This document shows, in pieces, positions 1 through 64,000 of a stretch of 64,000 nucleotides of DNA; position 1 is the stretch's first letter, and each line of letters starts with the position of its first letter. The notes beneath the pieces were generated by a model. The model saw only the letters and a list, made by a program, of their open reading frames with translations. It was not told the DNA's origin and ran no database searches. The DNA comes from Mycobacterium sp. Root265 (lineage in GTDB: Bacteria > Actinomycetota > Actinomycetes > Mycobacteriales > Mycobacteriaceae), in the NCBI RefSeq assembly GCF_001428895.1, contig NZ_LMJA01000028.1:308638-372637 (forward strand). The letters are read 5' to 3'. The translations under genes and the position numbers were made by a program.

Positions 1-402
1 CTCGTCCACGAGGCGGTGTTCCCGCTCGATGCCGGCACCGAACTACCCGACACCGGAACGTTGTTGGGAGACATCCGGGAAATGGTGCGCCGCACGCTGG
101 CGGTGTTCAGCACCCCCGCCGCCCGCGCGGCGCTGCCCGGACTGGTAGGGGAGATGGCCGCCGACCCCGCCCTGCACACCACCCTGCTGGAACGCTTCGG
201 TGACATCATCGTGCGCGGTCTCGGTGAGTACCTGGCGGCCGCCGTGGCCCGCGGCGAGATGCGCGCCGATGTCACCGCCACCGACCTCGCCGAATCCATT
301 GCCGGCATCACCTTTGTGGCACTGCTCGCCCGCGGTGCCGTCCCCGACGATGCGTGGATCGAACGCACCGCCACCCTGATCGTGAGAGGAATCAGTACAT
401 GA
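1..402 (+). CDS. TetR/AcrR family regulator, C-terminal part (5' truncated by window edge)
   Basis: The reading frame is open from base 1, so the gene begins upstream and its DNA-binding helix-turn-helix is outside the window. The 133 visible codons are helical and resemble the ligand-binding C-terminal domain of TetR proteins, including a stretch with two consecutive helices around GLGEYLAAAVARGEM and a final helix ending in IVRGIST. The stop codon overlaps the start of the DUF1214 gene in an ATGA junction, so the two are translationally coupled. By analogy with other TetR regulators it probably controls its own operon; the effector is unknown. It could also belong to a related helical regulator family, because only the ligand-binding half is visible. 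Confidence 0.75.
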   Translation, partial: LVHEAVFPLDAGTELPDTGTLLGDIREMVRRTLAVFSTPAARAALPGLVGEMAADPALHTTLLERFGDIIVRGLGEYLAAAVARGEMRADVTATDLAESIAGITFVALLARGAVPDDAWIERTATLIVRGIST

Positions 403-1502
403 CACACGAATCGACAACGGCCTGGCGGGAATTGCTCGACACCCTGCGTGACCTGGACCGCTCCTTCCTGCAGGGGGACAAGGCCGTGACCGACGACCGC
501 CACATCGGGGACGGATACCGCATGCTGGCCACCACCCTGGGCGTCGCGCTGGACACCTACCTGTTCGCCGACCCGAGCCGCCCCCAGTGGTTGGAGGTCA
601 ACTCGCCGTGGCGTCCGGACCGGCGCTGGGGTGGGGACAACACCGACGCCATCTACTTCATGTGCCCGGTCGACCCGCAGCGGCGCTACCGGATCAGCGG
701 CAATCGTGGTGACAGCGTGTACTTCTCGGTGACCGCCTACAACGAACCCGCCCCCGGCGCGTGGTCGGACCGGATTGTCGCGCTGTTCCGTGATGACGAC
801 CTGGACTTCGACGCCGAGGGGAACTTCTCCTTCGAGTTCGGCCCACAACCCGACGCCGCCGTGTTGATGACCCGCGACTACCAGGCCGACCCGCACACCG
901 GCACCGCCGTCGCCTGGAACATCGAGGCCCTCGATGCACCCGACGCCTTCCGACACGGCGACGCCGAGACGGCCTCGGCGCTGCGCGCCAGCGCGGCCTG
1001 GATGCGCACCATGTTCGCGATCCTGCCGCTGGCCGTCGGCGCGAAGGTCGCCGACAACCACGAACTCGGTCATGAGACAGCCATGGCGGCCAACGATTTC
1101 GCAGCGCCCTACCAGGTGCCGGACGCAAACTTCGGGTGGTCGGCGCGCGATGCCTGCTACGGCTACGGCAGCTTCGATCTCGCCGAGGACGAGGCGCTGG
1201 TGATCACCCACCGGCCACCGGCCTGCCGGTTCTGGAACCTGGTGGTGTGGAACCAGTTCATGGCGACGCCGGGCGTGCGCGATGCCCGCAGTTCGCTCAA
1301 CGGCCACACCGCGGTACCCAATGGCGACGGTTCGGTGACCGTGGTGGTGTCCCGGGGCCTCACCGAGCACCCGAATTCGCTGACAACACTGGACTACCCG
1401 CGGGGCAACCTGGCCTTCCGCTGGTTCCTGGCCGACGAGGTGCCCGACCGGCCGCAGGTGCGGCTGGTCAAGGTCACCGACGCGCCGACGGTTGTGGAGT
1501 GA
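399..1502 (+). CDS. DUF1214 domain-containing protein
   Basis: A 367-residue protein starting at the ATG that overlaps the TetR stop codon (ATGA). The C-terminal half carries the DUF1214 pattern: a TRP-rich segment (CRFWNLVVWNQ) and the closing stretch where NLAFRWFLADEVPDRPQV resembles the family end. No signal peptide or membrane segment is visible. DUF1214 proteins are often encoded beside TetR regulators in mycobacteria but their biochemical function is not established. Its last 29 bases overlap, tail to tail, the end of the LLM monooxygenase gene on the other strand. A longer in-frame start at 354 lies inside the TetR gene and is less likely. Confidence 0.85.
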   Translation: MTHESTTAWRELLDTLRDLDRSFLQGDKAVTDDRHIGDGYRMLATTLGVALDTYLFADPSRPQWLEVNSPWRPDRRWGGDNTDAIYFMCPVDPQRRYRISGNRGDSVYFSVTAYNEPAPGAWSDRIVALFRDDDLDFDAEGNFSFEFGPQPDAAVLMTRDYQADPHTGTAVAWNIEALDAPDAFRHGDAETASALRASAAWMRTMFAILPLAVGAKVADNHELGHETAMAANDFAAPYQVPDANFGWSARDACYGYGSFDLAEDEALVITHRPPACRFWNLVVWNQFMATPGVRDARSSLNGHTAVPNGDGSVTVVVSRGLTEHPNSLTTLDYPRGNLAFRWFLADEVPDRPQVRLVKVTDAPTVVE

Positions 1503-2850
1503 GATGCGCGGCCGGCGCCAGACCGAGGTGCTCGCGCAGCGTGGTGCCCGCATAGTCGCTACGGAACACCCCGCGCTCCTGTAGCAACGGCACCACCGAA
1601 TCGACGAACGGATCGAGTCCGGCCGGGGTGACATGCGGGACCAGGATGAATCCATCACTGGCATCGGCCTGCACCAGCTTGTTGATCTCCTCGGCCACCG
1701 TCGCCGGTGACCCGATGAAGTTCTGCCGTCCCGTCACCTCGATGATGAGTTCACGAGTGCTGAGGTTTTCGCCCTCGGCTTTGGCGCGCCACTCGTTGGC
1801 GACGGCGATCGGATCGCGGTGCATCCGGACGCTGGCCCGGCCCCGGGCGATGGTGTTCTCACCGACCACCGGGTCGACGGACGGCAACGGGCCGTCCGGG
1901 TCGTGGTCGGACAAATCCCGGTTCCACAGCTGCTCCAGGAACTTGATTGCGGTCGCCGGGGACACCTGCGCCAACCGCACCTCGTGGGCGATATCGGCGG
2001 CCTCGGAATCGGTGTCGCCGAGTACGAACGTCGCCGCGGGCAGGATCAACAGCTGATCGTGACTGCGGCCGTACGCGGCCAGCCGTCCCTTCACATCGGC
2101 GTAGAACGCCTGACCCTCGGCAAGGGTGCCGTGCCGGGAGAAGATCGCATCGGCTGAGCGTGCGGCGAACTCGCGGCCGTGATCGGAGTCGCCGGCCTGG
2201 AAGATGACCGGGCGGCCCTGCGGGCTGCGCGGAACATTGAACCGGCCGGAGATGTCGAAATGCTCGTCCCGATAAGAGAATCCGCCGGCGTCGGGGTCTG
2301 ACAGGAATGTGCCGGTGTCCTTGTCGGCGACGATCTCGTCACCGCGCCACGCGTCGAACAGGGTATGCGCGGCGGCCAGGAAACTCTCGGCACGAGCGTA
2401 GCGCTGCTCCTCGGCCAGATACCCACCGCGCCGGAAGTTCTCACCGGTGAAGGCATCCCACGAGGTGACGACGTTCCAGGCGGCGCGCCCCCCGGACAGA
2501 TGATCCAGCGACGCGAACTGACGTGCCACTTCATAGGGTTCATTGAACGTCGAGTTGATGGTTCCGGTCAGCCCGAGCCGTTCGGTGACGGCGGCCAGCG
2601 CTGCGAGCACCGTGAAGGTGTCCGGGCGCCCGACCACGTCGAGGTCATAGATCTGCCCGCCCTGTTCGCGCAGGCGCAGGCCTTCGGCCAGGAACAGGAA
2701 ATCGAACTTGCCCCGCTCGGCGGTCTGGGCGAAATGGGTGAACGAACCGAAGTCGATGTGGCTGCCCGAGTTCGGATCGCTCCAGACGGTGGTGTTGTTG
2801 ACACCGGGGAAGTGCGCGGCGAGATGAATCTGCTTGAGCGGCTTGGTCAT
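1474..2850 (-). CDS. LLM class flavin-dependent monooxygenase (NtaA/SnaA/DszA-type), 458 aa
   Basis: Long-form luciferase-like monooxygenase related to nitrilotriacetate monooxygenase NtaA, pristinamycin SnaA and dibenzothiophene-sulfone DszA. These use reduced FMN from a separate reductase and O2 to cleave C-S or C-N bonds. Family marks are the N-terminal strand with AERGKFDFLFLAEG (about residues 44-57), the phosphate-loop region GGRAAWNVVTSWD (120-132), RYARAESF after it, and a C-terminal FVDSVVPLLQERGVFR block. The length is normal. It lies 9 bp after the next LLM gene, so the two form one operon. AGGA precedes the ATG. Cytoplasmic. The substrate cannot be named. Confidence 0.9.
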   Translation of the reverse strand: MTKPLKQIHLAAHFPGVNNTTVWSDPNSGSHIDFGSFTHFAQTAERGKFDFLFLAEGLRLREQGGQIYDLDVVGRPDTFTVLAALAAVTERLGLTGTINSTFNEPYEVARQFASLDHLSGGRAAWNVVTSWDAFTGENFRRGGYLAEEQRYARAESFLAAAHTLFDAWRGDEIVADKDTGTFLSDPDAGGFSYRDEHFDISGRFNVPRSPQGRPVIFQAGDSDHGREFAARSADAIFSRHGTLAEGQAFYADVKGRLAAYGRSHDQLLILPAATFVLGDTDSEAADIAHEVRLAQVSPATAIKFLEQLWNRDLSDHDPDGPLPSVDPVVGENTIARGRASVRMHRDPIAVANEWRAKAEGENLSTRELIIEVTGRQNFIGSPATVAEEINKLVQADASDGFILVPHVTPAGLDPFVDSVVPLLQERGVFRSDYAGTTLREHLGLAPAAHLTPQPSARR

Positions 2851-2859
2851 CTGGATGTC

Positions 2860-3993
2860 CTAGGAGTGTGCGTACCGGTTGGCGGGGCGGGACAGGCCGA
2901 ACAGGTCACGCAGAGTGGATCCCTGGTAGCCACTGCGGAACACGCCTCGGCGCTGCAGTTCGGGGACCAGCGCGCCGGTGATCTGGCGCAGATCGTGCGG
3001 GATGCTGGCCGGCCGCAAGCGGAATCCGTCCGCACCGGCGGTCTGCCACTGCTGCAGCAGGTCGGCCAGCTGCGCGGGGGTGCCGACGAAAACCTCGGCA
3101 TCGCTGATGTATTCGCGGCCCAGCAGCTCGTCGAGTTGGGCGCGGTGCGCCGCGGCGGCGGTCGGGGTATCGGCCAGGAACACCACCAGGTCCGGCAAGA
3201 TCCGCAATGGCGGGGCACCGTCTGTGCGCAGCGCGGCGATGGTCTCGATGATGGTGCCGACCTCGTCGGCGCCGTGCGGGGTGATGAACCCGATATCGGC
3301 ACTGGAGGCGATCAGCTGATAGGCCGGGTCGCCGTGACCGAGCGCGGCGACCAGCGGCTGGCCCTGCGGCGGTCGCTGCGTGATCGACGGGCCCTTGACC
3401 GAGAACCAGCGTCCCTCGAAGTCGATGTAGTGCAGCTTGTCCCGATCGATGAACCGGCCGGTGGCGGCATCGCGGATCTCGGCGTCGTCCTCCCAGCTGT
3501 CCCACAGCCGGCGCAGCACCTCGACATAGTCGGCGGCCTCGGCCAGCGCGTCGTCGGCCACCTGGCGCCCGAAGTGGCCCGCGGACTCGGGGTTGGCGGA
3601 GATCTGTACCCGCACGCCGGCCCGCCCGGTGCTGACGTAGTCGAGCGTGGCGACGGCCTTGGACAGGTGGAACGGTTCGGTGTGGGTGGTGATGGCGGTG
3701 GGGATCAGCCCGATGTGGCGGGTCGTCGGCGCCACCCGTGCTGCGATCTGCACGGCGTCGACGCGGCCGCGGACACGGTCGGTGCGGTGATCGGGCCGCC
3801 ACGGATGATCCGACTGCAGCGCCAGCCCGTCCTCGATGGTGACGAAGTCCAGCATTCCGCGCTCGGCCTCGACCACCAGCTCGGCCCAGTAGGGCGCGGT
3901 CAGCAGGTCGGCGGGTTGGGCGTCGGACTGCCGCCACGACGCCGGGTGCCAGCCGGTGCCGTCCAGGGCGACGCCGAGGTGAAGGTGTGCCAC
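2860..3993 (-). CDS. LLM class flavin-dependent oxidoreductase, 377 aa
   Basis: Second luciferase-like monooxygenase of the operon. It begins at GTG with GAGAAG upstream. It has the TIM-barrel family marks: AERGMLDFVTIEDGLAL near residues 44-60, a TRHIGLIPTAITTHTEPFHLSK segment near 90-110 and DYVSTGRAGVRVQISANP just after, where the usual WNVVT is replaced by VRVQIS. This is the shorter branch of the family and probably differs in substrate from its 458-aa neighbour. The C-terminal GVFRSGYQGSTLRDLFGL block is shared by both. FMN binding and a need for an external reductase are inferred from the family. No reductase gene is obvious in the cluster. Confidence 0.85.
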   Translation of the reverse strand: MAHLHLGVALDGTGWHPASWRQSDAQPADLLTAPYWAELVVEAERGMLDFVTIEDGLALQSDHPWRPDHRTDRVRGRVDAVQIAARVAPTTRHIGLIPTAITTHTEPFHLSKAVATLDYVSTGRAGVRVQISANPESAGHFGRQVADDALAEAADYVEVLRRLWDSWEDDAEIRDAATGRFIDRDKLHYIDFEGRWFSVKGPSITQRPPQGQPLVAALGHGDPAYQLIASSADIGFITPHGADEVGTIIETIAALRTDGAPPLRILPDLVVFLADTPTAAAAHRAQLDELLGREYISDAEVFVGTPAQLADLLQQWQTAGADGFRLRPASIPHDLRQITGALVPELQRRGVFRSGYQGSTLRDLFGLSRPANRYAHS

Positions 3994-4099
3994 AGATCTT
4001 CTCGCTTTCGTGCGCGGTCTCAGGCGACAACGGTCTCCGGCGACGGGTCATTCCACGCTCGCGTCGGGGCCAACACCAGTCTGCGCCGCTGGGCTGCGG

Positions 4100-4480
4100 T
4101 TACAAGGGATCCGCGCACCCTGATTCCGGCTGCACGGCGGCGATCACGCCGTCGAGCACCGCCCGGGACCCGGTGAGTTCACGGATGGCGCGGTCGAGCC
4201 GTTCGCGTTCGGAGGTCAGCTCGTCGACCAGCCGGCCGGTGGCGTGCGGGGCGGGCCCGCCGTCGTGATCGCGCATACACGGCAGCAGCCCGACGATGGT
4301 CCGGCTGGGCAGCCCGGCGGCGAACAGTTCCTGGATGTGGATCACGCGGTCGACCGCCTGCTCGGCGTAATCACGCTGCCCGCCGGGAGTACGCGACGAC
4401 ACCAGCAGACCCTGCTGCTCGTAGTACCGCAGTGAGCGTTCGCTCACTCCGGTGCGCTGTGCCAGTTCACCGATGCGCAT
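4100..4480 (-). CDS. MerR family transcriptional regulator
   Basis: A 126-residue MerR-type activator. The N-terminal winged helix-turn-helix is clear (residues 1-40: MRIGELAQRTGVSERSLRYY, then the GGQRDY wing), followed by a dimerisation helix rich in leucine, arginine and glutamate (about 75-115). The effector-binding tail is short; one cysteine at CMRD (about 68) and one near the C-terminus (GCADPL) are present, which is not the metal-binding pattern of MerR or ZntR. It is divergent from the polysaccharide-deacetylase-family gene, with 59 bp between them holding a textbook MerR-type promoter. It probably activates that gene and folD. The inducer is unknown. Confidence 0.9.
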   Translation of the reverse strand: MRIGELAQRTGVSERSLRYYEQQGLLVSSRTPGGQRDYAEQAVDRVIHIQELFAAGLPSRTIVGLLPCMRDHDGGPAPHATGRLVDELTSERERLDRAIRELTGSRAVLDGVIAAVQPESGCADPL

Positions 4481-4502
4481 CAGCCCGTTATACCGCAGGA
4501 GC

Positions 4503-4534
4503 TTGACCCTGACATCGGTGTCAGCTCCTACCGT
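4503..4534 (+). promoter_or_regulatory. MerR-type promoter with central dyad
   Basis: A -35 box TTGACC (4503-4508) and a -10 box TACCGT (4529-4534) are separated by an over-long 20-bp spacer. The spacer contains a perfect dyad, CTGACA-TCGG-TGTCAG (4509-4524). Long spacers with a central dyad are the signature of promoters activated by MerR proteins twisting the DNA. The expected transcript start falls at about 4540-4541, which is the ATG of the next gene, so the mRNA is probably leaderless. Confidence 0.75.
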
Positions 4535-4539
4535 GCGGC

Positions 4540-5406
4540 ATGACCTCGCAACCCAACCCCCCGTTCCACTACAGCCCGATCACCGAACGGCCCCCGCTGA
4601 GCTGGCCCGGCGGCGCCCGGGTCGCCGTGTACATCGGCCTCAACGTCGAACACTTCCTGCCGGACCGGCCCTCGACCAGCATCTGGCCCGGCACCGCCGA
4701 CCTGCAGCCCGACGCGCTGAATTACGGGTGGCGTGACTACGGAGCCCGGGTCGGTATCTGGCGGACCATCGAGAGCCTCGACCGGCACGGTGTGCGGCCC
4801 AGCGTGCTGCTCAATTCCGCAGTCATCGAACACCATCCGCAGATCATCGCCGCCGGACGGGAACGTGACTGGGTGTGGTTGGCGCATGGTCGGACCAACT
4901 CGATCCTGCACAACGGGTTCGGTGTCGACGAAGAACGCCGGCTGCTCACCGAGATCACCGCCGCCATCGCCGAGGCCACCGGCCGCAGACCGCTGGGCTG
5001 GATGGGCCCTGGCCTCACCGAGACCCATCACACCCCGGAGTTGTTGGCCAACCTCGGCTATCGGTACGTGCTCGACTGGACCAATGACGACCAGCCCTAC
5101 CCGCTGACCGAATACGGGATGCTCAGCGTCCCGTATTCGGTGGAGCTCAACGACCTGCTGCTGTTCGGAAAGGGCTTCACCGGTCCGGAATTCGTGCAGA
5201 TCGTCATCGACCAGTACGAACAACTGTCCGCGGATGCCGCGAACGGGTCGGGGCGGGTACTGGCCTTGGCGCTGCATCCGTTCGTCATCGGGCAGGCCTT
5301 CCGGCACAAGTATTTCGATCAGGTGCTTGCCTATCTGGCATCGCGGCCCGATGTCTGGCTGACAACCAGCGATGACATCGCTGCCGCGTTCTTGGGTACT
5401 GTGTGA
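4540..5406 (+). CDS. Polysaccharide deacetylase family protein (PuuE/allantoinase-like branch)
   Basis: A 288-residue NodB-fold protein without a signal peptide, so probably cytoplasmic. The N-terminal strand VAVYIGLNVEHF sits where the family has its first acidic metal-site residue, and WVWLAHGRTN plus the late ALALHPFVIGQ supply histidines. The stretch GWMGPGLTETHHTPELLANLGY is typical of the allantoinase/PuuE-like group that acts on small C-N compounds rather than on cell-wall polymers. The exact reaction is not predictable. Expression is probably leaderless from a MerR-type promoter. A ZTP riboswitch aptamer begins at its stop codon, and folD follows 93 bp on, which ties it to one-carbon or amide metabolism. 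Confidence 0.8.
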   Translation: MTSQPNPPFHYSPITERPPLSWPGGARVAVYIGLNVEHFLPDRPSTSIWPGTADLQPDALNYGWRDYGARVGIWRTIESLDRHGVRPSVLLNSAVIEHHPQIIAAGRERDWVWLAHGRTNSILHNGFGVDEERRLLTEITAAIAEATGRRPLGWMGPGLTETHHTPELLANLGYRYVLDWTNDDQPYPLTEYGMLSVPYSVELNDLLLFGKGFTGPEFVQIVIDQYEQLSADAANGSGRVLALALHPFVIGQAFRHKYFDQVLAYLASRPDVWLTTSDDIAAAFLGTV

Positions 5407-5494
5407 ATCGCGACTGGCGAAGGTGGGACACCACCAGGAAGCACACGTCTCGGAAGCATCGACCGCCTGGGTGCTCCTCATCTGCGAGGAGCAC
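5404..5494 (+). promoter_or_regulatory. Candidate ZTP (pfl) riboswitch controlling folD
   Basis: The 5' half carries TCGCGACTGGCG (5408-5419) followed by ACCACCAGGAAGC (5429-5442 region), and the 3' half carries CCGCCTGGGTGC (5463-5474). These are the conserved blocks of the pfl/ZTP aptamer, in the right order and spacing. Immediately after it lies a perfect 9-bp hairpin, GTGCTCCTC-atctgc-GAGGAGCAC (5471-5494), whose 3' arm contains the GAGGAG ribosome binding site of folD. ZTP/ZMP binding would be expected to open this hairpin and raise FolD translation when 10-formyl-tetrahydrofolate is scarce. The class is known to control folD and purine genes. I matched the consensus by eye. Confidence 0.85.
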
Positions 5495-5499
5495 GCACC

Positions 5500-6354
5500 T
5501 TGACTGCGAACATCATCGACGGCGTACGCGTCGCCAACGACATCCTGGCCGACACCCGCCGAAAGGCCGTGGAGTTCGAACACGCCGCAGGCCGAAAGGC
5601 CTGTCTGGCAACGGTGCTGGTCGGCGATGACCCGGCGTCGCACACCTACGTGCGGATGAAGATCAACCGCTGCCGCACCACCGGCCTGTATTCCCGCAGT
5701 CACCATGTCGACGCCACGGCGAGCACCGCCGACGTCGTCGCGTTGGTCGAACACCTTTCGGCGGACGACACCGTCGATGGCATCCTCGTCCAGCACCCGA
5801 TGCCCGCCCAGATCGATGAACGCGCGGTGTTCGAGGCGATCGCACCCGGCAAGGACGTCGACGGGGTCACCACGGCGTCCTTCGCGGCCATGGCCCTGGG
5901 CGGACACGGATTCCGGTCGTGCACCCCGGCCGGCATCATGCACCTCCTCCACGCGTACGGTGTCGATCCGACCGGGCAGCACGCCGTTGTCGTGGGCCGC
6001 AGCCCCATCCTGGGCAAGCCCGTCGGAATGCTGTTGCTGGCCCACAACGCCACCGTCACCTACTGCCATTCGCGCACTGTGGACCTGCCCGGTGTCATCG
6101 CCCGCGCCGACATCGTGATCGCGGCGGTCGGGAAGCCCGAGCTCATCAGGGGTGACTGGATCGCACCCGGGGCGGTGGTCATCGACGCCGGGTACAACCC
6201 GGGCAATGTCGGTGACGTCGAGTACGCGGCGGCCGCCGAGCGCGCCGGGCTGATCACACCGGTGCCCGGCGGCGTCGGCCCGACCACCATCGCCGTCCTC
6301 CTGGAGCAGACCGTCGCGGCTGCCCTCAGCTCGCCGCGGCCGGCGACGGGGTGA
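5500..6354 (+). CDS. folD: Bifunctional methylenetetrahydrofolate dehydrogenase / methenyltetrahydrofolate cyclohydrolase
   Basis: FolD interconverts 5,10-methylene-, 5,10-methenyl- and 10-formyl-tetrahydrofolate using NADP. The 284-residue length is normal. The catalytic YVxxK motif is intact (Tyr50, Lys54), GKDVDGVT is near 115, VVVGRSPILGKP forms the cofactor loop near 165, and PGGVGPTTIAVLLEQT closes the protein. The start is TTG at 5500, chosen because GAGGAG lies 8 bases upstream and the protein then begins exactly where FolD proteins do. The SD is buried in a hairpin of a ZTP riboswitch. This may be a second folD besides the housekeeping copy, because it sits in a catabolic cluster. 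Its end overlaps the next gene tail to tail by 29 bp. Confidence 0.95.
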   Translation: MTANIIDGVRVANDILADTRRKAVEFEHAAGRKACLATVLVGDDPASHTYVRMKINRCRTTGLYSRSHHVDATASTADVVALVEHLSADDTVDGILVQHPMPAQIDERAVFEAIAPGKDVDGVTTASFAAMALGGHGFRSCTPAGIMHLLHAYGVDPTGQHAVVVGRSPILGKPVGMLLLAHNATVTYCHSRTVDLPGVIARADIVIAAVGKPELIRGDWIAPGAVVIDAGYNPGNVGDVEYAAAAERAGLITPVPGGVGPTTIAVLLEQTVAAALSSPRPATG

Positions 6355-7717
6355 ACCTGCCTCGCCAGTACCGGGCCGGGTGTCGGTCCGGCAGCGCAGC
6401 GCCCGCCCCGAAGATCTTGTCGCGCAGCGTTCCCGGCGCGTACTCGGTCTGGGCCAGTCCGCGGCGCCGCAGTTCGGGCAGCACGTGATCGATGAACTCC
6501 TCGAAGCTGCCCGGAGTGGTGATGTAGCGGATGTTGACCCCGTCGACCCCGGCGTCCTGCCACCGCTCGAGCGCATCGGCGATCTGTTCTGGCGTGCCGA
6601 CGATGCGGGTGGACTCCTGTTGCTGGCGGATCAGATCGGCGATCGTCGGGTTGGTGCCCGGGGGAGCGGCGGCGATGAGCGCCTCGATGGTGCTGCGGGT
6701 GCCCTGCACCCCGGCGGCCAGATCGCCGATGGGGGTGTGGTGATCCAGCCCGCCCAGGTCGATCCCGATACCGCCGCTGCGATGCGCGATCAGGCCGTCC
6801 ACACTCAGGTACTCGTCGAGTTCGGCGGCGCGCGCCCTGGCTTCGGCTTCGGTGGACCCGACGACGAAGGACAGGCCCTGCAGGAACTTGATGTCCCCGC
6901 GGCGGCGGCCGGCGGCCACCGCCCGGTCGCGGGTGTCGTCGATCACCACCTTGGCGCCCTTGGGCGACGCCGAGTTGAGGAACACGCCCTCGGCGTGCCG
7001 TGCAGCGAATGCCCGCCCGGCCGTTGACGTTCCGGCCTGGAAGATCACCGGGGTGCGCTGCGGCGACGGGAAGCTCAGATGCGGGCCCTCCACGTTGTAG
7101 CGGGGACCGGCATGGTGGATCTTGTGCACCTTGTCGGGGTCGGCGTGGATACCGCGTTCCCGGTCCCGCAACAGGGCGCCGTCATCCCAGGAACCCTCCC
7201 ACAGCTTGTACACCACCTCGGTGTACTCCTCGGCCCATTCGTAGCGCTTGTCGTGTTCCTCGCGCTCGGCGAGCCCGAAGTTGCGGGCCGAGTTCTTCAG
7301 CGCGCTCGTGACCACATTCCAGCCGATCCGCCCGCGGGAGGCGTGATCGAGAGTGGAGATCTTGCGCGCGAACGAGAACGGATGATCCTGCAGCACCGAA
7401 CTGGTGATCACCAGGCCCAGATGCTCGGTGGACAGCGCCAGCGCCGATACGATCGCCGACGGATCATGGTTGGGAATCTGCAGGCCTTCCCGCAAATACG
7501 TCTCCCAGCCGCCGCGGTAATCGTCGTAGACGCCCACCACATCGGCGAAGAACACCGAGTCGAACTTGCCGCGCTCGAGCAACTTCACCAGATCCACCCA
7601 CACCTGCAGTTGATCGAATTCCCCGCTGCGGGTTTCGGGACTGCGCCACAAGCCGTAGGACACGTGGGTGGCGGTGTTCATGGTGAACGCGTTGAGGATC
7701 AGGCGGGGACGGGCCAT
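6326..7717 (-). CDS. LLM class flavin-dependent monooxygenase (NtaA/SnaA/DszA-type), 463 aa
   Basis: Long-form luciferase-like monooxygenase. Marks are LLERGKFDSVFFADVVGVYDD (about residues 46-66), ASRGRIGWNVVTSALKNSARNFG (126-148), RYEWAEEYTEVVYKLWEGSW after it, and the C-terminal HVLPELRRRGLAQTEY block. The start ATG at 7717 overlaps the SDR stop codon (TGATG) and gives MARPRLILNAF, which is where family members begin, so longer in-frame extensions are rejected. It is the last gene of a four-gene operon running from 10879 down to 6326. The fold and FMN use follow from the family; the substrate is not known. Cytoplasmic, and dependent on a separate flavin reductase. Confidence 0.9.
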   Translation of the reverse strand: MARPRLILNAFTMNTATHVSYGLWRSPETRSGEFDQLQVWVDLVKLLERGKFDSVFFADVVGVYDDYRGGWETYLREGLQIPNHDPSAIVSALALSTEHLGLVITSSVLQDHPFSFARKISTLDHASRGRIGWNVVTSALKNSARNFGLAEREEHDKRYEWAEEYTEVVYKLWEGSWDDGALLRDRERGIHADPDKVHKIHHAGPRYNVEGPHLSFPSPQRTPVIFQAGTSTAGRAFAARHAEGVFLNSASPKGAKVVIDDTRDRAVAAGRRRGDIKFLQGLSFVVGSTEAEARARAAELDEYLSVDGLIAHRSGGIGIDLGGLDHHTPIGDLAAGVQGTRSTIEALIAAAPPGTNPTIADLIRQQQESTRIVGTPEQIADALERWQDAGVDGVNIRYITTPGSFEEFIDHVLPELRRRGLAQTEYAPGTLRDKIFGAGAALPDRHPARYWRGRFTPSPAAAS

Positions 7718-8466
7718 CAGTAGTTCACCGTCCCCAGTAGGCCGCCACCGGCCGCGACGGCGTCCCCGGTGATGGCGACGCTGCGCGGCGAGGCGAGGAA
7801 CGCGATGACATCGGCGACCTCGGCGGCATCGACCACCCGGCCGATGGCGTTGTTCGCGCTCTCCTTCGTCGGGTTCTTGGTCTCGGTTCGGGTCTGGCCG
7901 GGATGCACGACGGTGACGTTCACCCCGTGCGGTCCCAGTTCGTCCGCGAGGTTCTTGGTGAGCGCGGCCACGCTGACATTGCGGATACTGCGCACGATGG
8001 AATGCGTCTGCCGGTAACCCAGGCCGCTGACGTTGATGATCCGTCCCCAACCTTGCTGCACCTGATGCGGTGCCACCGCGCGAGCGGCGCGCAGATAACC
8101 CACCACCTTGACGTTCACATCGGCCCAGAAGTCCTCGTCACTGGTGCCCGCCAGGTCGGGAAAGCCGGCTCCGACAGCCTGATTCGACGCATTGTTGATA
8201 AGGATGTCGACACCACCGAGCTCCTCGACTGCCCGCGCGACGAGCGCCTTGACCGACTCGTCGTCACCGGTGTCGGTCACGACGGGGATGGCGCGGCGGC
8301 CGCTGCGCTCGGAGACCTGCGCGGCCGCCTTCTCCAAGGTGTCCTTGGTGCGCGCGGCCAGCACCACGTCCACGCCCTCGGCCGCCAGCGCGTGCGCCAC
8401 GGCCAGCCCGATTCCCTTGCTGCCGCCCGTGATGATGGCGCGCTTGCCGGTCAGTTGTAGGTCCAT
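7717..8466 (-). CDS. SDR-family protein lacking the catalytic YxxxK motif
   Basis: A 249-residue Rossmann-fold protein with an intact cofactor motif TGGSKGIG (13-20), NNAS (91-94), the structural Asn in VNVKVVG (about 118) and Ser147 in INVSG. Where the catalytic Tyr and Lys should lie, 12-13 and 16-17 residues after Ser147, the sequence reads R159/S160 and N163/V164. The usual YxxxK is absent, so classical oxidoreductase activity is doubtful. It could have another role or use different residues. AAGGAG precedes the ATG. It overlaps the SsuD-like gene by 16 bp upstream and the 463-aa LLM gene by 1 bp downstream, so it is embedded in the monooxygenase operon. Confidence 0.85.
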   Translation of the reverse strand: MDLQLTGKRAIITGGSKGIGLAVAHALAAEGVDVVLAARTKDTLEKAAAQVSERSGRRAIPVVTDTGDDESVKALVARAVEELGGVDILINNASNQAVGAGFPDLAGTSDEDFWADVNVKVVGYLRAARAVAPHQVQQGWGRIINVSGLGYRQTHSIVRSIRNVSVAALTKNLADELGPHGVNVTVVHPGQTRTETKNPTKESANNAIGRVVDAAEVADVIAFLASPRSVAITGDAVAAGGGLLGTVNY

Positions 8467-9545
8467 CGGATCTCCTTGTCAACAGATTCTCGTAACAGCG
8501 GGAGCAACTGGTCTCCCACCCGGCCGACCTCGCTCTTGTACGGGGTGTCGGACAGCACGAAATGGCTGACGCCCAGATCGGCGTAACGCTGCAGGGCGTC
8601 GGCCACCTCCTGCGCCGACCCGACCAGCCAGGTGGTGCCCGCGCCGCCACCGCCGTAACGGCCGGGCGTGGTGTAGAGACAGGAGTCCAGCACCTCACCG
8701 CGCTCGGCGAGATCGAGCAGCCGTTGTTGTCCCACCGCGGGGCCCTGGTTGCGGCCGTGCAGATCGGGTTTGCCGGCGATTTCGGCGATTTTCGCCTCGG
8801 CGTCGTGCCACGCCTGCGCTGAGGTGTCCCGCACCAGGGTGGTGACGCGCAGACCGTACTCCAGCGGCGGGTGCTCGCGACCCAGTCTGTCGGACAACGA
8901 CGTGAGGCGGTCGATGCGTTCGGCGACCCCGTCGAGCGGTTCGCCCCAGAACAGCTGGACATCGGCCTCGCCGGCCGCGACCTGTTCGGCGGCCGCCGAG
9001 GCACCACCGAAGTACAGGCGCGGGTGGCGTCCCAGTTCGGCTCCGAACGTTCGCGGCGCGACGGTCGAATGCTCGACACGGAAGAACTCGCCGGTGACGC
9101 TGACATCCTCCTCGTGCCACAGGCGGCGCACGATCTGCAGGAACTCCCGGGTGCGGTCATACCGGCGGGACTTGTCGAACTCGCCGTCACCGTAGGCCGC
9201 CAGATCATCGGTGCCGCTGACGATGTTGATGAAGAGCCGGCCGCCGCTGAGCTGATCCAGGGTCGCGGCCGCGCTCGCGAAATGAGCCGGATGCCAGTAG
9301 CCGGGCCGCACCGCGACCAGCGGGGTGAACGTCGTGGTGCGCGCCGCCACCGCGGTGGCCAGGGTGAAGGTGTCCGGCCGGCCCCACCCGGTACCGATCA
9401 GCGCGCCGCCCCACCCGTGCTGCTCGGCGCGCAACGCCAGATCGACCGTGTAGTCCAGGGTGCCCCAGCCGGCGACGGTGTCATCGCCGCGATGCCCGGG
9501 TTCCACGGTGTTCGGGATGTACCAGAGGAACTCGCTGCCACTCAC
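8451..9545 (-). CDS. SsuD-like LLM flavin-dependent monooxygenase (alkanesulfonate type)
   Basis: A 364-residue protein of the alkanesulfonate monooxygenase branch. It has VRPGYWHPAHFASAAATLDQ (79-98), GGRLFINIVSGTDDLAAYGD (101-120), the RYDRTREFLQIVRRLW block that follows, and the late GTTWLVGSAQEVADALQRYADLGV segment. SsuD enzymes convert alkanesulfonates to aldehyde plus sulfite with FMNH2 and O2. The closeness here supports, but does not prove, a sulfonate substrate. The GTG start at 9545 overlaps the upstream LLM stop codon (GTGA), which fixes the start; longer in-frame extensions run into that gene. It is the second gene of the operon. Confidence 0.9.
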   Translation of the reverse strand: MSGSEFLWYIPNTVEPGHRGDDTVAGWGTLDYTVDLALRAEQHGWGGALIGTGWGRPDTFTLATAVAARTTTFTPLVAVRPGYWHPAHFASAAATLDQLSGGRLFINIVSGTDDLAAYGDGEFDKSRRYDRTREFLQIVRRLWHEEDVSVTGEFFRVEHSTVAPRTFGAELGRHPRLYFGGASAAAEQVAAGEADVQLFWGEPLDGVAERIDRLTSLSDRLGREHPPLEYGLRVTTLVRDTSAQAWHDAEAKIAEIAGKPDLHGRNQGPAVGQQRLLDLAERGEVLDSCLYTTPGRYGGGGAGTTWLVGSAQEVADALQRYADLGVSHFVLSDTPYKSEVGRVGDQLLPLLRESVDKEIRWTYN

Positions 9546-10879
9546 AGGTGCGCCGCGGCCAAGAGGTTGGAGTTCGCCGGCCGCTGCAGTCCGTAGTGTC
9601 CGCGCAGTGTCGAGGCCGTGTACTCGGTACGGAACAGGCCCCGCGACCGCAGGATCGGCACCACGTGATCGACGAACGCCGCGAGGCCGGAGGGCAGCAG
9701 CGGAGGCATGATGTTGAATCCGTCGGCGACCCCGCCGCGGAACCATTCCTCGATGGTGTCGGCCACCTGTTCGGGGGTGCCGGTGAAGGTGCGGTGGCCA
9801 CGGCCGCCACCGAGCCGCCCGATCAGCTCCCGCACCGTGAGGTGTTCGCGCCGGGCCAGTTCCACGACCAACGTGTACCGGCTCTTGGCGCCCTCGATGG
9901 CGTCCTCGGGCAGTAGTTCGGTGGGCAGCGGCTCGTCGAGCGGAAGCTGCTCCAGCGGTATCCGCAACGTGGTGGCCAGCTGCTGGTGCGCATAGGTGGG
10001 CACGATCGCCTCATCGAGCTCGCGGTCCTTGGCGGCGGCCTCGGCCTCGGTGCTGCCGATCACCGGGACAATGCCGGGCAGGATCTTGACGGTGTCCGGG
10101 TCGCGGCCGTGTGCGGCGGCGCGCGCCTTGAGGTCGGTGTAGAAGGCACGTGCCTCCTGAGGCGTCTGCTGCGCGGTGAACACCGCCTCGGCATGCCTGG
10201 CGGCCAACGTCTTTCCGTCCTCCGACGACCCGGCCTGCACCAGCAGGGGATAACCTTGCGGCGAGCGGGGGATGTTCAGCGCCCCCTGCACCGAGAAGAA
10301 CTCGCCCCGATGCCCGGCGGGATGGATCTTCGACTGATCGCCCCACTGCCCGGTGGCCTTGTCGGCGACCACGGTGTCGTCCTCCCAGCTGTCCCAGAGC
10401 TTGCGCGCGACATGGACGAACTCCTCGGCGCGGGCATAGCGGGACGCGTGGTCGGGCAACTCGTCGAGCCCGAAGTTGCGCGCCGCGTCCACCGTCGCGG
10501 TGGTGACGATGTTCCAGCCGGCACGCCCGCCACTGACATGATCGAGCGAGGCGAACCGGCGGGCCAGATTGTAGGGGGAGTTGTAGGACGTCGAGGCGGT
10601 GGCGATGAGCCCGATCCGGTCGGTGACCGCCACCAACGCGGTCAACAACGTCAACGGCTCCAGCACGCCGAGCGGACGGCGCCCCACATCCCCGTTCAGT
10701 TGCGGGCTGTCGGCCAGGAACAGCGAATCGAAGGTGCCGCGTTCGGCGATCCTGGCGAGTTCGGCGTAGTGCGCCACGTCGGTTGCTGCGAACGGGTTGC
10801 TCTCCGGCAGCCGCCAGGAGGCCTCGTGGTGCCCGGTACTCATCAGGAACGCGTTCAGATGGAGCTGACGTTCACCCAC
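9542..10879 (-). CDS. LLM class flavin-dependent monooxygenase (NtaA/SnaA/DszA-type), 445 aa
   Basis: First gene of the four-gene operon. A strong AGGAGGT lies 8 bases before the GTG start at 10879. Family marks: HLNAFLMSTGHHEASWR at the N-terminus, AERGTFDSLFLADSPQL (45-61), SGGRAGWNIVTTATVDAARNFG (116-137), RYARAEEFVHVARKLWDSWEDD, and the C-terminal VVPILRSRGLFRTEYTASTLR. HLNAFLMSTGHHEASWR is typical of enzymes annotated as NtaA/SnaA/SoxA/DszA monooxygenases. The promoter is in the 118-bp gap to the LysR gene, which runs in the same direction, so LysR read-through is also possible. The substrate is not known. Confidence 0.9.
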   Translation of the reverse strand: MGERQLHLNAFLMSTGHHEASWRLPESNPFAATDVAHYAELARIAERGTFDSLFLADSPQLNGDVGRRPLGVLEPLTLLTALVAVTDRIGLIATASTSYNSPYNLARRFASLDHVSGGRAGWNIVTTATVDAARNFGLDELPDHASRYARAEEFVHVARKLWDSWEDDTVVADKATGQWGDQSKIHPAGHRGEFFSVQGALNIPRSPQGYPLLVQAGSSEDGKTLAARHAEAVFTAQQTPQEARAFYTDLKARAAAHGRDPDTVKILPGIVPVIGSTEAEAAAKDRELDEAIVPTYAHQQLATTLRIPLEQLPLDEPLPTELLPEDAIEGAKSRYTLVVELARREHLTVRELIGRLGGGRGHRTFTGTPEQVADTIEEWFRGGVADGFNIMPPLLPSGLAAFVDHVVPILRSRGLFRTEYTASTLRGHYGLQRPANSNLLAAAHL

Positions 10880-10997
10880 GAATATGACCTCCTGCCCGCT
10901 GTTTACGAATGACTCACAGCAACGTATCGACTCGCCGACCGAAGATCAGCGCACTTTGGCTACGGGAATGCTGAAGCGCGACTGTGCTTGTCGCGCA

Positions 10998-11921
10998 TCA
11001 GGACGCGACATCGAGCTGTTCGGCCGGCAGCGCGTCATCGGCGACCGTGTGCAGGGTCTTCAGGATCAGCGCGACATTGGGGTCGCGCTGCCTGCCCTCG
11101 CGCACGATGGCGCTGATCGTGCGACCGCCGACCTGCGTCTCCGGAACGATCAACCCCTGCAATGCCGCGGGCACCGACAGTCGGGGCACGATCGCCGAGG
11201 CGATCTCCGTCGCCGCGAGATCACAGATGTTCTGGGCGCCGATCAGCCGGTGCTTGACCTGCGGTGTGAAACCAGCGCTCTCACCGGCACGCATCACCGC
11301 CACCCCGAGCCCGGAGTTCTGCGGCCCGGTCACCCAGGGCCCGTTGGCCAATGCCGAGAGCCCGTGCTTGCGGATCCGCAGATGCGAGGACTTCGGTGCC
11401 AGCAGCACAAGAGGTTCGTACAACAGTGGTTCGGCCGCCAGCCCTCCGAGTGACTCCTCGCCGACGAAGTCGTACCGGCAGGTCAACGCGATATCAACCT
11501 CGCCCTGGCGCAGTAGTCGCAGTGCCGCGGTACTGGTCTCCTGCTGAACCTGGATCCGCAGATCGGGTTCCGCGATGCTGAGTTGGCGCATCATCGGTGC
11601 GGCGAGCATCGGCAGGCCCATGTTGAATGTCGCGATGGCAACCTGACCGGAGACCCGGTCGCGCGTCTCGGCCACCGCGCTCATGGCCTCGTCGACGGCC
11701 ACCAGTACCCGGCGCACGTGTTCGGCGAGCACCTGTCCGCTTCGGGTGAGTCCCAGTGTCCTGCCCTCACGGCGGAACAGCACCGCGCCGGCCTCCTCTT
11801 CGAGAACGCGAAGCTGTTGCGAGACAGCCGAGCTGGTGATGCTGCGACGCTCGGCGACCGCGGTCACCGAGCCGAGGTCGGCCAGATCGGACAACAACAT
11901 CATTCGGCGAAGATCGAGCAT
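10998..11921 (-). CDS. LysR family transcriptional regulator
   Basis: A 307-residue LysR protein starting at MLDLRRMMLLSDLADLG. The winged helix-turn-helix covers residues 1-60 (SVTAVAERRSITSSAVSQQL, then LEEEAGAVLFRREGR), followed by the linker helix and a periplasmic-binding-like effector domain from about 90 to 295. It is divergent from the TauD-family dioxygenase gene across a 277-bp intergenic region, the usual arrangement for a LysR activator and its target, and lies directly before the LLM operon. In Proteobacteria organosulfur genes are often under LysR proteins (CysB, Cbl, SsuR). Kinship to those is an inference from context only. A longer start at 12083 is rejected because it precedes the family N-terminus. 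Confidence 0.9.
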   Translation of the reverse strand: MLDLRRMMLLSDLADLGSVTAVAERRSITSSAVSQQLRVLEEEAGAVLFRREGRTLGLTRSGQVLAEHVRRVLVAVDEAMSAVAETRDRVSGQVAIATFNMGLPMLAAPMMRQLSIAEPDLRIQVQQETSTAALRLLRQGEVDIALTCRYDFVGEESLGGLAAEPLLYEPLVLLAPKSSHLRIRKHGLSALANGPWVTGPQNSGLGVAVMRAGESAGFTPQVKHRLIGAQNICDLAATEIASAIVPRLSVPAALQGLIVPETQVGGRTISAIVREGRQRDPNVALILKTLHTVADDALPAEQLDVAS

Positions 11922-12198
11922 CAGAACCCCCTGCGGCGGCTGCCGGGACAATATTTCTCGGGCTGGGAGAGGTGTCAGGGACAACAGTTCACGGTGTCCA
12001 TGATCGCAGCCGAATCGCCCGGTCAGCGCCCGTCGGGGCGGTGCCGGCCGGACGCAGACCTGTGAACTGGGGTTACGCCGCAACCGTTCCTGGAATCAGT
12101 GCAAATGTAAGTCTGGGCATCCGGCCTTAAGCCGAGCTGAATGGTTCCGGTAGCCAAACACGCTTGTTCGACACGCGGCCGAACCCGAAAGTTGAGCC
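11922..12198. promoter_or_regulatory. Divergent LysR / TauD-dioxygenase intergenic region
   Basis: This 277-bp gap holds no gene. It contains CGGC-CTTAA-GCCG (12122-12134), a short dyad. The 9-mer TTAAGCCGA (12127-12135) recurs at 20561-20569 in the other divergent promoter region of the cluster. A LysR operator is expected here by position. No clear -35/-10 pair could be assigned. Confidence 0.5.
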
Positions 12199-13140
12199 AT
12201 GACAGACCTCGCCGACAATCGCCTCCTCACCGACACCGGACTGGATATCGAACCACTGGCCGGCTACATCGGCGCCGAGATCCGCGGCGTCGACCTGCGG
12301 CACCCGCTGGAACCCGCCGTCGTCGACGAGATCCGCAACGCGCTGCACACCTACAAGGTGATCTTCTTCCGCGACCAGGAGATCGGGCACGCCGAGCAGA
12401 TCGCCTTCGCGCGCGACTTCGGCAAGGTGACGCCGGCCCATCCGCACGAGGAGGATCCGCCGGAGGGGTTCCCGGAGATCCTGCCGATCGACAGCCGCCG
12501 CTACGAGCGCACGCTGGGCCGCAAGCGGACGTCGTATGACAACAGCTGGCACACCGATGTCACCGCGCTGATCAACCCGCCGGCCGCCTCGATCCTGCGA
12601 GCACACATCCTGCCGCCCTACGGCGGGGACACCGCATGGACGAACCTCGTTGCGGCGTACGAGAATCTGCCCAAGGATCTGCGCGAGTTCGCAGACAAGC
12701 TGGACATCAAGCATCAGTTCAACAGCCGCGCGGCGGCGGGCAGCCAACGCGAGCGCAAGGTGCGCGAGGCCAATCTGGTGTCCTACCATCCGGCGGTCCG
12801 GGTGCACCCGGTGACCGGTGAGCGGGCGCTGTTCGTCAGCCCCGGCTTCACCAGGGGCGCACGCAAGATCCGCGGCTACTCGCCGACGCAGAGCGAATCG
12901 ATCCTGAAACTGCTGTGGGAGGAAGCAACCCGCACCGAGTACACCGTTCGTTTCCGCTGGGCTCCGGGAAGCATCGCGTTCTGGGACAATCGAGCCACCG
13001 CCCACCTGGCCATCTCGGATGCCGGCCATCTCGACTACGACCGGGTGCTCTACCGGGTGACCCTCGAGGGTGACGTACCCCGAGGCGTCGACGGCCGCGA
13101 ATCCGAACCGGTGTCCGGCGAGCCGTTCCACGGGTCCTGA
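12199..13140 (+). CDS. TauD/TfdA family Fe(II)/2-oxoglutarate dioxygenase
   Basis: A 313-residue non-heme iron dioxygenase of the taurine dioxygenase / alkylsulfatase (AtsK) family. The iron-binding triad is intact: His118-x-Asp120 in SWHTDVT and distal His269 in ATAHLA, and Arg286 is placed to bind 2-oxoglutarate. Such enzymes hydroxylate the carbon next to the sulfonate or sulfate ester, releasing sulfite or sulfate. Other members act on phenoxyacetates, so the substrate remains open. It is divergent from the LysR gene and followed by an aldo/keto reductase 25 bp later, which could reduce the aldehyde formed. Cytoplasmic. Confidence 0.92.
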   Translation: MTDLADNRLLTDTGLDIEPLAGYIGAEIRGVDLRHPLEPAVVDEIRNALHTYKVIFFRDQEIGHAEQIAFARDFGKVTPAHPHEEDPPEGFPEILPIDSRRYERTLGRKRTSYDNSWHTDVTALINPPAASILRAHILPPYGGDTAWTNLVAAYENLPKDLREFADKLDIKHQFNSRAAAGSQRERKVREANLVSYHPAVRVHPVTGERALFVSPGFTRGARKIRGYSPTQSESILKLLWEEATRTEYTVRFRWAPGSIAFWDNRATAHLAISDAGHLDYDRVLYRVTLEGDVPRGVDGRESEPVSGEPFHGS

Positions 13141-13165
13141 CCCGATCCACGACAAGGAGAATCGA

Positions 13166-14179
13166 ATGACTACGCTGCCCACCCGCAAGCTCGGCACCGA
13201 CGGACCGGAAGTCTCCGCGATCGGCCTGGGATTCATGAGCTTTCGCACCTCGGCCGGACCCGCCGACGAAAATCAGGCCACCGAACTCGTCGACGCGGCC
13301 ATCGATCTCGGGGTGACGTTGTTCGATACCGCCGATGTCTACGGGCCGGAGTTCAGCGAGCAGCTGCTCGGCCGGGCCATCCGCGGACGCCGGGACTCGC
13401 TGGTCATCGCCACCAAGTTCGGCAACGCCCTGGATCGCGACACCAACCCGGACGCGCGGGCGCTCGACGGCAGGCCCGAGTACGTCCGCAGCGCCATCGA
13501 GGGGTCGTTGCGGCGGTTGGGGATCGACCACGTCGACCTGTACTACCAGCACCGGGTCGATCCGCAGGTTCCCATCGAGGAGACGGTCGGAGCGCTGGCG
13601 GAACTCGTCACCGCGGGCAAGATCCGGCACATCGGCCTGTCCGAGCCCGGCCCGCAGACCCTGCGCCGTGCGCACGCCGTGCATCCCATCGCCGCGGTGC
13701 AGAACGAATGGTCGATCTTCACACGGGACATCGAGGACGACACCGTTCCGGTGGCCCGTGAACTCGGCATCGGCATCGTGCCGTATTCGCCGCTGGGGCG
13801 GGGCTGGCTGACCGGCCGGGTGCGCTCTCGCGAGGACGTCGGCGGTATCCAGCTCAAGCACCCGCGTTTCGGTGCCGACGCCTTCGACCACAACCGCGAA
13901 CTGGCCGATACCGTGGCGGCCATCGCCGCCGAGATCGGCGTGCAGCCCGGACAGGTCGCGCTGGCCTGGGTGCTGTCCCGCGGTCAGGACGTGGTGCCGA
14001 TACCGGGTACCCGCCACGTCGAGTACCTGCGCGAGAACGTGGGCGCGGTGTCGGTGGCGCTCGACGAGGCGCAGGTGCGCCGCCTCGATGCGATCGCGGC
14101 ACAGGTTGCCGGCCACCGGTCCATCCGGCCCGAACATCTGGGCACAGAGGCTCCGTTGGTCGGTGCCACCTCTGCATGA
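13166..14179 (+). CDS. Aldo/keto reductase
   Basis: A 337-residue NADP-dependent reductase. The catalytic tetrad is visible: Asp and Tyr in FDTADVYG (about 53-60), Lys in VIATKFGN (about 87-94) and His in LYYQHRVDP (about 128). The C-terminal nucleotide-binding part contains WVLSRGQDVVPIPGTR. The length and motifs match the AKR13/YakC-like group that reduces aldehydes. AAGGAGA lies just before the ATG. It follows the TauD-family gene in the same operon and may detoxify or recycle the aldehyde product of the monooxygenases; that link is inferred. A perfect hairpin terminator lies just downstream. Confidence 0.92.
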   Translation: MTTLPTRKLGTDGPEVSAIGLGFMSFRTSAGPADENQATELVDAAIDLGVTLFDTADVYGPEFSEQLLGRAIRGRRDSLVIATKFGNALDRDTNPDARALDGRPEYVRSAIEGSLRRLGIDHVDLYYQHRVDPQVPIEETVGALAELVTAGKIRHIGLSEPGPQTLRRAHAVHPIAAVQNEWSIFTRDIEDDTVPVARELGIGIVPYSPLGRGWLTGRVRSREDVGGIQLKHPRFGADAFDHNRELADTVAAIAAEIGVQPGQVALAWVLSRGQDVVPIPGTRHVEYLRENVGAVSVALDEAQVRRLDAIAAQVAGHRSIRPEHLGTEAPLVGATSA

Positions 14180-14189
14180 CGACGAAAAC

Positions 14190-14218
14190 GCCGGCCCCGA
14201 CGCAATGTCGGGGCCGGC
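14190..14218. terminator. Bidirectional hairpin terminator
   Basis: A perfect 12-bp stem, GCCGGCCCCGAC and GTCGGGGCCGGC, with the loop gcaat. It lies between the convergent ends of the aldo/keto reductase gene and the acyl-CoA-dehydrogenase-like gene. There is no long T run, as is usual in mycobacteria. Confidence 0.8.
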
Positions 14219-14251
14219 TTCGTCGTTCAGGTCAGAAGAAAGTCGTTCGGC

Positions 14252-15466
14252 TCAGAAGAACCCGGTGTTGGGCAGATCGGCGCCGTTCACCGCGATATCG
14301 CCGAGTACCCGGGCCTTGTACACGGTCGGGTTGTGCGAGAAAAGCGTGCGCAGATTGCGCCAGTGCCGGTCCAGGTGCGCCGACGATCGCACCGAGGAGG
14401 CGCCACCGACATCGAAGAGGCGCGACGCCGCCCGCAGGGCGGGTTCCTCGATGGCCACCTTCACCCGGGCGGCCGCGACTGAGGCTTTGGTCTCCAGCTT
14501 CGCGTCGATACCGGTCGCCCGGCCCGCAGCCAGCGCCGGCGCGAGTTCGGCTGCCGCACTGAGTACCAGGGCCTCCGCGGCGTAGCCGACCGCGTCGATC
14601 TCGCCGACGATCTCCAGCAGCTGGGGATCTTGGGACGGCGTGTCCGCAGTGGCGAAGGTGTAGGTGCGGTGCCGATCGCGCACCACGCCGGCGGCGTCGG
14701 TGGTGACCGCACGCAGAATGCCTGCGGCGATGGCGTGCAGATACAACTGGACCAGCGCGCCGCGTGACCGGTCGACCCCGATGTCGGTACCCAGGTGCAC
14801 CACCTCGTCGTCCTCGACCACGACATCTTCGAACAGTGTTGTGCCGCTACCGGTGTGGCGCTGCCCGATACCGTCCCAGTCATCGGCGTGCACGACTCCG
14901 GCGCGGTCCACCGGGATCACGACACCGATGGGCGTACCGTCCTCGTTCTCGGCGCTGACGCGCAGACGATCCGAGAACTGGGCGCCGGTGCTGTAGAACT
15001 TGCGGCCGGTCAACCGTAATCCGTCGGCGGTGCGCACCAGTTTGGTGTCATAGCTCTGCCCGCCCACCCGGGCGCTGCTGAGCTCGGAGTTGGTGCCTCC
15101 GATCAGGTTTCCGTCGGCGATGAAGGCCAGCCAGCGGTCCGAGGTACCCCGGTGGGTCACCCGCTGGAGTTCCTCGGTCTGGGCGTAGTGCACGCGCAGG
15201 ATATGGGCCAGATCGGGGTCGGCCTCGGCCAGCGAGATGACGAAGGAGAAGAACTGGGGCACCGTGAAACCGGCCCCGCCGTACTCGGTGCCTAGGCGCA
15301 CGGCACCCAGCCGGTGCTCCCGGACCAGCTGCAGCCCGAAGTTCGGCGGCTGGTCGCCACCGTCGGCGAGCCTGTTGCGATAGTCGGCCGCGATCGCGTC
15401 GAGCACATCCTGTAGCTCGTTCGCGTGCGGTGCGGCGGACCCGTTCAGTACGGATTCGGTGGTCAT
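14252..15466 (-). CDS. Acyl-CoA dehydrogenase-fold flavoprotein (DszC/SfnB-like)
   Basis: A 404-residue protein with the ACAD fold in three parts: helical N-domain, middle beta domain (YDTKLVRTADGLRLTGRKFYSTGAQ region near 150-175) and helical C-domain. The acyl-CoA dehydrogenase catalytic glutamate block is missing. The C-terminus ends TVYKARVLGDIAVNGADLP, as in the monooxygenases DszC and SfnB-type proteins rather than in fatty-acid FadE enzymes. Such proteins oxygenate sulfur or nitrogen compounds using reduced flavin. It is the last gene of the transporter operon, 4 bp after the substrate-binding protein gene, which suggests that it acts on the imported compound. Start ATG at 15466, with AAAGGAC upstream. 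Confidence 0.85.
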   Translation of the reverse strand: MTTESVLNGSAAPHANELQDVLDAIAADYRNRLADGGDQPPNFGLQLVREHRLGAVRLGTEYGGAGFTVPQFFSFVISLAEADPDLAHILRVHYAQTEELQRVTHRGTSDRWLAFIADGNLIGGTNSELSSARVGGQSYDTKLVRTADGLRLTGRKFYSTGAQFSDRLRVSAENEDGTPIGVVIPVDRAGVVHADDWDGIGQRHTGSGTTLFEDVVVEDDEVVHLGTDIGVDRSRGALVQLYLHAIAAGILRAVTTDAAGVVRDRHRTYTFATADTPSQDPQLLEIVGEIDAVGYAAEALVLSAAAELAPALAAGRATGIDAKLETKASVAAARVKVAIEEPALRAASRLFDVGGASSVRSSAHLDRHWRNLRTLFSHNPTVYKARVLGDIAVNGADLPNTGFF

Positions 15467-15470
15467 CGGA

Positions 15471-17102
15471 TCAGTCCTTTCCCGTGGTGAGCGTGTGCGA
15501 ATCATCGATCCAGGTGTCGTAGAACCACGGCACCGAGTTGGCGGCGTTCGCGAATCCCTGAACGCGCGGCGCCACCGCGAAGATCTGGGTGTCTTCGAGC
15601 AACGGCACCGAGTAGGCGTTGTCGATGACGTAGTTGTTGTACTCCTGCAGCAGCTTCAGCCGTTGCTGCGGATCGGTCGCCGAGATCTGGGCATCCAGCA
15701 GCCGGTCGATGGCGGGATCGGCACCGTCGAGCGCGTAGAGGTCACCGCCCTTGCTGCCGTAGTTCTGCCACAGCCTGACGGGGTCGGCTGTCGGCCAGCC
15801 GTTGCGCCGCAGCCCCACCGAGTCCTCGATGCTGGCCGTGGGGTAGTTGGCGAAATCGGTCTGGCGGATCACGAGCCGGATCCCGATGCGCTTGAGCTGG
15901 CGCTGGATCAACTCGTACATCGGTTTGGCGGTGTGGTCGTAGACGTCGACATAGATCAGTGCCGACAGCTGCTCACCGTTCTTGACGCGGTAGCCCTCGC
16001 CGTCGGTCTGGGTCCAGCCCGACGCCTCCAGCCGCCGGACCGCTTCTTTGGGGTCATAACGGACGGCATCGCTGCGGTCGGTGTAGCCCGGGAAATTCTT
16101 GGTCACGATGTTCTGGGCCGGCTGCCAGTGCTCGGTGTACAGCGTGCGCAAGATCTCGTTGCGGTCGATGCCGAACCCGATGGCCTTGCGGACGTTGACA
16201 TCGGCCATGAACGGCGCGCTCTGCCGGACGTCGAGGGTGTTGGCCAGGCCCGGGGTGCGCAACCCGCGCACGTCGAATCCTTCGCGGTCCAGCAGCCGTT
16301 CGTCGGGCGGTTGGGCGTAGCGGATGGCGTCGGCCTGCCCGGCCCGCAGCGCCCCGACCCGGACGCTGTCCTCGGTCACCGGGATGACGGTGATGCTGTC
16401 CAGATAGGCCTCACCCTGATGCGGCGCGGTGGCCGGGGCCCAGTCGTAGCCCCGCCGCTTGGCGAGCACGATCTGCTTGTCCGGGATCTGGGACTCCGCG
16501 TAGAACGGTCCGGAACCGATGAGATTCGTGACGACAGACTGGGTTTCCTTACTGGCATCAATGGTGGCGTCGGCGACCAGGCCCGCGGTGTTCAGCGAGA
16601 GCACTGCGATGAACGGCGCATACGGTTCGGGGAGCGTCACCCGCACGGTGCGGCGTTCGTTGTCCGCGGTAACCAAGGCGATCTTGGGGAAGTAGCTGTT
16701 GCGGGTGATGCCCTTCTCTTTGTCGCCGTTGGCCTGCCATTGCAGGTTGCGGCGCACCGATTCGGCGTCCAGGGGTTGGCCGTTGCTGTAGGTCACTCCG
16801 TCGCGGATGGTGAACTCGTACACCAGATGGGCATTGTCGACCGTCCACTTCTCGGCGATCCACGGCACGTAGTCGAAGGTCTTGGGGTCCTGGTAGACCA
16901 GCCGGTCCAGCATCTGGTCCTTCAGCAGGCTGTTCTGCCAGTAACTGACCTGGATCTGCAGCGCGGCCGGCGCTTCGGCGTCCAGATACGTCAGGTGGCC
17001 GCCGCGTGCACCGTCACCGGCCTGCGGTGCGGGCTCCCCGGTACTGCACGAGGTGAGCAGGGCGGCAAGCAGAACGACGGCCGTGCGCCGCAGGCCGGTC
17101 AT
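15471..17102 (-). CDS. ABC transporter substrate-binding lipoprotein (family 5, peptide/nickel type)
   Basis: A 543-residue extracytoplasmic solute-binding protein. It begins with a lipoprotein signal: positive N-terminus, hydrophobic core and the lipobox LLTSC with Cys19. The mature part has the SBP_bac_5 layout, with IRDGVTYSNGQPLDAESV (about residues 97-115) typical of DppA/OppA-like proteins, and NVRKAIGFGIDRNEI (about 303). It would catch a small ligand outside the membrane and pass it to the two permeases encoded upstream. Family 5 proteins bind peptides, nickel, glutathione and other small molecules, so the ligand is open. ATGA overlap with the ATPase gene. Confidence 0.93.
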   Translation of the reverse strand: MTGLRRTAVVLLAALLTSCSTGEPAPQAGDGARGGHLTYLDAEAPAALQIQVSYWQNSLLKDQMLDRLVYQDPKTFDYVPWIAEKWTVDNAHLVYEFTIRDGVTYSNGQPLDAESVRRNLQWQANGDKEKGITRNSYFPKIALVTADNERRTVRVTLPEPYAPFIAVLSLNTAGLVADATIDASKETQSVVTNLIGSGPFYAESQIPDKQIVLAKRRGYDWAPATAPHQGEAYLDSITVIPVTEDSVRVGALRAGQADAIRYAQPPDERLLDREGFDVRGLRTPGLANTLDVRQSAPFMADVNVRKAIGFGIDRNEILRTLYTEHWQPAQNIVTKNFPGYTDRSDAVRYDPKEAVRRLEASGWTQTDGEGYRVKNGEQLSALIYVDVYDHTAKPMYELIQRQLKRIGIRLVIRQTDFANYPTASIEDSVGLRRNGWPTADPVRLWQNYGSKGGDLYALDGADPAIDRLLDAQISATDPQQRLKLLQEYNNYVIDNAYSVPLLEDTQIFAVAPRVQGFANAANSVPWFYDTWIDDSHTLTTGKD

Positions 17103-18703
17103 GCGGCCCGGGCCGGTGCGCCCGGCACCGCGTCGAGCAGGCGCTGCGTGTACGGCGCGGACGGTGCGGCGAACACCCGCGAGACCGGTCCGGTCTCCAC
17201 CAGGCGTCCGTGCTCGAGCACGCTGACCTGATCGGCGATCTGACGGACCAGGCTCAGGTCATGCGAGATGAACAGATAGGTCAGGGCGAGCTCGCGTTGC
17301 AGCTCGATGAGCAGATCCACCACTTGCGCCTGCACGGTGACGTCGAGCGCGGAGGTGGGTTCGTCGAGTACCAGGATGGGCGGGCTGAGCACCAGCGCCC
17401 GGGCCAGCACGACCCGCTGGCGTTGCCCGCCGGAGATCTCGCCCGGCTTGCGCTCGGCGAGTCCCGCAGGCAGCCCGACCCGGTCGAGCGCCTGGGTGAC
17501 CTCGCGGCGGCGATCCCGCCGGGAGCCGATGCGGTTGATCCGCAACGGTTCTGCGATGGCCTCCTCGATGGTGAACCGAGGGTCCAACGAGGCCAGCGGA
17601 TTCTGATGCACCATCTGCAGGACGCGGGCCTGTGCGCGCTGCCGGTCCCGGTCCAGCGCGCGATGCGGTTCCCGGACGACGCCGTCGACGCGCACCTGGC
17701 CGGCGTCGAAGGCGGTCAGACCGGCGAGCACCCGGGCCGCGGTGGTCTTTCCCGAACCCGATTCACCGACGAGTGCGTGGATGGTGGCGCGCTGGACCTC
17801 CAGGGAGACCCCGTCCAGCACCGGGGTGTCGCCGTAGCGTTTCACCAGATCGGTCACCTGCAGTATCGGTTTGCCATCGGGCGCCTCGGTGGCCCGCGCG
17901 TACTTGTCGGGGGACAGTGCGGGCGCGTCGGCGATGAGCTGGCGGGTGTACTCGGCCTGCGGGTTGATCAGCACCGTCGTCGTCGGTCCGGCCTCACGGA
18001 CGTGACCCTCGTGCAGCACGACCACGCTGTCGCTGTGGTGTTCGGCCAGCGCGAGATCGTGGGTGATGAACACGACGCCGAGGCCGCGGTCCCGGCGCAG
18101 GTCATCCAACAGATCGAGGATCCGTTGCTGGACAGTGACATCGAGGGCAGAGGTCGGTTCATCGGCGATCAGCAGCGCCGGGTCACCCGCTATCGCGATG
18201 GCGATGAGGACGCGTTGCAGCTGGCCGCCCGAAAGCTGATGGGGGTAGTCCTCGGCGCGGCGCGCGGGTTCCTTGATGCCCACGGTGTCGAGCAGCTCGA
18301 CCGCCCGCCGGCGGGCCGCCTGCCTGCCGGCAAGGCGGTGCACGATCAGCACCTCGGCCACCTGATCGCCGACCTTCTTCAGTGGGTCGAGGGAACCGAG
18401 CGGATCCTGCGGCACGAAACCGATGGAGGTGCCGCGCAGTTCGCGCCATTCGCCCGGGGACAGTCCGGTGACCTCGGCACCGGCGATCGAGATGTGGCCC
18501 GCGGTGACGCGTCCGTTCTCGGGCAGCAGACCCTGGACGGCGCGGGCGATGGTGGACTTGCCCGACCCGGACTGACCGACCACGGCGACCACCCGGCCCT
18601 GCTCGACCTCCAGGGATACGTCCCGGACCACCGGGCGTACACCGGACCGGGTGGTGTACTCGATGTCGAGCCCGGAAACCGACAGCAATATAGGCGAACT
18701 CAT
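17099..18703 (-). CDS. ABC transporter ATP-binding protein, fused two-domain (DppD-DppF type)
   Basis: A 534-residue ATPase made of two complete nucleotide-binding domains in one chain. Domain 1 has Walker A GQSGSGKST (43-51), signature LSGGQLQR and Walker B LLIADEPTSALD. Domain 2 has Walker A GESGSGKTT (about 305), signature ISGGQRQR and ILVLDEPTSALD. Peptide-type importers usually encode these as two genes; fusion is common in actinobacteria. It energises import through the two permeases. Its start is 1 bp from the DppC-like gene end, and its stop overlaps the binding-protein gene (ATGA), so it is co-translated with both. Confidence 0.95.
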   Translation of the reverse strand: MSSPILLSVSGLDIEYTTRSGVRPVVRDVSLEVEQGRVVAVVGQSGSGKSTIARAVQGLLPENGRVTAGHISIAGAEVTGLSPGEWRELRGTSIGFVPQDPLGSLDPLKKVGDQVAEVLIVHRLAGRQAARRRAVELLDTVGIKEPARRAEDYPHQLSGGQLQRVLIAIAIAGDPALLIADEPTSALDVTVQQRILDLLDDLRRDRGLGVVFITHDLALAEHHSDSVVVLHEGHVREAGPTTTVLINPQAEYTRQLIADAPALSPDKYARATEAPDGKPILQVTDLVKRYGDTPVLDGVSLEVQRATIHALVGESGSGKTTAARVLAGLTAFDAGQVRVDGVVREPHRALDRDRQRAQARVLQMVHQNPLASLDPRFTIEEAIAEPLRINRIGSRRDRRREVTQALDRVGLPAGLAERKPGEISGGQRQRVVLARALVLSPPILVLDEPTSALDVTVQAQVVDLLIELQRELALTYLFISHDLSLVRQIADQVSVLEHGRLVETGPVSRVFAAPSAPYTQRLLDAVPGAPARAA

Positions 18704-18704
18704 G

Positions 18705-19553
18705 TCAACCGACCTTCTTTCGGATGAGTTGGGCGAGCCGGGACAGACTCATCACCGTCAGCACGATGGCCACCGCCGGGAAGTAGACCAGGCCGGGTGC
18801 AGAGTTGATGTAGTTGCGGCCCTCGGAGATCAGCAGTCCCCATTCGGGATCCGGCGGCTGCGCGCCGTAACCGAGGAAGCTCAGCGACGCGATGGCCAGG
18901 ATGGCGGTCCCGAACTGCAGGGCCGCCAGCGACAGCACCGCGGAGTAGGAGTTGGGCAACACGTGACGGAACAGCAACGTCAGGTGGCTGGCGCCGAGGT
19001 GTTCGCTGGCCTCGACGAAGGGCAGGTTGCGGGTGGCGAGTACCTCGGAGCGGGCCAGCCGGGCGAACACCGCGATGGAGGAAACCCCTACGGCGATGGC
19101 GGCATTCACGGTGCCGAACCCCAGCGCGACGATGATGGTGATGGACAGCAGCAGGGTGGGGATGGACAGCAGCACGTCGATGATCCGGCTGATGATGCTG
19201 TCGGTGGCCCGGCCGAAGTACGCCGCGAGCAGGCCGAGGATCGTTCCGGCCAGCAACCCGATGATGACCGCGATGAACGAGCCGGCGATGGTGGCGGCGG
19301 TTCCCGCGATGACTCTGCTGAGCAGGTCGCGGCCGATGTAGTCGGTGCCGAACGGGTGCGCCAGGGTGGGCCCGGCCAGCGGCAGCGCCGGGTTCTCCTG
19401 CAGCGGGTCGTAGGGCGCGATGGTGCCCGGCGCGATGATCATCGCGGCGACCAGCAGCAGGAACAGGATCGGCGGGACATCCCACACACTCAGGCGCAGC
19501 CGCTGCGGAATGCGGGAGGTCTGCGGTGCGGGCAGCGCTTCGACGACGGTCAT
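18705..19553 (-). CDS. ABC transporter permease (DppC-like)
   Basis: A 282-residue integral membrane protein with about six hydrophobic segments, the first at residues 24-45 (VPPILFLLLVAAMIIAP). The N-terminal part HPFGTDYIGRDLLSRVIAGT is the conserved DppC/OppC region before helix 2. The coupling-helix region, the EAA-like loop, is visible around EASEHLGASHLTLLFRHVLP (about 192-211). The start ATG at 19553 overlaps the DppB-like stop codon in ATGA. It pairs with the DppB-like permease to form the import channel. Confidence 0.93.
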   Translation of the reverse strand: MTVVEALPAPQTSRIPQRLRLSVWDVPPILFLLLVAAMIIAPGTIAPYDPLQENPALPLAGPTLAHPFGTDYIGRDLLSRVIAGTAATIAGSFIAVIIGLLAGTILGLLAAYFGRATDSIISRIIDVLLSIPTLLLSITIIVALGFGTVNAAIAVGVSSIAVFARLARSEVLATRNLPFVEASEHLGASHLTLLFRHVLPNSYSAVLSLAALQFGTAILAIASLSFLGYGAQPPDPEWGLLISEGRNYINSAPGLVYFPAVAIVLTVMSLSRLAQLIRKKVG

Positions 19554-20503
19554 GCCGGTACCACCTGGCTCTTGGTTGCCGTGCCGATGCGCGGGTCGAT
19601 CAGCGGATAGAGCACATCGACGATGAGGTTGATCAGGACGAACGTCACCGACACGGTGATGACGACCGCCTGGATGATGGGAGTGTCCTGATTGCGGACC
19701 GCGGTCTCGGTGAGGTAGCCGATCCCGGTGCGGTTGAAGATCGTCTCGGTGATGACCGAGCCCGCGAGCAGTTCCCCGACCGTGATCGCCACGATGGTGA
19801 GGGTGGGAATCGATCCGTTCTTCAGCAGATGGCCGAAGACGATCCGGTTCTCGCTCAGCCCTTTTGCCCGCAGCACCTCGACGTAGGGTTGTCCTGCGGC
19901 ATTGCTCAACCCCTGTATCAGGACCTGGGCTATCGGTGCGGCCACCGGCAGGGCCAGCGGTATCGCGGCCAGCAGTGTCGAACTGAACCCCTCGTCGCGG
20001 ACCGCCGACACCCAGCCGAGACTGAACGAGAAAAGCTGTAGGGCAATGAGGCCGGTGACGAACACCGGGATCGACAAGAACGCCGGCGGAATCGAGCGGG
20101 CCACTTCGCGTGCTGCGGGCCACGGTGCGAAGACCGCTGCCAGCGCGATGGCCAGACCGAGCGCGGCGGCGAGCACGAACGCCACCCCGGCCAGCGCGGC
20201 CGTGGAGGGCAGGGCGTGGGCCAGCAGCTCGGACACCGGCTGGCCGCTGTTGAGCGAATAGCCGAGATCGCCTGTGAACAAACGCTGTACCGACACACCG
20301 AACTGGACGATCGCCGGTTCACTGAGACGGTAGTAGTCCCGCAGGACCTGCGCGTCCTCTTCGGAGATGGGGTTCTCCGGATTGGATATCTGTTGCTCGA
20401 TCGGGTCGCCTGGAAGCACGTTCAGCACGAAAAACACTGCCGTGTAGGCCAGCACGATCACCACGATCGACTGTGCGATGCGGTGCAGCGTTGTGTTCAA
20501 CAC
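19550..20503 (-). CDS. ABC transporter permease (DppB-like), first gene of operon
   Basis: A 317-residue membrane protein of the DppB/OppB family. It has the N-terminal segment IAQSIVVIVLAYTAVFFVLNVLPGDPI, the EAA-like loop around YVEVLRAKGLSENRIVFGHLLKN (about 202-224) and a C-terminal helix before RIGTATKSQ. It heads an operon in the order DppB, DppC, fused ATPase, binding protein and ACAD-like enzyme. The start is GTG at 20503, or TTG one codon on. No strong SD is visible, so the exact start is uncertain. The promoter must be in the 177-bp divergent gap upstream. Confidence 0.92.
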   Translation of the reverse strand: MLNTTLHRIAQSIVVIVLAYTAVFFVLNVLPGDPIEQQISNPENPISEEDAQVLRDYYRLSEPAIVQFGVSVQRLFTGDLGYSLNSGQPVSELLAHALPSTAALAGVAFVLAAALGLAIALAAVFAPWPAAREVARSIPPAFLSIPVFVTGLIALQLFSFSLGWVSAVRDEGFSSTLLAAIPLALPVAAPIAQVLIQGLSNAAGQPYVEVLRAKGLSENRIVFGHLLKNGSIPTLTIVAITVGELLAGSVITETIFNRTGIGYLTETAVRNQDTPIIQAVVITVSVTFVLINLIVDVLYPLIDPRIGTATKSQVVPA

Positions 20504-20680
20504 CCTGAGGAAGTTATGCCGCCCGCAGCCCGGTGACCACCATTCGGCCCTTAAGGAACATTAAGCCGACACTTCACCTGTACTTAACTGTTGTCCGAGC
20601 ACGCATTGACCCGTCATGCATTTGGAGTTGCCGTGAGCGCAACCGTTGTCTGAACCACGTCGCGACGTAGCGTCGAAGGC
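20504..20680. promoter_or_regulatory. Divergent transporter / LLM intergenic region
   Basis: This 177-bp gap separates the transporter operon (minus strand) from two LLM genes (plus strand). It contains CCTTAAGG (20549-20556) and then TTAAGCCGA (20561-20569), the same 9-mer as in the LysR/TauD promoter region. AT-rich tracts near 20580-20590 may hold promoter elements. No gene is visible. Confidence 0.45.
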
Positions 20681-21652
20681 ATGGCTGTCGCACTATCGGT
20701 CGGGGTGGAGGTGGTCGGCGACGGGGTCGCCGACCGCAGGGTGGGAGCCGAAGCGCCGGCCCGCGGAATTGCCGGGCTGGCCCGGCGACTGGAGTCCGCG
20801 GGGGTGGGCTACTGGGTGATCGGTGCCGAACGGGGTGAGTCGACCCACGCCGGCACGGTGACCCTGGATCCGTCGCTCGTCGCGACGATCGCGGCCCGGC
20901 ACAGCACCCGGCTGGGCCTGGTGGTGTCGGCGGCGGGACACCGCGACCATCCCTACAACCTGGCCCGCCGGCTGATATCGGTGGACCACGCGGCCCAGGG
21001 CCGGGTCGGCTGGCTGGCACTCGATTTCGATCACAGCATCGCCCTCAACGCCGCCAGCGACACTTGGACGGGCGCCGCCCTCGATGCCACGCACACCGAC
21101 GACGCGGTACACGCCGTCCGGACGCTCTGGCGGACATGGCCTTTGGAATCCGTGCTCGGCGACACGGCGGCGGGCGTGTTCGCCGACGTGACGCAGATCC
21201 GGCGCGCCGACGTGCGCGGTGGATACGCGATCACCGGACCACTGAACGTTCCGGGTTCGGTCCAGGGCGATCTGCCGGTCTGGCGTCAGGCCGCCCGGGG
21301 CGGCGCTGTCGCACCGTCGGGGGCGGACCTTGTGGTGGTCGAGGACCGCGAACCAGTACCGGACGGCACCCCGGTCGTGATCAGGGTGCGGGCACTGCAC
21401 TCGATCGCGGCGACGCTCGACCGGATCGCCGGTATCCCGGCGGCACAGGGTGTGCTGCTGCGGGTGGCTCCGCATGTGTTCGACCATGTGCTGGACCGGG
21501 TGTTACCCGCGGCGCGGCGCCGCGGTGTGATCGGTGGCCCGGGGGAGGGCACGCTGCGTCAGCGGCTGCGTCTCCCGGTCCCGGACAGTCCGGATCTGTC
21601 CGGGCACGCAGCTGTTTTCGATGCCGTTCCGAACCCGGGCGGCCGATTGTGA
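20681..21652 (+). CDS. Shortened LLM-family protein (possibly non-catalytic)
   Basis: A 323-residue luciferase-like protein about 120 residues shorter than its long-form paralogs. Family traces are RLGLVVSAAGHRDHPYNLARRLISVDHAAQGRVGW (about 76-110), GPLNVPGSVQGDLPVWRQA in place of the NIPRSPQGYPLLVQAG block, and a C-terminal HVLDRVLPAARRRGVIGG. The WNVVT segment reads WLALDF and the central section between the two halves of the barrel is missing. It may be a divergent enzyme or a decayed partner of the next LLM gene, with which it overlaps by 1 bp (TGATG). The frame is intact with no stop, so it is kept as a gene. Confidence 0.8.
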   Translation: MAVALSVGVEVVGDGVADRRVGAEAPARGIAGLARRLESAGVGYWVIGAERGESTHAGTVTLDPSLVATIAARHSTRLGLVVSAAGHRDHPYNLARRLISVDHAAQGRVGWLALDFDHSIALNAASDTWTGAALDATHTDDAVHAVRTLWRTWPLESVLGDTAAGVFADVTQIRRADVRGGYAITGPLNVPGSVQGDLPVWRQAARGGAVAPSGADLVVVEDREPVPDGTPVVIRVRALHSIAATLDRIAGIPAAQGVLLRVAPHVFDHVLDRVLPAARRRGVIGGPGEGTLRQRLRLPVPDSPDLSGHAAVFDAVPNPGGRL

Positions 21653-22977
21653 TGGGGCGCAGACTGATGGGCTTGACCGACAACCTGATCCTCAACGTCA
21701 ATGTGCTCAATGTCGGGATCCACACCGGTTCCTGGCAACTCAGCAGCGAAGCGCCCACCGCGTTCGCCGATCCGGGCTACTACGTCCGGATGGCCAAGAT
21801 CGCCGAACGCGGGCTGCTCGACGCACTGTTCCTGGCCGACGGTCCCGCGTTGCGCGAGCATCCCGCGCTGCGGCCGTCGCAGGCGTTGGAACCGAGTGTC
21901 ATCCTGGCGTCGGTGGCGGCCGAGACCGAGCACCTCGGGCTGATCGGCACGTTGTCGTCGACCTTCAACGATCCGGTGGAACTCGCGCACCGCCTGCTCG
22001 GGCTGGATCAGCTGTCGCAGGGCCGGTGCGCCTGGAACGTGGTCACCACCTACTCGCTGCCCGCCGGGGGCAACTTCGGGCTGGCCGACTACCCGGACCG
22101 GCCGACCAGGTACCGGCGCGCCGCCGAGTTCGTGGATGTGGTGCGGGCACTGTGGCAGGACGCCGCCGACGCCGGTGCCCGCGGAATCGACCATCAGGGT
22201 GAGTTCTTCACCGTGGTCGGTTCGCTGCCGCAAGGGCAGTCGCCGCAGGGATATCCGTTGCTGGTGCAGGCCGGTGGCTCACCGCAGGGTCGCGAACTGG
22301 CCGGCCGTGCCGCCGACGCGGTGTTCAGTGCGGAACTCGACCTGGGGGCGGGCGTGGAACACTACCGCCACGTCAAGGATGTCGCGGTGGCCACCGGTCG
22401 CCGGCGCAGCGATGTCAAGATCCTGCCGGGATTGATCACCACGATCGGCAGCACCACGGCCGAGGCACAGCGGCGCTACGAGCGGCAGAGCGCACTGTTG
22501 CCGGCGGGCCATGACATCGAGCGGTTGTCGCAGGTGCTCGGTGAGGATCTGTCCGGCTACGCCCTGGACGGGCCGGTGCCCGGGCACCTGCTCGGTGAGG
22601 TGCGGGATCCGGCGAAGTTCGGTGCCTCGCTGGGGTTCCGGGAGTCGGTGGTCCGGCTGGTCGAGAGCCGGGGTCTGACGCTGCGGGAGGCCATCCGTGA
22701 GTTCAGCGGTGCCGGGCACCGCGTCGTGGTCGGCACGCCCGTCGATGTCGCCGACGCCATCGAGCAGTGGTTCCTGGCCGGTGCTGCCGACGGATTCAAC
22801 CTGATGCCCGACGTGTTCCCGGACGGGCTGGAGATCTTTGTCGACGAGGTGGTGCCGATCCTGCAGGAGCGCGGCCTGTTCCGCACCGAGTACACCGAAT
22901 CGACCCTGCGGGAACGTTTCACCGGATATCCGCTCCCGACCGGGGCGCCGGCGTCGGCGCGGGCCCGGCCGGCGTGA
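21652..22977 (+). CDS. LLM class flavin-dependent monooxygenase (NtaA/SnaA/DszA-type), 441 aa
   Basis: Complete long-form luciferase-like monooxygenase. Marks: LNVNVLNVGIHTGSWQ at the N-terminus, AERGLLDALFLADGPALREH (51-70), SQGRCAWNVVTTYSLPAGGNFG (122-143), RYRRAAEFVDVVRALW, SPQGYPLLVQAGGSPQGREL, and a C-terminal PILQERGLFRTEYTESTLRERF. The start at 21652 overlaps the preceding stop codon; the ATG at 21667 is a possible alternative. With the short LLM gene it forms a two-gene operon divergent from the transporter, so import and oxidation are likely to be co-controlled. The substrate is not known. Confidence 0.9.
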   Translation: MGRRLMGLTDNLILNVNVLNVGIHTGSWQLSSEAPTAFADPGYYVRMAKIAERGLLDALFLADGPALREHPALRPSQALEPSVILASVAAETEHLGLIGTLSSTFNDPVELAHRLLGLDQLSQGRCAWNVVTTYSLPAGGNFGLADYPDRPTRYRRAAEFVDVVRALWQDAADAGARGIDHQGEFFTVVGSLPQGQSPQGYPLLVQAGGSPQGRELAGRAADAVFSAELDLGAGVEHYRHVKDVAVATGRRRSDVKILPGLITTIGSTTAEAQRRYERQSALLPAGHDIERLSQVLGEDLSGYALDGPVPGHLLGEVRDPAKFGASLGFRESVVRLVESRGLTLREAIREFSGAGHRVVVGTPVDVADAIEQWFLAGAADGFNLMPDVFPDGLEIFVDEVVPILQERGLFRTEYTESTLRERFTGYPLPTGAPASARARPA

Positions 22978-22983
22978 CCGGTC

Positions 22984-24219
22984 TCAGCCGGCCAGCAGCA
23001 GGATGAGCTGGGACTGCAGCTCACCGCACAGGAAGCCGAGGGCGGCGCCCAGCACCACGATGATCCACTCGTCATCCTTGAAGGCCGGCCGAAGCAGGTT
23101 CTCGTAGGACAACGAGTCCAACCCGTCCATCTTCTCGACCATGACGTTCTCCAGGTCGAGCCGGCTGGCCGCGTATTCCTCGATGTAGGAGGAGGTTTCC
23201 GGGAGCTTCTCGATGATCGAGTTGGCGATCTGGACCTTCATCTCCTGGTACTGCCGGCCGCCGAGCACGTTGACCACCCGGCCCGCGAAGCCCATCTGGC
23301 TGTCGATGGTGCGACCGATCTCGGCCTGGATGATGTCGAAGAATTTGTCCGACATCGGGCCGGTCAGCAGGCTCTCCATGATGGCTTTCGGGGTGAAGAT
23401 CTCGCGGGCCATCAGTGCGGCGTAGCCGCGGATCACTTCCTTGCGGCGGGCCTGGAACACGCCCTGCCATTTGATGCCGAGGAAGATGTTCTTGCGTTCC
23501 AGCGGCCGGAAGATCATCTGCAGCGCAACCCAGTCGGTGAGGCCACCGGTGAGCAGACCGAACAGCGGCAGCGCGAGGTGCCAGCCGGTGACACCGAAGA
23601 CGAGCATTTGCACCACGCCGATGATGAACCCGAAGTAGAGCCCGGATTTGATCAGGAAGGAGAATGCCGGGCGCCCGATGTCCTCGAAAACCGCGTTGAG
23701 GGTGGCCTTGTCGCGCACCAGGTTGGTCACCACCATGTGCTTGATGTCGAAGATCTGGTCGACCTGACCGCGGAACTCCTCGAACATGCCGCGTGCCGCC
23801 GCAGGGATGCGGCCCTCGACATTGCTGACGATGAGGTCCTTGACCTGATCGGGGGTGGCTCGCCAGACCTGCGGCTGGAACGACATCATCATGGCGTTGA
23901 CGAGTTCCTCGGCGGCCTCGCGCAGGGGCTCGCCGAGTTCGTTGACGAGCTCGTCCGGATCGATCTTGTCGAACAGTTCTTCGGGTTTCAGGATCCCCGA
24001 GGTCAGCGAATCCACCGCGACCGCAGCCATTTTCGGGGCCCGCTTGGGTATCTGGCCCTGCCAGCCGAGATAGGGCTTGATGCCCTTGAATTCGACGGGA
24101 TAGAACATCATCTTCAGCGCGAGGATCTTGGTGATCCACCCGACGAAGGCCGCACCGAGCGGAATGGTGATGTACACCCACAGGGGATAGGAGAACGCGT
24201 TCTCCCATAGGTCGCTCAT
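22984..24219 (-). CDS. DUF445 family membrane protein
   Basis: A 411-residue protein with hydrophobic segments at the N-terminus (WVYITIPLGAAFVGWITKILALKMMF), in the middle (LYFGFIIGVVQMLVFGV and LALPLFGLLTGGLTDWVALQMIF) and at the C-terminus (WIIVVLGAALGFLCGELQSQLILL). Helical soluble stretches lie between them. The repeated pattern of glycine, threonine and asparagine/aspartate followed by ALKMMF or ALQMIF (near residues 30 and 224), each with a downstream KWQG/GWQG, is the DUF445 hallmark. The function of the family is not established. The start ATG at 24219 overlaps the Abi-alpha stop codon (ATGA) and has GGGAGG upstream. Confidence 0.9.
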   Translation of the reverse strand: MSDLWENAFSYPLWVYITIPLGAAFVGWITKILALKMMFYPVEFKGIKPYLGWQGQIPKRAPKMAAVAVDSLTSGILKPEELFDKIDPDELVNELGEPLREAAEELVNAMMMSFQPQVWRATPDQVKDLIVSNVEGRIPAAARGMFEEFRGQVDQIFDIKHMVVTNLVRDKATLNAVFEDIGRPAFSFLIKSGLYFGFIIGVVQMLVFGVTGWHLALPLFGLLTGGLTDWVALQMIFRPLERKNIFLGIKWQGVFQARRKEVIRGYAALMAREIFTPKAIMESLLTGPMSDKFFDIIQAEIGRTIDSQMGFAGRVVNVLGGRQYQEMKVQIANSIIEKLPETSSYIEEYAASRLDLENVMVEKMDGLDSLSYENLLRPAFKDDEWIIVVLGAALGFLCGELQSQLILLLAG

Positions 24220-24878
24220 TTCGCTGCCTCCCACAACTCTTGACCGAGATCGCTGATGCGAACGGTGCGCCGGACCACCCGTGCGGACCGGACACCGCGT
24301 CGCGCGGTGGCCAGAGCGACGTTCACCACCGAGTCGGTCAGTAACATTTCGTATTCGTCGTACATGGACGTGGCCTCCGGACCCAGCCGGACCAGGCCGA
24401 GGTCGAGCATCCGGGTCAGGTACAGCGGGGTGTACCGCGGCAGGGACACCCCGGCCGAACGCCCCACCGTCGAGGCGTTCTTCAGCGCGTAGGCGGCGCT
24501 GCCACCGCTACCGGGTTCGGCGACGTGGATGACGGGGTAGGCCGAGCCGTCGGAGAGGGCGGCCAGGATGCGCGCCTCATCGGGCACCAGTGCCTCCAGC
24601 AGATCCAGGTAAAGCGCGTCGCGGCTCTTGTCCGGGCTGGTGTACATCGAGCGGTCCAGCAGGGTGCGGAGCAACTGATTGGGAGTGACGCTCTCCTCGG
24701 TGTCCCCGGCGGTCACCGCGGCGGGCGGATCGAGATCGGTGAGGTGCCTGCGCATCACCCGCACCACCGCGCGTTCGGCGTCGGCGAGCAGCGGCAGCAC
24801 GTCGCCGGCGAGCGGAGCCCGCTTGGCGACGCCGCCGAGGAGGTTCAGCCCCCCGCCGATCAGGCCCTCCAGGTCCAC
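24216..24878 (-). CDS. Abi-alpha (DUF4393) family protein
   Basis: A 220-residue protein starting at GTG 24878, preceded by GAGGGG. The segment LLRTLLDRSMYTSPDKSRDA followed by LDLLEALVPDEARILAALSDG matches the pattern of Abi-alpha/DUF4393 proteins. The name comes from an abortive-infection link in other bacteria. Here it is coupled to a DUF445 gene, with no defence genes nearby, so a phage-defence role is not supported. A C-terminal winged-helix-like stretch (PLYLTRMLDLGLVRLGPE) could be regulatory. Probably cytoplasmic or membrane-associated. A 22-bp inverted repeat lies just upstream of the start. Confidence 0.72.
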   Translation of the reverse strand: MDLEGLIGGGLNLLGGVAKRAPLAGDVLPLLADAERAVVRVMRRHLTDLDPPAAVTAGDTEESVTPNQLLRTLLDRSMYTSPDKSRDALYLDLLEALVPDEARILAALSDGSAYPVIHVAEPGSGGSAAYALKNASTVGRSAGVSLPRYTPLYLTRMLDLGLVRLGPEATSMYDEYEMLLTDSVVNVALATARRGVRSARVVRRTVRISDLGQELWEAAK

Positions 24879-24936
24879 GAAACCCCTCAGTGTCAGAAGC
24901 GGTGACAGGCGGCCGGCTCGTTCGCACGGAGCCAGC

Positions 24937-24958
24937 AACTATGTCTAGCACCATAGTT
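24937..24958 (-). promoter_or_regulatory. Inverted repeat upstream of the Abi-alpha/DUF445 operon
   Basis: Perfect 7-bp arms, AACTATG and CATAGTT, are separated by 8 bp. The site is about 60 bp upstream of the GTG start and unusually AT-rich for this genome. A dimeric repressor site or promoter-overlapping operator is the likeliest reading. Confidence 0.5.
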
Positions 24959-25019
24959 ACCCGTACCTGTGGCCTTGCACCAATCCCGCGAACACCGCTG
25001 TGTGTGCGGTATGCGCACG

Positions 25020-25337
25020 TTAATCGCGGATGGGGTCATCCGTTTGGCGGACACCGGTGCGGTGGGCGAAAGCCGAGCCTGTCGCCGTCGGCAAACGCGT
25101 GATCAGTTGCCTGCGGGCGGCTTGTGAGCGGAATGCGAAGTGCAGGACGACCGCAGCGAGTGTTATCAGCGTCCACGCGACGACGGGCACGAGCACCCCG
25201 CCGCGCCGGCGTGCGGTGAAGAAGGACGCCGCGACGGTGAGCACGGCGACGACGGGGACGCCGAACTCGGTGAGTGTGAAAGTGGTCTCACCCAGACGTG
25301 GGACACACGGACCGAAGCCGCAGCCCGCGGTACCCAT
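25020..25337 (-). CDS. Small membrane protein, unknown function
   Basis: A 105-residue open frame with two hydrophobic segments: VPVVAVLTVAASFF (about residues 27-40) and VLVPVVAWTLITLAAVVLHFAF (about 48-69), separated by a basic loop ARRRGG. A charged C-terminal tail of about 35 residues follows. Topology and composition suggest a real two-pass membrane protein of the kind seen as hypothetical proteins in mycobacteria. I do not recognise the family. The ribosome binding site is weak and an internal GTG start is possible. It lies between the Abi-alpha operon and the phosphoketolase gene, all on the same strand. A chance frame in GC-rich DNA is not excluded. Confidence 0.5.
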   Translation of the reverse strand: MGTAGCGFGPCVPRLGETTFTLTEFGVPVVAVLTVAASFFTARRRGGVLVPVVAWTLITLAAVVLHFAFRSQAARRQLITRLPTATGSAFAHRTGVRQTDDPIRD

Positions 25338-25368
25338 GATGTGCGGGCGGACCCATGGAGCGAAGCCT

Positions 25369-27747
25369 CTAGTCGAGGCGCTCCCAGGTCCAGCCGGTGA
25401 TGGCGGGATCGTCCTCGCCGTGTTCCCTGGTGTAGCGCCGGGCGGCCAGCCGGGCGTCGACCATTTCCTGGCGCAGGCCCGCGGCGTTGCTGCCCAGCCC
25501 GTCCACGCGGTCGATGACGTCGATCACGAGATGGAACCGATCCAGGTCGTTGAGCATCACCATGTCGAACGGCGTGGTGGTGGTGCCGCGCTCCTTGAAG
25601 CCGCGGACGTGCAGCTGGCTGTGGTTGGCGTGCCGGTAGGCCAGCCGGTGGATGAGCCACGGATAGCCGTGATAGGCGAAGATGATCGGTTTGTCGGTGG
25701 TGAACAGCGCGTCGAATTCGTGGTCGGCCATCCCGTGCGGGTGCTCGGTCTGCGGCTGCAACCGCATGATGTCCACCACGTTGACGACGCGCACCGACAA
25801 GCCGGGCAGTCGGCGCCGCAGGATATCGGCTGCGGCAACGGTTTCCAGTGTCGGGATATCGCCGGCGCAGGCCAACACCACATCCGGGGCACCGGTGTCG
25901 TGTTCTGAGCCCGCCCACTCCCAGATGCCGGCTCCGCGCGTGCAGTGCGCAATGGCCTCATCCATGCTCAGGTAATTCAGGGCGGGCTGCTTACCGGCGA
26001 CGATGACATTGATGTACTGGCGGCTGCGCAGGCAGTGATCGGCCACCGACAGCAGGCTGTTGGCATCCGGTGGCAGATATACCCGCACCACCTCGGGGCG
26101 CTTGTTGGCGATGTGGTCGATGAAGCCGGGATCCTGGTGCGAGGCGCCGTTGTGGTCCTGGCGCCAGACATGGGACGTCAGAAGATAATTCAGGGACGCG
26201 ATGGGCCGTCGCCAGTCGAGGGTGTTGGTGGTCGCCAGCCATTTCGCGTGTTGGTTGGCCATGGAATCGACGATGTGTACGAACGCCTCGTAACAGCTGA
26301 AGAACCCGTGCCTGCCGGTGAGCAGGTACCCCTCCAGCCAGCCCTGGCACAGATGCTCGGAGAGCACCTCCATCACCCGGCCGTCCGGGGCCAGGTGCTC
26401 GTCATCCGCGGATTGCTCGGCCTGCCAAGCCTTGTCGGTGGCCTCGAAGACCGCCGAGAGCCGATTGGAGGCCGTCTCGTCGGGACCCATCAGCCGGAAG
26501 TTGTCGATGTTGCGGGCGATCACATCGCGCAGGAAGGTGCCGAGCACCTTGGTGGCCTCGTCGACCGAGGCCGCCGGATTCTCCACCTCGACGGCGTAGT
26601 CGGTGATCGGGGGCAGATCCAGCTCGCGCAGCAGCACCCCGCCGTTGGCGTGCGGGTTGGCGCTCATTCGCCGGGTGCCGACGGGCGCCAGCGCGCGCAG
26701 ATCGGCGCGAAGCGCTCCGGTCTCGTCGAACAGCTCCTGGGGCCGGTAGCTTTCCAGCCATGTGCCGAGTGCATCCAGATGTGCTGCATTGGTGCGGGTC
26801 TCGGAGAGTGGTACCTGATGGGATCGCCAGGTGCCCTCCACCTTCTTGCCGTCCACCTCGCGCGGACCGGTCCATCCCTTGGGGGTGCGCAGGATGATCA
26901 TCGGCCACAGTGGCCGGCCGGTCTGCCCGTCCTCGCGGGCGGCACGCTGGATGGCGGCGATCTGGTCGAACGCGTCATCGAGCGCGGCCGCCAGTTGCCG
27001 GTGCACATCGGCCGGTTCGTCGCCGGCGACGGTGATCGGCACGTAGCCGTAGCCACGCATCAGCGATTCCAGCTCGTCCTGCGGGATACGGGCCAGCACG
27101 GTCGGGTTGGCGATCTTGTAGCCGTTGAGGTGCAGCACCGGCAGCACCGCGCCGTCGCGCACCGGGTCGAGGAACTTGTTGGAATGCCAGCTCGCGGCCA
27201 GCGGGCCGGTCTCGGCTTCCCCGTCACCGACGACGGCGGCGACCACCAGGTCCGGGTTGTCGAACGCGGCGCCGTAGGCGTGCACCAGTGCATAGCCGAG
27301 TTCACCGCCCTCATGGATGGAGCCCGGGGTCTCCGGCGCCACATGGCTGGGGATGCCGCCGGGAAAGGAGAACTGGCGGAACAGCTTCTGCAGGCCGGCG
27401 GTGTTCTCGCCGATTCCGGTGTACACCTCGGAGTAGGTGCCCTCCAGGTAGGCATTGGCCACCAGGCCCGGGCCGCCGTGACCCGGCCCGGTGACGTAGA
27501 TGACGTCGGCATCGCGCTGGGTGATCACCCGGTTCAGGTGTGCGTAGAGCAGATTGAGGCCCGGTGTGGTGCCCCAGTGCCCGAGCAGTCTGGGTTTGAC
27601 GTGCTCGGCGATCAGCGGTTGCCGCAGCAGCGGGTTGTCCAGCAGATAGATCTGGCCGACCGACAGATAGTTGGCTGCCCGCCAGTACGCGTCGAGCAGG
27701 GTGACTTCATCGTCGGAGAGCGGTGGGGCTTCAGTCGATGCAGTCAT
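25369..27747 (-). CDS. xfp: Xylulose-5-phosphate/fructose-6-phosphate phosphoketolase
   Basis: A 792-residue thiamine-diphosphate enzyme that cleaves xylulose 5-phosphate (and often fructose 6-phosphate) with phosphate to acetyl phosphate plus glyceraldehyde 3-phosphate or erythrose 4-phosphate. The length is typical. Conserved stretches include [20 protein letters not shown] (about 95-115), the [12 protein letters not shown] block, [20 protein letters not shown] (the cofactor region) and [13 protein letters not shown] (about 550). The start ATG at 27747 gives [14 protein letters not shown]; longer extensions run into the glgP gene region and are rejected. It follows glycogen phosphorylase by 10 bp, suggesting an operon that channels glycogen carbon into acetyl phosphate. 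Confidence 0.97.
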
Positions 27748-27757
27748 GCCTACAGGT

Positions 27758-30256
27758 CTACCCGTTATTCGTGGTATGCACCGAAACAGGTCCAACACCC
27801 CAGATGTCATCGCAGTACTGCTCGATGGCGCGGTCGGAGGAGAACTTGCCGCTGCGCGCGGCGTTGAGGATGGACATCCGCGACCAGGCGTCGCGATCCT
27901 GCCAGGCCGCACTCACCCGGTCCTGGCATTCGATGTAGGACGCATAGTCGGCGAGCACCAGGAACGGGTCGTCGTAGATCAGGTTGTCGACCAGTGGGCG
28001 GAACACCTCGCCGTCACCGTGCGAGAAGTGGCCACTGGCGATCAGATCGAGTACCGCACGCAGTTCCGGGTTCGCGGCGACATACTCGGCCGGGCGGTAG
28101 CCGCCCCGCTTGAGCGCCTCGACTTCGTCGACGGTGAGTCCGAACAGGAAGAAGTTCTCTTCGCCCGCCTCCTCGCGGATCTCGACATTCGCGCCGTCCA
28201 GGGTGCCGATGGTGAGCGCACCGTTCATCATGAACTTCATGTTGCCCGTGCCGGAGGCTTCCTTGCCCGCGGTGGAGATCTGTTCGGACAGGTTGGCCGC
28301 GGGGTAGATCAGGTGCGCGTTCTGCACATTGAAGTTCGGCAGGAACACCACCTTCATGTACTGGTTGACCTCGGGGTCGAAGTTGATCATGTCGCCGACC
28401 GCGGTGATCAGCTTGATGATGCGTTTGGCCAGGAAATAGCCGGGGGCGGCCTTACCGCCGAAGATGAACGCCCGCGGCGCCATGTCGATACCCGGGTTGT
28501 TCTTGATGCGCAGGTACTGCGTCACGATGTTCAGCACGTTGAGATGCTGGCGTTTGTACTCGTGGATCCGTTTGACCTGGATGTCGAACAGCCAGGTCGG
28601 GTCGAGCTCCACACCGGTCTCGGCGAGGACGAACTCGGCCAGCCGGGCCTTGTTGGCCCGCTTCACATCTCGCCATTCCTGCCGGAACGCGTCATCCTCG
28701 ATGAAGGCCTCCAGCCCGCGCAACCGGTCCAGGTGCGTCAGCCACCCGTCACCGATCCGGCGGTCCAGCAATTGGCGCAGACCGGGGTTCGACAGCGCGA
28801 CGAACCGCCGGGGCGTGACCCCGTTGGTCTTGTTGGAGAAGCGCTCGGGCCACAGCTCGTAGAAGTCCTTGAGCACGCTTTCCTTGAGCAGCTCGGAGTG
28901 CAGGGCGGCCACCCCGTTGATGGCGTGGCTGCCGACGGTGGCCAGGTGTGCCATCCGGACGGTCTGGCCGCCCTCCTCACCGATGAGCGACATCCGGCGG
29001 ACCCGCTCGACGTCACCGGGGAAGTGTGCCCGGACCTCATCGAGGAATCGGCTGTTGATCTCGTAGATGATTTCGAGGTGCCGCGGCAGCGACTCCCGGA
29101 ACAGCGCCAGCGACCACTTCTCCAGGGCCTCCGGCAGCAGGGTGTGGTTGGTGTACCCGAAGGTGGCCACGGTGATGTCCCAGGCCTCGTTCCACTCCAG
29201 CCGCCGCTCGTCGACGAGCAGGCGCATCAGCTCGGCGACACCGATCGAGGGGTGAGTGTCGTTGAGCTGGATGGCGAATCGCTCGGGCAGCTCGTAGATG
29301 GACAGGTCGGCCAGGTCATCCACGATGTGCAGGATGTGCTGCAGCGAGCAGGACACGAAGAAGAATTGCTGCAGCAGGCGCAGCCGTTTGCCGGCCTCGG
29401 GTTCATCGTTGGGGTACAGCACCTTGGTGACGGTCTCGGCGCTGACCTCCTCCTCGACGGCCTTGTAGTAGTCGCCGGTGTTGAAGGCGTCCAGCGCGAA
29501 CTCCTGGACCGCCCGCGCGCTCCACAGCGTCAACACATTGCAGGTCTTGACGCCGTAGCCCTGGATCGGGGTGTCATAGGCGACACCCTTGACGACCCGG
29601 CCGGGAACCCAGCGGATCCGGCCCACACCGGCGTCGTCGAGGTAGTGCTCGGTGTGGCCCTCCCAGTTCACCAGGTAGCTCACATCTGGTTTGGCGATCT
29701 CCCAGGGATTTCCGGCGTCGAGCCAGTTGTCGGTCTTCTCGACCTGCCAGCCCTCGTGAATCTCCTGGTCGAAGATGCCGAACTCATAGCGGATGCCGTA
29801 GCCGATGGCCGGCCGCTCCAGGGTGGCCAGCGAGTCCAGGTAGCACGCCGCGAGCCGGCCGAGACCGCCGTTGCCCAGGCCGGGCTCCTCCTCGCAGGCC
29901 AGGATCTCCTCGATGTCCTGGCCGAGCTCGGCCAGGGCCGCGCGGGCGGCGTCCTCGATGCCGAGGTTGAGCAGGTTGGCACCCAGCTGCGGTCCCATCA
30001 GAAATTCTGCGGACAGATAGCAGGTGATCTTGCTGCCCAGGTCCAGCGAGGTCTGCGTGGAGGCAACCCGGTTGTCCTGCATGCGGTCCCGCACGGCCAG
30101 CGCCAGCGCGCGGTAGTAATGCTCGGGCCGCAGCGCGGCGGCGGGCCTGCCGATCGAATAGCGGATGTGGTCGATGATCGCGCGGCGCAGGGCGTCGGAG
30201 GACAACCCGGTGCGGGCGCGTTCGGCGGCGGGGGAGGGCGCGACGAGATCGGTCAT
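27758..30256 (-). CDS. glgP: Glycogen/starch/alpha-glucan phosphorylase
   Basis: An 832-residue PLP enzyme that releases glucose 1-phosphate from glycogen. The length fits the GT35 family. Conserved blocks: [15 protein letters not shown] and [20 protein letters not shown] in the N-half, the glucan-site WEGH region, FNPKIT-type sequence [25 protein letters not shown], and the PLP-binding [15 protein letters not shown] with its lysine near residue 665. The ATG at 30256 is chosen because the protein then begins MTDLVAPSP, as in homologs. It is the first gene of an operon with phosphoketolase and is divergent from a phosphotransferase gene, with 82 bp between them. Confidence 0.97.
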
Positions 30257-30338
30257 GGACAGAAGTCTGTCAGGGGTTCGTGCACATCGCGCGCGCAATG
30301 AGCGTCGGCCGGGTTAACGGATGTGAGACGCTGCCGAG

Positions 30339-31391
30339 ATGTCCGGTGTACCCGAACTCGTCGATGTCCTGCCCCAGCACCGCTTCGACGAGACGGCCCT
30401 GCTGCGATATCTGCGGGCGCACGGTATCGACGGGCCGCTGCAGATCCGGCAGTTCCAGGGTGGCCAGAGCAACCCGACCTTTCATCTGCACAGCCCTGCA
30501 GGGGAATTCGTGCTGCGCAAGAAGCCGCCGGGCACCCTGCTGCCGCGTGCACACGATGTCGGCAGGGAGTACCGGGTGATGTCGGCACTGGCCGACAGTG
30601 AGGTGCCGGTGCCCCGGATGCGGGCCATGTGCGAGGACGAGTCGGTGCTGGGCACGCCGTTCTTCGTGATGGACCACGTAGCGGGCAGGATCTTTCCCGA
30701 CCGGGTACTGCGGGACGGCACCCCGGAGGATCGGGCCGCGGTCTACCGCGACCTGGCCCGGGTGCTGGCCCGCCTGCACACGGTGGACTGGCGGGCCGCC
30801 GGACTCACCGATTTCGGGCGGCCCGACGGCTACCTCGCCCGCCAGGTTGCGCTGTGGACCCGGCAGTGGGAAGCCGCCAAGGTCGAGGAATGCGCCGAGA
30901 TGGACCGGCTGGCAGCATGGCTGCCCGCCCACCTGCCCGACGGGGACGAGGCGCGCATCGCGCACGGTGACTACCGGCTGGGCAATGTGCTGCTGCACCC
31001 CACCGAGCCGCGCATCGTCGCGGTACTGGACTGGGAGTTGGCGACCATCGGGCACCCGCTGGCCGACCTGGGTTATGCCACGATGACCTACCACCTGCCC
31101 GGTGACGCCGACCCATTGATGGGAGTGGCCGGTGAGGATCTGGCCGGCACCGGGATCCCCGGGGAGTCGGAATTCGTGGCCGAATACTGCCGGGAGGCCG
31201 GCCGGGACATGCCGGATGATCTGCCCATCTTTGTCGTGTTCTCGATGTTCCGGCTGGCGTCGATCGTGGCCGGGGTGTGGCGGCGCGGGCTGGACGGCAA
31301 CGCCTCCGACGCACGGGCCGGCACCGATCTGTTCCGGGACCGCTACCGCGGCCTGGCCGAACGAGCGTGGGCGCTGGCCGGCGGGCTGTGA
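30339..31391 (+). CDS. Phosphotransferase family protein (APH/choline-kinase fold, FadE36-type)
   Basis: A 350-residue protein with the aminoglycoside-phosphotransferase fold. Kinase marks are the N-lobe QGGQSNPTFHL and FVLRKKPPG (ATP lysine), the catalytic loop IAHGDYRLGNVLLH (about 206-219, with Asp and Asn) and the metal-binding VLDWELATIGHPLADLGY (about 230-247). This is the ACAD10/FadE36-like group found next to acyl-CoA dehydrogenases, thought to phosphorylate hydroxyacyl substrates, and not an antibiotic-resistance enzyme. Two acyl-CoA dehydrogenase genes follow, supporting that role. Cytoplasmic. A separate palindrome and promoter may lie between it and those genes. Confidence 0.9.
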   Translation: MSGVPELVDVLPQHRFDETALLRYLRAHGIDGPLQIRQFQGGQSNPTFHLHSPAGEFVLRKKPPGTLLPRAHDVGREYRVMSALADSEVPVPRMRAMCEDESVLGTPFFVMDHVAGRIFPDRVLRDGTPEDRAAVYRDLARVLARLHTVDWRAAGLTDFGRPDGYLARQVALWTRQWEAAKVEECAEMDRLAAWLPAHLPDGDEARIAHGDYRLGNVLLHPTEPRIVAVLDWELATIGHPLADLGYATMTYHLPGDADPLMGVAGEDLAGTGIPGESEFVAEYCREAGRDMPDDLPIFVVFSMFRLASIVAGVWRRGLDGNASDARAGTDLFRDRYRGLAERAWALAGGL

Positions 31392-31426
31392 CAATCGTCC
31401 ATGTGATAGTAAAGTTCTGGCCTGAT

Positions 31427-31441
31427 GAGAATCGGATTCTC
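31427..31441. promoter_or_regulatory. 15-bp palindromic operator candidate
   Basis: GAGAATC-G-GATTCTC is a perfect palindrome with 7-bp arms. It lies 22 bp upstream of the first acyl-CoA dehydrogenase gene. Its symmetry and position suggest a binding site for a dimeric fatty-acid-type repressor. The regulator is not encoded nearby. Confidence 0.6.
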
Positions 31442-31462
31442 CAGAAAGGATAGGCTCCTCTC

Positions 31463-32350
31463 ATGGATGTTCGGCTGACCAGTGAGCAGCAACAATTGCG
31501 GGACGCGGCCGCAAAACTGGCCGATGATCTCGGTCCGGGAGCTGTCGGCGAATTGGACGACGGCGACCGTGTCGCCCGGCTGGAGAAGACGGTGGCGGCC
31601 ACCGGCTGGCGCTCGCTGCGCTCCGACGGCGCCTCCGGTGTGGAGGTGGCGTTGGTCGCCGAGGAGTTCGGCCGCGGACTGGTCGATGTGCCGTTTCTCG
31701 GGCCGGTACTGGCCGACGACCTGGGGCAGGCCGGGGCCACGATCGTCGTCGGCGGGATCGCGCCCGATGCCCGAGGACTGACCGAGGGTGTGGTGCTCGA
31801 CGGCGCTGCCGTCGGCACGGTCCCGCTCGGCGAGGCCGCCCCGGGCGTGGATCTGACCCGCTGGCAGGCGGCGGTGGCCGGTGACGTCGCCGCGGCCGGC
31901 GCACTTGACGACGAGAAGGTGCAGCGCGCGCAGGCGCTGGCGCAGGTAGTGACCGCGGCCGACATCCTGGGCGCGGCGCGCGGGGCGTTCGACCTGGCCT
32001 GCGACTACGCCAAGATGCGCGAGCAGTACGGCAAGGCCATCGGTTCCTACCAGGCCGTGGCACACCTGCTCGCCGAGAGCCTGGTGCTCATCGAGGGCTC
32101 GGTGAGCATCCTGCGGTACGCCGCGTGGGCGGTCGACGAGGAGGAGGCCGGCGTCGCGCTGGAAGCCGCCCGCGTCGCCAAGGTGTACTGCGCAAAATCC
32201 GCGCACACCATCTGTGAGACGTCGATCCAGGTGCACGGCGGTATCGGCAACACCTGGGAGTGCGCGGCCCATGTCTACCTGCGGCGGGTATTGGTGTCCA
32301 CCGGGCTGTGGCCGGTGTCGTTGAAGGAGATCTCCGTTGGACTTTCGTGA
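31463..32350 (+). CDS. Acyl-CoA dehydrogenase, short subunit
   Basis: A 295-residue acyl-CoA dehydrogenase, shorter than the usual 380-400 residues. The N-terminal helical part (MDVRLTSEQQQLRDAA) and the C-terminal helical domain are kept (FDLACDYAKMREQYGKAIGSYQ at about 176-197 and QVHGGIGNTWECAAHVYLRR near 262-281). The middle beta domain is reduced. The GGIGxTWE segment carries the glutamate used as catalytic base in this subgroup. Short and long subunits encoded side by side usually form an alpha2beta2 enzyme (as in FadE26-FadE27 and ChsE pairs). It overlaps the next gene by 14 bp. AAAGGA precedes the ATG. Confidence 0.92.
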   Translation: MDVRLTSEQQQLRDAAAKLADDLGPGAVGELDDGDRVARLEKTVAATGWRSLRSDGASGVEVALVAEEFGRGLVDVPFLGPVLADDLGQAGATIVVGGIAPDARGLTEGVVLDGAAVGTVPLGEAAPGVDLTRWQAAVAGDVAAAGALDDEKVQRAQALAQVVTAADILGAARGAFDLACDYAKMREQYGKAIGSYQAVAHLLAESLVLIEGSVSILRYAAWAVDEEEAGVALEAARVAKVYCAKSAHTICETSIQVHGGIGNTWECAAHVYLRRVLVSTGLWPVSLKEISVGLS

Positions 32351-33425
32351 CTCCGAACAGGAACTGGCCTTCCGGGAACGGTTGCGTGCCTGGCTGACCG
32401 AGCAGGCACCCAACTTCCCGAAATCCACCGAGGAGTATTGGGCCCGACAGGGGGAGTGGCACCAATCCCTACACGCGGCAGGGTTTTTCGGTGCCACCTG
32501 GCCCAAGGAATTCGGCGGCCTTGAACTGCCGCCGGTGTATGACGTCATCGTCGACGAGGAACTGGCCCGTGTCGGTGCCCCGCCGCGGCCCAGCCTGGGC
32601 TATCTGGTGACCGGACTCGGACGCCACGCCAACAAGGAGGTGCAGCAGCGCTTCCTGCCCGGCATGATCGACGGCACCGAACGGTGGTGCCAGGGCTTCT
32701 CCGAACCGGGCGCCGGCTCCGATCTGGCCTCACTGACCACCACCGCCACCCTCGACGGCGACGAGTACGTGATCAACGGGCACAAGATCTGGACCAGCTA
32801 CTCCGATGTCGCCGACTGGTGTCTGCTGCTGGCCCGCACCGACAAGGATGTGAAGCGGCACAAGGGTATTTCGGCGTTCCTGGTCAACATGCACCAACCG
32901 GGGATCGAGCAGCGCCCGCTGAAGATGATCAACGGTGTGAGCAACGAATTCGGCCAGGTGCTGTTCGACGGAGCGCGGGTGCCTGCCAGTCAGATGGTCG
33001 GTAGCCCGGGCGACGGCTGGGCGCTGGCGATGACGGTGGTCGGTCACGAACGCGAGCCGTCCACGCTGGGATACGCGGCCCGCTACGAGAAGACCGTCAA
33101 CCAGCTTGCCCGCAAGAGCGCTGCGGCCACCAGCGACGAACTCGCCTGGGCCACCGTGCAGGTACAGGTGTTGCGCCAGCACGTGCGGCGCCGGTTGTCC
33201 GAGCAACTCGACGGCATCTCGCACGGACCGGAGGGCTCCATCGACAAGCTGCTGATGACCTGGGTCGAACAGTCGGTGGGCCACGCGGTGCTCGCCCAGA
33301 CCGGCACCACCGATGCCGACCTGTTCAACACCTACCTCTACAGCCGCTCGCAGAGTGTCATGGGCGGCACCTCGCAGATCCAGAAGAACATCATCGCGGG
33401 CCGAATCCTCAGAATGGCGGTTTGA
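32337..33425 (+). CDS. Acyl-CoA dehydrogenase, long subunit
   Basis: A 362-residue acyl-CoA dehydrogenase. Typical blocks: WCQGFSEPGAGSDLASLTT (about 119-137, FAD and substrate region), VINGHKIWTSYSDVADWCLLLARTD (about 145-169) and a C-terminal SVMGGTSQIQKNIIAGRIL. The position equivalent to the MCAD glutamate is glycine (MGGTSQIQ), as in many mycobacterial heteromeric FadE proteins where the other subunit supplies the base. The start is TTG at 32337 with AAGGAG at 32324-32329, inside the end of the short-subunit gene, so the two are co-translated. The pair probably oxidises one specific CoA thioester, perhaps a steroid side chain or branched substrate. Confidence 0.93.
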   Translation: MDFRDSEQELAFRERLRAWLTEQAPNFPKSTEEYWARQGEWHQSLHAAGFFGATWPKEFGGLELPPVYDVIVDEELARVGAPPRPSLGYLVTGLGRHANKEVQQRFLPGMIDGTERWCQGFSEPGAGSDLASLTTTATLDGDEYVINGHKIWTSYSDVADWCLLLARTDKDVKRHKGISAFLVNMHQPGIEQRPLKMINGVSNEFGQVLFDGARVPASQMVGSPGDGWALAMTVVGHEREPSTLGYAARYEKTVNQLARKSAAATSDELAWATVQVQVLRQHVRRRLSEQLDGISHGPEGSIDKLLMTWVEQSVGHAVLAQTGTTDADLFNTYLYSRSQSVMGGTSQIQKNIIAGRILRMAV

Positions 33426-33426
33426 C

Positions 33427-34194
33427 ATGTACGACATGCCCAAGGAGATCCAGGTCGAGGCCGACGGCCCGCTGCGCATCATCACGCTGAACCGGCCCGA
33501 GGAACTCAACGCCGTCAACGACGATCTGCATGTGGGCCTGGCCCGGCTGTGGAGCAGGCTGAGCCTGGACCGGACGGCACGCGCCGCGGTGATCACCGGT
33601 GCAGGCAAGGCGTTTTCGGCCGGCGGTGACTTCAACTACATCAAGCAGATCAGCGAGGACGCCGACCTGCGGGCCAAGACGATCGCCGATGGCCGCGAGA
33701 TCGTGATCGGCATGGCACGCTGCCGGATTCCGGTGATCGCCGCCGTCAACGGACCCGCGGTCGGCCTGGGCTGCAGCGTGGTCGCGCTGAGCGACATCGT
33801 CTACATGGCGGAGAAGGCGTTCCTGGCCGACCCGCACGTGCAGGTCGGTCTGGTGGCCGCCGACGGCGGGCCGCTGATCTGGCCCATGCAGATGAGCATC
33901 CTGCAGGCCAAGGAGTACGCACTGACCGGGGCGCGCATCCCGGCGGCGAAGGCCGTGGAGTTGGGTCTGGCCAACCACGTGGTCGCCGATCCACTGGCCG
34001 AGGCGATTGCGGCGGCGAAGAAGATCCTCGATCTGCCGCAGAAGGCCGTCGAGTCGACCAAGCGCATCCTCAACATTCAGCTCGAGCGCCAGGTGATGAT
34101 GACCCTCGATTACGCCACCACCGCAGAGGAACTCACCTTCGGCACCGACGAGCTGAAGGCGAACGTGGCGCGGTTGCTGCAGAGCAGCAAGTAG
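33427..34194 (+). CDS. Enoyl-CoA hydratase/isomerase family protein
   Basis: A 255-residue crotonase-fold protein that would hydrate the double bond made by the acyl-CoA dehydrogenase pair. The N-terminal ITLNRPEELNAVNDDLHVGL (about 21-40), the oxyanion-hole segment AVITGAGKAFSAGGDF (about 56-71), and VIAAVNGPAVGLGCSVVALSDIVY (about 103-126) are intact. The active-site glutamates are not placed as in canonical EchA, so isomerase or another crotonase activity is possible. Only 1 bp separates it from the previous stop codon. It completes the operon of phosphotransferase, two FadE subunits and hydratase. Confidence 0.92.
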   Translation: MYDMPKEIQVEADGPLRIITLNRPEELNAVNDDLHVGLARLWSRLSLDRTARAAVITGAGKAFSAGGDFNYIKQISEDADLRAKTIADGREIVIGMARCRIPVIAAVNGPAVGLGCSVVALSDIVYMAEKAFLADPHVQVGLVAADGGPLIWPMQMSILQAKEYALTGARIPAAKAVELGLANHVVADPLAEAIAAAKKILDLPQKAVESTKRILNIQLERQVMMTLDYATTAEELTFGTDELKANVARLLQSSK

Positions 34195-34301
34195 GCCCCA
34201 CTCGACAAGCGGAGACTCCGTATATTCGGCAGGCTGGTGCTGGACTTCTCGGCGGGCGCCGGGTGACGAACCGGCTGAATCGGTGTCGCCGCGCCACATT
34301 C

Positions 34302-34317
34302 GAGTAGCCGACTACTC
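34302..34317. promoter_or_regulatory. Palindrome in the 183-bp gap before the lipoprotein gene
   Basis: GAGTAG-CCGA-CTACTC, a perfect 6-bp-arm inverted repeat, extends to ATT/AAT with one mismatch on either side. It lies in the gap 34195-34377, about 60 bp before the lipoprotein start. It could be an operator of the lipoprotein/sensor pair. No poly-T tail follows, so a terminator is less likely. Confidence 0.5.
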
Positions 34318-34377
34318 AATCCCGGCGTGTACTCACAACGCACGCTGAAGCTCCGGATCGATGATCAGGAGCACGCC

Positions 34378-34812
34378 ATGACACTGACGCCCCGCCCACA
34401 TGGATGGGTGTCTGCCGGCCTGCCGATTTTGGGTGGCCTGGCACTGGCAGCTGCAGCCTTGGTGACCGCATGTACACACGGAGAGAATGGCAGCCAGATA
34501 CCCACGGTCTCGATCCCAACACTGACTGTCTCGACATCGTTCACGACGTCTGCCGGCGGTACCGCGAGCAATTCGGCCGGCACCGAATATGTGTCACCGT
34601 CAACCACATCCGGTGCGGTCCCGACCACCACCACCGCCCTCGCGGTCCCTGGCCCGCCGGAAACCACCTACGTCGAGCCGTCCACCACGTCGGCGCCGAT
34701 CCCCACGACGACATCGTTCATCGGCACCCCGACCACCACCACCCCGACCACGACCACGGTGAGCCCCGAACCGGACATCGGCACCGTGCCCACACCTCCT
34801 GCCGATGGCTGA
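34378..34812 (+). CDS. Threonine/proline-rich lipoprotein
   Basis: A 144-residue exported protein. After a signal segment (SAGLPILGGLALAAAALVT) it has a lipobox VTAC with Cys32, so it should be lipid-anchored on the outside of the membrane. The remainder is low-complexity, dominated by threonine, proline and serine, with runs such as TPTTTTPTTTTV, which resembles O-mannosylated linker regions of mycobacterial secreted proteins. No enzymatic domain is visible. The start ATG at 34378 has AGGAGC upstream. Its last 8 bases overlap the start of the membrane-sensor gene, so the two products are made together and may act together. Confidence 0.75.
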   Translation: MTLTPRPHGWVSAGLPILGGLALAAAALVTACTHGENGSQIPTVSIPTLTVSTSFTTSAGGTASNSAGTEYVSPSTTSGAVPTTTTALAVPGPPETTYVEPSTTSAPIPTTTSFIGTPTTTTPTTTTVSPEPDIGTVPTPPADG

Positions 34813-36322
34813 CAACGCGGATCCGCTTGCGCCGTCGGTACACAAGTGGATCGGCGTCATCGGCCTCGTGATCGCACCCACCACCCTGGTGACAGGCCTG
34901 TGCTACTACTTCGGCTACACCGCCACCCGAAAGATGTTCGGCTATCTGGGTATCGACACCGACGCAGTGGGTTTCACCACCAACGATTACGTGGCGAGAA
35001 GCACGGGAGTGCTCTTCGTTGCCGCCCTGGTGACGCTGCTGGCCGGCACCGCCGTGCTCGGGTTGTGCGTATACCTCGCGCGTATCGCCGAGTCCGGGCA
35101 GCACGCCTCGGCGCTGCGAACCGTGGCGCGGATTCTCGTGGTGGTGGCGGCCGGCACGCTGCTGCGAGGCGTGGTCGGTGTACTCCGTCCGGCGTGGGCC
35201 CCGGATGGGCAGGTCTGGCTGACGCCGGTGACCCTCGCAGTCGGAGCGTGCCTGGTGATGATGTCCGGCTGGGTGTGGCGACTCGCGAAGCCGAAGCACG
35301 AGCGCGCCGCTGTCACGCTCGCGGACCGCGCGCTTGTCGCACTTTCGGTTGCCGTCCTGGTGCTCGCCTTGTTCTGGTCCACCAACCTCTTCGCCACCAA
35401 AGCCGGAGAGGTCGATGGGATCAACGCTGCGGGAAATCTCTGGTCCAGGGAGTCGACCGTCATCCTCGATACGTCCGACCGGCTGTTCCTGCCGAAGGAA
35501 CTGGTGGTGGCGCACAAGCTCACCGATGCCGCCTCCCCGCAGGGAGAGACATTCCGCTACGAGTGCCTACGCCCGTTCGCGGTCCGCGGTGACTCCTGGG
35601 TGCTGATACCGGCCAACTGGCGGCCACAGTTCGGCTACGCCATCATCGTCGACGCCGACGCGACACACCGAATCACGCTGCGCACCATCAAGGATGCACC
35701 CGACCGGATCGGCAATGGTGACAACGTCCGTCGGTACTGGCCCTGCCCGGAAGTCGTGCCGACGGCCTCAGGTGTCGCGGTGCAAGCCATGTTGCCCAGC
35801 GTTACCGAGACCGGGGAACGGCTCGGGATAGCATGGGATGCGGGCGAAGACTACAAACAGGGGCCGGCGGCCCGCAGTCCCGATTCGTCCCGCTGCGCGG
35901 GCGCGGTCGATACGGCGGCCGTGCCGATCCCCGAATCCGAGGGATTCGAGAACCGCTTCGGCCGTAGGCTTGTCGCCCCGGACCAGAAGTCCACCGTCGA
36001 CGAAAGCGTGCTCGAGTTCCGCTCGCCGAGTGAGGCATGGGACTACCTCGTGGCGACCCGAACGGCGTGGTCGGGATGTGTCGGTTCGGAGCTGGTGCTC
36101 GCCGCGCGGGGGCCCGCGCAGCGCTACCGGATCGATGAGGTCGTCGAAACCGACCGGGCAGTCTTCGGCGCGAGCAGCTCGCCGCAGTCCGGACCTCCGT
36201 GCTGGCATGGCGTCGCCGCAATTTCGAATATCGTCGTCGATGTGCGGGCGTGTGGAACCGACACGGCCGTCCGGGCCACCACGCTGGTCGACCACCTGCG
36301 CGATCGGTTTCCCCGCACATAG
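34805..36322 (+). CDS. Multi-pass membrane protein with C-terminal PknH-like sensor domain
   Basis: A 505-residue protein. The N-terminal 200 residues contain about five hydrophobic segments (starting IGVIGLVIAPTTLVTGLCYYF; then VLFVAALVTLLAGTAVLGL; ILVVVAAGTLLRGVVGVL; VTLAVGACLVMMSGWVW; LVALSVAVLVLALFW). The last 150 residues resemble the PknH-type extracellular sensor domain (PF14032): a TAWSGCVGSELVLAA segment, then a second cysteine in PPCWHGVA, ISNIVVDVRACG with a third, and a final helix DHLRDRF. Disulfides are expected, so the domain should be outside. There is no kinase domain. It overlaps the lipoprotein gene by 8 bp. Function unknown; probably envelope sensing. Confidence 0.75.
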   Translation: MADNADPLAPSVHKWIGVIGLVIAPTTLVTGLCYYFGYTATRKMFGYLGIDTDAVGFTTNDYVARSTGVLFVAALVTLLAGTAVLGLCVYLARIAESGQHASALRTVARILVVVAAGTLLRGVVGVLRPAWAPDGQVWLTPVTLAVGACLVMMSGWVWRLAKPKHERAAVTLADRALVALSVAVLVLALFWSTNLFATKAGEVDGINAAGNLWSRESTVILDTSDRLFLPKELVVAHKLTDAASPQGETFRYECLRPFAVRGDSWVLIPANWRPQFGYAIIVDADATHRITLRTIKDAPDRIGNGDNVRRYWPCPEVVPTASGVAVQAMLPSVTETGERLGIAWDAGEDYKQGPAARSPDSSRCAGAVDTAAVPIPESEGFENRFGRRLVAPDQKSTVDESVLEFRSPSEAWDYLVATRTAWSGCVGSELVLAARGPAQRYRIDEVVETDRAVFGASSSPQSGPPCWHGVAAISNIVVDVRACGTDTAVRATTLVDHLRDRFPRT

Positions 36323-36343
36323 CCGCTCGTCCCCGGATCGCGC

Positions 36344-36826
36344 CTAGACAGCCTTCAGATAGCGGCGGGTGATAACCCGCTGCGCCAGCCGGGTGACCGG
36401 CCCGCCGAGCTTGCTCCACCAGGTGGCATGGCGGGCGAACGCCGTCACCTCCGCGTGCACCGTGCCGTCGGCCGGGTCGTAGCGCACCGCGAACAGCTCC
36501 TCACCGGTCTCCGGATGCCCGGGCAGGGTGCCGTAGGCGAACCCGCGCCGATCGGTCTCGTCCAGCACGTAGACCACCCGGCAGGGCGCCCGCAGCGGCC
36601 AGAAACCGACCGTCACCTCGGCGCCGACGGTGGCGACGTCCGCGTCGGCGGTGACCAGCACGCCGGCGCCCCGCTGCATTCCCCAGTGCAGGACGGCATC
36701 GGCAGCGTCCTCGAAGCGGGCCCGGCCGTGCCCGATCACGGCGTGCGCGTGCACGTGCTGATAGCCGTCGGGCAGCGGGCCCCTGGTGGCGCCCACTTCG
36801 GGATAGGTCAGGTCCACACCTGCCAC
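36344..36826 (-). CDS. DUF1990 family protein
   Basis: A 160-residue protein that matches the DUF1990 pattern: LTYPEVGATRG at the start, GYQHVHAHAVIGHG, an alternating strand region ATVGAEVTVGFWPL and CRVVYVLDETDRRGFAYGTLPGHPETGEE (about 81-110), and a C-terminal RYDPADGTVHAEVTAFARHATWW. The family is common in actinobacteria and of unknown function; it looks like a small beta-rich START-like fold. Cytoplasmic. It ends tail to tail 21 bp from the sensor gene and is followed by the GlxA-type regulator, 19 bp upstream on the same strand. Confidence 0.88.
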   Translation of the reverse strand: MAGVDLTYPEVGATRGPLPDGYQHVHAHAVIGHGRARFEDAADAVLHWGMQRGAGVLVTADADVATVGAEVTVGFWPLRAPCRVVYVLDETDRRGFAYGTLPGHPETGEELFAVRYDPADGTVHAEVTAFARHATWWSKLGGPVTRLAQRVITRRYLKAV

Positions 36827-36845
36827 TATGGCACCGGCGGGCCGC

Positions 36846-37820
36846 TCAATCCCGCACCGCGGTGCGAAACCTGTCCCGGTAGGCGCGGGGGCTCACCCCG
36901 AGGTGCTGCACGAACACCCGTCGCATCGTCTCCGCGCTGCCGAAGCCGGCGAGATGGGCGGCCTCGGTGACGCTGCGGCCGGCATCCAGCGCTCCGCGGG
37001 CGCTGTCGATCCGCACCGTCTCGACATAGCGCGCGGGTGTGGTCGCCAATTCGGACCTGAACAACCGGGTGAGTTGCCGTGTGCTCATGGACGCCAGTGC
37101 GGCAAGGCTTTTGACGCTGTGATCAGCGCCCGGGTCGGTGGCGATCGCGGTGACGATGGCGCGCAGCGCCGAATCGGCGGGCGGATCGGATTCCACCAAT
37201 GCCGAGAACTGGGACTGGCCGCCCGCGCGTTTGAGATAGACCACCAGCGATCGCGCCACCGTGCGTACCAGTTCGGCACCGTGGTCCTCCTCGACCAGGG
37301 CCAGCGCCAGGTCGATACCGGCGGTGACGCCGGCCGAGGTGTAGATCTCGCGGTCACGGATGAAGATCGCGTCCGGTTGCACATGGATGTCGGGGAAGGC
37401 CGCGGCGAGCAGACGGACATGACGCCAGTGCGTGGTGGCTCGCCTGCCGCTCAACAGCCCGGCTTGGGCCAGGATGAATGCCCCGGTGCAGATGGATGCC
37501 ATCCGCCGCGTGCGGGGAAGAGCGTCATGGACCGCCCCGACGAGTGCGGGGTCGATGGGCCGGCCGACCAGATCGTCCCCGCCGGCCACCAGCACCGTGT
37601 CTGCGGAAGCGATCTCGTCGATCCGGCGGATCACCGCGAAGCGGCTGCCGACCGACGTGGTGACCTCCCGGCCGTCGACAGAGGCGAAGCTCAGCCGGTA
37701 AGCGGCGCCGAATCGATTGGATTCGGCGAACACCTCGGCGGGGCCCGCCACATCGAGCAGCTTCATCCCGTCGAACACCACCACGACGACGTCGCGCGGA
37801 CTGTGTGCGGGCACCCCCAC
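36846..37820 (-). CDS. GlxA family transcriptional regulator (DJ-1/PfpI + AraC domains)
   Basis: A 324-residue regulator. The N-terminal DJ-1/PfpI-like domain begins VVVVVFDGMKLLDVAGPAEVF and contains the nucleophile-elbow cysteine in SICTGAFILAQAG (about 108). The C-terminal AraC-type domain has two helix-turn-helix motifs: DHSVKSLAALASMSTRQLTRLF (about 235-256) and SVTEAAHLAGFGSAETMRRVF (about 282-302). The start is GTG at 37820 (or GTG at 37814), because longer extensions precede the family N-terminus and overlap the HD-gene promoter. It is divergent from the HD-domain gene (113 bp between starts) and may control it. Effector unknown. Confidence 0.88.
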   Translation of the reverse strand: MGVPAHSPRDVVVVVFDGMKLLDVAGPAEVFAESNRFGAAYRLSFASVDGREVTTSVGSRFAVIRRIDEIASADTVLVAGGDDLVGRPIDPALVGAVHDALPRTRRMASICTGAFILAQAGLLSGRRATTHWRHVRLLAAAFPDIHVQPDAIFIRDREIYTSAGVTAGIDLALALVEEDHGAELVRTVARSLVVYLKRAGGQSQFSALVESDPPADSALRAIVTAIATDPGADHSVKSLAALASMSTRQLTRLFRSELATTPARYVETVRIDSARGALDAGRSVTEAAHLAGFGSAETMRRVFVQHLGVSPRAYRDRFRTAVRD

Positions 37821-37933
37821 ATTGTGTCGCAATCTGTGGGAAAGGTGGCCGATCTGGCACCGCTGCTCACTGGAGTATCGGCACACACTGGTGTCACACG
37901 ACGGAAAACCCAGGAGAACAAGGAGTTTCGACG

Positions 37934-38584
37934 ATGAGCGCATCTACTGACCAGATGGTGGCCGATATCGTGATCCCGAACACCGAGCTGGTGCACGATG
38001 TCACCGAATTCATCCGGGACACCGAGGACGACCTGCTGTTCCATCATTCCCGCCGGGTCTTCCTGTTCGGGATGCTGCATGCCCGCCGTCGCGGACTGCA
38101 GCCGGACCCGGAGTTGCTCTACACCGGCGCGATGTTCCACGACGTCGGCCTGACCGGCGGCTACCGGGACTCGACACTGCGTTTCGAGGTCGACGGGGCC
38201 AACGCGGCCAGGGAGTTCCTGGTGGCGCGTGGAGTCGACGACACTTCGGCGGGACGGGTGTGGCTGGGTATCGCGCTGCACACCACACCCGGCGTGCCCG
38301 AATTCCTGGACCCGGAGGTGGCCCTGGTGACGGCCGGCGTCGAGACCGACGTGCTCGGCATCGGTCTGGACGCGCTGTCGGCCGCCGAGATCGCGGCCGT
38401 CACCGCCGCACATCCGCGGCCGGACTTCAAGAACCGCATCCTGCAGGCCTTCGCCGACGGCAATCGGCACCGCCCGTCGAGCACGTTCGGCAATGTCAAC
38501 GCCGACGTGCTCGCGCGTTACGACAGCGACTTTGTCCGCACCGACTTCGTCGACGTGATCCGCAACAGCGACTGGCCGGAGTAA
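37934..38584 (+). CDS. HD domain-containing protein (phosphohydrolase-like)
   Basis: A 216-residue protein with a metal-binding HD domain: His in LLFHHSRRVFLFG (about 37-49), HD in AMFHDVGLTGGYRD (about 70-83), a later His in IALHTTPGVPEF (about 118) and a final aspartate in TAGVETDVLG. Single-domain HD proteins of this type hydrolyse phosphate esters or act as cyanamide hydratases; this one resembles the latter group in layout but I cannot assign it. AAGGAG precedes the ATG. It is divergent from the GlxA regulator, which is the likely controller. Confidence 0.85.
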   Translation: MSASTDQMVADIVIPNTELVHDVTEFIRDTEDDLLFHHSRRVFLFGMLHARRRGLQPDPELLYTGAMFHDVGLTGGYRDSTLRFEVDGANAAREFLVARGVDDTSAGRVWLGIALHTTPGVPEFLDPEVALVTAGVETDVLGIGLDALSAAEIAAVTAAHPRPDFKNRILQAFADGNRHRPSSTFGNVNADVLARYDSDFVRTDFVDVIRNSDWPE

Positions 38585-38614
38585 CCGGGGCGGGCGTGCA
38601 ATAACGTTGCCGGT

Positions 38615-39235
38615 GTGACGACCGGTGCAGTGCATACAGGCGGTGGGTTCAATCCGCCCGATCCCACCGACCGTGGCGGTCCCGACTACGGGCGCTTCGT
38701 CGAGGCGGTGCGCACCCTGCAGGACCATGCCCGGGCCGCCGATGCGCCCGACGCGGTCATCACCGAGGCCGCCGACCTGATCGAGAAGGTGTCGGCGTTG
38801 CTGGCGCCGTATGAGGCCGACGAATGGCATTCGCCGTCAGGCCGGCGGATGGACCTGCCCAACCGCGGCAACATCATGTCGGTGCCGGTCGACCTGTACG
38901 TCACCGCCGACGGCCGCATCGCCGGCACCGCACAGTTCCGCCGCTACCACCTGGGCCGCAACGGCGCGGTGCACGGCGGCGTGCTCGGTCTGCTGTTCGA
39001 TTCGCTGCTCGGCTTCACCGCGGCCAAACTGACCAAGAGCATGTACCAGCGCACCGCCCACCTGGGCATCGACTACCGAAAGATCGTGCCGATCGGTAAG
39101 GAACTGCAGGTGGACGCCGGCATCGACCGCATCGACGGGCGCAAGATCTTCGTCAGCGGCCGGGTACTCGACGACGGGGTGGTGCTGACCGAGGGGGACG
39201 CGCTTTTCGTCCGACTGAAGCCGGGGCAGCCATGA
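38615..39235 (+). CDS. Hotdog-fold thioesterase, PaaI family
   Basis: A 206-residue protein whose C-terminal half is a hotdog domain: GNIMSVPVDLYVTADGRIAG, then the helix region NGAVHGGVLGLLFDSLLGFTA (about 112-132) with the glycine pair and active-site aspartate typical of the family, and strands HLGIDYRKIVPIGKELQVDA. The N-terminal 70 residues form a helical extension (FVEAVRTLQDHARAADAPDAV). It probably hydrolyses acyl-CoA thioesters. The start is GTG at 38615. The stop overlaps the TIGR02611 gene (ATGA), so the two are coupled. The substrate is not known. Confidence 0.88.
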   Translation: MTTGAVHTGGGFNPPDPTDRGGPDYGRFVEAVRTLQDHARAADAPDAVITEAADLIEKVSALLAPYEADEWHSPSGRRMDLPNRGNIMSVPVDLYVTADGRIAGTAQFRRYHLGRNGAVHGGVLGLLFDSLLGFTAAKLTKSMYQRTAHLGIDYRKIVPIGKELQVDAGIDRIDGRKIFVSGRVLDDGVVLTEGDALFVRLKPGQP

Positions 39236-39675
39236 GCGTCGACGAGAAGCACAGCGAGGAGCGCGGGGAGCGCAAGCGCGCCTGGGCCCGCTGGCGCGAC
39301 AAGATCCGCGACCGTCCCGTCGCGGATCTGACCTACCGGATCACCGTCGGCGTCGTCGGCACGCTGGTGCTGCTGGTCGGCATCATCACCATCCCGTACC
39401 CGGGACCGGGCTGGGCCATCGTCTTCCTGGGTCTGGGCATCCTGGCCACCGAGTTCCGGGCCGCGCAGGTGGTGCTGCACCACGCGCGGGTCAGGTACGA
39501 CGCCGTGATGGCCTGGTTCACCCGCCAGCACATCGCCGTCAAGGTGCTCAGCGCCTTGTTCACCGCGGCCGTCGTCGTCGTCACCCTGTGGCTGTTCGGG
39601 GCGATCAGTCTGGCCGCCGGCTGGGTCGGTATCGATTGGCCCTGGCTGAAGAGCCCGATCGGCATCGGGTCCTAG
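39232..39675 (+). CDS. TIGR02611 family membrane protein
   Basis: A 147-residue membrane protein with the TIGR02611 pattern: a charged N-terminal 30 residues (EERGERKRAWARWRDKIRDR), YRITVGVVGTLVLLVGIITI, the PYPGPGWAIVFLGLGILATEF block (about 54-74, where PGPGW is the hallmark), and a second hydrophobic segment VLSALFTAAVVVVTLWLFGAI (about 100-122). Family members are small inner-membrane proteins of unknown role. It is translationally coupled to the thioesterase gene and precedes thrS by 69 bp. Confidence 0.9.
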   Translation: MSVDEKHSEERGERKRAWARWRDKIRDRPVADLTYRITVGVVGTLVLLVGIITIPYPGPGWAIVFLGLGILATEFRAAQVVLHHARVRYDAVMAWFTRQHIAVKVLSALFTAAVVVVTLWLFGAISLAAGWVGIDWPWLKSPIGIGS

Positions 39676-39698
39676 CTTCCGCGTGCAGGGACCCCCGA

Positions 39699-39724
39699 TA
39701 GCATGGTCGCGATCACACGACCAT
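39699..39724 (+). promoter_or_regulatory. thrS promoter region and inverted repeat
   Basis: A TAGCAT box (39699-39704) fits the mycobacterial -10 pattern. Overlapping and following it is a perfect 7-bp inverted repeat ATGGTCG-8 bp-CGACCAT (39703-39724), which lies 20 bp before the thrS start. It is either an operator or a 5' leader hairpin. No T-box consensus is present. Confidence 0.45.
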
Positions 39725-39744
39725 TTCGTTTAGGAGATCCACCG

Positions 39745-41793
39745 ATGACCGCCGCCGCCAGTTCCGCCCCCGCAGCCCTCATCCGGGTCGCTGCCGGGAC
39801 TACCGCAGGGGCGGCGGTGCGCGAGGCGGGTCTGCCGGAGCGGGGCGCCCCGGACGCCATCGTCGTGGTGCGCGACGCCGAGGGCCGGTTGCGTGACCTG
39901 AACTGGGTGCCCGACGCCGACGTGGACGTCGAGGCCGTCGCCGCGGACACCGAGGACGGCCGCAGCGTGATCCGGCATTCGTGCGCGCATGTGCTGGCAC
40001 AGGCGGTGCAGGATCTGTTCCCACAGGCAAAGCTCGGCATCGGCCCGCCGATCGTCGACGGCTTCTACTACGACTTCGACGTGGCGGAGCCGTTCACGCC
40101 CGAGGATCTGCAGAAGCTGGAGAAGCGGATGCAGAAGATCATCAAGGACGGCCAGCTGTTCTCCCGCCGCGTCTATGAGTCCAAAGACCAAGCGCGCGTT
40201 GAACTTGCCGACGAGCCGTTCAAGCTCGAACTGGTCGACGACAAGTCCGGGGACCCGGACGTGATGGAGGTCGGCGGCGACGAGCTGACCGCATACGACA
40301 ACCTCAACCCGCGGACCAAGGAGCGGATCTGGGGAGATCTGTGCCGCGGCCCGCACATCCCGACCACCCGATTCATCCCGGCGTTCAAGCTGACCCGCAG
40401 CAGCGCCGCATACTGGCGCGGTAACCAGAACAACGCCAGCCTGCAGCGTGTGTACGGCACCGCCTGGGAATCCCAGGAGGCCCTGGACCGTCATCTCGAA
40501 CTGATCGAGGAGGCCCAGCGCCGCGACCACCGCAAGCTCGGCGTGGAACTGGACCTGTTCAGCTTCCCCGACGAACTCGGTTCGGGTCTGCCGGTGTTCC
40601 ACCCCAAGGGCGGCATCGTCCGCAAGGAGCTGGAGGACTACTCCCGGCAGAAGCACGAACAGGCCGGCTACCAGTTCGTGAACACCCCGCACATCACCAA
40701 GGAGAACCTGTACATCACCTCCGGTCACCTGGAGTGGTACGCGGACGGGATGTTCCCGCCCATGCACATCGATGCCGAGTTCAACGATGACGGCACCGTG
40801 CGCAAACCCGGCCAGGACTACTACCTGAAGCCGATGAACTGCCCCATGCACCACCTGATCTACCGGTCGCGGGGACGGTCCTACCGCGAACTTCCGTTGC
40901 GGCTCTTCGAGTTCGGATCGGTGTACCGCTATGAGAAGTCCGGGGTGGTGCACGGGCTGACCCGGGTTCGCGGTATGACCCAGGACGACGCGCACATCTA
41001 CACCACCCGCGAGCAGATGCGCGAGGAACTGACCGGGCTGCTGCAGTTCGTGCTCGACCTGCTCTCCGACTACGGGCTCGACGACTTCTACCTGGAGCTG
41101 TCCACTCGGGACCCGGAGAAGTCCGTCGGCTCCGATGACATGTGGGAAGAGGCCACCGACACCCTGCGCGAGGTCGCCGAGGCCTCCGGGCTGGCGCTGG
41201 TGCCCGACCCGGGCGGTGCCGCGTTCTACGGACCGAAGATCTCGGTGCAGGTGAAGGACGCGCTGGGCCGGAACTGGCAGATGTCGACGATTCAGCTCGA
41301 CTTCAACATGCCCGACCGTTTCGAGCTGGAGTACACCGCCGCAGACGGAAGCCGGCAGCGGCCGGTGCTGATCCACCGTGCGCTGTTCGGATCCATCGAG
41401 CGTTTCTTCGGTGTGCTCACCGAGCACTATGCGGGTGCGTTCCCGGCCTGGCTGGCTCCGGTGCAGGCGGTCGGTGTTCCGGTCGCCGACGCGCACGTGC
41501 CCTACCTGGAAGACCTTGCGGCTCAACTGCGCACCCGCGGTGTCCGGATCGAGGTGGACTCCAGCGATGACCGGATGGCCAAGAAGATCGTCAATCACAC
41601 CAATCAGCGGGTGCCGTTCATGCTGCTGGCCGGCGATAAGGACATCGAAGCGGGGGCGATCTCCTTCCGGTTCGGAGACCGCAGCCAAGTGAACTCGGTG
41701 CCGCGCGAAGCGGCCGTCGAGGCCATCGTGGACTGGATCACCCGGCGCGAGAACGCGACTCCCAACGCCGAGCTGTTCAGGGTGGATCCGTGA
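39745..41793 (+). CDS. thrS: Threonyl-tRNA synthetase
   Basis: A 682-residue class II aminoacyl-tRNA synthetase that charges tRNA-Thr. Domains in order: N-terminal TGS domain (about 1-65), editing domain with [11 protein letters not shown] (His-x3-His) and the later CRGPHIPTT zinc/editing block, catalytic core with [17 protein letters not shown], the zinc-binding [23 protein letters not shown], and [16 protein letters not shown], then the C-terminal anticodon-binding domain ([18 protein letters not shown] to the end). Start ATG 39745 with TAGGAG upstream; the extension from 39703 lies in the promoter. The stop overlaps the HIT gene in GTGA. It is the first gene of the conserved PIM-synthesis operon (Rv2614c in M. 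tuberculosis). Confidence 0.98.
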
Positions 41794-42362
41794 GCGACGA
41801 CGAGGGCATCGTCGACACCGGGGTGGGTGAACCCGACCATCTGCAACGGCTGTGGACGCCGCACAGGATGAGCTACATCGCCGAGTCGCCGATGAAGAAG
41901 GGGGCGGGTTCGGCGCAGTCCAAGGAACCGTTCACCGACATCCCGTCGATGTCCGACGAGGACGGTCTGATGGTGGCGCGCGGGGAACTGGTCTACGCCG
42001 TGCTGAACCTCTACCCGTACAACCCGGGCCATCTGATGGTGGTGCCCTACCGGCGGGTGTCCGAACTCGAGGATCTCAGCGTCGACGAGACCGCCGAGCT
42101 GATGGCGTTCACCCAGAAGGCGATTCGGGTGATGAAGGCGGTGTCGCGGCCGCACGGTTTCAACGTCGGTCTCAACCTGGGCACCTCGGCGGGCGGCTCG
42201 CTGGCCGAGCACCTGCACATGCACGTCGTCCCGCGCTGGGGCGGGGACGCCAATTTCATCACCATCATCGGCGGGTCCAAGGTGATCCCGCAGCTGCTCA
42301 GTGAGACCCGGCGGCTGCTGGCCACCGAATGGGATCGCCTAGACGGGGCCGCTCAGCAGTGA
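41790..42362 (+). CDS. HIT domain protein
   Basis: A 190-residue histidine-triad protein. It has the core strands [24 protein letters not shown] (about 66-90) and the HIT motif HLHMHVV (about 139-145), preceded by the [19 protein letters not shown] block. Members hydrolyse or phosphorolyse dinucleotides such as Ap4A; this one is in the group of Rv2613c, an AP4A phosphorylase in M. tuberculosis. It begins at GTG overlapping thrS by 4 bp and overlaps pgsA by 4 bp (GTGA), so expression follows thrS. Removing the Ap4A made by aminoacyl-tRNA synthetases would explain the pairing. Confidence 0.95.
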
Positions 42363-43024
42363 GCAACTTCTATCTGATGACGCGGGCCGCGTACACCAAG
42401 CTGTCGGGCCCGGTGGCCAGGGCGGCGCTACGCACCGGACTGACCCCGGACAGCATCACCATCCTGGGCACCGCCGGTTCGGTGGTGGCCGCCCTCACCC
42501 TGTACCCGATCGGGCAGCTGTGGTGGGGATCGGTGGCCGTCTTCTTCTTCGTGCTCGCCGACATGCTCGACGGTGCGATGGCACGTGAACGCGGCGGCGG
42601 CACCCGGTTCGGCGCCGTGCTGGACGCGACCTGCGACCGGCTCAGCGACGGCGCGATCTTCGGCGGACTGGTCTGGTGGGCCGCGTTCGGCGCGCACAAC
42701 ACCGCGCTGGTGGTCGCCGGCCTGATCTGCCTGGTGACCTCGCAGGTCATCTCCTATATCAAGGCGCGCGCCGAGGCCAGCGGGCTGCGCGGTGACGGCG
42801 GCATCATCGAACGGCCCGAGCGGCTGGTCATCGTGCTGACCGGCGCCGGCCTGTCCGGTCTGTTCGGGTGGCCGGTCCTGCTGGACGTGGCCATGTGGGG
42901 GCTGGCCGCAGCCAGCCTGGTGACCCTCGCCCAGCGCCTGCACGCCGTGCGCACCTCGCCGGGCGCCATGGACCCCATGCCTTCGGAGCCGGCGGCACCC
43001 TCGTCCGATGGAGACACCGCGTGA
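42359..43024 (+). CDS. pgsA: Phosphatidylinositol phosphate synthase (CDP-alcohol phosphatidyltransferase)
   Basis: A 221-residue membrane protein making phosphatidylinositol phosphate from CDP-diacylglycerol and inositol 1-phosphate, the first step of PIM, LM and LAM synthesis. The motif D-x2-D-G-x2-A-R-x8-G-x3-D-x3-D is complete: Asp68, Asp71, Asp89 and Asp93, which fall at the same numbers as in the M. tuberculosis enzyme. About six hydrophobic segments are visible (for example VAVFFFVLADML and GGLVWWAAF). The GTG start at 42359 overlaps the HIT stop codon. In mycobacteria this gene is essential and called pgsA1 or pis; it is not a phosphatidylglycerophosphate synthase. Confidence 0.96.
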   Translation: MSNFYLMTRAAYTKLSGPVARAALRTGLTPDSITILGTAGSVVAALTLYPIGQLWWGSVAVFFFVLADMLDGAMARERGGGTRFGAVLDATCDRLSDGAIFGGLVWWAAFGAHNTALVVAGLICLVTSQVISYIKARAEASGLRGDGGIIERPERLVIVLTGAGLSGLFGWPVLLDVAMWGLAAASLVTLAQRLHAVRTSPGAMDPMPSEPAAPSSDGDTA

Positions 43025-43971
43025 GCACGCCGACATCGGGGCTGCCCAAATTCGGCGGCCTCCGGGTTCCGCTGGGCGGGCAGCTGTCCGATCTCGGCTA
43101 CGCCACGGGCTGGCGGATGGTGCGGGCCATGCCGGAGTTCGCCGCCCGCAACATGTTCGACGCCGGCGCGCTGTACGCGGCGCGCGGCGGGGGACCCGAA
43201 CAGCTGCGCAAGAACCTGGGCCGGGTGCTGGGCGTGCCCGCCGGACAGGTGCCCGGCGGTCTTGTCCGCGCCTCGCTGGCCTCCTACGGGCGGTACTGGC
43301 GCGAGGCGTTCCGGCTGCCGTCGATGAACCACGTGGCAATCGCCGCGCAGGTACAGGACCGGGTCGAGGGCCACCACCATGTCGAGGAGGCGCTCGCCGC
43401 CGGCCGCGGCGTGGTACTTGCGTTGCCGCACAGCGGAAACTGGGACATCGCGGGGGTGTGGCTGACGAACACCTACGGGCAGTTCGCCACCGTGGCCGAG
43501 CGGCTCAAACCGGAGTCGCTGTACAACCGTTTCGTCGCCTACCGCGAGAGCCTGGGCTTCGAGGTGCTGCCGCTGACCGGGGGAGCACGGCCGCCCACGG
43601 AGATCCTCGTCGACCGCCTCAACGACAACGGGCTGGTGTGCCTGATGTCCGATCGCGACCTGACCCGCTCCGGAGTTCCGGTCGATTTCTTCGGTGAGCA
43701 GACCCGGTTGCCGTCGGGGCCGGCAAAGCTGGCGCTGCAGACCGGCGCCGCGCTGCTGCCGGTGCACACCTGGTTCGAGGACGACGGGTGGGGCCTGCGG
43801 ATCCACGCCCCACTGGACACCTCCTCCGGAGATGTCGGCGTCATCACCCAGGCCCTGGCCGACCACTTCGCCGCCGGGATCGCCGAATACCCCGCGGATT
43901 GGCACATGCTGCAACCGCAGTGGCTTGCCGACCTGTCGGATGAGCGCCGCGCCCGCCTCGAGGGGAACTAG
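43021..43971 (+). CDS. patA: Phosphatidylinositol mannoside acyltransferase
   Basis: A 316-residue LpxL/HtrB-fold acyltransferase equivalent to M. tuberculosis Rv2611c. It transfers a palmitoyl group from palmitoyl-CoA to the mannose 6-position of PIM1/PIM2 at the inner face of the membrane. The catalytic HxxxxD motif is intact (His137, Asp142 in LPHSGNWDIAG), and the later CLMSDRDLTRSG and LPSGPAKLALQTGAALLPV stretches are typical. The GTG at 43021 overlaps pgsA by 4 bp and sets the start. The N-terminal region from YATGWRMVRAMPEFAARNMF is amphipathic, as needed for membrane association. pimA follows 8 bp later. Confidence 0.95.
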   Translation: MSTPTSGLPKFGGLRVPLGGQLSDLGYATGWRMVRAMPEFAARNMFDAGALYAARGGGPEQLRKNLGRVLGVPAGQVPGGLVRASLASYGRYWREAFRLPSMNHVAIAAQVQDRVEGHHHVEEALAAGRGVVLALPHSGNWDIAGVWLTNTYGQFATVAERLKPESLYNRFVAYRESLGFEVLPLTGGARPPTEILVDRLNDNGLVCLMSDRDLTRSGVPVDFFGEQTRLPSGPAKLALQTGAALLPVHTWFEDDGWGLRIHAPLDTSSGDVGVITQALADHFAAGIAEYPADWHMLQPQWLADLSDERRARLEGN

Positions 43972-43979
43972 GAACACCG

Positions 43980-45110
43980 ATGCGCATCGGGATGGTGTGC
44001 CCGTACTCGTTCGACGTGCACGGTGGTGTCCAGGCCCATGTGCTGCAACTGGCCGAGGTGTTCCTGGCCGGCGGCCATGACGTCAGCGTGCTGGCCCCGT
44101 CGTCGGCCGACGCCGGCACCGACCTGCCCGATTACGTGGTGTCCGGCGGCCGGGCCGTCCCCATTCCCTACAACGGGTCAGTCGCGCGGCTGCGGTTCGG
44201 CCCTGCCACCCACCGCAAGGTCAAGAAGTGGCTCATCCAAGGCGATTTCGATGTGCTGCACCTGCACGAGCCGAACGCGCCGAGCGTATCCATGCTGGCG
44301 CTGATGATCGCCGAGGGACCCATCGTGGCCACCTTCCACACCTCGACCACGAAATCGTTGACGCTCAGCGTGTTCCAGGGAATGCTGCGCCCGCTGAACG
44401 AGAAGATCGTGGGCCGGATCGCGGTGTCCGATCTGGCGCGGCGCTGGCAGATGGAGGCCCTGGGTTCCGACGCCGTCGAAATCCCGAACGGCGTGACGGT
44501 ATCGGACTTCGCGTCGGCGCCACCGCTGGAGGGCTACCCGCGACCGGGCCGCTCGGTGCTGTTCCTCGGCCGGTTCGACGAGCCACGCAAGGGGATGGCG
44601 GTCCTGCTGGGCGCGCTGCCGCGACTGGTCGCGGAGTTCCCCGATGTCGAGGTGCTGGTGGTCGGCCGAGGCGATGAGCAGGAGCTGGCCGAGGAGGCCG
44701 GCGAGTACGCGGCGAACCTGCGTTTCCTCGGCGCCGTCGATGACGCCACCAAGGCCTCGGCGCTGCGCAGCGTCGATGTCTACTGCGCGCCCAACACCGG
44801 CGGGGAGAGTTTCGGCATCGTGCTGGTGGAGGCCATGGCGGCGGGCACCGCGGTGGTGGCCAGCGATCTGGACGCGTTCCGGCGGGTGCTGAACAACGGC
44901 GAAGCCGGCCGGCTGGTGCCGGTCGATGACCCGGATGCGTTGGCCACCAGCCTGATCGAACTGCTCGGAGATGACGAGGCGCGCAAGCGGTATGTCGCCG
45001 CGGCATCGGAAGCGGTGCAGCGGTACGACTGGTCGGTGGTGGCCGGTGAGATCATGCGGGTCTACGAGACGGTGAGCGGCATGGGCGCGAAGGTGCAGGT
45101 GGCTACATGA
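43980..45110 (+). CDS. pimA: Phosphatidylinositol alpha-mannosyltransferase
   Basis: A 376-residue GT4 glycosyltransferase that adds the first mannose from GDP-mannose to phosphatidylinositol. The N-domain begins MRIGMVCPYSFDVHGGVQAH, with the glycine loop near 15 and His120 in VATFHTS. The C-domain has the sugar-nucleotide residues in LGRFDEPRKGM (Arg198, Lys204) and the E-x7-E motif GGESFGIVLVEAMAAG (Glu276 and Glu284). The residue positions are offset by two from the studied M. smegmatis PimA. Peripheral, inner leaflet of the plasma membrane. The stop overlaps the NUDIX gene (ATGA). Confidence 0.97.
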   Translation: MRIGMVCPYSFDVHGGVQAHVLQLAEVFLAGGHDVSVLAPSSADAGTDLPDYVVSGGRAVPIPYNGSVARLRFGPATHRKVKKWLIQGDFDVLHLHEPNAPSVSMLALMIAEGPIVATFHTSTTKSLTLSVFQGMLRPLNEKIVGRIAVSDLARRWQMEALGSDAVEIPNGVTVSDFASAPPLEGYPRPGRSVLFLGRFDEPRKGMAVLLGALPRLVAEFPDVEVLVVGRGDEQELAEEAGEYAANLRFLGAVDDATKASALRSVDVYCAPNTGGESFGIVLVEAMAAGTAVVASDLDAFRRVLNNGEAGRLVPVDDPDALATSLIELLGDDEARKRYVAAASEAVQRYDWSVVAGEIMRVYETVSGMGAKVQVAT

Positions 45111-46141
45111 GCTGGATCCTGATCGTGCTGCTGGTGCTCATCGGCACCGTGCTGCTGCTGCTCGGCAGCTGGGCCTACCTGACCGCGAACCGGCTGGACC
45201 GCCTGCACGTGCGCTACGACCTGTCCTGGCAGGCGCTGGACGGTCTGCTGGCGCGGCGCGCCGTGGTCGCCCGCGCGGTGGCACTGGACGCCTACGGCCG
45301 AGCGCCGGAAGGCAAACGGCTGGCCACCCTCGCCGCTGCCGCCGAGCGCGCGCCGCGGGCCATGCGCGAGGCCGCGGAGAACGAATTGTCCGCCGCCCTT
45401 GAGTCCGTGGATCCGCTGTCGCTGCCGGTGGCGCTGGTCGCCGAACTCGCCGATGCGGAGGCCCGGGTGCTGCTGGCCCGCCGGTTCCACAACGACGCCG
45501 TGCGCGACACCCTGGCCCTGCGGGAGCGCCCGCTGGTGCGCCTGCTGCACCTCGGCGGCACCGCGGCGCCGCCGACATATTTCGAGATCGCCGAGCGGGC
45601 CGGTCCGGCTGCGCGTGATTCCGGCCAGTTCAGCAGGCGGGTCTCGGCGCGGGTGATACTCCTCGACGAGGACGGCAAGGTGTTGTTGTTCTGCGGCTCG
45701 GACCCGGCCCGCGCCGGTACCGACGCGCGACGCTGGTGGTTCACCGTCGGTGGCGCGGTCGAAGCCGGCGAAGAGCTCGCCGACACCGCGGCGCGCGAGC
45801 TGGCCGAGGAGACGGGTCTGGCCCTGTCGCCCGCCGAGCTGGTGGGCCCGGTGTGGCGGCGGGAGGCCGTCATCGATTTCAACGGCTCGATGATGCGTAG
45901 CGAGGAGCTCTTCTTCGTGCACCGGACCACCCGCTTCGAACCCGCTACCACGGGTCATACCGCCCTGGAGCGCCGCTACATTCACGGTCACCTCTGGTGC
46001 GATGAGACAATGATCCGCGAGTTGGTCGACAAGGGCGAAACCGTGTACCCGCTGCAGCTCGGCGAGCTGCTGGCACAGGCCGGCGAACTTGCCGATGTGC
46101 GGGGTGCCGGACCTGGTACGCAGCCTCAGCTGATCCGCTGA
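45107..46141 (+). CDS. Membrane-anchored NUDIX hydrolase with N-terminal helical (LemA-like) region
   Basis: A 344-residue protein equivalent in position to M. tuberculosis Rv2609c. The first 28 residues form a membrane helix (ILIVLLVLIGTVLLLLGSWAYL). Residues about 30-150 are alanine-rich helical and loosely resemble LemA proteins (RLDRLHVRYDLSWQALDGL then ARRAVVARAV). Residues 175-330 form a NUDIX domain with a complete box, G-x5-E-x7-REUxEExGU, at 216-238. NUDIX enzymes hydrolyse nucleoside diphosphates linked to another group; the substrate is not known. Location in the PIM operon suggests a sugar nucleotide or CDP-lipid at the membrane, which is an inference. It overlaps pimA (ATGA). Confidence 0.9.
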   Translation: MSWILIVLLVLIGTVLLLLGSWAYLTANRLDRLHVRYDLSWQALDGLLARRAVVARAVALDAYGRAPEGKRLATLAAAAERAPRAMREAAENELSAALESVDPLSLPVALVAELADAEARVLLARRFHNDAVRDTLALRERPLVRLLHLGGTAAPPTYFEIAERAGPAARDSGQFSRRVSARVILLDEDGKVLLFCGSDPARAGTDARRWWFTVGGAVEAGEELADTAARELAEETGLALSPAELVGPVWRREAVIDFNGSMMRSEELFFVHRTTRFEPATTGHTALERRYIHGHLWCDETMIRELVDKGETVYPLQLGELLAQAGELADVRGAGPGTQPQLIR

Positions 46142-46173
46142 TACTGCGGATCCAATTGATTTGTCACCACCCT

Positions 46174-46179
46174 TAGACT
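46174..46179 (+). promoter_or_regulatory. Candidate -10 box for pdxS
   Basis: TAGACT fits the mycobacterial TANNNT -10 pattern and lies 29 bp before the pdxS start in the 67-bp gap after the NUDIX gene. No well-spaced -35 box was seen. AAGGAG (46196-46201) is the ribosome binding site of pdxS. Confidence 0.4.
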
Positions 46180-46208
46180 GAATCAGTAGCGAAGTGAAGG
46201 AGATAGCG

Positions 46209-47114
46209 ATGGAAACCGCACCTGGTTCCGGTAGCCAGACCGGTACCGCGCGGGTGAAGCGCGGGATGGCCGAGATGCTCAAGGGCGGGGTCATCATGGA
46301 CGTGGTCACCCCGGAGCAGGCGCGCATCGCCGAAGCCGCGGGTGCGGTCGCGGTGATGGCGCTGGAGCGCGTACCCGCCGACATCCGGGCCCAGGGTGGG
46401 GTGTCGCGGATGAGCGACCCGGACATGATCGAGGGCATCATCGCCGCGGTCACCATCCCGGTGATGGCCAAGGTGCGGATCGGGCATTTCGTGGAGGCCC
46501 AGATCCTGCAGAGCCTCGGGGTGGACTACATCGATGAGTCCGAGGTGCTGACCCCGGCCGATTACGCCAACCACATCGACAAGTGGAAGTTCACTGTGCC
46601 GTTCGTGTGCGGGGCGACCAACCTGGGCGAGGCGCTGCGCCGGATCACCGAGGGCGCGGCGATGATCCGTTCCAAGGGTGAGGCCGGCACCGGCGATGTC
46701 TCCAATGCGACCACCCACATGCGTGCCATCGGCGGACAGATCCGCCGGCTGGGTTCGCTGTCGGAGGACGAGTTGTTCGTGGCGGCCAAGGAACTGCAGG
46801 CCCCCTACGATCTGGTCGTCGAGGTGGCCCGGGCCGGCAAGCTGCCGGTGACGATGTTCACCGCCGGCGGTATCGCCACCCCGGCCGATGCGGCGATGAT
46901 GATGCAGCTCGGCGCCGAGGGTGTGTTCGTGGGCTCGGGCATCTTCAAGTCCGGTGACCCGGCGGCGCGGGCTGCGGCGATCGTGAAGGCCACCACCTTC
47001 TACGACGATCCCGATGTGCTGGCCAAGGTGTCGCGCGGTCTGGGCGAGGCCATGGTCGGTATCAACGTGGAGGACATCGCGCAGCCCCACCGGCTCGCCG
47101 AACGCGGCTGGTAA
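46209..47114 (+). CDS. pdxS: Pyridoxal 5'-phosphate synthase, lyase subunit PdxS
   Basis: A 301-residue TIM-barrel enzyme that makes pyridoxal 5'-phosphate from ribose 5-phosphate, glyceraldehyde 3-phosphate and ammonia delivered by PdxT. Key residues are present: Asp31 in [10 protein letters not shown], catalytic Lys88 in [10 protein letters not shown] and Lys156 in [13 protein letters not shown]. The [30 protein letters not shown] block (about 218-247) is the phosphate site. Length and start match the family; the ATG at 46209 has GAAGGAG upstream. tesB and pdxT follow in the same operon (snzP, Rv2606c in M. tuberculosis). It forms a dodecamer in known species. Confidence 0.98.
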
Positions 47115-47120
47115 GCGCGT

Positions 47121-47969
47121 ATGTCGATCGAACAGATCCTCGATCTCGAGCAGCTCGAAGTCGACATCTACCGCGGTGGGGTGTTCAGCCCGGAGTCCGG
47201 TTTCCTGCAGCGCACCTTCGGCGGCCATGTCGCCGGCCAGTCGTTGGTCTCTGCGGTGCGCACGGTGGACCCCAAGTTCCAGGTGCACTCGCTCCATGGC
47301 TACTTCCTGCGGCCCGGCGACGCCCGGGCACCGTCGGTGTATCTGGTGGAGCGCATCCGCGACGGCGGATCGTTCGCCACCCGCAGGGTGAGCGTCGTCC
47401 AGCACGGTCAGACCATTTTCAGCATGTCGGCGTCGTTCCAGACCGATCAGAGCGGTATCGAGCATCAGGACGCCATGCCCTCGGCGCCCTCGCCCGATGA
47501 CATCCCGGGTTTCAAGACCAACTCCAAGGTCTTCGACGATGCGAGCTTCCGTCAGTTCGATGAGTGGGACGTCCGCATCGTCCCGCGCGATCAGGTCAAT
47601 CGCCTGCCCGGCAAGGCTTCTCAGCAGCAGGTGTGGTTCCGGCACCGCGATCCGCTGCCGGACGACTCGGTGCTGCACATCTGCGCGCTGGCCTACCTCA
47701 GCGACCTGACCCTGCTGGGTTCGGCGCAGGTGAATCACCCGGATGAACGTAAGCATCTCAACATCGCGTCGCTGGATCATGCGATGTGGTTCATGCGGCC
47801 GTTCCGCGCCGACGAATGGCTGCTCTACGACCAGTCCTCACCGTCGGCCTGTGGCGGGCGCGCGCTGACCCAGGGCAAGCTGTTCAACCAGTACGGCGAG
47901 ATGGTCGCGGCAGTGATGCAGGAGGGGCTGACCCGCTATCAGCGTGGCTTCACCCCGTCCAGCCAGTGA
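47121..47969 (+). CDS. tesB: Acyl-CoA thioesterase II
   Basis: A 282-residue double-hotdog thioesterase that hydrolyses medium- and long-chain acyl-CoA. The two hotdog halves are visible: [34 protein letters not shown] (about 34-67) and [39 protein letters not shown] (about 215-253), the second carrying the SPSACGGR active-site region. It sits between pdxS and pdxT, with GTGA overlap to pdxT, as in M. tuberculosis (tesB2, Rv2605c). The reason for this conserved linkage with vitamin B6 synthesis is not understood. Cytoplasmic. Confidence 0.95.
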
Positions 47970-48553
47970 GCGTGACCGTCGGGGTGCTTGCTCTGCAGGG
48001 CGACACCCGCGAGCATCTGGCGGCGCTAACCGAAGCCGGCGCCGAGGCCGTCAAGGTGCGGCGGCTGTCCGAGTTGAAATCCGTTGATGCACTTGTCATC
48101 CCGGGCGGTGAGTCGACGGCGATGAGCCACCTGCTGCGCGAGTTCGAGCTGCTGGAGCCGCTGCGCGGATTGCTGCGCGACGGGTTGCCGGCCTACGGCT
48201 CGTGTGCGGGGATGATCCTGCTGGCCGGCGAGATCCTGGACGCCGGCGTGCCCGGGCGGGAGGCATTACCGCTCGGTGGAATCGATATGACGGTGCGCCG
48301 CAACGCTTTCGGCCGTCAGGTCGACTCGTTCGAAGAGGACCTGAGGTTCACCGGTATCGACGGCCCGGTGCACGCGGTGTTCATCCGGGCCCCGTGGGTG
48401 GAACGGGTCGGACCCGAGGTCGAGGTGCTGGCCACGGCGGGCGGCCATCCGGTGGCGGTGCGTCAGGGGCGGATGCTGGCGACGTCGTTCCATCCCGAGA
48501 TGACCGGCGACCGCCGGGTGCATGCGATGTTCGTCGACATGGTGTCCGCCTAG
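47966..48553 (+). CDS. pdxT: Pyridoxal 5'-phosphate synthase, glutaminase subunit PdxT
   Basis: A 195-residue class I glutamine amidotransferase that produces ammonia for PdxS. The catalytic triad is complete: Cys80 in YGSCAGM, His176 and Glu178 in SFHPEM. GGEST (48-52) is the substrate-binding loop. The start is GTG at 47966, overlapping the tesB stop codon in GTGA; GTG at 47972 is an alternative. Its TAG stop shares CTAG with the stop of the permease gene on the other strand. It matches Rv2604c (snoP). Confidence 0.97.
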
Positions 48554-50214
48554 CTCTGGGCGGGTAGCACGTGGTCGGCGACCTTGTCGGTCGACAGGCA
48601 GAGCGAGCAGACGAACGCGTCGTGGGTCTCGCACTTCATCATGTCGGGCCGCTCGTAATCGTGATGGCAGACATGGCATTTGAGGTGCGCGCCGGACGGG
48701 TTGCCCAGTTCGTCGTACATCGGCAGGTCGATACCGTCATCGGTGCGGCGCAGGTAGTACTTGCCCTTGGTGGCGACCGCGATGATCGGCGGCAGCACCA
48801 GACCGAGCACCATGGCCACCAGCGGTGAGTACGGCCTGATGGCCTCGCCGAGTACGCCGAAGAAGGTCAGCAGTGACACGCCAGCCGCGACGAACAGCGA
48901 CACGAACCCGACCGGATTGACCGCGTACAGCATGCCGCGCCGGAACTCGGGCTGCATTGGCGACAGCTTCAGCAGGTACTTGTTGAACACGATGTCCGAG
49001 GCCACCACCACAACCCAGGCGATACCGCAGTTGGCGTAGAACCCCAGGATGGAGTTCAGGAACGCGAACATGTTGGCTTCCATCAGGATCAGCGCGATCA
49101 GCAGGTTGAACGCCAGGAACACCAGCCGGCCGGGGTAGTGCTTGGTGACACGGGTGAACGAGTTCGTCCACGCCAGCGAGCCGGAGTAGGCGTTGGTGAC
49201 GTTGATCTTGACCTGGCTGATCACCACCAGGACCACCGCCAGCGTCATAGCCAGCCATGGCGGCAGGAAGTTGCGGTAGATCTCCAGGAACTGATGCACC
49301 GGTTCGTTGGCGCTGGCCACCGCGCCGTCGAAGACGTTGGCGATCAGGTACACCGCCAGGAACAACCCGACCACCTGTTTGATGGCGCCGAAGATCACCC
49401 AGCCGGGCCCGGCCAGGAACATCCACGTCCACCAGCTGCGGCTGTTCTCCGGCGTCCGGGGCGGCATGAAGCGCAGGTAATCGATCTGCTCGGCAATCTG
49501 CACGATCAGCGACAGGCACACGCCGGCGGCCAGCAGCGTCATGCCCAGATCGAAGCCGCCGGTGCCGCTCTCACCCTGGAAGGCGAAGAAGTCGCCGACC
49601 GATTCAGGATGACTGATGACCAGATAGACGAACGGTGCGACCATCAGCACCAGCCACAGCGGCGTGGTCCAGACCTGCAGTGTGGAAAGGACTTTCATGC
49701 CGTAGATGACCAGCGGGAAGATGATGATGGTGGACAGTGCATAGCCCACCCACAGCGGGATGCCGAGGCCGAGCTCCAGACCCTGCGCCATGATGGAGCC
49801 CTCGAGTGCGAAGAAGATGAACGTGAACGTCGCGAAGATGACGTTGGTGACCACCGATCCGTAGTAGCCGAAGCCGCTGCCACGGGTGATCAGGTCCAGA
49901 TCGACGTTGTACCGCGCGGCGTAGTAGGCGAGCGGGAACCCGGTGACCATCACCACGACCGCGAAGATGAGGATTCCCCACAACGCGTTGGTGGTCCCGT
50001 AGGCGATGCCGATATTGGCGCCGATCGCGAAATCGGCGAGGTAGGCGATACCGCCCAGGGCTGAGATGCCCACCACCCGGGTGGACCACTTGCGGTAGCT
50101 GCGCGGGGCGAAGCGCAGCGTGTAGTCCTCGAGGGTCTCCTTGGTGGCCGTCATGGTGTCAAGGTCGGCCTCGACTACCTCGTTGCGCACCTCATCGCCG
50201 AGCTCCTGTGTCAT
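48550..50214 (-). CDS. NCS1-type purine/cytosine permease family protein with C-terminal Cys-rich tail
   Basis: A 554-residue transporter with about 12 hydrophobic segments; the first begins at [23 protein letters not shown] (about 47-69), typical of nucleobase:cation symporter-1 proteins. [21 protein letters not shown] and [11 protein letters not shown] follow. After the last helix there is a cytosolic tail of about 75 residues containing Cys513, 516, 528, 536 and 539 with nearby histidines ([12 protein letters not shown], then VCSLC). This looks like a small zinc-binding module. NCS1 members carry cytosine, uracil, allantoin, hydantoin, thiamine and, in yeast Tpn1, pyridoxine. The substrate is unknown. 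It ends tail to tail with pdxT. Confidence 0.85.
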
Positions 50215-50291
50215 TCGGCAAAATTAGGCCGACCGTGTTTCGGCGATGTCACAGCTGTGTTTGCGTCCCGCGACGGAGTAACCGCCCGAAA

Positions 50292-50307
50292 TTAACTCTG
50301 GCGTAAG
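50292..50307 (-). promoter_or_regulatory. Operator-like site upstream of the permease gene
   Basis: TTAACT-CTGG-CGTAAG agrees at 12 of 16 positions with the perfect palindrome CTTACT-TTGG-AGTAAG at 51534-51549. It lies between the acyl-CoA dehydrogenase stop and the permease start, 78 bp before the latter. It may bind the same regulator more weakly. Confidence 0.5.
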
Positions 50308-50312
50308 TATTT

Positions 50313-51524
50313 TCAGCGCAGCGGCAGGCCGGTGATGGCGCGGCCCATCACCAGCCGCTGAATCTCGCTGGTGCCTTCGAAGATCGTGAAGATCTTGGCG
50401 TCGCGGTGCATCCGCTCGACCGGGTAGTCGCGGGTGTAGCCGTTGCCGCCGAGAATCTGGATGGCCTCATCGGTGACGTAGACCGCGGTCTCGCTGGCCA
50501 CCAGTTTGGCCATCGACCCCTCGGCGTTCTCGAACTGCTTGCCGTTGCGCGCCATCCAGCCGGCCCGGTAGACGAGCAGGCGGGCGGCATCGATGCGGGC
50601 CTTCATGTCGGCAAGCTTGAACGCGACACCCTGGAAATCGCCGATCTTGCGGCCGAATTGCTCACGCTCGCAGGCGTAGTCGAGTGCGTACTCATAGGCG
50701 GCGCGCGCCACGCCGACGGCCATGGCGCCGACGGTGGGGCGGGTGCGCTCGAAGGTCGCCATGGCGGCCTGTCCGGCGGCCTTCTTACCGTCGCGCACCT
50801 TGGCGATCTTGGCGTCGAACTTCTCCTTGCCGCCGACGATCAGGCGCCCGGGGATGCGGACCTCGTCGAGCACGACCTCGGCGGTGTGCGACGCGCGGAT
50901 CCCGTGCTTGAGGAATTTCTGGCCCTGGCTGAGACCCTTGGTGCCGGGCGGGATGATGAATGACGCCTGGCCGCGGGTGCCGAGTTCGGGGTGCACCGAC
51001 GCGACCACGACGTGGACGTTGGCGATGCCGCCGTTGGTGGCCCAGGTCTTGGTGCCGTTGAGCACCCACTCGTCGGTGGCCTCGTCGTAGCGGGCTCGGG
51101 TGAGGATCGAGCCGACATCGGATCCGGCGTTCGGTTCGGAGGCGCAGAACGCGGCGACCTCGGGCTTCTCGACGGTGCCGAACATCTGCGGAAGGAATTC
51201 GCCGATCTGCTCGGGGGTGCCGGAACCGGCGACCGAAGCGGCGGCCAGTCCGGTGCCGAGGATGGACAGCGCGATACCCGCATCGCCCCAGAACAGTTCC
51301 TCGAAGACGACGATCATGCCCAGGCCGGAGGGTTCGGCCGTCTGTTCAGCCATCATCTCCAGCGAGTAGAGGCCGATCTTGGCGGCCTCCTGGATGACCG
51401 GCCACGGGGTCTCCTCGCGCTCGTCCCACTCGGCCGCGGCGGGGCGCACCACGTCGGCGGCGAATTCGTGAACCCACTTCTGCACGTCGAGCAGGTCTGA
51501 GGACAACTCCAGGGAGAACGTCAT
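50313..51524 (-). CDS. Acyl-CoA dehydrogenase
   Basis: A 403-residue FAD enzyme of normal length. Blocks: FCASEPNAGSDVGSILTRA (about 130-148), VLNGTKTWATNGGIANVHVV (152-171), KHGIRASHTAEVVLDEVRIPG and YACEREQFGRKIGDFQGVAFKLADM. The C-terminus has IFEGTSEIQRLVMGR with the glutamate position typical of short/branched-chain FadE enzymes. Its substrate is probably a CoA ester of a medium-chain or branched acid. It has its own palindromic operator just upstream of the ATG and is followed by the permease gene. The nearby TetR gene is in the same direction, 47 bp upstream. Confidence 0.95.
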   Translation of the reverse strand: MTFSLELSSDLLDVQKWVHEFAADVVRPAAAEWDEREETPWPVIQEAAKIGLYSLEMMAEQTAEPSGLGMIVVFEELFWGDAGIALSILGTGLAAASVAGSGTPEQIGEFLPQMFGTVEKPEVAAFCASEPNAGSDVGSILTRARYDEATDEWVLNGTKTWATNGGIANVHVVVASVHPELGTRGQASFIIPPGTKGLSQGQKFLKHGIRASHTAEVVLDEVRIPGRLIVGGKEKFDAKIAKVRDGKKAAGQAAMATFERTRPTVGAMAVGVARAAYEYALDYACEREQFGRKIGDFQGVAFKLADMKARIDAARLLVYRAGWMARNGKQFENAEGSMAKLVASETAVYVTDEAIQILGGNGYTRDYPVERMHRDAKIFTIFEGTSEIQRLVMGRAITGLPLR

Positions 51525-51533
51525 ATCGGCTAC

Positions 51534-51549
51534 CTTACTTTGGAGTAAG
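51534..51549 (-). promoter_or_regulatory. Palindromic operator upstream of acyl-CoA dehydrogenase
   Basis: CTTACT-TTGG-AGTAAG, perfect 6-bp arms, centred 18 bp before the ATG of the acyl-CoA dehydrogenase. A dimeric TetR-type repressor site at the promoter or 5' leader is likely. It differs from the palindrome at 52171-52205, so two regulators may act here. Confidence 0.65.
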
Positions 51550-51571
51550 TTACCGGGACAGTGAGTGTGGC

Positions 51572-52126
51572 TCAGTTAACACGGGGCGGGCGAAGACCCA
51601 GCGTGCGCCGGCCGGCCGTCACCAGCTGCTCCAGCAGCTCATCCGCGGTCCCGTCGTACTCGACGCCGACGGCGGCCGAGATACCCGACATCACGATGGC
51701 GGCCCGCACCTGACCGGCCATCCCCGGTTCGGCGCCGGCCAGTAGTTCCATCTGACGCGCGACGATGGCGCCCCAGTCCTGCCGCGCGCGCAGCAGTTCG
51801 CCGACGCTGGGGTCGCCGGTGAGGACCGGGAACAGGGTTCGGTTGGACACCGCAAGGGCGGCGAATCCGCTGAGCATGGCATCGGCTTGCGCCTTTGCGC
51901 CGCGGTGACCGCCGGCCTGCTCCACCAGCTGTCGCAGTTGATCGATGACGGGATCGAGCACCGCTTCCAGGAGCTCATCGCGGGTGCGGAAGTGGTGGTA
52001 GATCGCCGATTTCGTGAGGCCGAGCTCGTCGGAGATCATCTGCAGCGAGGTGCCGGCGATGCTGTGCCGGCGAAACAGCTCGACGGCGACCTCGATGAGG
52101 CGCTGCCGGGTGGCGGGGGCGCTCAC
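51572..52126 (-). CDS. TetR family transcriptional regulator
   Basis: A 184-residue repressor. The N-terminal helix-turn-helix is clear (TRQRLIEVAVELFRRHSIAG, then ISDELGLTKSAIYHHFRTRDELL, residues 7-52). The C-terminal ligand-binding domain runs to residue 184, with VRAAIVMSGISAAVGVEYDG near 140-160. The start is GTG at 52126. It is divergent from the P450 gene across 151 bp that contain a long palindrome, which is its most likely operator. It may control the P450-SDR operon and itself. Ligand unknown; candidates are steroid- or terpene-like P450 substrates. Confidence 0.93.
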   Translation of the reverse strand: MSAPATRQRLIEVAVELFRRHSIAGTSLQMISDELGLTKSAIYHHFRTRDELLEAVLDPVIDQLRQLVEQAGGHRGAKAQADAMLSGFAALAVSNRTLFPVLTGDPSVGELLRARQDWGAIVARQMELLAGAEPGMAGQVRAAIVMSGISAAVGVEYDGTADELLEQLVTAGRRTLGLRPPRVN

Positions 52127-52170
52127 ACCGGTCCTCGGAATGTAGTGCTGCTAACAATTCGTCGCGGTCC

Positions 52171-52205
52171 GACCATTCGTACAGTTTACGACTGTACGAT
52201 TGGTC
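52171..52205. promoter_or_regulatory. Long palindromic operator between TetR and P450 genes
   Basis: GACCATTCGTACAGT (52171-52185) and ACTGTACGATTGGTC (52191-52205) are 14/15 inverted repeats around ttacg. A further half-site-like TTTACGTTTGGTC lies at 52216-52228. The site is midway between the TetR start (52126) and the P450 start (52278), so it can repress both directions. Confidence 0.75.
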
Positions 52206-52277
52206 AGTAACTGACTTTACGTTTGGTCGGTTTTGGTATCGCCGATCCGCGGCCCGCCGCCACCCGAGGAGCGCATC

Positions 52278-53564
52278 TTGACCATCAGTCCAGCGCAGAT
52301 CGACGCCATCGATTTCTTCCACGACCCGGCACTGGTCGCCGACCCGTATCCGCTGCTGGCCCGTATGCGGGAAGAGAGTCCGGTGCTGCGCGAACCGACC
52401 CAGGGCGTGCTCGTGGTCACCGGCTACGACGAGGTGCTGGCGGTGGTCGGTGATCACGAGTCGTTCTCGTCGTGCACCAGTGTGACCGGTCCGTTCCCGG
52501 GCTTTCCGGTATCGCTGGACGGCCTGGACGCGGCCACCGTCCGGGCGCTCATCGACGAGCACCGCCAAGAGCTACCGTTCAGCGACCAACTCCCGTCCTT
52601 CGACCCGCCTACCCACACCGCGCACCGGTCGCTGCTGACCCGCCTGATCACCCCCAAGCGCCTGAAGGCCAACGAGGAGTTCATGTGGCGGCTCGCCGAT
52701 CAGGTGCTGGCGCCCTATCTGGCCCGCGGCGGTGGCGAGTTCATCACCGCAGTCGGTAACCCGGTGGCGCTGCTGGTCATCGCCGATCTGCTCGGCGTGC
52801 CCGTCGAGGACCGCGACGAGCTCACCGCGGTACTCACCGGCGACGTCGCCCTGGGCAGCACCGAAGGTGCCGAGATGGCCCACGCCCCACTGGAATATCT
52901 GTACACCCGGTTCGCCGACTACATCTCCGACCGTCGTACTGCACCGCGCAGCGATGTCATGACCGAGATGGCGCAGGCGACGTTCCCGGACGGGTCGACA
53001 CCGGAGGTCATCGACGTGGTGCGGGTGGCGTCCAACCTATTCTCCGCCGGTCAGGAGACCACCGTGCGGTTGCTGTCCTCGGCGATGAAGGTGCTGGCCG
53101 AGGACGCCGACCTGCAGGATCGGCTGCGCCGCCAACCCGAATTGATCGGGAACTTCATCGAGGAGGCGCTGCGCTTCGAGAGTCCGATCCGCGGGGATTT
53201 CCGGCTGGCCCGCGCCGACACCACGATCGGTGGGGTCGACATTGCGGCCGGCACGACCCTCATGGTCCATTACGGTGCCGCCAACCGGGATCCGCGAGTG
53301 TTCGAGAATCCCGACATCTTCGATCTGGACCGGCCGAACTCGCGGCGCCACATCGCATTCGGGCGCGGTATCCACAGTTGCCTGGGCGCACCACTGGCAC
53401 GCGCCGAGGGGCGCATTCTCATCCAGCGCCTGCTCGAGACTGCCGGCGAGATCCGCCTCGACGAGGCCCACCACGGCACGGCGGACCACCGGAGGTTCGG
53501 CTATGTGCCCACCTTCATCCTGCGGGGACTCACCGAACTGCATCTGAAGGTCGTGGGGTCCTGA
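52278..53564 (+). CDS. Cytochrome P450
   Basis: A 428-residue soluble P450. The I-helix proton-transfer motif AGQETT (257-262), ExxR in EEALR (Glu296, Arg299), NRDPRVFENPDIFDLDR and the heme-binding FGRGIHSCLG with axial Cys368 are all present. The start is TTG at 52278, chosen because GAGGAG lies just upstream and the protein then begins near residue 1 of typical bacterial P450s. It needs a ferredoxin and reductase, which are not in the operon, unless the FAD oxidoreductase at 54488 serves. The SDR gene follows and may oxidise the hydroxylated product. The substrate is not known. Confidence 0.95.
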   Translation: MTISPAQIDAIDFFHDPALVADPYPLLARMREESPVLREPTQGVLVVTGYDEVLAVVGDHESFSSCTSVTGPFPGFPVSLDGLDAATVRALIDEHRQELPFSDQLPSFDPPTHTAHRSLLTRLITPKRLKANEEFMWRLADQVLAPYLARGGGEFITAVGNPVALLVIADLLGVPVEDRDELTAVLTGDVALGSTEGAEMAHAPLEYLYTRFADYISDRRTAPRSDVMTEMAQATFPDGSTPEVIDVVRVASNLFSAGQETTVRLLSSAMKVLAEDADLQDRLRRQPELIGNFIEEALRFESPIRGDFRLARADTTIGGVDIAAGTTLMVHYGAANRDPRVFENPDIFDLDRPNSRRHIAFGRGIHSCLGAPLARAEGRILIQRLLETAGEIRLDEAHHGTADHRRFGYVPTFILRGLTELHLKVVGS

Positions 53565-53628
53565 GGGTCGCCCTCGCCCACGCCGTCGCCGCCTGCCCGG
53601 AACGCGCCATCCACATGAAAGAGGAAGC

Positions 53629-54483
53629 ATGTCTGTAGATTTCGCCAGCAAGGACCGCACCGCCTTCGACCTGTCCGGAAAGGTGATCGTCATCGTCGGC
53701 GGCGGGCAGATGCCCGGCGACAAGATCGGCAACGGGCGCGCCACCGCCGTGCTGGCCGCCAGGCACGGAGCCGAGGTGGTGGCTGTGGATCTCAACCTCG
53801 CGGCCGCGCAGGAGACCGTCGACATGATCGAGGCCGAGGGTGGCACCGCCTACGCCGTGCAGGCCGACGTCGCGGAAAAGGACGACTGCCAACGTATCTT
53901 CGACACCGTCATGCAGCGCAGCGGCCGGGTGGACGGGATGGTCTACAGCGTCGCGACCAACCCGCCCTTCGACCGGGAATCGAATTCGATGTCGGTCGAG
54001 AACTTCAACAAGGGCATCAACGTCAACATGCTGGGCTGCTTCCACTGCAACCTCTTTGCCGCCCAATGCATGGAGAAGAACGAGGGCACCAGCACCGGCA
54101 GCATCGTCAACTTCTCCTCGATCGCGAGCCTGAAGAACGAACTGGGCCTGAACATGGGCATCATGCCGTACGCCTTGGGCAAGTGCGGTCTGAACTACAT
54201 CACCGAACTGACCGCGGTCGAGTACGCCGAGGCCGGCATTCGGGCCAACACCCTGATGCTGGGCCCGATCGACTCGACCCTGGGGAACCACGACTCGCAG
54301 GAACTGTTCGGATTCGATTCCGACGAGGTCGACGCGGCCTACAACGAGGTTGTCAAACTCAAGATGGGCCGCGCGAGCAGCTGGGAAACCGCCTACGCCG
54401 CACTGTATCTGCTCGCCGACGAGTCGCGGTTCATGACCGGCCAGCAGATCCGGCTCGATGGGGGAGCAACCCTGGTGCGCTGA
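53629..54483 (+). CDS. SDR family oxidoreductase with unusual glycine loop
   Basis: A 284-residue short-chain dehydrogenase. The catalytic Tyr181-x3-Lys185 (YALGK) and Ser163/164 (NFSSIAS) are intact. The cofactor loop reads VGGGQMPGDKIGNG (23-36) instead of TGxxxGxG, with about four extra residues, and the NNAG motif is replaced by SVATNP. Such loop insertions are seen in some steroid and cholate SDRs. It follows the P450 gene by 64 bp in the same direction and probably oxidises an alcohol made by the P450. AAGAGGAAGC precedes the ATG. Confidence 0.9.
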   Translation: MSVDFASKDRTAFDLSGKVIVIVGGGQMPGDKIGNGRATAVLAARHGAEVVAVDLNLAAAQETVDMIEAEGGTAYAVQADVAEKDDCQRIFDTVMQRSGRVDGMVYSVATNPPFDRESNSMSVENFNKGINVNMLGCFHCNLFAAQCMEKNEGTSTGSIVNFSSIASLKNELGLNMGIMPYALGKCGLNYITELTAVEYAEAGIRANTLMLGPIDSTLGNHDSQELFGFDSDEVDAAYNEVVKLKMGRASSWETAYAALYLLADESRFMTGQQIRLDGGATLVR

Positions 54484-54487
54484 CCGG

Positions 54488-55696
54488 TTACCCGGTCGAC
54501 GGCGGTGTCTGCACCTCGGGGACCGCCGCGGCCAGCAGCGCGGCCCGGTCGGCCCCCAGCGGCGGATAGATCCGCTCAGTGTTGATGACCGTCTTGGTGG
54601 CCTTCGCCGCCGCACCGGTACCGATGACCGTGCGGTCCCAGCCCTCGGTGTACACCGCGCCGGCCGGGCCCAGATCGAGCACCGTCACGTACCAGGGGAT
54701 CCGTAGCGTCAGCAGCGGTGCGCCCACCAGATCGCTGATCACGTTGTAGCCGGCGTAGCGGCCCATCGGCCTGCTGTGCTGACACGACATCACCGAGGTG
54801 TGCCCGTCGTCGACCTGCGCGGCCGCCACATCACCGGCGGCGAAGACATCGGGCACGCCCTCGACGCGCAGTCGGCCGTCGACCGGGACACGGCCCAGCC
54901 GGTCCAGGCTGACGGGCAACTGCGCGGCCAACGGATTCGCCCGCATCCCGGCACACCAGATGACGGTGGCCGCGGGGATCACCGCGCCCGAGGACAGCGT
55001 CACCGTCTCGGCATCCACCGCGATCACCCCGGTACCGGTGACGGCCTCGACCCCGCATCGGGACAGCGCATCCTCGATGACCGGCCGGGCCGAGACACCC
55101 ATATCGGATCCGACGGCCGGGTTGTGGTCGACGAGCAGCACCCTCGGCGTCACCGCCGGCCCGAAATGCGCGGTCAGCCGGGCGGGCAGTTCGCATGCCG
55201 TCTCGATACCGGTCAGCCCGGCCCCCACCACAGCGACGGTGCCCGCACCCGGGGTGTCGGCGGACAGCGTGTCCAGGTGCTCACCCAATCGTGTTGCGCT
55301 GTCGAAGGTGTCGACATCGAAGCCGAACTCGCGCAGGCCGGGAATGTCCGGCAACGCCACCTGGCTGCCCGCCGCCAGTACCAGCCGGTCGTAGTTCACG
55401 GCGATGGTGCCCTCGGGGGTGAGCGCGGTGACCGTGCGGCCGTCTACGTCGACGGCGGTGGCCGTGCCGAGCACATGCGATACGCCCGTGGGGTCCAGCA
55501 GATCGCCCAGCGGCAGCCGGCAGGCACTGAGATCGCGCTCGTAGTTGCGCACCCGGATGTCGTGGTGGGCGGTGGGGGACAGCACGGTGATCCCGATGGA
55601 CGCCGGCGGCAGTCCCAGCTCGTCGACCCGTCGCGCCGCCCCCAGGGCGGCCCACAAACCGGCGAATCCCGACCCGATGATCAGAACCTTGCGCAC
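54488..55696 (-). CDS. FAD-dependent NAD(P)H oxidoreductase (type II NADH dehydrogenase-like)
   Basis: A 402-residue flavoprotein with two Rossmann-type motifs: FAD-binding [19 protein letters not shown] (4-22) and NADH-binding [21 protein letters not shown] (about 154-174), plus the late FAD block [15 protein letters not shown] (about 286-300). It resembles NDH-2, but the C-terminal membrane anchor of NDH-2 is not evident, so another quinone or ferredoxin reductase role is possible. It runs opposite to the P450-SDR genes and ends 4 bp from the SDR stop. A redox-partner role for the P450 is possible but not shown. Confidence 0.88.
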
Positions 55697-55727
55697 CCAA
55701 GCAGGGTGTCACGAAAGAGGGTGCCCG

Positions 55728-55733
55728 TAGACT
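55728..55733 (+). promoter_or_regulatory. Candidate -10 box for yebC
   Basis: TAGACT fits the -10 pattern; GTGTCA (55706-55711) 16 bp upstream is a possible -35. The yebC ATG is 38 bp downstream and has AAAGAGGG before it. Confidence 0.5.
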
Positions 55734-55771
55734 GGGCAGTCGACGTTTCACCAGAAAGAGGGCGTACCTGC

Positions 55772-56527
55772 ATGAGCGGCCATTCCAAGTGGGCCACCAC
55801 AAAGCACAAGAAGGCCGTCGTCGACGCCAAGCGCGGCAAGATGTTCGCCAAGCTCATCAAGAACATCGAGGTCGCAGCCCGTACCGGTGGCGGCGACCCG
55901 TCGGGTAATCCGACGTTGTATGACGCCATCCAGAAGGCCAAGAAGTCGTCGGTGCCCAACGACAACATCGAGCGCGCCCGCAAGCGCGGCGGCGGTGAAG
56001 AGGCCGGCGGCGCCGACTGGCAGAACATCACCTACGAGGGCTACGGCCCCAATGGTGTTGCGGTGCTTATCGAATGTCTCACCGACAACCGCAACCGCGC
56101 CGCCGGCGAGGTGCGCGTCGCCATGACCCGCAACGGCGGCAACATGGCCGACCCGGGGTCGGTGTCCTACCTGTTCTCCCGCAAGGGCGTCGTCACCCTC
56201 GACAAGAACGGCCTCACCGAGGACGACGTGCTCGCCGCCGTGCTGGAGGCCGGGGCCGAGGAGATCAACGATCTCGGCGAGAGCTTCGAGATCATCTCCG
56301 AGCCCACCGACCTGGTGGCCGTGCGTACCGCGCTGCAGGACGCCGGTATCGACTACGACTCCGCGGACTCCGGTTTCCAGCCGTCGGTCAGCGTGCAGGT
56401 GGACCTCGAGGGCGCCCGCAAGGTGCTCAAGCTCATCGATGCGCTGGAAGACAGCGACGATGTGCAGGACGTCTACACCAACATCGACATCCCGGACGAG
56501 GTCGCCGCCCAGCTCGACGAGGACTAG
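55772..56527 (+). CDS. yebC: YebC/PmpR family protein (TACO1-like)
   Basis: A 251-residue three-domain protein. It begins [20 protein letters not shown], with the hallmark GHSKWxxxKHKK, then [18 protein letters not shown], and an [29 protein letters not shown] domain, ending in [11 protein letters not shown]. YebC proteins were named as transcriptional regulators, and some are now known to help ribosomes translate polyproline stretches, so both roles are reported. It corresponds to Rv2603c. In this genome 7 kb of other genes separate it from pdxT. The stop abuts, tail to tail, the stop of the atypical SDR gene. Confidence 0.96.
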
Positions 56528-57175
56528 TTAGAGCGCTTCCCCGATCGGCGTCTCCCCGGCGATGAGCTCGAAGGTCCGGCCCGCCGTCGCGGGGGAGTCC
56601 AGCACCGCCAGCAGGACCGCGGCGACATCGGCGCGCGCGATCGTGCCGCGGCCGGTCGACTCGGCGATCTGCACTTTGCCGGTGCCCGGGTCGTCGGTGA
56701 GCCCGCCCGGCCGCACGATGGTGGTCTGCAGCGCGCTGCGCGCCCGCACGTTCGCATCGGCCTCGGATTTGGCGCGGATATAGGCCTGGAACACCTCGTC
56801 GTACCCGTCGTCGAGGCTGCGGTCGTCGGCCCCTATCGCCGACACCATCACATAGCGGTGCACACCCGCGGACTCGGCGGCATCGGCCAGCAGGATCGCC
56901 GCGTCCCGGTCCACCGTCTGCTTACGCGCGACACCGCTGCCCGGACCGGCCCCGGCGGCGAACACCACCGCATCGGCCCCGCGCAGCGCCTCGGCGACCT
57001 GCTCCACGGTGCTGTTCTCCAGATCCAGCACCACCGCCTGCGCTCCGACCGCCTCGAGATCGGTGCTGTGCGAGGGGTTCCGGATCAGCCCGACCGGCGC
57101 ATCACCCCGGGCCGCCAGCAGCCGCTCCAGAATCAACGCGATCTTTCCGTGTCCGCCCGCTATGACTACTCGCAT
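56528..57175 (-). CDS. NAD(P)-binding atypical SDR (NmrA/YhfK-like)
   Basis: A 215-residue Rossmann protein beginning [20 protein letters not shown], with the glycine motif GGHGKIA (7-13), the atypical-SDR segments [15 protein letters not shown] and [11 protein letters not shown], and [15 protein letters not shown]. It lacks a full catalytic YxxxK; family members often bind NAD(P)H as redox sensors or act on quinones. The start ATG at 57175 fits homologs; longer frames run into the ruvC promoter. It is divergent from ruvC, with 104 bp between them. The function is not assigned. Confidence 0.88.
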
Positions 57176-57245
57176 GTCTCCATGGTGGCACGGCAAGAAT
57201 TGCGCGTGTCCCTCTCCGGATGTGTCGGGCCCGGCGGCTACGCTA

Positions 57246-57261
57246 TCGAACACGTGTTCTG
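57246..57261 (+). promoter_or_regulatory. LexA (SOS) box at the ruvC promoter
   Basis: TCGAAC-ACGT-GTTCTG matches the mycobacterial LexA consensus TCGAAC-N4-GTTCGA at 10 of the 12 fixed positions. A -10 box TACGCT lies at 57239-57244, so LexA bound here would cover the transcription start. ruvC is LexA-controlled in M. tuberculosis. Confidence 0.8.
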
Positions 57262-57279
57262 ATCGGTGAAGGGGCTGGC

Positions 57280-57837
57280 GTGCGGGTAATGGGAGTCGAT
57301 CCCGGGTTGACGCGCTGCGGATTGTCGGTGATCGAGACCGGTCGCGGTCGCCATGTCGTCGCGCTCGACGTCGATGTCGTTCGGACCCCGGCAGGTGAAG
57401 CGCTGGAGCGCCGGTTGCTCACCATCAGCGACACCGTCGAATACTGGATGGACACCCATCGCCCCGACGTGATCGCCATCGAGCGGGTGTTCGCCAACCA
57501 GAACGCCAACACCGCGATGGGCACTGCTCAGGCCGGCGGGGTCATCGCACTGGCGGCCGCCCGCCGCGATATCGACGTGCACTTCCACACCCCCAGCGAG
57601 GTCAAGGCCGCGGTCACCGGCAACGGCCGCGCCGATAAGGCGCAGGTCACCACGATGGTCACCAAAATCCTCGGGCTGCAACAGAAACCGACCCCGGCTG
57701 ACGCCGCGGACGCGCTGGCGCTGGCCATCTGTCACTGCTGGCGGGCGCCCATGATCGCCCGGATGGCCGAGGCGGAGGCCAAGGCCGCCGAGGCCAAGCG
57801 GAAATACGAATCCAAGCTCAAGGCGGCCCGCGCATGA
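57280..57837 (+). CDS. ruvC: Crossover junction endodeoxyribonuclease RuvC
   Basis: A 185-residue Holliday-junction resolvase. The catalytic acids are in place: Asp7 in [11 protein letters not shown], Glu in [11 protein letters not shown] (about 68), and the aspartates in [14 protein letters not shown] (about 140-147). The C-terminal tail is longer and helical ([22 protein letters not shown]). The GTG start at 57280 follows AAGGGG. It overlaps ruvA (ATGA), so the three ruv genes form one operon. A LexA box upstream makes the operon DNA-damage inducible. Confidence 0.97.
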
Positions 57838-58424
57838 TCGCCTCGGTGCGTGGCGAGATCATCGAGATCGCCCTCGATCACGCGGTCGTCGAAGCCGCCG
57901 GGGTCGGTTACAAGGTGATGGCCACCCCGTCGACGTTGTCCACGCTGCGGCGCGGAGACGAGGCCCGGCTGATCACCGCGATGATCGTGCGTGAGGACTC
58001 GATGACGTTGTACGGCTTCGCCGACGGTGAGTCGCGTGATCTGTTCAGCACACTGCTGGGCGTCTCCGGTGTCGGCCCGAAGATCGCGCTGGCGACCCTG
58101 GCCGTGTATGACGCAACCTCGCTGCGCCAGGCGCTCGCCGACGGTGATGTCACCGCGCTGACCAGGGTGCCGGGCATCGGCAAGCGCGGCGCCGAGCGGA
58201 TGGTGCTGGAACTGCGCGACAAGATCGGCGCGGTCCCCGGCGCCGGCGGATCGGCAGCGGCCATCGGGCACGCGGTGCGGATGCCGGTGGTGGAAGCCCT
58301 TGTCGGACTGGGCTTCGCGGTCAAACAGGCCGAGGAGGCCACCGACAAGGTGCTCGCCGACGACCCGGCGGCCACCACCTCGACCGCGCTGCGGGCGGCC
58401 CTGTCGATGCTGGGTAAGAAATGA
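57834..58424 (+). CDS. ruvA: Holliday junction DNA helicase subunit RuvA
   Basis: A 196-residue protein that binds four-way junctions and recruits RuvB. The N-terminal OB-fold domain ([27 protein letters not shown]) is followed by tandem helix-hairpin-helix motifs ([25 protein letters not shown] and [23 protein letters not shown], about 78-132) and a C-terminal domain contacting RuvB ([25 protein letters not shown]). Overlaps ruvC and ruvB by ATGA. Confidence 0.97.
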
Positions 58425-59485
58425 GCAGATTCGACGAGGACGTCGAGGGCGACGAGCACGCGAGCCGGGACGTCTCGGCGGCCCTGACCGTCGGCGAAGG
58501 AGATGTCGACGCCAGCCTGCGGCCGCGCACCCTCGGTGAGTTCATCGGGCAGCACCGGGTACGGGAACAGCTCCAGCTGGTGCTCGAAGGCGCCAAGAAC
58601 CGGGGCGGCACACCGGATCACATCCTGCTGTCCGGACCGCCCGGCCTTGGCAAGACCTCGCTGGCGATGATCATCGCCGCCGAACTCAGTTCGGCGCTAC
58701 GGGTCACCTCGGGTCCGGCGCTGGAACGTGCCGGCGACCTCGCAGCGATGCTGTCCAACCTGGTCGAGGGCGATGTGCTGTTCATCGACGAGATCCACCG
58801 CATCGCGCGGCCCGCCGAGGAGATGCTGTACCTGGCGATGGAGGACTTCCGGGTCGACGTCGTGGTCGGCAAAGGCCCTGGGGCGACATCGATTCCATTG
58901 GACGTGGCGCCGTTCACGCTGGTCGGTGCGACCACCCGGTCCGGTGCGCTGACCGGCCCACTGCGGGACCGGTTCGGTTTCACCGCGCACATGGACTTCT
59001 ACGAACCGGCCGATCTGGAACGGGTGCTGCACCGCTCGGCCGGGATCCTCGGCATCGAGCTGGGCGCCACCGCCGGCTCCGAGATCGCGCGGCGTTCCCG
59101 CGGCACCCCGCGGATCGCCAACCGGCTGCTGCGCCGGGTCCGTGATTACGCCGAGGTTCGCGCCGACGGCATCATCACCCGCGATATCGCCAAGGCGGCA
59201 CTTGAGGTCTACGACGTCGACGAACTGGGCCTGGACCGGCTGGACCGCGCGGTGCTCTCGGCCCTGACCCGCAGCTTCGGCGGCGGACCGGTCGGGGTGT
59301 CCACCCTGGCGGTCGCGGTGGGGGAGGAAGCCACCACCGTCGAAGAGGTGTGCGAACCCTTCCTGGTGCGTGCCGGGATGATCGCCCGTACCCCGCGCGG
59401 CCGGGTCGCGACCCCGCTGGCGTGGACACACCTGGGCCTGCAACCGCCGGTCACCGGATTCGGGCAGACCGGACTGTTTGAATAG
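58421..59485 (+). CDS. ruvB: Holliday junction DNA helicase RuvB
   Basis: A 354-residue AAA+ motor that drives branch migration with RuvA. Walker A GPPGLGKT (72-79), Walker B FIDEIHR (121-127), sensor 1 [10 protein letters not shown] with the arginine-finger region LRDRFGF, and the C-terminal winged helix ([37 protein letters not shown]) are complete. The N-terminal 20 residues are acidic and variable. It is the last gene of the LexA-controlled operon; the DUF1304 gene starts 6 bp after it and may be co-transcribed. Confidence 0.98.
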
Positions 59486-59491
59486 TCTCCC

Positions 59492-59881
59492 ATGATCACC
59501 GCCGGTCTCGTCATCGCCAGCCTCGCCGCGCTGCTGCACGTGTACATCTTCGTGATGGAGTCGCTGACCTGGACGTCGCCGCGCACCCGGGCGACCTTCG
59601 GGCTGAGTGCCCAGGAGGCCGAGGCGACCAAGGAAATGGCCTTCAATCAGGGCTTCTACAACCTGTTCCTGGCCATCGTGTCCGGGGTCGGCATCGGCGC
59701 CGTACTGACCGGGCACGGCGCGGTAGGGACCGCGCTGGTCCTGGCCGGGGTGGGATCGATGCTGGCGGCCGCGCTGGTGCTGCTGCTGTCCTCACCGGAC
59801 AAGGCCCGCGCCGCCGTCACCCAGGGTGTGTTCCCGTTGATCTCGGTGCTGCTGATCGCGATCAACCTGGTTACCGCTTGA
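59492..59881 (+). CDS. DUF1304 family membrane protein
   Basis: A 129-residue protein with four hydrophobic segments: LVIASLAALLHVYIFVMESL, FYNLFLAIVSGVGIGAVLTG, GTALVLAGVGSMLAAALVLLLS and GVFPLISVLLIAINLV. The early HxYIFxxEsxxW pattern and NQGFYNLFLA are typical of DUF1304. The function is not known. It begins 6 bp after ruvB, so it may share the damage-inducible transcript, which would be unusual for a membrane protein of this type. Confidence 0.9.
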   Translation: MITAGLVIASLAALLHVYIFVMESLTWTSPRTRATFGLSAQEAEATKEMAFNQGFYNLFLAIVSGVGIGAVLTGHGAVGTALVLAGVGSMLAAALVLLLSSPDKARAAVTQGVFPLISVLLIAINLVTA

Positions 59882-59922
59882 TCATGGTGGGTAATCCCCT
59901 CGGCATGACCGAGGAGGCCACC

Positions 59923-60582
59923 ATGTCCGACACACGCGTAAAACCTGCCCGTGGCAGCAGACTGGCGATATCGCGCAGCCGCGGAGCCCTCAGTGGATTC
60001 CTGCTGATACTTCTCGGCCTGTGGGGTGCGCTCATCCCGTTCGTCGGGCCGTACTTCGACTTCGCCTTCACACCCGATTCGCCGTGGACGTGGACCCTCG
60101 GCCGGGGCTGGCTGGAGGTGCTTCCCGGCGTGGTGGCGGTGATCGGCGGTCTGCTCCTGCTGGTGTCACGCAACCGTGCCACCGCGATGCTGGGCGGATG
60201 GCTGGCCGTCGCCGCCGGGGCGTGGTTCGTGGTGGGGCGTGCGCTGGCCGCGCCGCTCGCGCTCGGCAACGTGGGTAGCCCGGTGGCCGTCACCGAGTCC
60301 AAGCGGGTGGTGCTGGAGCTCGCGTACTTCTCCGGTCTCGGCGCCCTGGTGGTCTTCCTCGGCGCGGTCGCGGTCGGCCGGTTGTCGGTGCGCAGCGTCC
60401 GTGATGTGGAGATCCGCGATGTCGACACTGTCAGGCCGGTCGATACCACGGGATCGCAGCCGGTGGTGATGCCCGATCAGAAGACGGAGGTCATTGGACC
60501 CACCGCCGAGGCGCGTCGCCGGAAGGGTTGGCGGGGCATGTTCCGCAGCGGCGACCGCAACAACGAGCTGGCGCACCGCTAG
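59923..60582 (+). CDS. Small multi-pass membrane protein, unknown function
   Basis: A 219-residue protein with about four hydrophobic segments: SGFLLILLGLWGALIPFVGP, LEVLPGVVAVIGGLLLLVS, MLGGWLAVAAGAWFVVGRAL and ALVVFLGAVAVGRL. A soluble C-terminal tail of about 80 residues is rich in charged residues. The start at 59923 is set by GAGGAGG a few bases upstream. Mycobacterial genomes encode many proteins of this form without known role. It may be read with the DUF1304 gene, 41 bp upstream. Its end is 2 bp from the convergent GGDEF gene. Confidence 0.8.
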   Translation: MSDTRVKPARGSRLAISRSRGALSGFLLILLGLWGALIPFVGPYFDFAFTPDSPWTWTLGRGWLEVLPGVVAVIGGLLLLVSRNRATAMLGGWLAVAAGAWFVVGRALAAPLALGNVGSPVAVTESKRVVLELAYFSGLGALVVFLGAVAVGRLSVRSVRDVEIRDVDTVRPVDTTGSQPVVMPDQKTEVIGPTAEARRRKGWRGMFRSGDRNNELAHR

Positions 60583-60584
60583 AT

Positions 60585-61655
60585 CTACTGCCGCACGACA
60601 TCGGACGCGTGGCGCACCTGATTGCCACCGGCACGCTTGGCGGTGTACATCGCCCGATCCGCCACGCCGAGCAGTTCGTCCAGCGCCTCCCGGGACGCCG
60701 GGAGGCGCTGGACGGATGCGGTGCCGACGCTGGCGGTCACGCCATCGGGCAGCGCACCGATCGCGGCACACACTCGATCGGCGAGCTGATGGATATGCCG
60801 GTCACCGGTGGTGGAGGCGATGCAGAACTCTTCCCCGCCGATACGGGCCACGACTGCGTCGCCGCCGGCGGCCTTGCGCAGCACAGCGGCCACCGCCTTG
60901 AGTACCTCGTCGCCGGCGGCGTGCCCCAAGGTGTCGTTGACCTGTTTGAAGCAGTCCAGATCCACCATCACCAGTCCGAGCACCCCGCGGCCGCGGACGA
61001 AGCGGCCGGCGCGGTGTCCCACCGCCCGGTAGAAACCACGTCGGTTGTGCAGGCCGGTGAGGACGTCGACGTCCGAGTTCACCGCGTCGGCGCCCAGAAG
61101 CTGGACCAGAATCTGGCCCATCATCGGCACGGTGAGCATGCTGGCCAATATCAGCAGGAGCTGGCTGATCGCCATTGCGGTGTCACCGACCATGGCGGCC
61201 CGCACTCCGCAGATCACCGCGGTCCCGACCCCCACACCGAGTACCAGCGCCAGAAACCGGCTGTTCTGGGTGAAGGCCACGAGGCCGCCGATCGCCGCGA
61301 AGATGGCGCAGGCCAGCAGTCCGCGTTGCGGGTCCAGGATGATCAGGCTCGCCGCCGAGACGCACACCGCCGACAGCACGGCAAAGATCCGGGACACCCG
61401 TCGCGATGGCCAGCGGATCAGCCAGGCGATCGTCATGCTCCAGCACAGCGCGGTCGCTGAGAACGCGATGAGGTAGGTCGGCCATCCGGAGGGCACCTCC
61501 GGGCTCCACAGCAGCAGCAACGGCACGAATCCGAGTGCGGTGACCGTCGTGGCCATGATCAGTTGAAGGGGCCAGCGAAGCTGCTGGGACTCCAAGTACA
61601 CCGAAAGCCACTCGTAGCGGTCCGGTTGCCGCCACCACCGGCGAATCGTGTTCAT
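60585..61655 (-). CDS. Membrane-bound GGDEF protein (diguanylate cyclase)
   Basis: A 356-residue protein. About six hydrophobic segments (residues 30-185) form an N-terminal membrane sensor, followed by a GGDEF domain. The active-site GGEEF is intact (273-277) and VMVDLDCFKQVNDTLGHAAGDEVL carries the metal-binding aspartate, so c-di-GMP synthesis is likely. No RxxD inhibitory site is seen five residues before GGEEF. The N-terminal WWRQPDRYEWLSVYLESQQLR is shared with the second GGDEF protein 2 kb away, so the two arose by duplication. The signal sensed is unknown. Confidence 0.93.
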   Translation of the reverse strand: MNTIRRWWRQPDRYEWLSVYLESQQLRWPLQLIMATTVTALGFVPLLLLWSPEVPSGWPTYLIAFSATALCWSMTIAWLIRWPSRRVSRIFAVLSAVCVSAASLIILDPQRGLLACAIFAAIGGLVAFTQNSRFLALVLGVGVGTAVICGVRAAMVGDTAMAISQLLLILASMLTVPMMGQILVQLLGADAVNSDVDVLTGLHNRRGFYRAVGHRAGRFVRGRGVLGLVMVDLDCFKQVNDTLGHAAGDEVLKAVAAVLRKAAGGDAVVARIGGEEFCIASTTGDRHIHQLADRVCAAIGALPDGVTASVGTASVQRLPASREALDELLGVADRAMYTAKRAGGNQVRHASDVVRQ

Positions 61656-61743
61656 CGCGTCAGTTCGTTTGAAAGATCGAGGTCAGTTGTGTCCGGTATC
61701 ACTGTACGGCGTTCAAGCGGGTGCTCAGCACATCAGTGTGCCG

Positions 61744-61893
61744 TTAGCTGTGGGACTGCTCAGGATCGAGTTCGTCGAGCAGTTGCTGCATCGTGCGGCA
61801 CATCTGGCTGAAGTGCTGTTCGCCGACGGCGCCTGCCCAGCGTTGCTCGAGATCGACGACGCTCTCTTGACGGAGCTGTGGGCGGGCAGCATA
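61744..61893 (-). pseudogene. C-terminal remnant of a MarR-family regulator
   Basis: On the minus strand an open frame of 49 codons ends at TAA (61744). Its product includes LRQESVVDLEQRWAGAVGEQ and then HFSQMCRTMQQLLDELDPEQ, which reads like the last two helices of a MarR/winged-helix regulator. In-frame stops at 61894-61896 and 61900-61902 lie directly upstream, and no start codon or DNA-binding part remains. It is best seen as a truncated gene. It sits beside the alpha/beta-hydrolase gene that it may once have controlled. Confidence 0.6.
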
Positions 61894-61897
61894 TTAC

Positions 61898-61924
61898 GGT
61901 TACCGAAGTTCCGGTTTCCGAAGT
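61898..61924 (+). repeat. Tandem direct repeats before the alpha/beta-hydrolase gene
   Basis: Two copies of GGTTnCCGAAGT at 61898-61909 and 61913-61924, spaced 15 bp start to start, end 12 bp before the ATG. They also make the imperfect dyad ACCGAA-GT-TCCGGT. Position suggests an operator, possibly of the lost MarR protein. Confidence 0.55.
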
Positions 61925-61936
61925 ACATGGGGAGTC

Positions 61937-62761
61937 ATGGCCGTCCAGCGAGTCGCAACCGAGGTAGGCGCCCTGCACGTCGAGACGCTGGGTGCCGGGC
62001 CGCCGGTGGTGTTGTGGCACAGCCTGTTCCTGGATTCGCGATCGTGGTGCGGGATCGCCGAGGAACTGGCGGGCACCCGCTCCGTGGTGGTGATCGACGG
62101 TCCCTCGCACGGCGCGAGCGAACCCATCGGGCGGGATTTCAGCTTCGCCGAATGTGTTGCCGCGGCGGAGTCGGTGCTGGACGCGCTCGGCGTCGCCGAA
62201 CCCGTCGACTGGGTGGGCAACGCCTGGGGTGGGCATGTGGGCATCCAGCTCGCCGTGCACCGGCCCGAGCGGCTGCGCTCCCTCACCACGATCGGGACGC
62301 CCGCCCATGCGCTGCGCGCGGTCGAACGCTGGACCAAGGTCTGGCCGCTCGTGCAGCTCTACCGCTTCACCGGACCCAATGCGCTGCTGCTCAAGCCGCT
62401 CGCCGATGCGCTGGTGGGACAGGAATCCTTTGCTGCTGCACCAACTCTCGCCGACGAGGTGATGAGTGCGTTCACCGGCGCGGACCGGCCGTCGATGTTC
62501 CGCGCGATGCGGTCGATGATGCTGAATCGTCCCGATATGGCTGCCGACCTGACCCGGATCGCCGCCCCGGTGTTGATGGTGGCGGGCCGAGACGACATCA
62601 CGGGCTGGCGGCCGGCCGACGCCCAGTCCGTCGCCGACGGTATGGCCGATGCCACCGTGGTGGACGTCCGGGGAAGCGGGCACTCCTCCCCACTGCTGGT
62701 CGACCGGGAAACCGTCATCGGGGCCGTGCAACAGTTCTGGAGCGGTGCGCGGGCGCGCTAG
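61937..62761 (+). CDS. Alpha/beta-hydrolase-fold protein with nucleophile Ser replaced by Ala
   Basis: A 274-residue protein with the complete alpha/beta-hydrolase layout: oxyanion region LWHSLFLDSRSW (26-37), nucleophile elbow VGNAWGGHVG (93-102), acid AGRDDITGW (216-224) and histidine RGSGHSS (245-251). In the elbow the residue that should be serine, cysteine or aspartate is Ala96 (codon GCC). It cannot act by the usual mechanism; it could be a binding protein, a lyase or use another residue. The frame is intact. The SD GGGGAG is very close to the ATG. It is flanked by two GGDEF genes, and its TAG overlaps the stop of the second (CTAG). Confidence 0.85.
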   Translation: MAVQRVATEVGALHVETLGAGPPVVLWHSLFLDSRSWCGIAEELAGTRSVVVIDGPSHGASEPIGRDFSFAECVAAAESVLDALGVAEPVDWVGNAWGGHVGIQLAVHRPERLRSLTTIGTPAHALRAVERWTKVWPLVQLYRFTGPNALLLKPLADALVGQESFAAAPTLADEVMSAFTGADRPSMFRAMRSMMLNRPDMAADLTRIAAPVLMVAGRDDITGWRPADAQSVADGMADATVVDVRGSGHSSPLLVDRETVIGAVQQFWSGARAR

Positions 62762-63858
62762 AGCGCATCGAATTCGTGATTGTTGCGCTGCACCCGGTTT
62801 CCGCCGGCGCGTTTGGCGCTGTACATCGCGTCATCGGCCGCCTCGACGAGGCGATTGATCAACAGGGTGATCTCCTGATCGTCGAGCTCGCCGATCTTCG
62901 CCAGTGCCGAACCGATGCTGACCGTGATCGCGTCCGGCAGAGCGGCGATCTCCAGGCGGATCCGCTCGGCCAGCGCCGTGGTCGCGGTGTCGTCGAGATG
63001 CCCGCACACCAGGAACTCTTCACCGCCGAAGCGGGCCGCGATGATGTCGTCCCCGGCAGCCTGTGCGCGCAGGATCTCGGTGACCGTGATCAGCAGCCTG
63101 TCGCCTGCGGCGTGCCCGCGGGTGTCGTTGATGCGTTTGAAACCGTCCAGATCGACCAGGATCACCCCGACGGTGCCGCCGTATACCGCGGCGCGGCCCA
63201 CCAATTCATGTGCGGCGCGGTGGAATCCGCGCCGGTTCAGAATATTGGTCAGCGAGTCCACATCGGATTCCGCGGCGTCACTGCCCAGCAGCCGCACCAG
63301 CACCTGGATCGAACCCGGCACCGCCAGCACACCGACGAGGATGACCACGAACTTGCTCACTCCGGAGGCGGGGTCCCCGGCCAGCGCGACGCGGACCGCG
63401 TTGATCCCGGTGGTGGTCACTGCCACGCCGATGACCGTCACCAGATACGGGCTGGTGTGGAAGAACGCGATGTAGCCGGCCATCGCCGCGAAACACGAGC
63501 AGCCGAGCAGGCCGACCGCGGGGTCGCGATCCAGCAGGCAGGCCGCGGCGATGCACAGCGTCGCGGTGACGGCGAACGCCTTGGACTGCTCACACGTGGG
63601 CCAGCTTCGCGCCCACAGCACCGCCATGGCGGCCGTGATGAGAGCGACGGCGAACGACAGCACGGTGGGTAGACCGTCGGCGGGCCCGCCCGGGCTCCAG
63701 TGCATCAGCAGCGGTGCGACCATCAGCAGCACGATGACGGCCACCATCATGGCCTGCGTGAAGCCGCGCAGCCGCTGCGCGTCGAGGTAACTGGACAACC
63801 AGTCGAAGTGGTCGGGCTGGCGCCACCACGCGCGCAGCACGGCCCGGTACTCGGTCAT
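62758..63858 (-). CDS. Membrane-bound GGDEF protein (diguanylate cyclase), paralog
   Basis: A 366-residue paralog of the GGDEF protein at 60585-61655. N-terminal WWRQPDHFDWLSSYLDAQRLR and about six hydrophobic segments are followed by a GGDEF domain with GGEEF (278-282) and LVDLDGFKRINDTRGHAAGD. No RxxD site precedes GGEEF. The ATG at 63858 is chosen; an upstream start at 63921 would take its first codons from the insertion element end. It converges with the alpha/beta-hydrolase gene, sharing CTAG. The two GGDEF proteins may answer different signals but feed the same c-di-GMP pool. Confidence 0.93.
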   Translation of the reverse strand: MTEYRAVLRAWWRQPDHFDWLSSYLDAQRLRGFTQAMMVAVIVLLMVAPLLMHWSPGGPADGLPTVLSFAVALITAAMAVLWARSWPTCEQSKAFAVTATLCIAAACLLDRDPAVGLLGCSCFAAMAGYIAFFHTSPYLVTVIGVAVTTTGINAVRVALAGDPASGVSKFVVILVGVLAVPGSIQVLVRLLGSDAAESDVDSLTNILNRRGFHRAAHELVGRAAVYGGTVGVILVDLDGFKRINDTRGHAAGDRLLITVTEILRAQAAGDDIIAARFGGEEFLVCGHLDDTATTALAERIRLEIAALPDAITVSIGSALAKIGELDDQEITLLINRLVEAADDAMYSAKRAGGNRVQRNNHEFDAL

Positions 63859-63907
63859 TCGACCGGACACTACCGATCCGTGGCCGTTGACCCGGTGAAA
63901 CGGGCTA

Positions 63908-64000
63908 GTGTCCTGAGTCATTAATTACGATCTAGTTGTTAATCTGGGTTGTGCCGACCCCTCATGCTGCTGAGATTGTGTTGTCTGCCGCCGAGCGTGC
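63908..64000 (+). mobile_element. Left end of an IS630-family insertion sequence (cut by window edge)
   Basis: After a TA dinucleotide (63906-63907) the sequence starts GTGTCCTGAGTCATTAATTA, which looks like a terminal inverted repeat of actinobacterial IS630 elements, followed by a transposase start. IS630 elements duplicate TA on insertion. The right end is outside the window, so the exact border is not confirmed. Confidence 0.65.
63951..64000 (+). CDS. IS630-family transposase, N-terminal fragment
   Basis: From GTG at 63951 the frame reads VPTPHAAEIVLSAAERA and runs off the window. This matches the N-terminus of IS630-type transposases, which often start with a short proline/alanine segment and then EIVLSxxERAEL. 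The helix-turn-helix and DDE catalytic core are not visible here. It lies about 43 bp inside the presumed element end. Confidence 0.65.
   Translation, partial: MPTPHAAEIVLSAAER

Follow-up and report, generated by a model that had tools for sequence, protein, structure and literature searches.

Gene content of the cluster

The window, which is the whole 64,000-nucleotide stretch of DNA analysed here, carries a cluster of 19 genes in which luciferase-like monooxygenase (LLM) genes are accompanied by other oxidoreductases, an ABC importer and regulators. Refined gene coordinates are positions within this window (Table 1).

Table 1. Genes and promoter elements of the cluster
Feature	Position	Strand	Evidence
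LLM1, NtaA/DmoA-family monooxygenase (458 aa)	1474..2850	-	TIGR03860 401 bits, above cut-off
LLM2, degenerate NtaA relative (377 aa)	2860..3993	-	TIGR03860 270.4 bits, below cut-off
MerR-type regulator	4100..4480	-	PF13411 64.1 bits
PuuE-like deacetylase, accessory, membership unsure	4540..5406	+	TIGR03212 101.1 bits, cut-off 424.6
FolD, second genome copy	5500..6354	+	family match
LLM3, NtaA/DmoA family	6326..7717	-	TIGR03860 496.5 bits
SDR, short-chain dehydrogenase	7717..8466	-	PF00106 139.9 bits
LLM4, SsuD-like monooxygenase	8451..9545	-	TIGR03565 225.2 bits, cut-off 518.2
LLM5, NtaA/DmoA family	9542..10879	-	TIGR03860 566.9 bits
Copy of TauD-promoter element, upstream of LLM5-LLM4-SDR-LLM3 operon	10944..10988	-	matrix match
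LysR-type regulator (core), start uncertain	10998 to about 11927	-	orthologue in 11/11 clusters
Conserved promoter element upstream of TauD, TTAAG..CTGAA.GGTTCCGGTAG..TTGTTC	12125..12169	+	alignment of 11 genomes
TauD-family Fe/2-oxoglutarate dioxygenase (core)	12199..13140	+	PF02668 198.9 bits
AKR, aldo/keto reductase (core)	13166..14179	+	PF00248 273.4 bits; orthologue in 11/11 clusters
SfnB/DszC/MsuC-like flavin monooxygenase (core)	14252..15466	-	TIGR04022 235.8 bits, cut-off 430.9
Family-5 type SBP of ABC importer (core)	15471..17102	-	TIGR04028 363 bits, cut-off 468.5
Double ABC ATPase (core)	17099..18703	-	PF00005 twice, oligo_HPY
ABC permease C (core)	18705..19553	-	PF00528 106.4 bits
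ABC permease B (core)	19550..20503	-	Opp2B-like, below its cut-off
Conserved block, PermB/LLM6 divergent promoter	20549..20598	+	cross-genome comparison
LLM6, short degenerate LLM (323 aa), putative NtfO1-like partner subunit (core)	20681..21652	+	family-profile match 7e36_A
LLM7, NtaA/DmoA-family (441 aa; core)	21652..22977	+	TIGR03860 400 bits

A preliminary description of this DNA had listed seven LLM genes, a DszC/SfnB-like flavoprotein (SfnB/MsuC-like in our analysis), TauD-family, AKR and SDR genes, a peptide-type ABC importer and two regulators (here LysR and MerR), and all of these reading frames are open where it placed them. Pfam matches confirm the AKR, ATPase, permease C, MerR, SDR and TauD assignments, and LLM7 may alternatively start at an in-frame GTG at 21649. 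Seven LLM genes are indeed present, but only five are ordinary; LLM6 and LLM2 are classed as degenerate because LLM6 has no Pfam match and LLM2 falls just below the TIGR03860 cut-off (279.7 bits), which LLM1, LLM3, LLM5 and LLM7 pass. LLM6 also fails this cut-off and can be recognised as an NtaA/DmoA relative only through a partial match of 94.3 bits. LLM genes are common in this genome, as seen from its 84 PF00296 matches, and to our knowledge most genes of the family have no known substrate.

Among the matches listed, no cluster protein exceeds the cut-off of any NCBIfam equivalog model, and the reactions of the enzymes are thus deduced from folds and families. LLM4 remains below the SsuD equivalog and the PuuE-like protein below the PuuE allantoinase model. 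The SfnB-like protein has an acyl-CoA dehydrogenase fold, with methanesulfinate monooxygenase MsuC (6u76) as its best PDB match, and falls short of both TIGR04022 and NF043015 (DszC; 129.8 against 850 bits). The TauD-like protein belongs to the Pfam TauD family, scores below taurine dioxygenase (NF007104, 226.2 against 313 bits), and has AtsK and Rv3406 among its PDB matches. TIGR04028 is the best family of the SBP, yet its cut-off is not reached; by family matches the importer is of the peptide/nickel type.

Conserved core, variable genes and promoter elements

Ten genes, namely LysR, TauD, AKR, SfnB-like, the four ABC genes, LLM6 and LLM7, form a core present in 11 of 298 genomes of the genus, and SBP matches at 80-100% identity likewise occur in 11 of the 298. 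The preliminary description had named homologues in unrelated contexts as evidence against its reading. The core context is kept in all 11 genomes, while LLM1 to LLM5, SDR, the PuuE-like gene (5/11 clusters) and FolD (same place in 1/11) come and go.

An element found upstream of TauD was turned into a matrix using 10 of the 11 aligned genomes. Its second-best match in the window precedes the LLM5 operon at 15.7 bits, with the next at -1.2; none of 200 simulated windows reached this score, their best being 15.4. At the threshold used, the element precedes LLM5 in two of the five clusters having LLM5, and it is absent from the other sampled loci of this genome. The grouping of seven LLMs and the element common to TauD and LLM5 would suit a single linear pathway for one compound. 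This is quite unlikely, as LLM1 to LLM5 vary between genomes, an LLM1-LLM2 pair was also seen in other genomes, at ten more of the loci examined, and LLM2 has matches in 173 of 298 genomes compared with 11 for the core.

Depletion of cysteine and methionine

Sixteen of the 19 cluster proteins are almost devoid of sulfur, their 6122 residues including 3 Cys and 18 Met; the exceptions are LysR (Cys+Met 3.57%), MerR (2.40%) and FolD (3.18%), whose contents are normal. Median Cys+Met is 0.27% in the 16 proteins and 2.66% in the 34 other window genes (p 2.6e-8). Values below 1% are found in 16/19 cluster genes versus 1/34 genes elsewhere in the window (Fisher p 1e-9, the low-Cys/Met set of 16 not having been picked beforehand). 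SDR, TauD, SfnB-like, permease B and LLM6 have no Cys and no internal Met, and the other values include 0.22% for LLM1, 0.28% for LLM4, 0.45% for LLM5, 0.43% for LLM3 (0.22% with another start codon choice), 0.30% for AKR and 0.19% for the ABC ATPase. The PuuE-like protein is intermediate (0.70% here, mean 1.23% over five genomes). Across the 11 genomes, nine core structural families contain 0.34% Cys+Met (127/37,077) compared with 2.44% (370/15,133) in six housekeeping neighbour families, and the TauD-like protein has none in 11/11. Among accessory neighbours, the nitroreductase, FMO-like protein and second AKR are low, whereas FolD, P450 and regulators are normal.

This poverty is not a matter of chance. 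It could in principle reflect protein-family make-up or base composition rather than selection under sulfur starvation, since NtaA-type LLMs elsewhere in the genome are often low too, 59 of 334 genes in sampled stretches elsewhere (mostly picked for holding LLM genes) lie below 1%, and NtfO1, which serves antibiotic synthesis, has 0.33% over its 306 aligned residues. However, the 36 LLM genes outside the cluster span 0 to 3.86% (median 1.19%), NtfO2 has 2.0%, and every one of the unrelated folds (ABC transporter, dioxygenase, AKR, SDR) is low as well. Moreover, depletion over the 20 amino acids is confined to Cys (0.06x) and Met (0.14x), the remainder lying at 0.73-1.30x with Lys (0.73x) next, and GC content is 66-69% within the cluster, compared with 64-70% beyond it. 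An origin in family or base composition is accordingly very improbable. As NtfO1 is also poor in Cys/Met, the low content of LLM6 alone is little proof. Cys/Met-poor proteins, one mark of a sulfur-sparing stimulon of sulfur starvation, are what the cluster encodes; in Gordonia sp. NB4-1Y, the induced oxygenases are reported at 0.88-1.33% Cys/Met against 3.01% (PMC7661421), and the cited part of the IGTS8 account describes Cys/Met-poor sulfur-scavenging enzymes in R. qingshengii (PMC8557817).

The suggestion of organosulfur cleavage in the preliminary description is strongly supported by these sulfur-free proteins, by the nearby structures MsuC, AtsK and MoxC, and by the conserved core with its importer. 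A role in carbon or nitrogen supply, with nitrilotriacetate-like chelators or purine/amine compounds as substrates, products passing to PuuE and FolD and sulfur uninvolved, draws on the NtaA-family names, the PuuE-like gene, the second FolD copy and the peptide/nickel-type importer. It is very improbable, given that Cys and Met are extremely and selectively scarce across the 11 genomes, that the core includes SfnB/MsuC-like and TauD-like genes, and that FolD is normal in composition and unconserved. The related idea that a released C1 unit is taken up through FolD found no support, because FolD is an exception to the Cys/Met poverty; folD also has two matches in the genome, and the cluster copy is probably a bystander.

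Candidate two-subunit monooxygenases

NtfO1-NtfO2 and StmO1-StmO2 are described as heterodimeric LLMs (PDB 7C2R, 7E36), and in NtfO2 FMN was docked and pocket residues were tested by mutants (PMC8027225). A family profile of LLM6 finds NtfO1 (7e36_A) as its best PDB match, nearly full length at E 1.1e-31, with a margin over YtnJ of less than 3 bits. In Foldseek, the predicted LLM6 structure (pLDDT 86.1, pTM 0.88) retrieves BdsA first and 7e36_A second by E-value (TM 0.70/0.71), the target-normalised TM of 0.71 being the highest among the best 50 matches listed. Of the eight NtfO2 FMN-pocket residues, LLM7 retains seven and LLM6 one, and about 110 columns of the lid segment, as judged by eye, are missing from the LLM6 alignment rows. 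LLM7 itself is nearest to MoxC, which ranks first, and YtnJ, with NtfO2 (7e36_B) fourth at E 1.1e-70. The LLM6 and LLM7 genes share a 4-base GTGA overlap in 11/11 genomes and adjoin in 25/25 named loci; their co-divergence (r 0.876) was reached by none of 5000 permutations. The dN/dS of LLM6, 0.147, counts in favour of this reading, and its rank as the highest among 13 genes compared counts against it. Thus, LLM6-LLM7 displays the overlapping short and long subunit genes, the lidless short subunit and the confinement of FMN-pocket residues to the long subunit that characterize the NtfO type.

The last feature also applies to LLM2-LLM1, with seven of the eight residues in LLM1 and two in LLM2. 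LLM2 adjoins LLM1 in 12/12 loci examined, and its PDB search places an NtaA structure nearest and 7e36_A twelfth.

LLM6 and LLM2 might instead be separate proteins, such as flavin carriers, substrate binders or chaperones, beside ordinary homodimers of LLM7 and LLM1. The two form separate clades; the branch joining LLM6 with NtfO1 (support 46/74), with long branches as a caution, decides neither for nor against a common origin, and that joining LLM6, LLM2 and NtfO1 is weakly supported (40/93). A single-sequence search with LLM6 ranks DszA (BdsA; 6.6e-19) first and 7e36_A tenth (7.5e-9), and on plasmid pRB98 the LLM6-like gene is separated from the LLM gene that follows by one for an acyl-CoA dehydrogenase. 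Against this stand the constant adjacency, the stop/start overlap, the co-divergence and the nearly full-length profile match of LLM6, which leave separate proteins a possible but doubtful alternative. From their sequences, LLM7 appears to be the catalytic and LLM6 the NtfO1-like subunit of a candidate heterodimer, and LLM1 and LLM2 are the probable catalytic and non-catalytic partners of a second.

Proposed function

The comparisons establish, at the level of sequence, a conserved ten-gene core, exchangeable oxidoreductases and near-absent Cys/Met in the working proteins. The locus is most likely a sulfur-starvation island that encodes two NtfO-like two-subunit monooxygenases. In a shortage of sulfate and cysteine, the promoters of TauD, LLM5 and importer/LLM6-LLM7 would be opened under LysR-type control. 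An organosulfur compound would be taken up by the ABC importer and S-oxygenated by the SfnB/MsuC-like flavoprotein, after which LLM enzymes, using FMNH2 and O2, may break the C-S bond to give sulfite and an aldehyde or ketone. AKR and SDR would reduce the latter, the TauD-like enzyme would act in parallel on alkyl sulfate esters or on sulfonates, and sulfite would enter cysteine synthesis. LLM6-LLM7, and probably LLM2-LLM1, would act as heterodimers whose shorter subunit lacks the FMN site and lid, as in NtfO1-NtfO2. Low Cys/Met would permit the machinery to be built when the cell has no spare sulfur.

Reduced flavin would come from a reductase encoded elsewhere. The preliminary description had said so, noting that no flavin reductase gene is present; that observation holds for the cluster in this genome, and the proposed outside source fits here, but 8 of the 11 genomes with the same core carry a candidate nitroreductase-family gene inside the locus.

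Taken as a whole, the best explanation, that a mycobacterium of Mycolicibacterium type here carries a sulfur-starvation island with this route and NtfO-like heterodimers, is in our judgement highly probable. A broader proposal, for which we see an even balance, is that actinobacterial sulfur scavenging employs an undescribed class of two-subunit LLMs (LLM6-LLM7 and, separately, LLM2-LLM1). Here, a conserved pseudo-enzyme subunit without flavin binding would now be a substrate- or reductase-docking partner, in islands purged of Cys/Met so strictly that composition alone would mark sulfur-starvation regulon genes.

Cys/Met content offers a means of dividing the 84 LLM-family matches, without experiment, into members of a sulfur-starvation set and all others, and it also separates neighbour genes in these clusters. 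Should the pairing prove correct, two of the seven LLM genes encode partner subunits, single-gene expression would yield inactive enzymes, and a new way to test actinobacterial C-S cleaving enzymes in assays would follow. Cys/Met poverty, together with two flavin enzymes in which apparently one half works and the other does not, points to sulfur starvation as the trigger.

Comparison with known systems

The DszA/DszC 4S pathway and the sulfur-sparing response of R. qingshengii IGTS8 likewise involve NtaA-family and acyl-CoA-dehydrogenase-fold monooxygenases, a flavin reductase gene at a separate site and enzymes poor in Cys/Met (PMC8557817). However, no DszB-like gene occurs among the cluster genes scanned, and degenerate LLM partners go unmentioned in the cited part of that account (PMC8557817). 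The SfnG/MsuC/MsuD-SsuD sulfone-to-sulfite cascade also uses LLM and MsuC-type enzymes and resembles the cluster in having one reductase (MsuE) for many monooxygenases (PMC13352529), but no cluster protein reaches the SfnG or SsuD cut-off and the importer is of family-5 type. In Gordonia sp. NB4-1Y, several low-Cys/Met NtaA/LLM oxygenases are similarly induced on organosulfonates, although the cited part of that report describes no cluster of this gene order (PMC7661421).

NtfO1-NtfO2 differs in belonging to macrolactone biosynthesis, with no sulfur role stated in the cited part of its description (PMC8027225), and in the ordinary Cys/Met content of NtfO2, whereas the cluster LLMs are poor. 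It resembles LLM6-LLM7 in its overlapping genes, its short lidless subunit (324 aa chain) beside an NtaA-family subunit of greater length (421 aa chain), the FMN residues in the long subunit, and stronger conservation of the long than of the short subunit (PMC8027225). Beside these systems, the purpose of the cluster is ordinary; its newness lies in composition and enzyme architecture.

Composition of the cluster

All the genes named in the preliminary description are found in the window. Sixteen cluster proteins together hold 3 cysteines and 18 methionines in 6122 residues (start methionines excluded), and LLM6, TauD, the SfnB-like protein, the SDR and the permease PermB hold none. Their median Cys+Met content is 0.27%, as compared to 2.66% in the 34 other genes of the window. 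As these sixteen were picked after the values had been seen, the count was also taken over all the 19 genes from LLM1 to LLM7, where 16 fall below 1% against 1/34 among the remaining window genes (Fisher p 1e-9); the exceptions are MerR, LysR and FolD. Relative use is 0.06x for cysteine and 0.14x for methionine, whereas every other amino acid falls within 0.73x to 1.30x. The flanking DUF1214 (2.89%) and DUF445 (4.40%) genes have normal contents, and thus the borders of the unit are marked by composition. The DUF1214 gene adjoins LLM1 in Mycolicibacterium sp. P9-22 (G211) too.

Luciferase-like monooxygenases (LLM) are plentiful in this genome of 6.67 Mb, with 84 PF00296 matches and 15 NtaA/DmoA matches above cut-off, so their abundance is ordinary for the organism. 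Within the cluster, LLM1, LLM3, LLM5 and LLM7 score above the curated NtaA/DmoA cut-off and LLM2 slightly under the NtaA one, while LLM4 is SsuD-like with a score far under the SsuD cut-off. LLM6 has no Pfam match and lies far under the NtaA cut-off. Low sulfur content is not a property of LLM proteins as such, since the 36 LLM genes sampled in other parts of the genome range from 0 to 3.86% (median 1.19%). Nor is it confined to the cluster, since 59 of 334 genes in 25 sampled stretches, chosen mostly for LLM genes, and the rest of the window are below 1%, and many of these lie within LLM loci or next to them.

Another LLM-rich region of this genome, in part sulfur-poor, combines seven LLM genes, four of them of NtaA type, with genes for a family-5 substrate-binding protein (SBP), an NlpA-type lipoprotein accompanied by an ABC ATPase, an amino-acid permease, a protein of acyl-CoA-dehydrogenase fold and two GNAT acetyltransferases. 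It resembles a YtnJ/MoxC-type salvage system for S-modified cysteine. Additionally, nearly Cys/Met-free genes occur in or beside LLM loci at five further places, although some calls may be wrong frames; judged by composition, they suggest a scattered sulfur-starvation set.

Coordinates of the features discussed (window, contigs of the Root265 genome, and loci of other genomes)
Feature	Sequence	Position	Strand	Remark
DUF1214 gene	window	399-1502		overlaps end of LLM1
Matrix 1 site, TauD	window	12125-12169
Matrix 1 site, LLM5	window	10944-10988	-	65 bases upstream of LLM5
Second LLM-rich region (L042, L043)	C27	293018-323999
Candidate flavin reductase (L100)	C27	592407-592838		160 aa
Nearly Cys/Met-free genes	C27	571745-577089
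Nearly Cys/Met-free genes	C2	331516-333983
Nearly Cys/Met-free genes	C28	493917-495134
Nearly Cys/Met-free genes	C22	142440-149332
Nearly Cys/Met-free genes	C9	130601-132365
Frame in P9-22	L025	8668-10041		no Pfam match
Second SBP-PermB-PermC-ABC set, M. yunnanensis	L054	12252-17402		immediately after LLM7

Conservation in the genus

With an E-value limit of 1e-80, the SBP query had matches in 15 of the 298 genomes of the genus; in 11 of these, the window genome counted, identity was 80% or above. Gene order is constant in all 11: LysR-, TauD+, AKR+, SfnB-, SBP-, ABC-, PermC-, PermB-, LLM6+, LLM7+, with LLM7 truncated by a contig end in G279. Three of the 11 have an additional AKR gene between LysR and TauD, and eight have a nitroreductase-family gene (mean Cys+Met 0.09%) between AKR and SfnB; the latter is missing at this place from the window genome, P9-22 and G270.

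The content to the left of LysR is variable. Within the fetched stretches (about 20 kb on each side, shorter in G159 and G279), LLM4, LLM5 and PuuE were found in 5/11 genomes each, SDR in 4/11, LLM3 in 3/11, LLM1 and LLM2 in 2/11 and FolD in 1/11. Other genomes carry FMO-like, OYE-like, P450, PanE-like or second AKR genes; in P9-22, for instance, other genes (FMO-like, OYE-like) occupy the slots of LLM3, LLM4 and FolD. Mean Cys+Met is low in FMO (0.28%), AKR2 (0.55%), OYE and PanE-like proteins (0.83% each), but not in P450 (2.99%), SDR2 (2.07%) and the DapB-like protein (2.64%). Gene starts in the relatives, called by a simple gene caller, are approximate, and the unmatched P9-22 frame may be a gene-caller error. 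The cluster lies near thrS in 7 relatives, near Tex in 4 and beside DUF445 in the window and P9-22, hence its position varies among genomes.

Wider distribution

Scanning with the LLM6 alignment yielded 25 named loci, namely 13 in mycobacteria, 4 in Rhodococcus/Rhodococcoides, 3 in Herbiconiux and one each in Gordonia amarae, Williamsia, Jiangella, Thermocatellispora and Microbispora. An LLM7 relative adjoins LLM6 in 25/25, being divergent in the three Herbiconiux loci and truncated or disrupted in L057, L060 and L068. By similarity only, an SfnB-like gene is present in 23/25 and a full ABC set in 21/25. In the 12 non-mycobacterial loci, every LLM6, LLM7 and SfnB-like protein called has less than 1% Cys+Met, mostly 0, with some LLM6 calls partial and that of L062 absent.

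The nearest named relative at the locus is P9-22 (LLM6 94% identical), which places the window with mycobacteria of this group. A plasmid origin was rejected, as a single LLM6 search gave 810 records, every one below 60% identity. On the Rhodococcus oxybenzonivorans plasmid pRB98, typed as mobilizable, genes for an LLM6-like protein (34%), an acyl-CoA dehydrogenase, an LLM and TauD follow one another. In Mycobacterium lepraemurium (L060), gene calls fragment the LLM6-LLM7-SfnB-ABC locus, leaving LLM6 and LLM7 short and ABC, PermB and an LLM4-like gene split, in agreement with genome decay. The second, diverged transporter set of M. yunnanensis (37-49% identity) is likewise Cys/Met-poor in G161 (0.18-0.71%).

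Promoter element

Matrix 1, built from the TauD promoter in 10 genomes, finds two sites in the window. The LLM5 site scores 15.7 bits, the next best in the window being -1.2; none of 200 simulated windows with the same neighbour frequencies reached this score (best 15.4). In G152 the element also precedes LLM5 (23.1 bits), and it stands before another gene family in G152 and G165 (21.5 and 14.7 bits), while upstream of LLM5 in G165, G279 and P9-22 no match exceeds 8 bits. Over 367,505 other bases of the window genome nothing exceeds 2.4 bits, and thus the other sampled sulfur-poor loci are not under this element. LysR presumably binds it. Matrix 2, from the PermB/LLM6 divergent promoter, has no noteworthy second site in the window, its next best match there scoring 0.2 bits.

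Flavin reductase

As the preliminary description had stated, no flavin reductase was found among the window genes scanned. Likewise, no close copy of the relatives' nitroreductase was found in the window genome (best 28 bits). In Acinetobacter baylyi a single reductase, MsuE, supplies many monooxygenases (PMC13352529), which makes a shared enzyme plausible here. The genome has six PF01613 matches, of which one alone is Cys/Met-poor (0.63%, 1 Cys and no internal Met); this gene on C27 is a candidate shared reductase.

Proposed paired monooxygenases

By likeness to the heterodimeric LLM NtfO1-NtfO2, LLM6-LLM7 and LLM2-LLM1 are proposed as two-subunit enzymes. This heterodimer has a crystal structure, and its homologues stmO1 and stmO2 have overlapping coding regions; NtfO2 bears the lid and was the subunit used for docking FMN, and NtfO1 is without a lid (PMC8027225). 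PDB entry 7e36, titled as that paper, has chains of 324 and 421 residues. The longer is NtfO2, because all eight residue numbers given in PMC8027225 fit it; the shorter is probably NtfO1.

The LLM6 family profile (24 sequences) matched the 324-residue chain best in the PDB, near full length (E 1.1e-31, 113.8 bits), followed by a small margin by YtnJ (E 7.6e-31, 111 bits), chiefly over about 180 residues. With the window LLM6 alone, DszA/BdsA came top and this chain tenth. For the LLM6 structure model, which is confident (pLDDT 86.1, pTM 0.88), fold comparison by E-value placed BdsA first (1.1e-16) and 7e36_A second (5.3e-16), with TM values of 0.69/0.57 vs 0.70/0.71. LLM7 keeps 7/8 FMN residues of NtfO2 (His151 replaced by Arg) and LLM6 the Gln alone, which is present in 10 of 24 LLM6 relatives. 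LLM1 similarly keeps 7/8 and its neighbour LLM2 2/8; LLM2 itself has its closest structure in an NtaA enzyme, with 7e36_A in twelfth place. The lower rankings of 7e36_A with LLM6 alone and with LLM2 and its better showing in the fold comparison thus weigh against each other. In a search of 298 genomes, 173 matched LLM2, and LLM1 adjoins it in all of the best 12 loci, window and P9-22 included.

LLM6 and LLM7 each form one clade (support 100/100 and 100/99). Across 13 loci the distances of the two are correlated (r 0.876, 0/5000 permutations as high), which could also result from common inheritance of the host loci. LLM6, LLM2 and NtfO1 may have lost flavin binding in a single event or in several. 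On codon comparison with P9-22, LLM6 is under purifying selection; its dN/dS of 0.147 is the highest among 13 genes (others 0.035-0.135). No description of LLM pairs in sulfur scavenging was found in searches of a library of open-access papers. LuxAB offers a parallel to paired LLM subunits.

Proposed function and comparison with known systems

Read from the families, the ABC importer would take up an organosulfur compound, which would then be S-oxygenated and cleaved at the C-S bond to release sulfite, the carbonyl product being subsequently reduced. The substrate would be a polar organosulfur compound imported by the family-5 type (peptide/nickel) transporter, perhaps a thioether, sulfinate or sulfonate, any single compound being at best an unlikely guess. 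The organosulfur reading of the preliminary description was right and is now well supported, the near absence of cysteine and methionine being the decisive observation. Its further proposal of C1 uptake through FolD and the PuuE-like deacetylase is not supported, given composition and conservation.

Comparable systems are on record. In Gordonia NB4-1Y, oxygenases induced on organosulfur sources contain 0.88-1.33% Cys/Met as compared to 3.01% (PMC7661421), and Rhodococcus qingshengii IGTS8 likewise has sulfur-poor oxygenases induced on such sources (PMC8557817). The kind of system is already known; the novel elements are the degenerate yet conserved LLM partners and the strict removal of cysteine and methionine across the nine structural genes of the ten-gene core.
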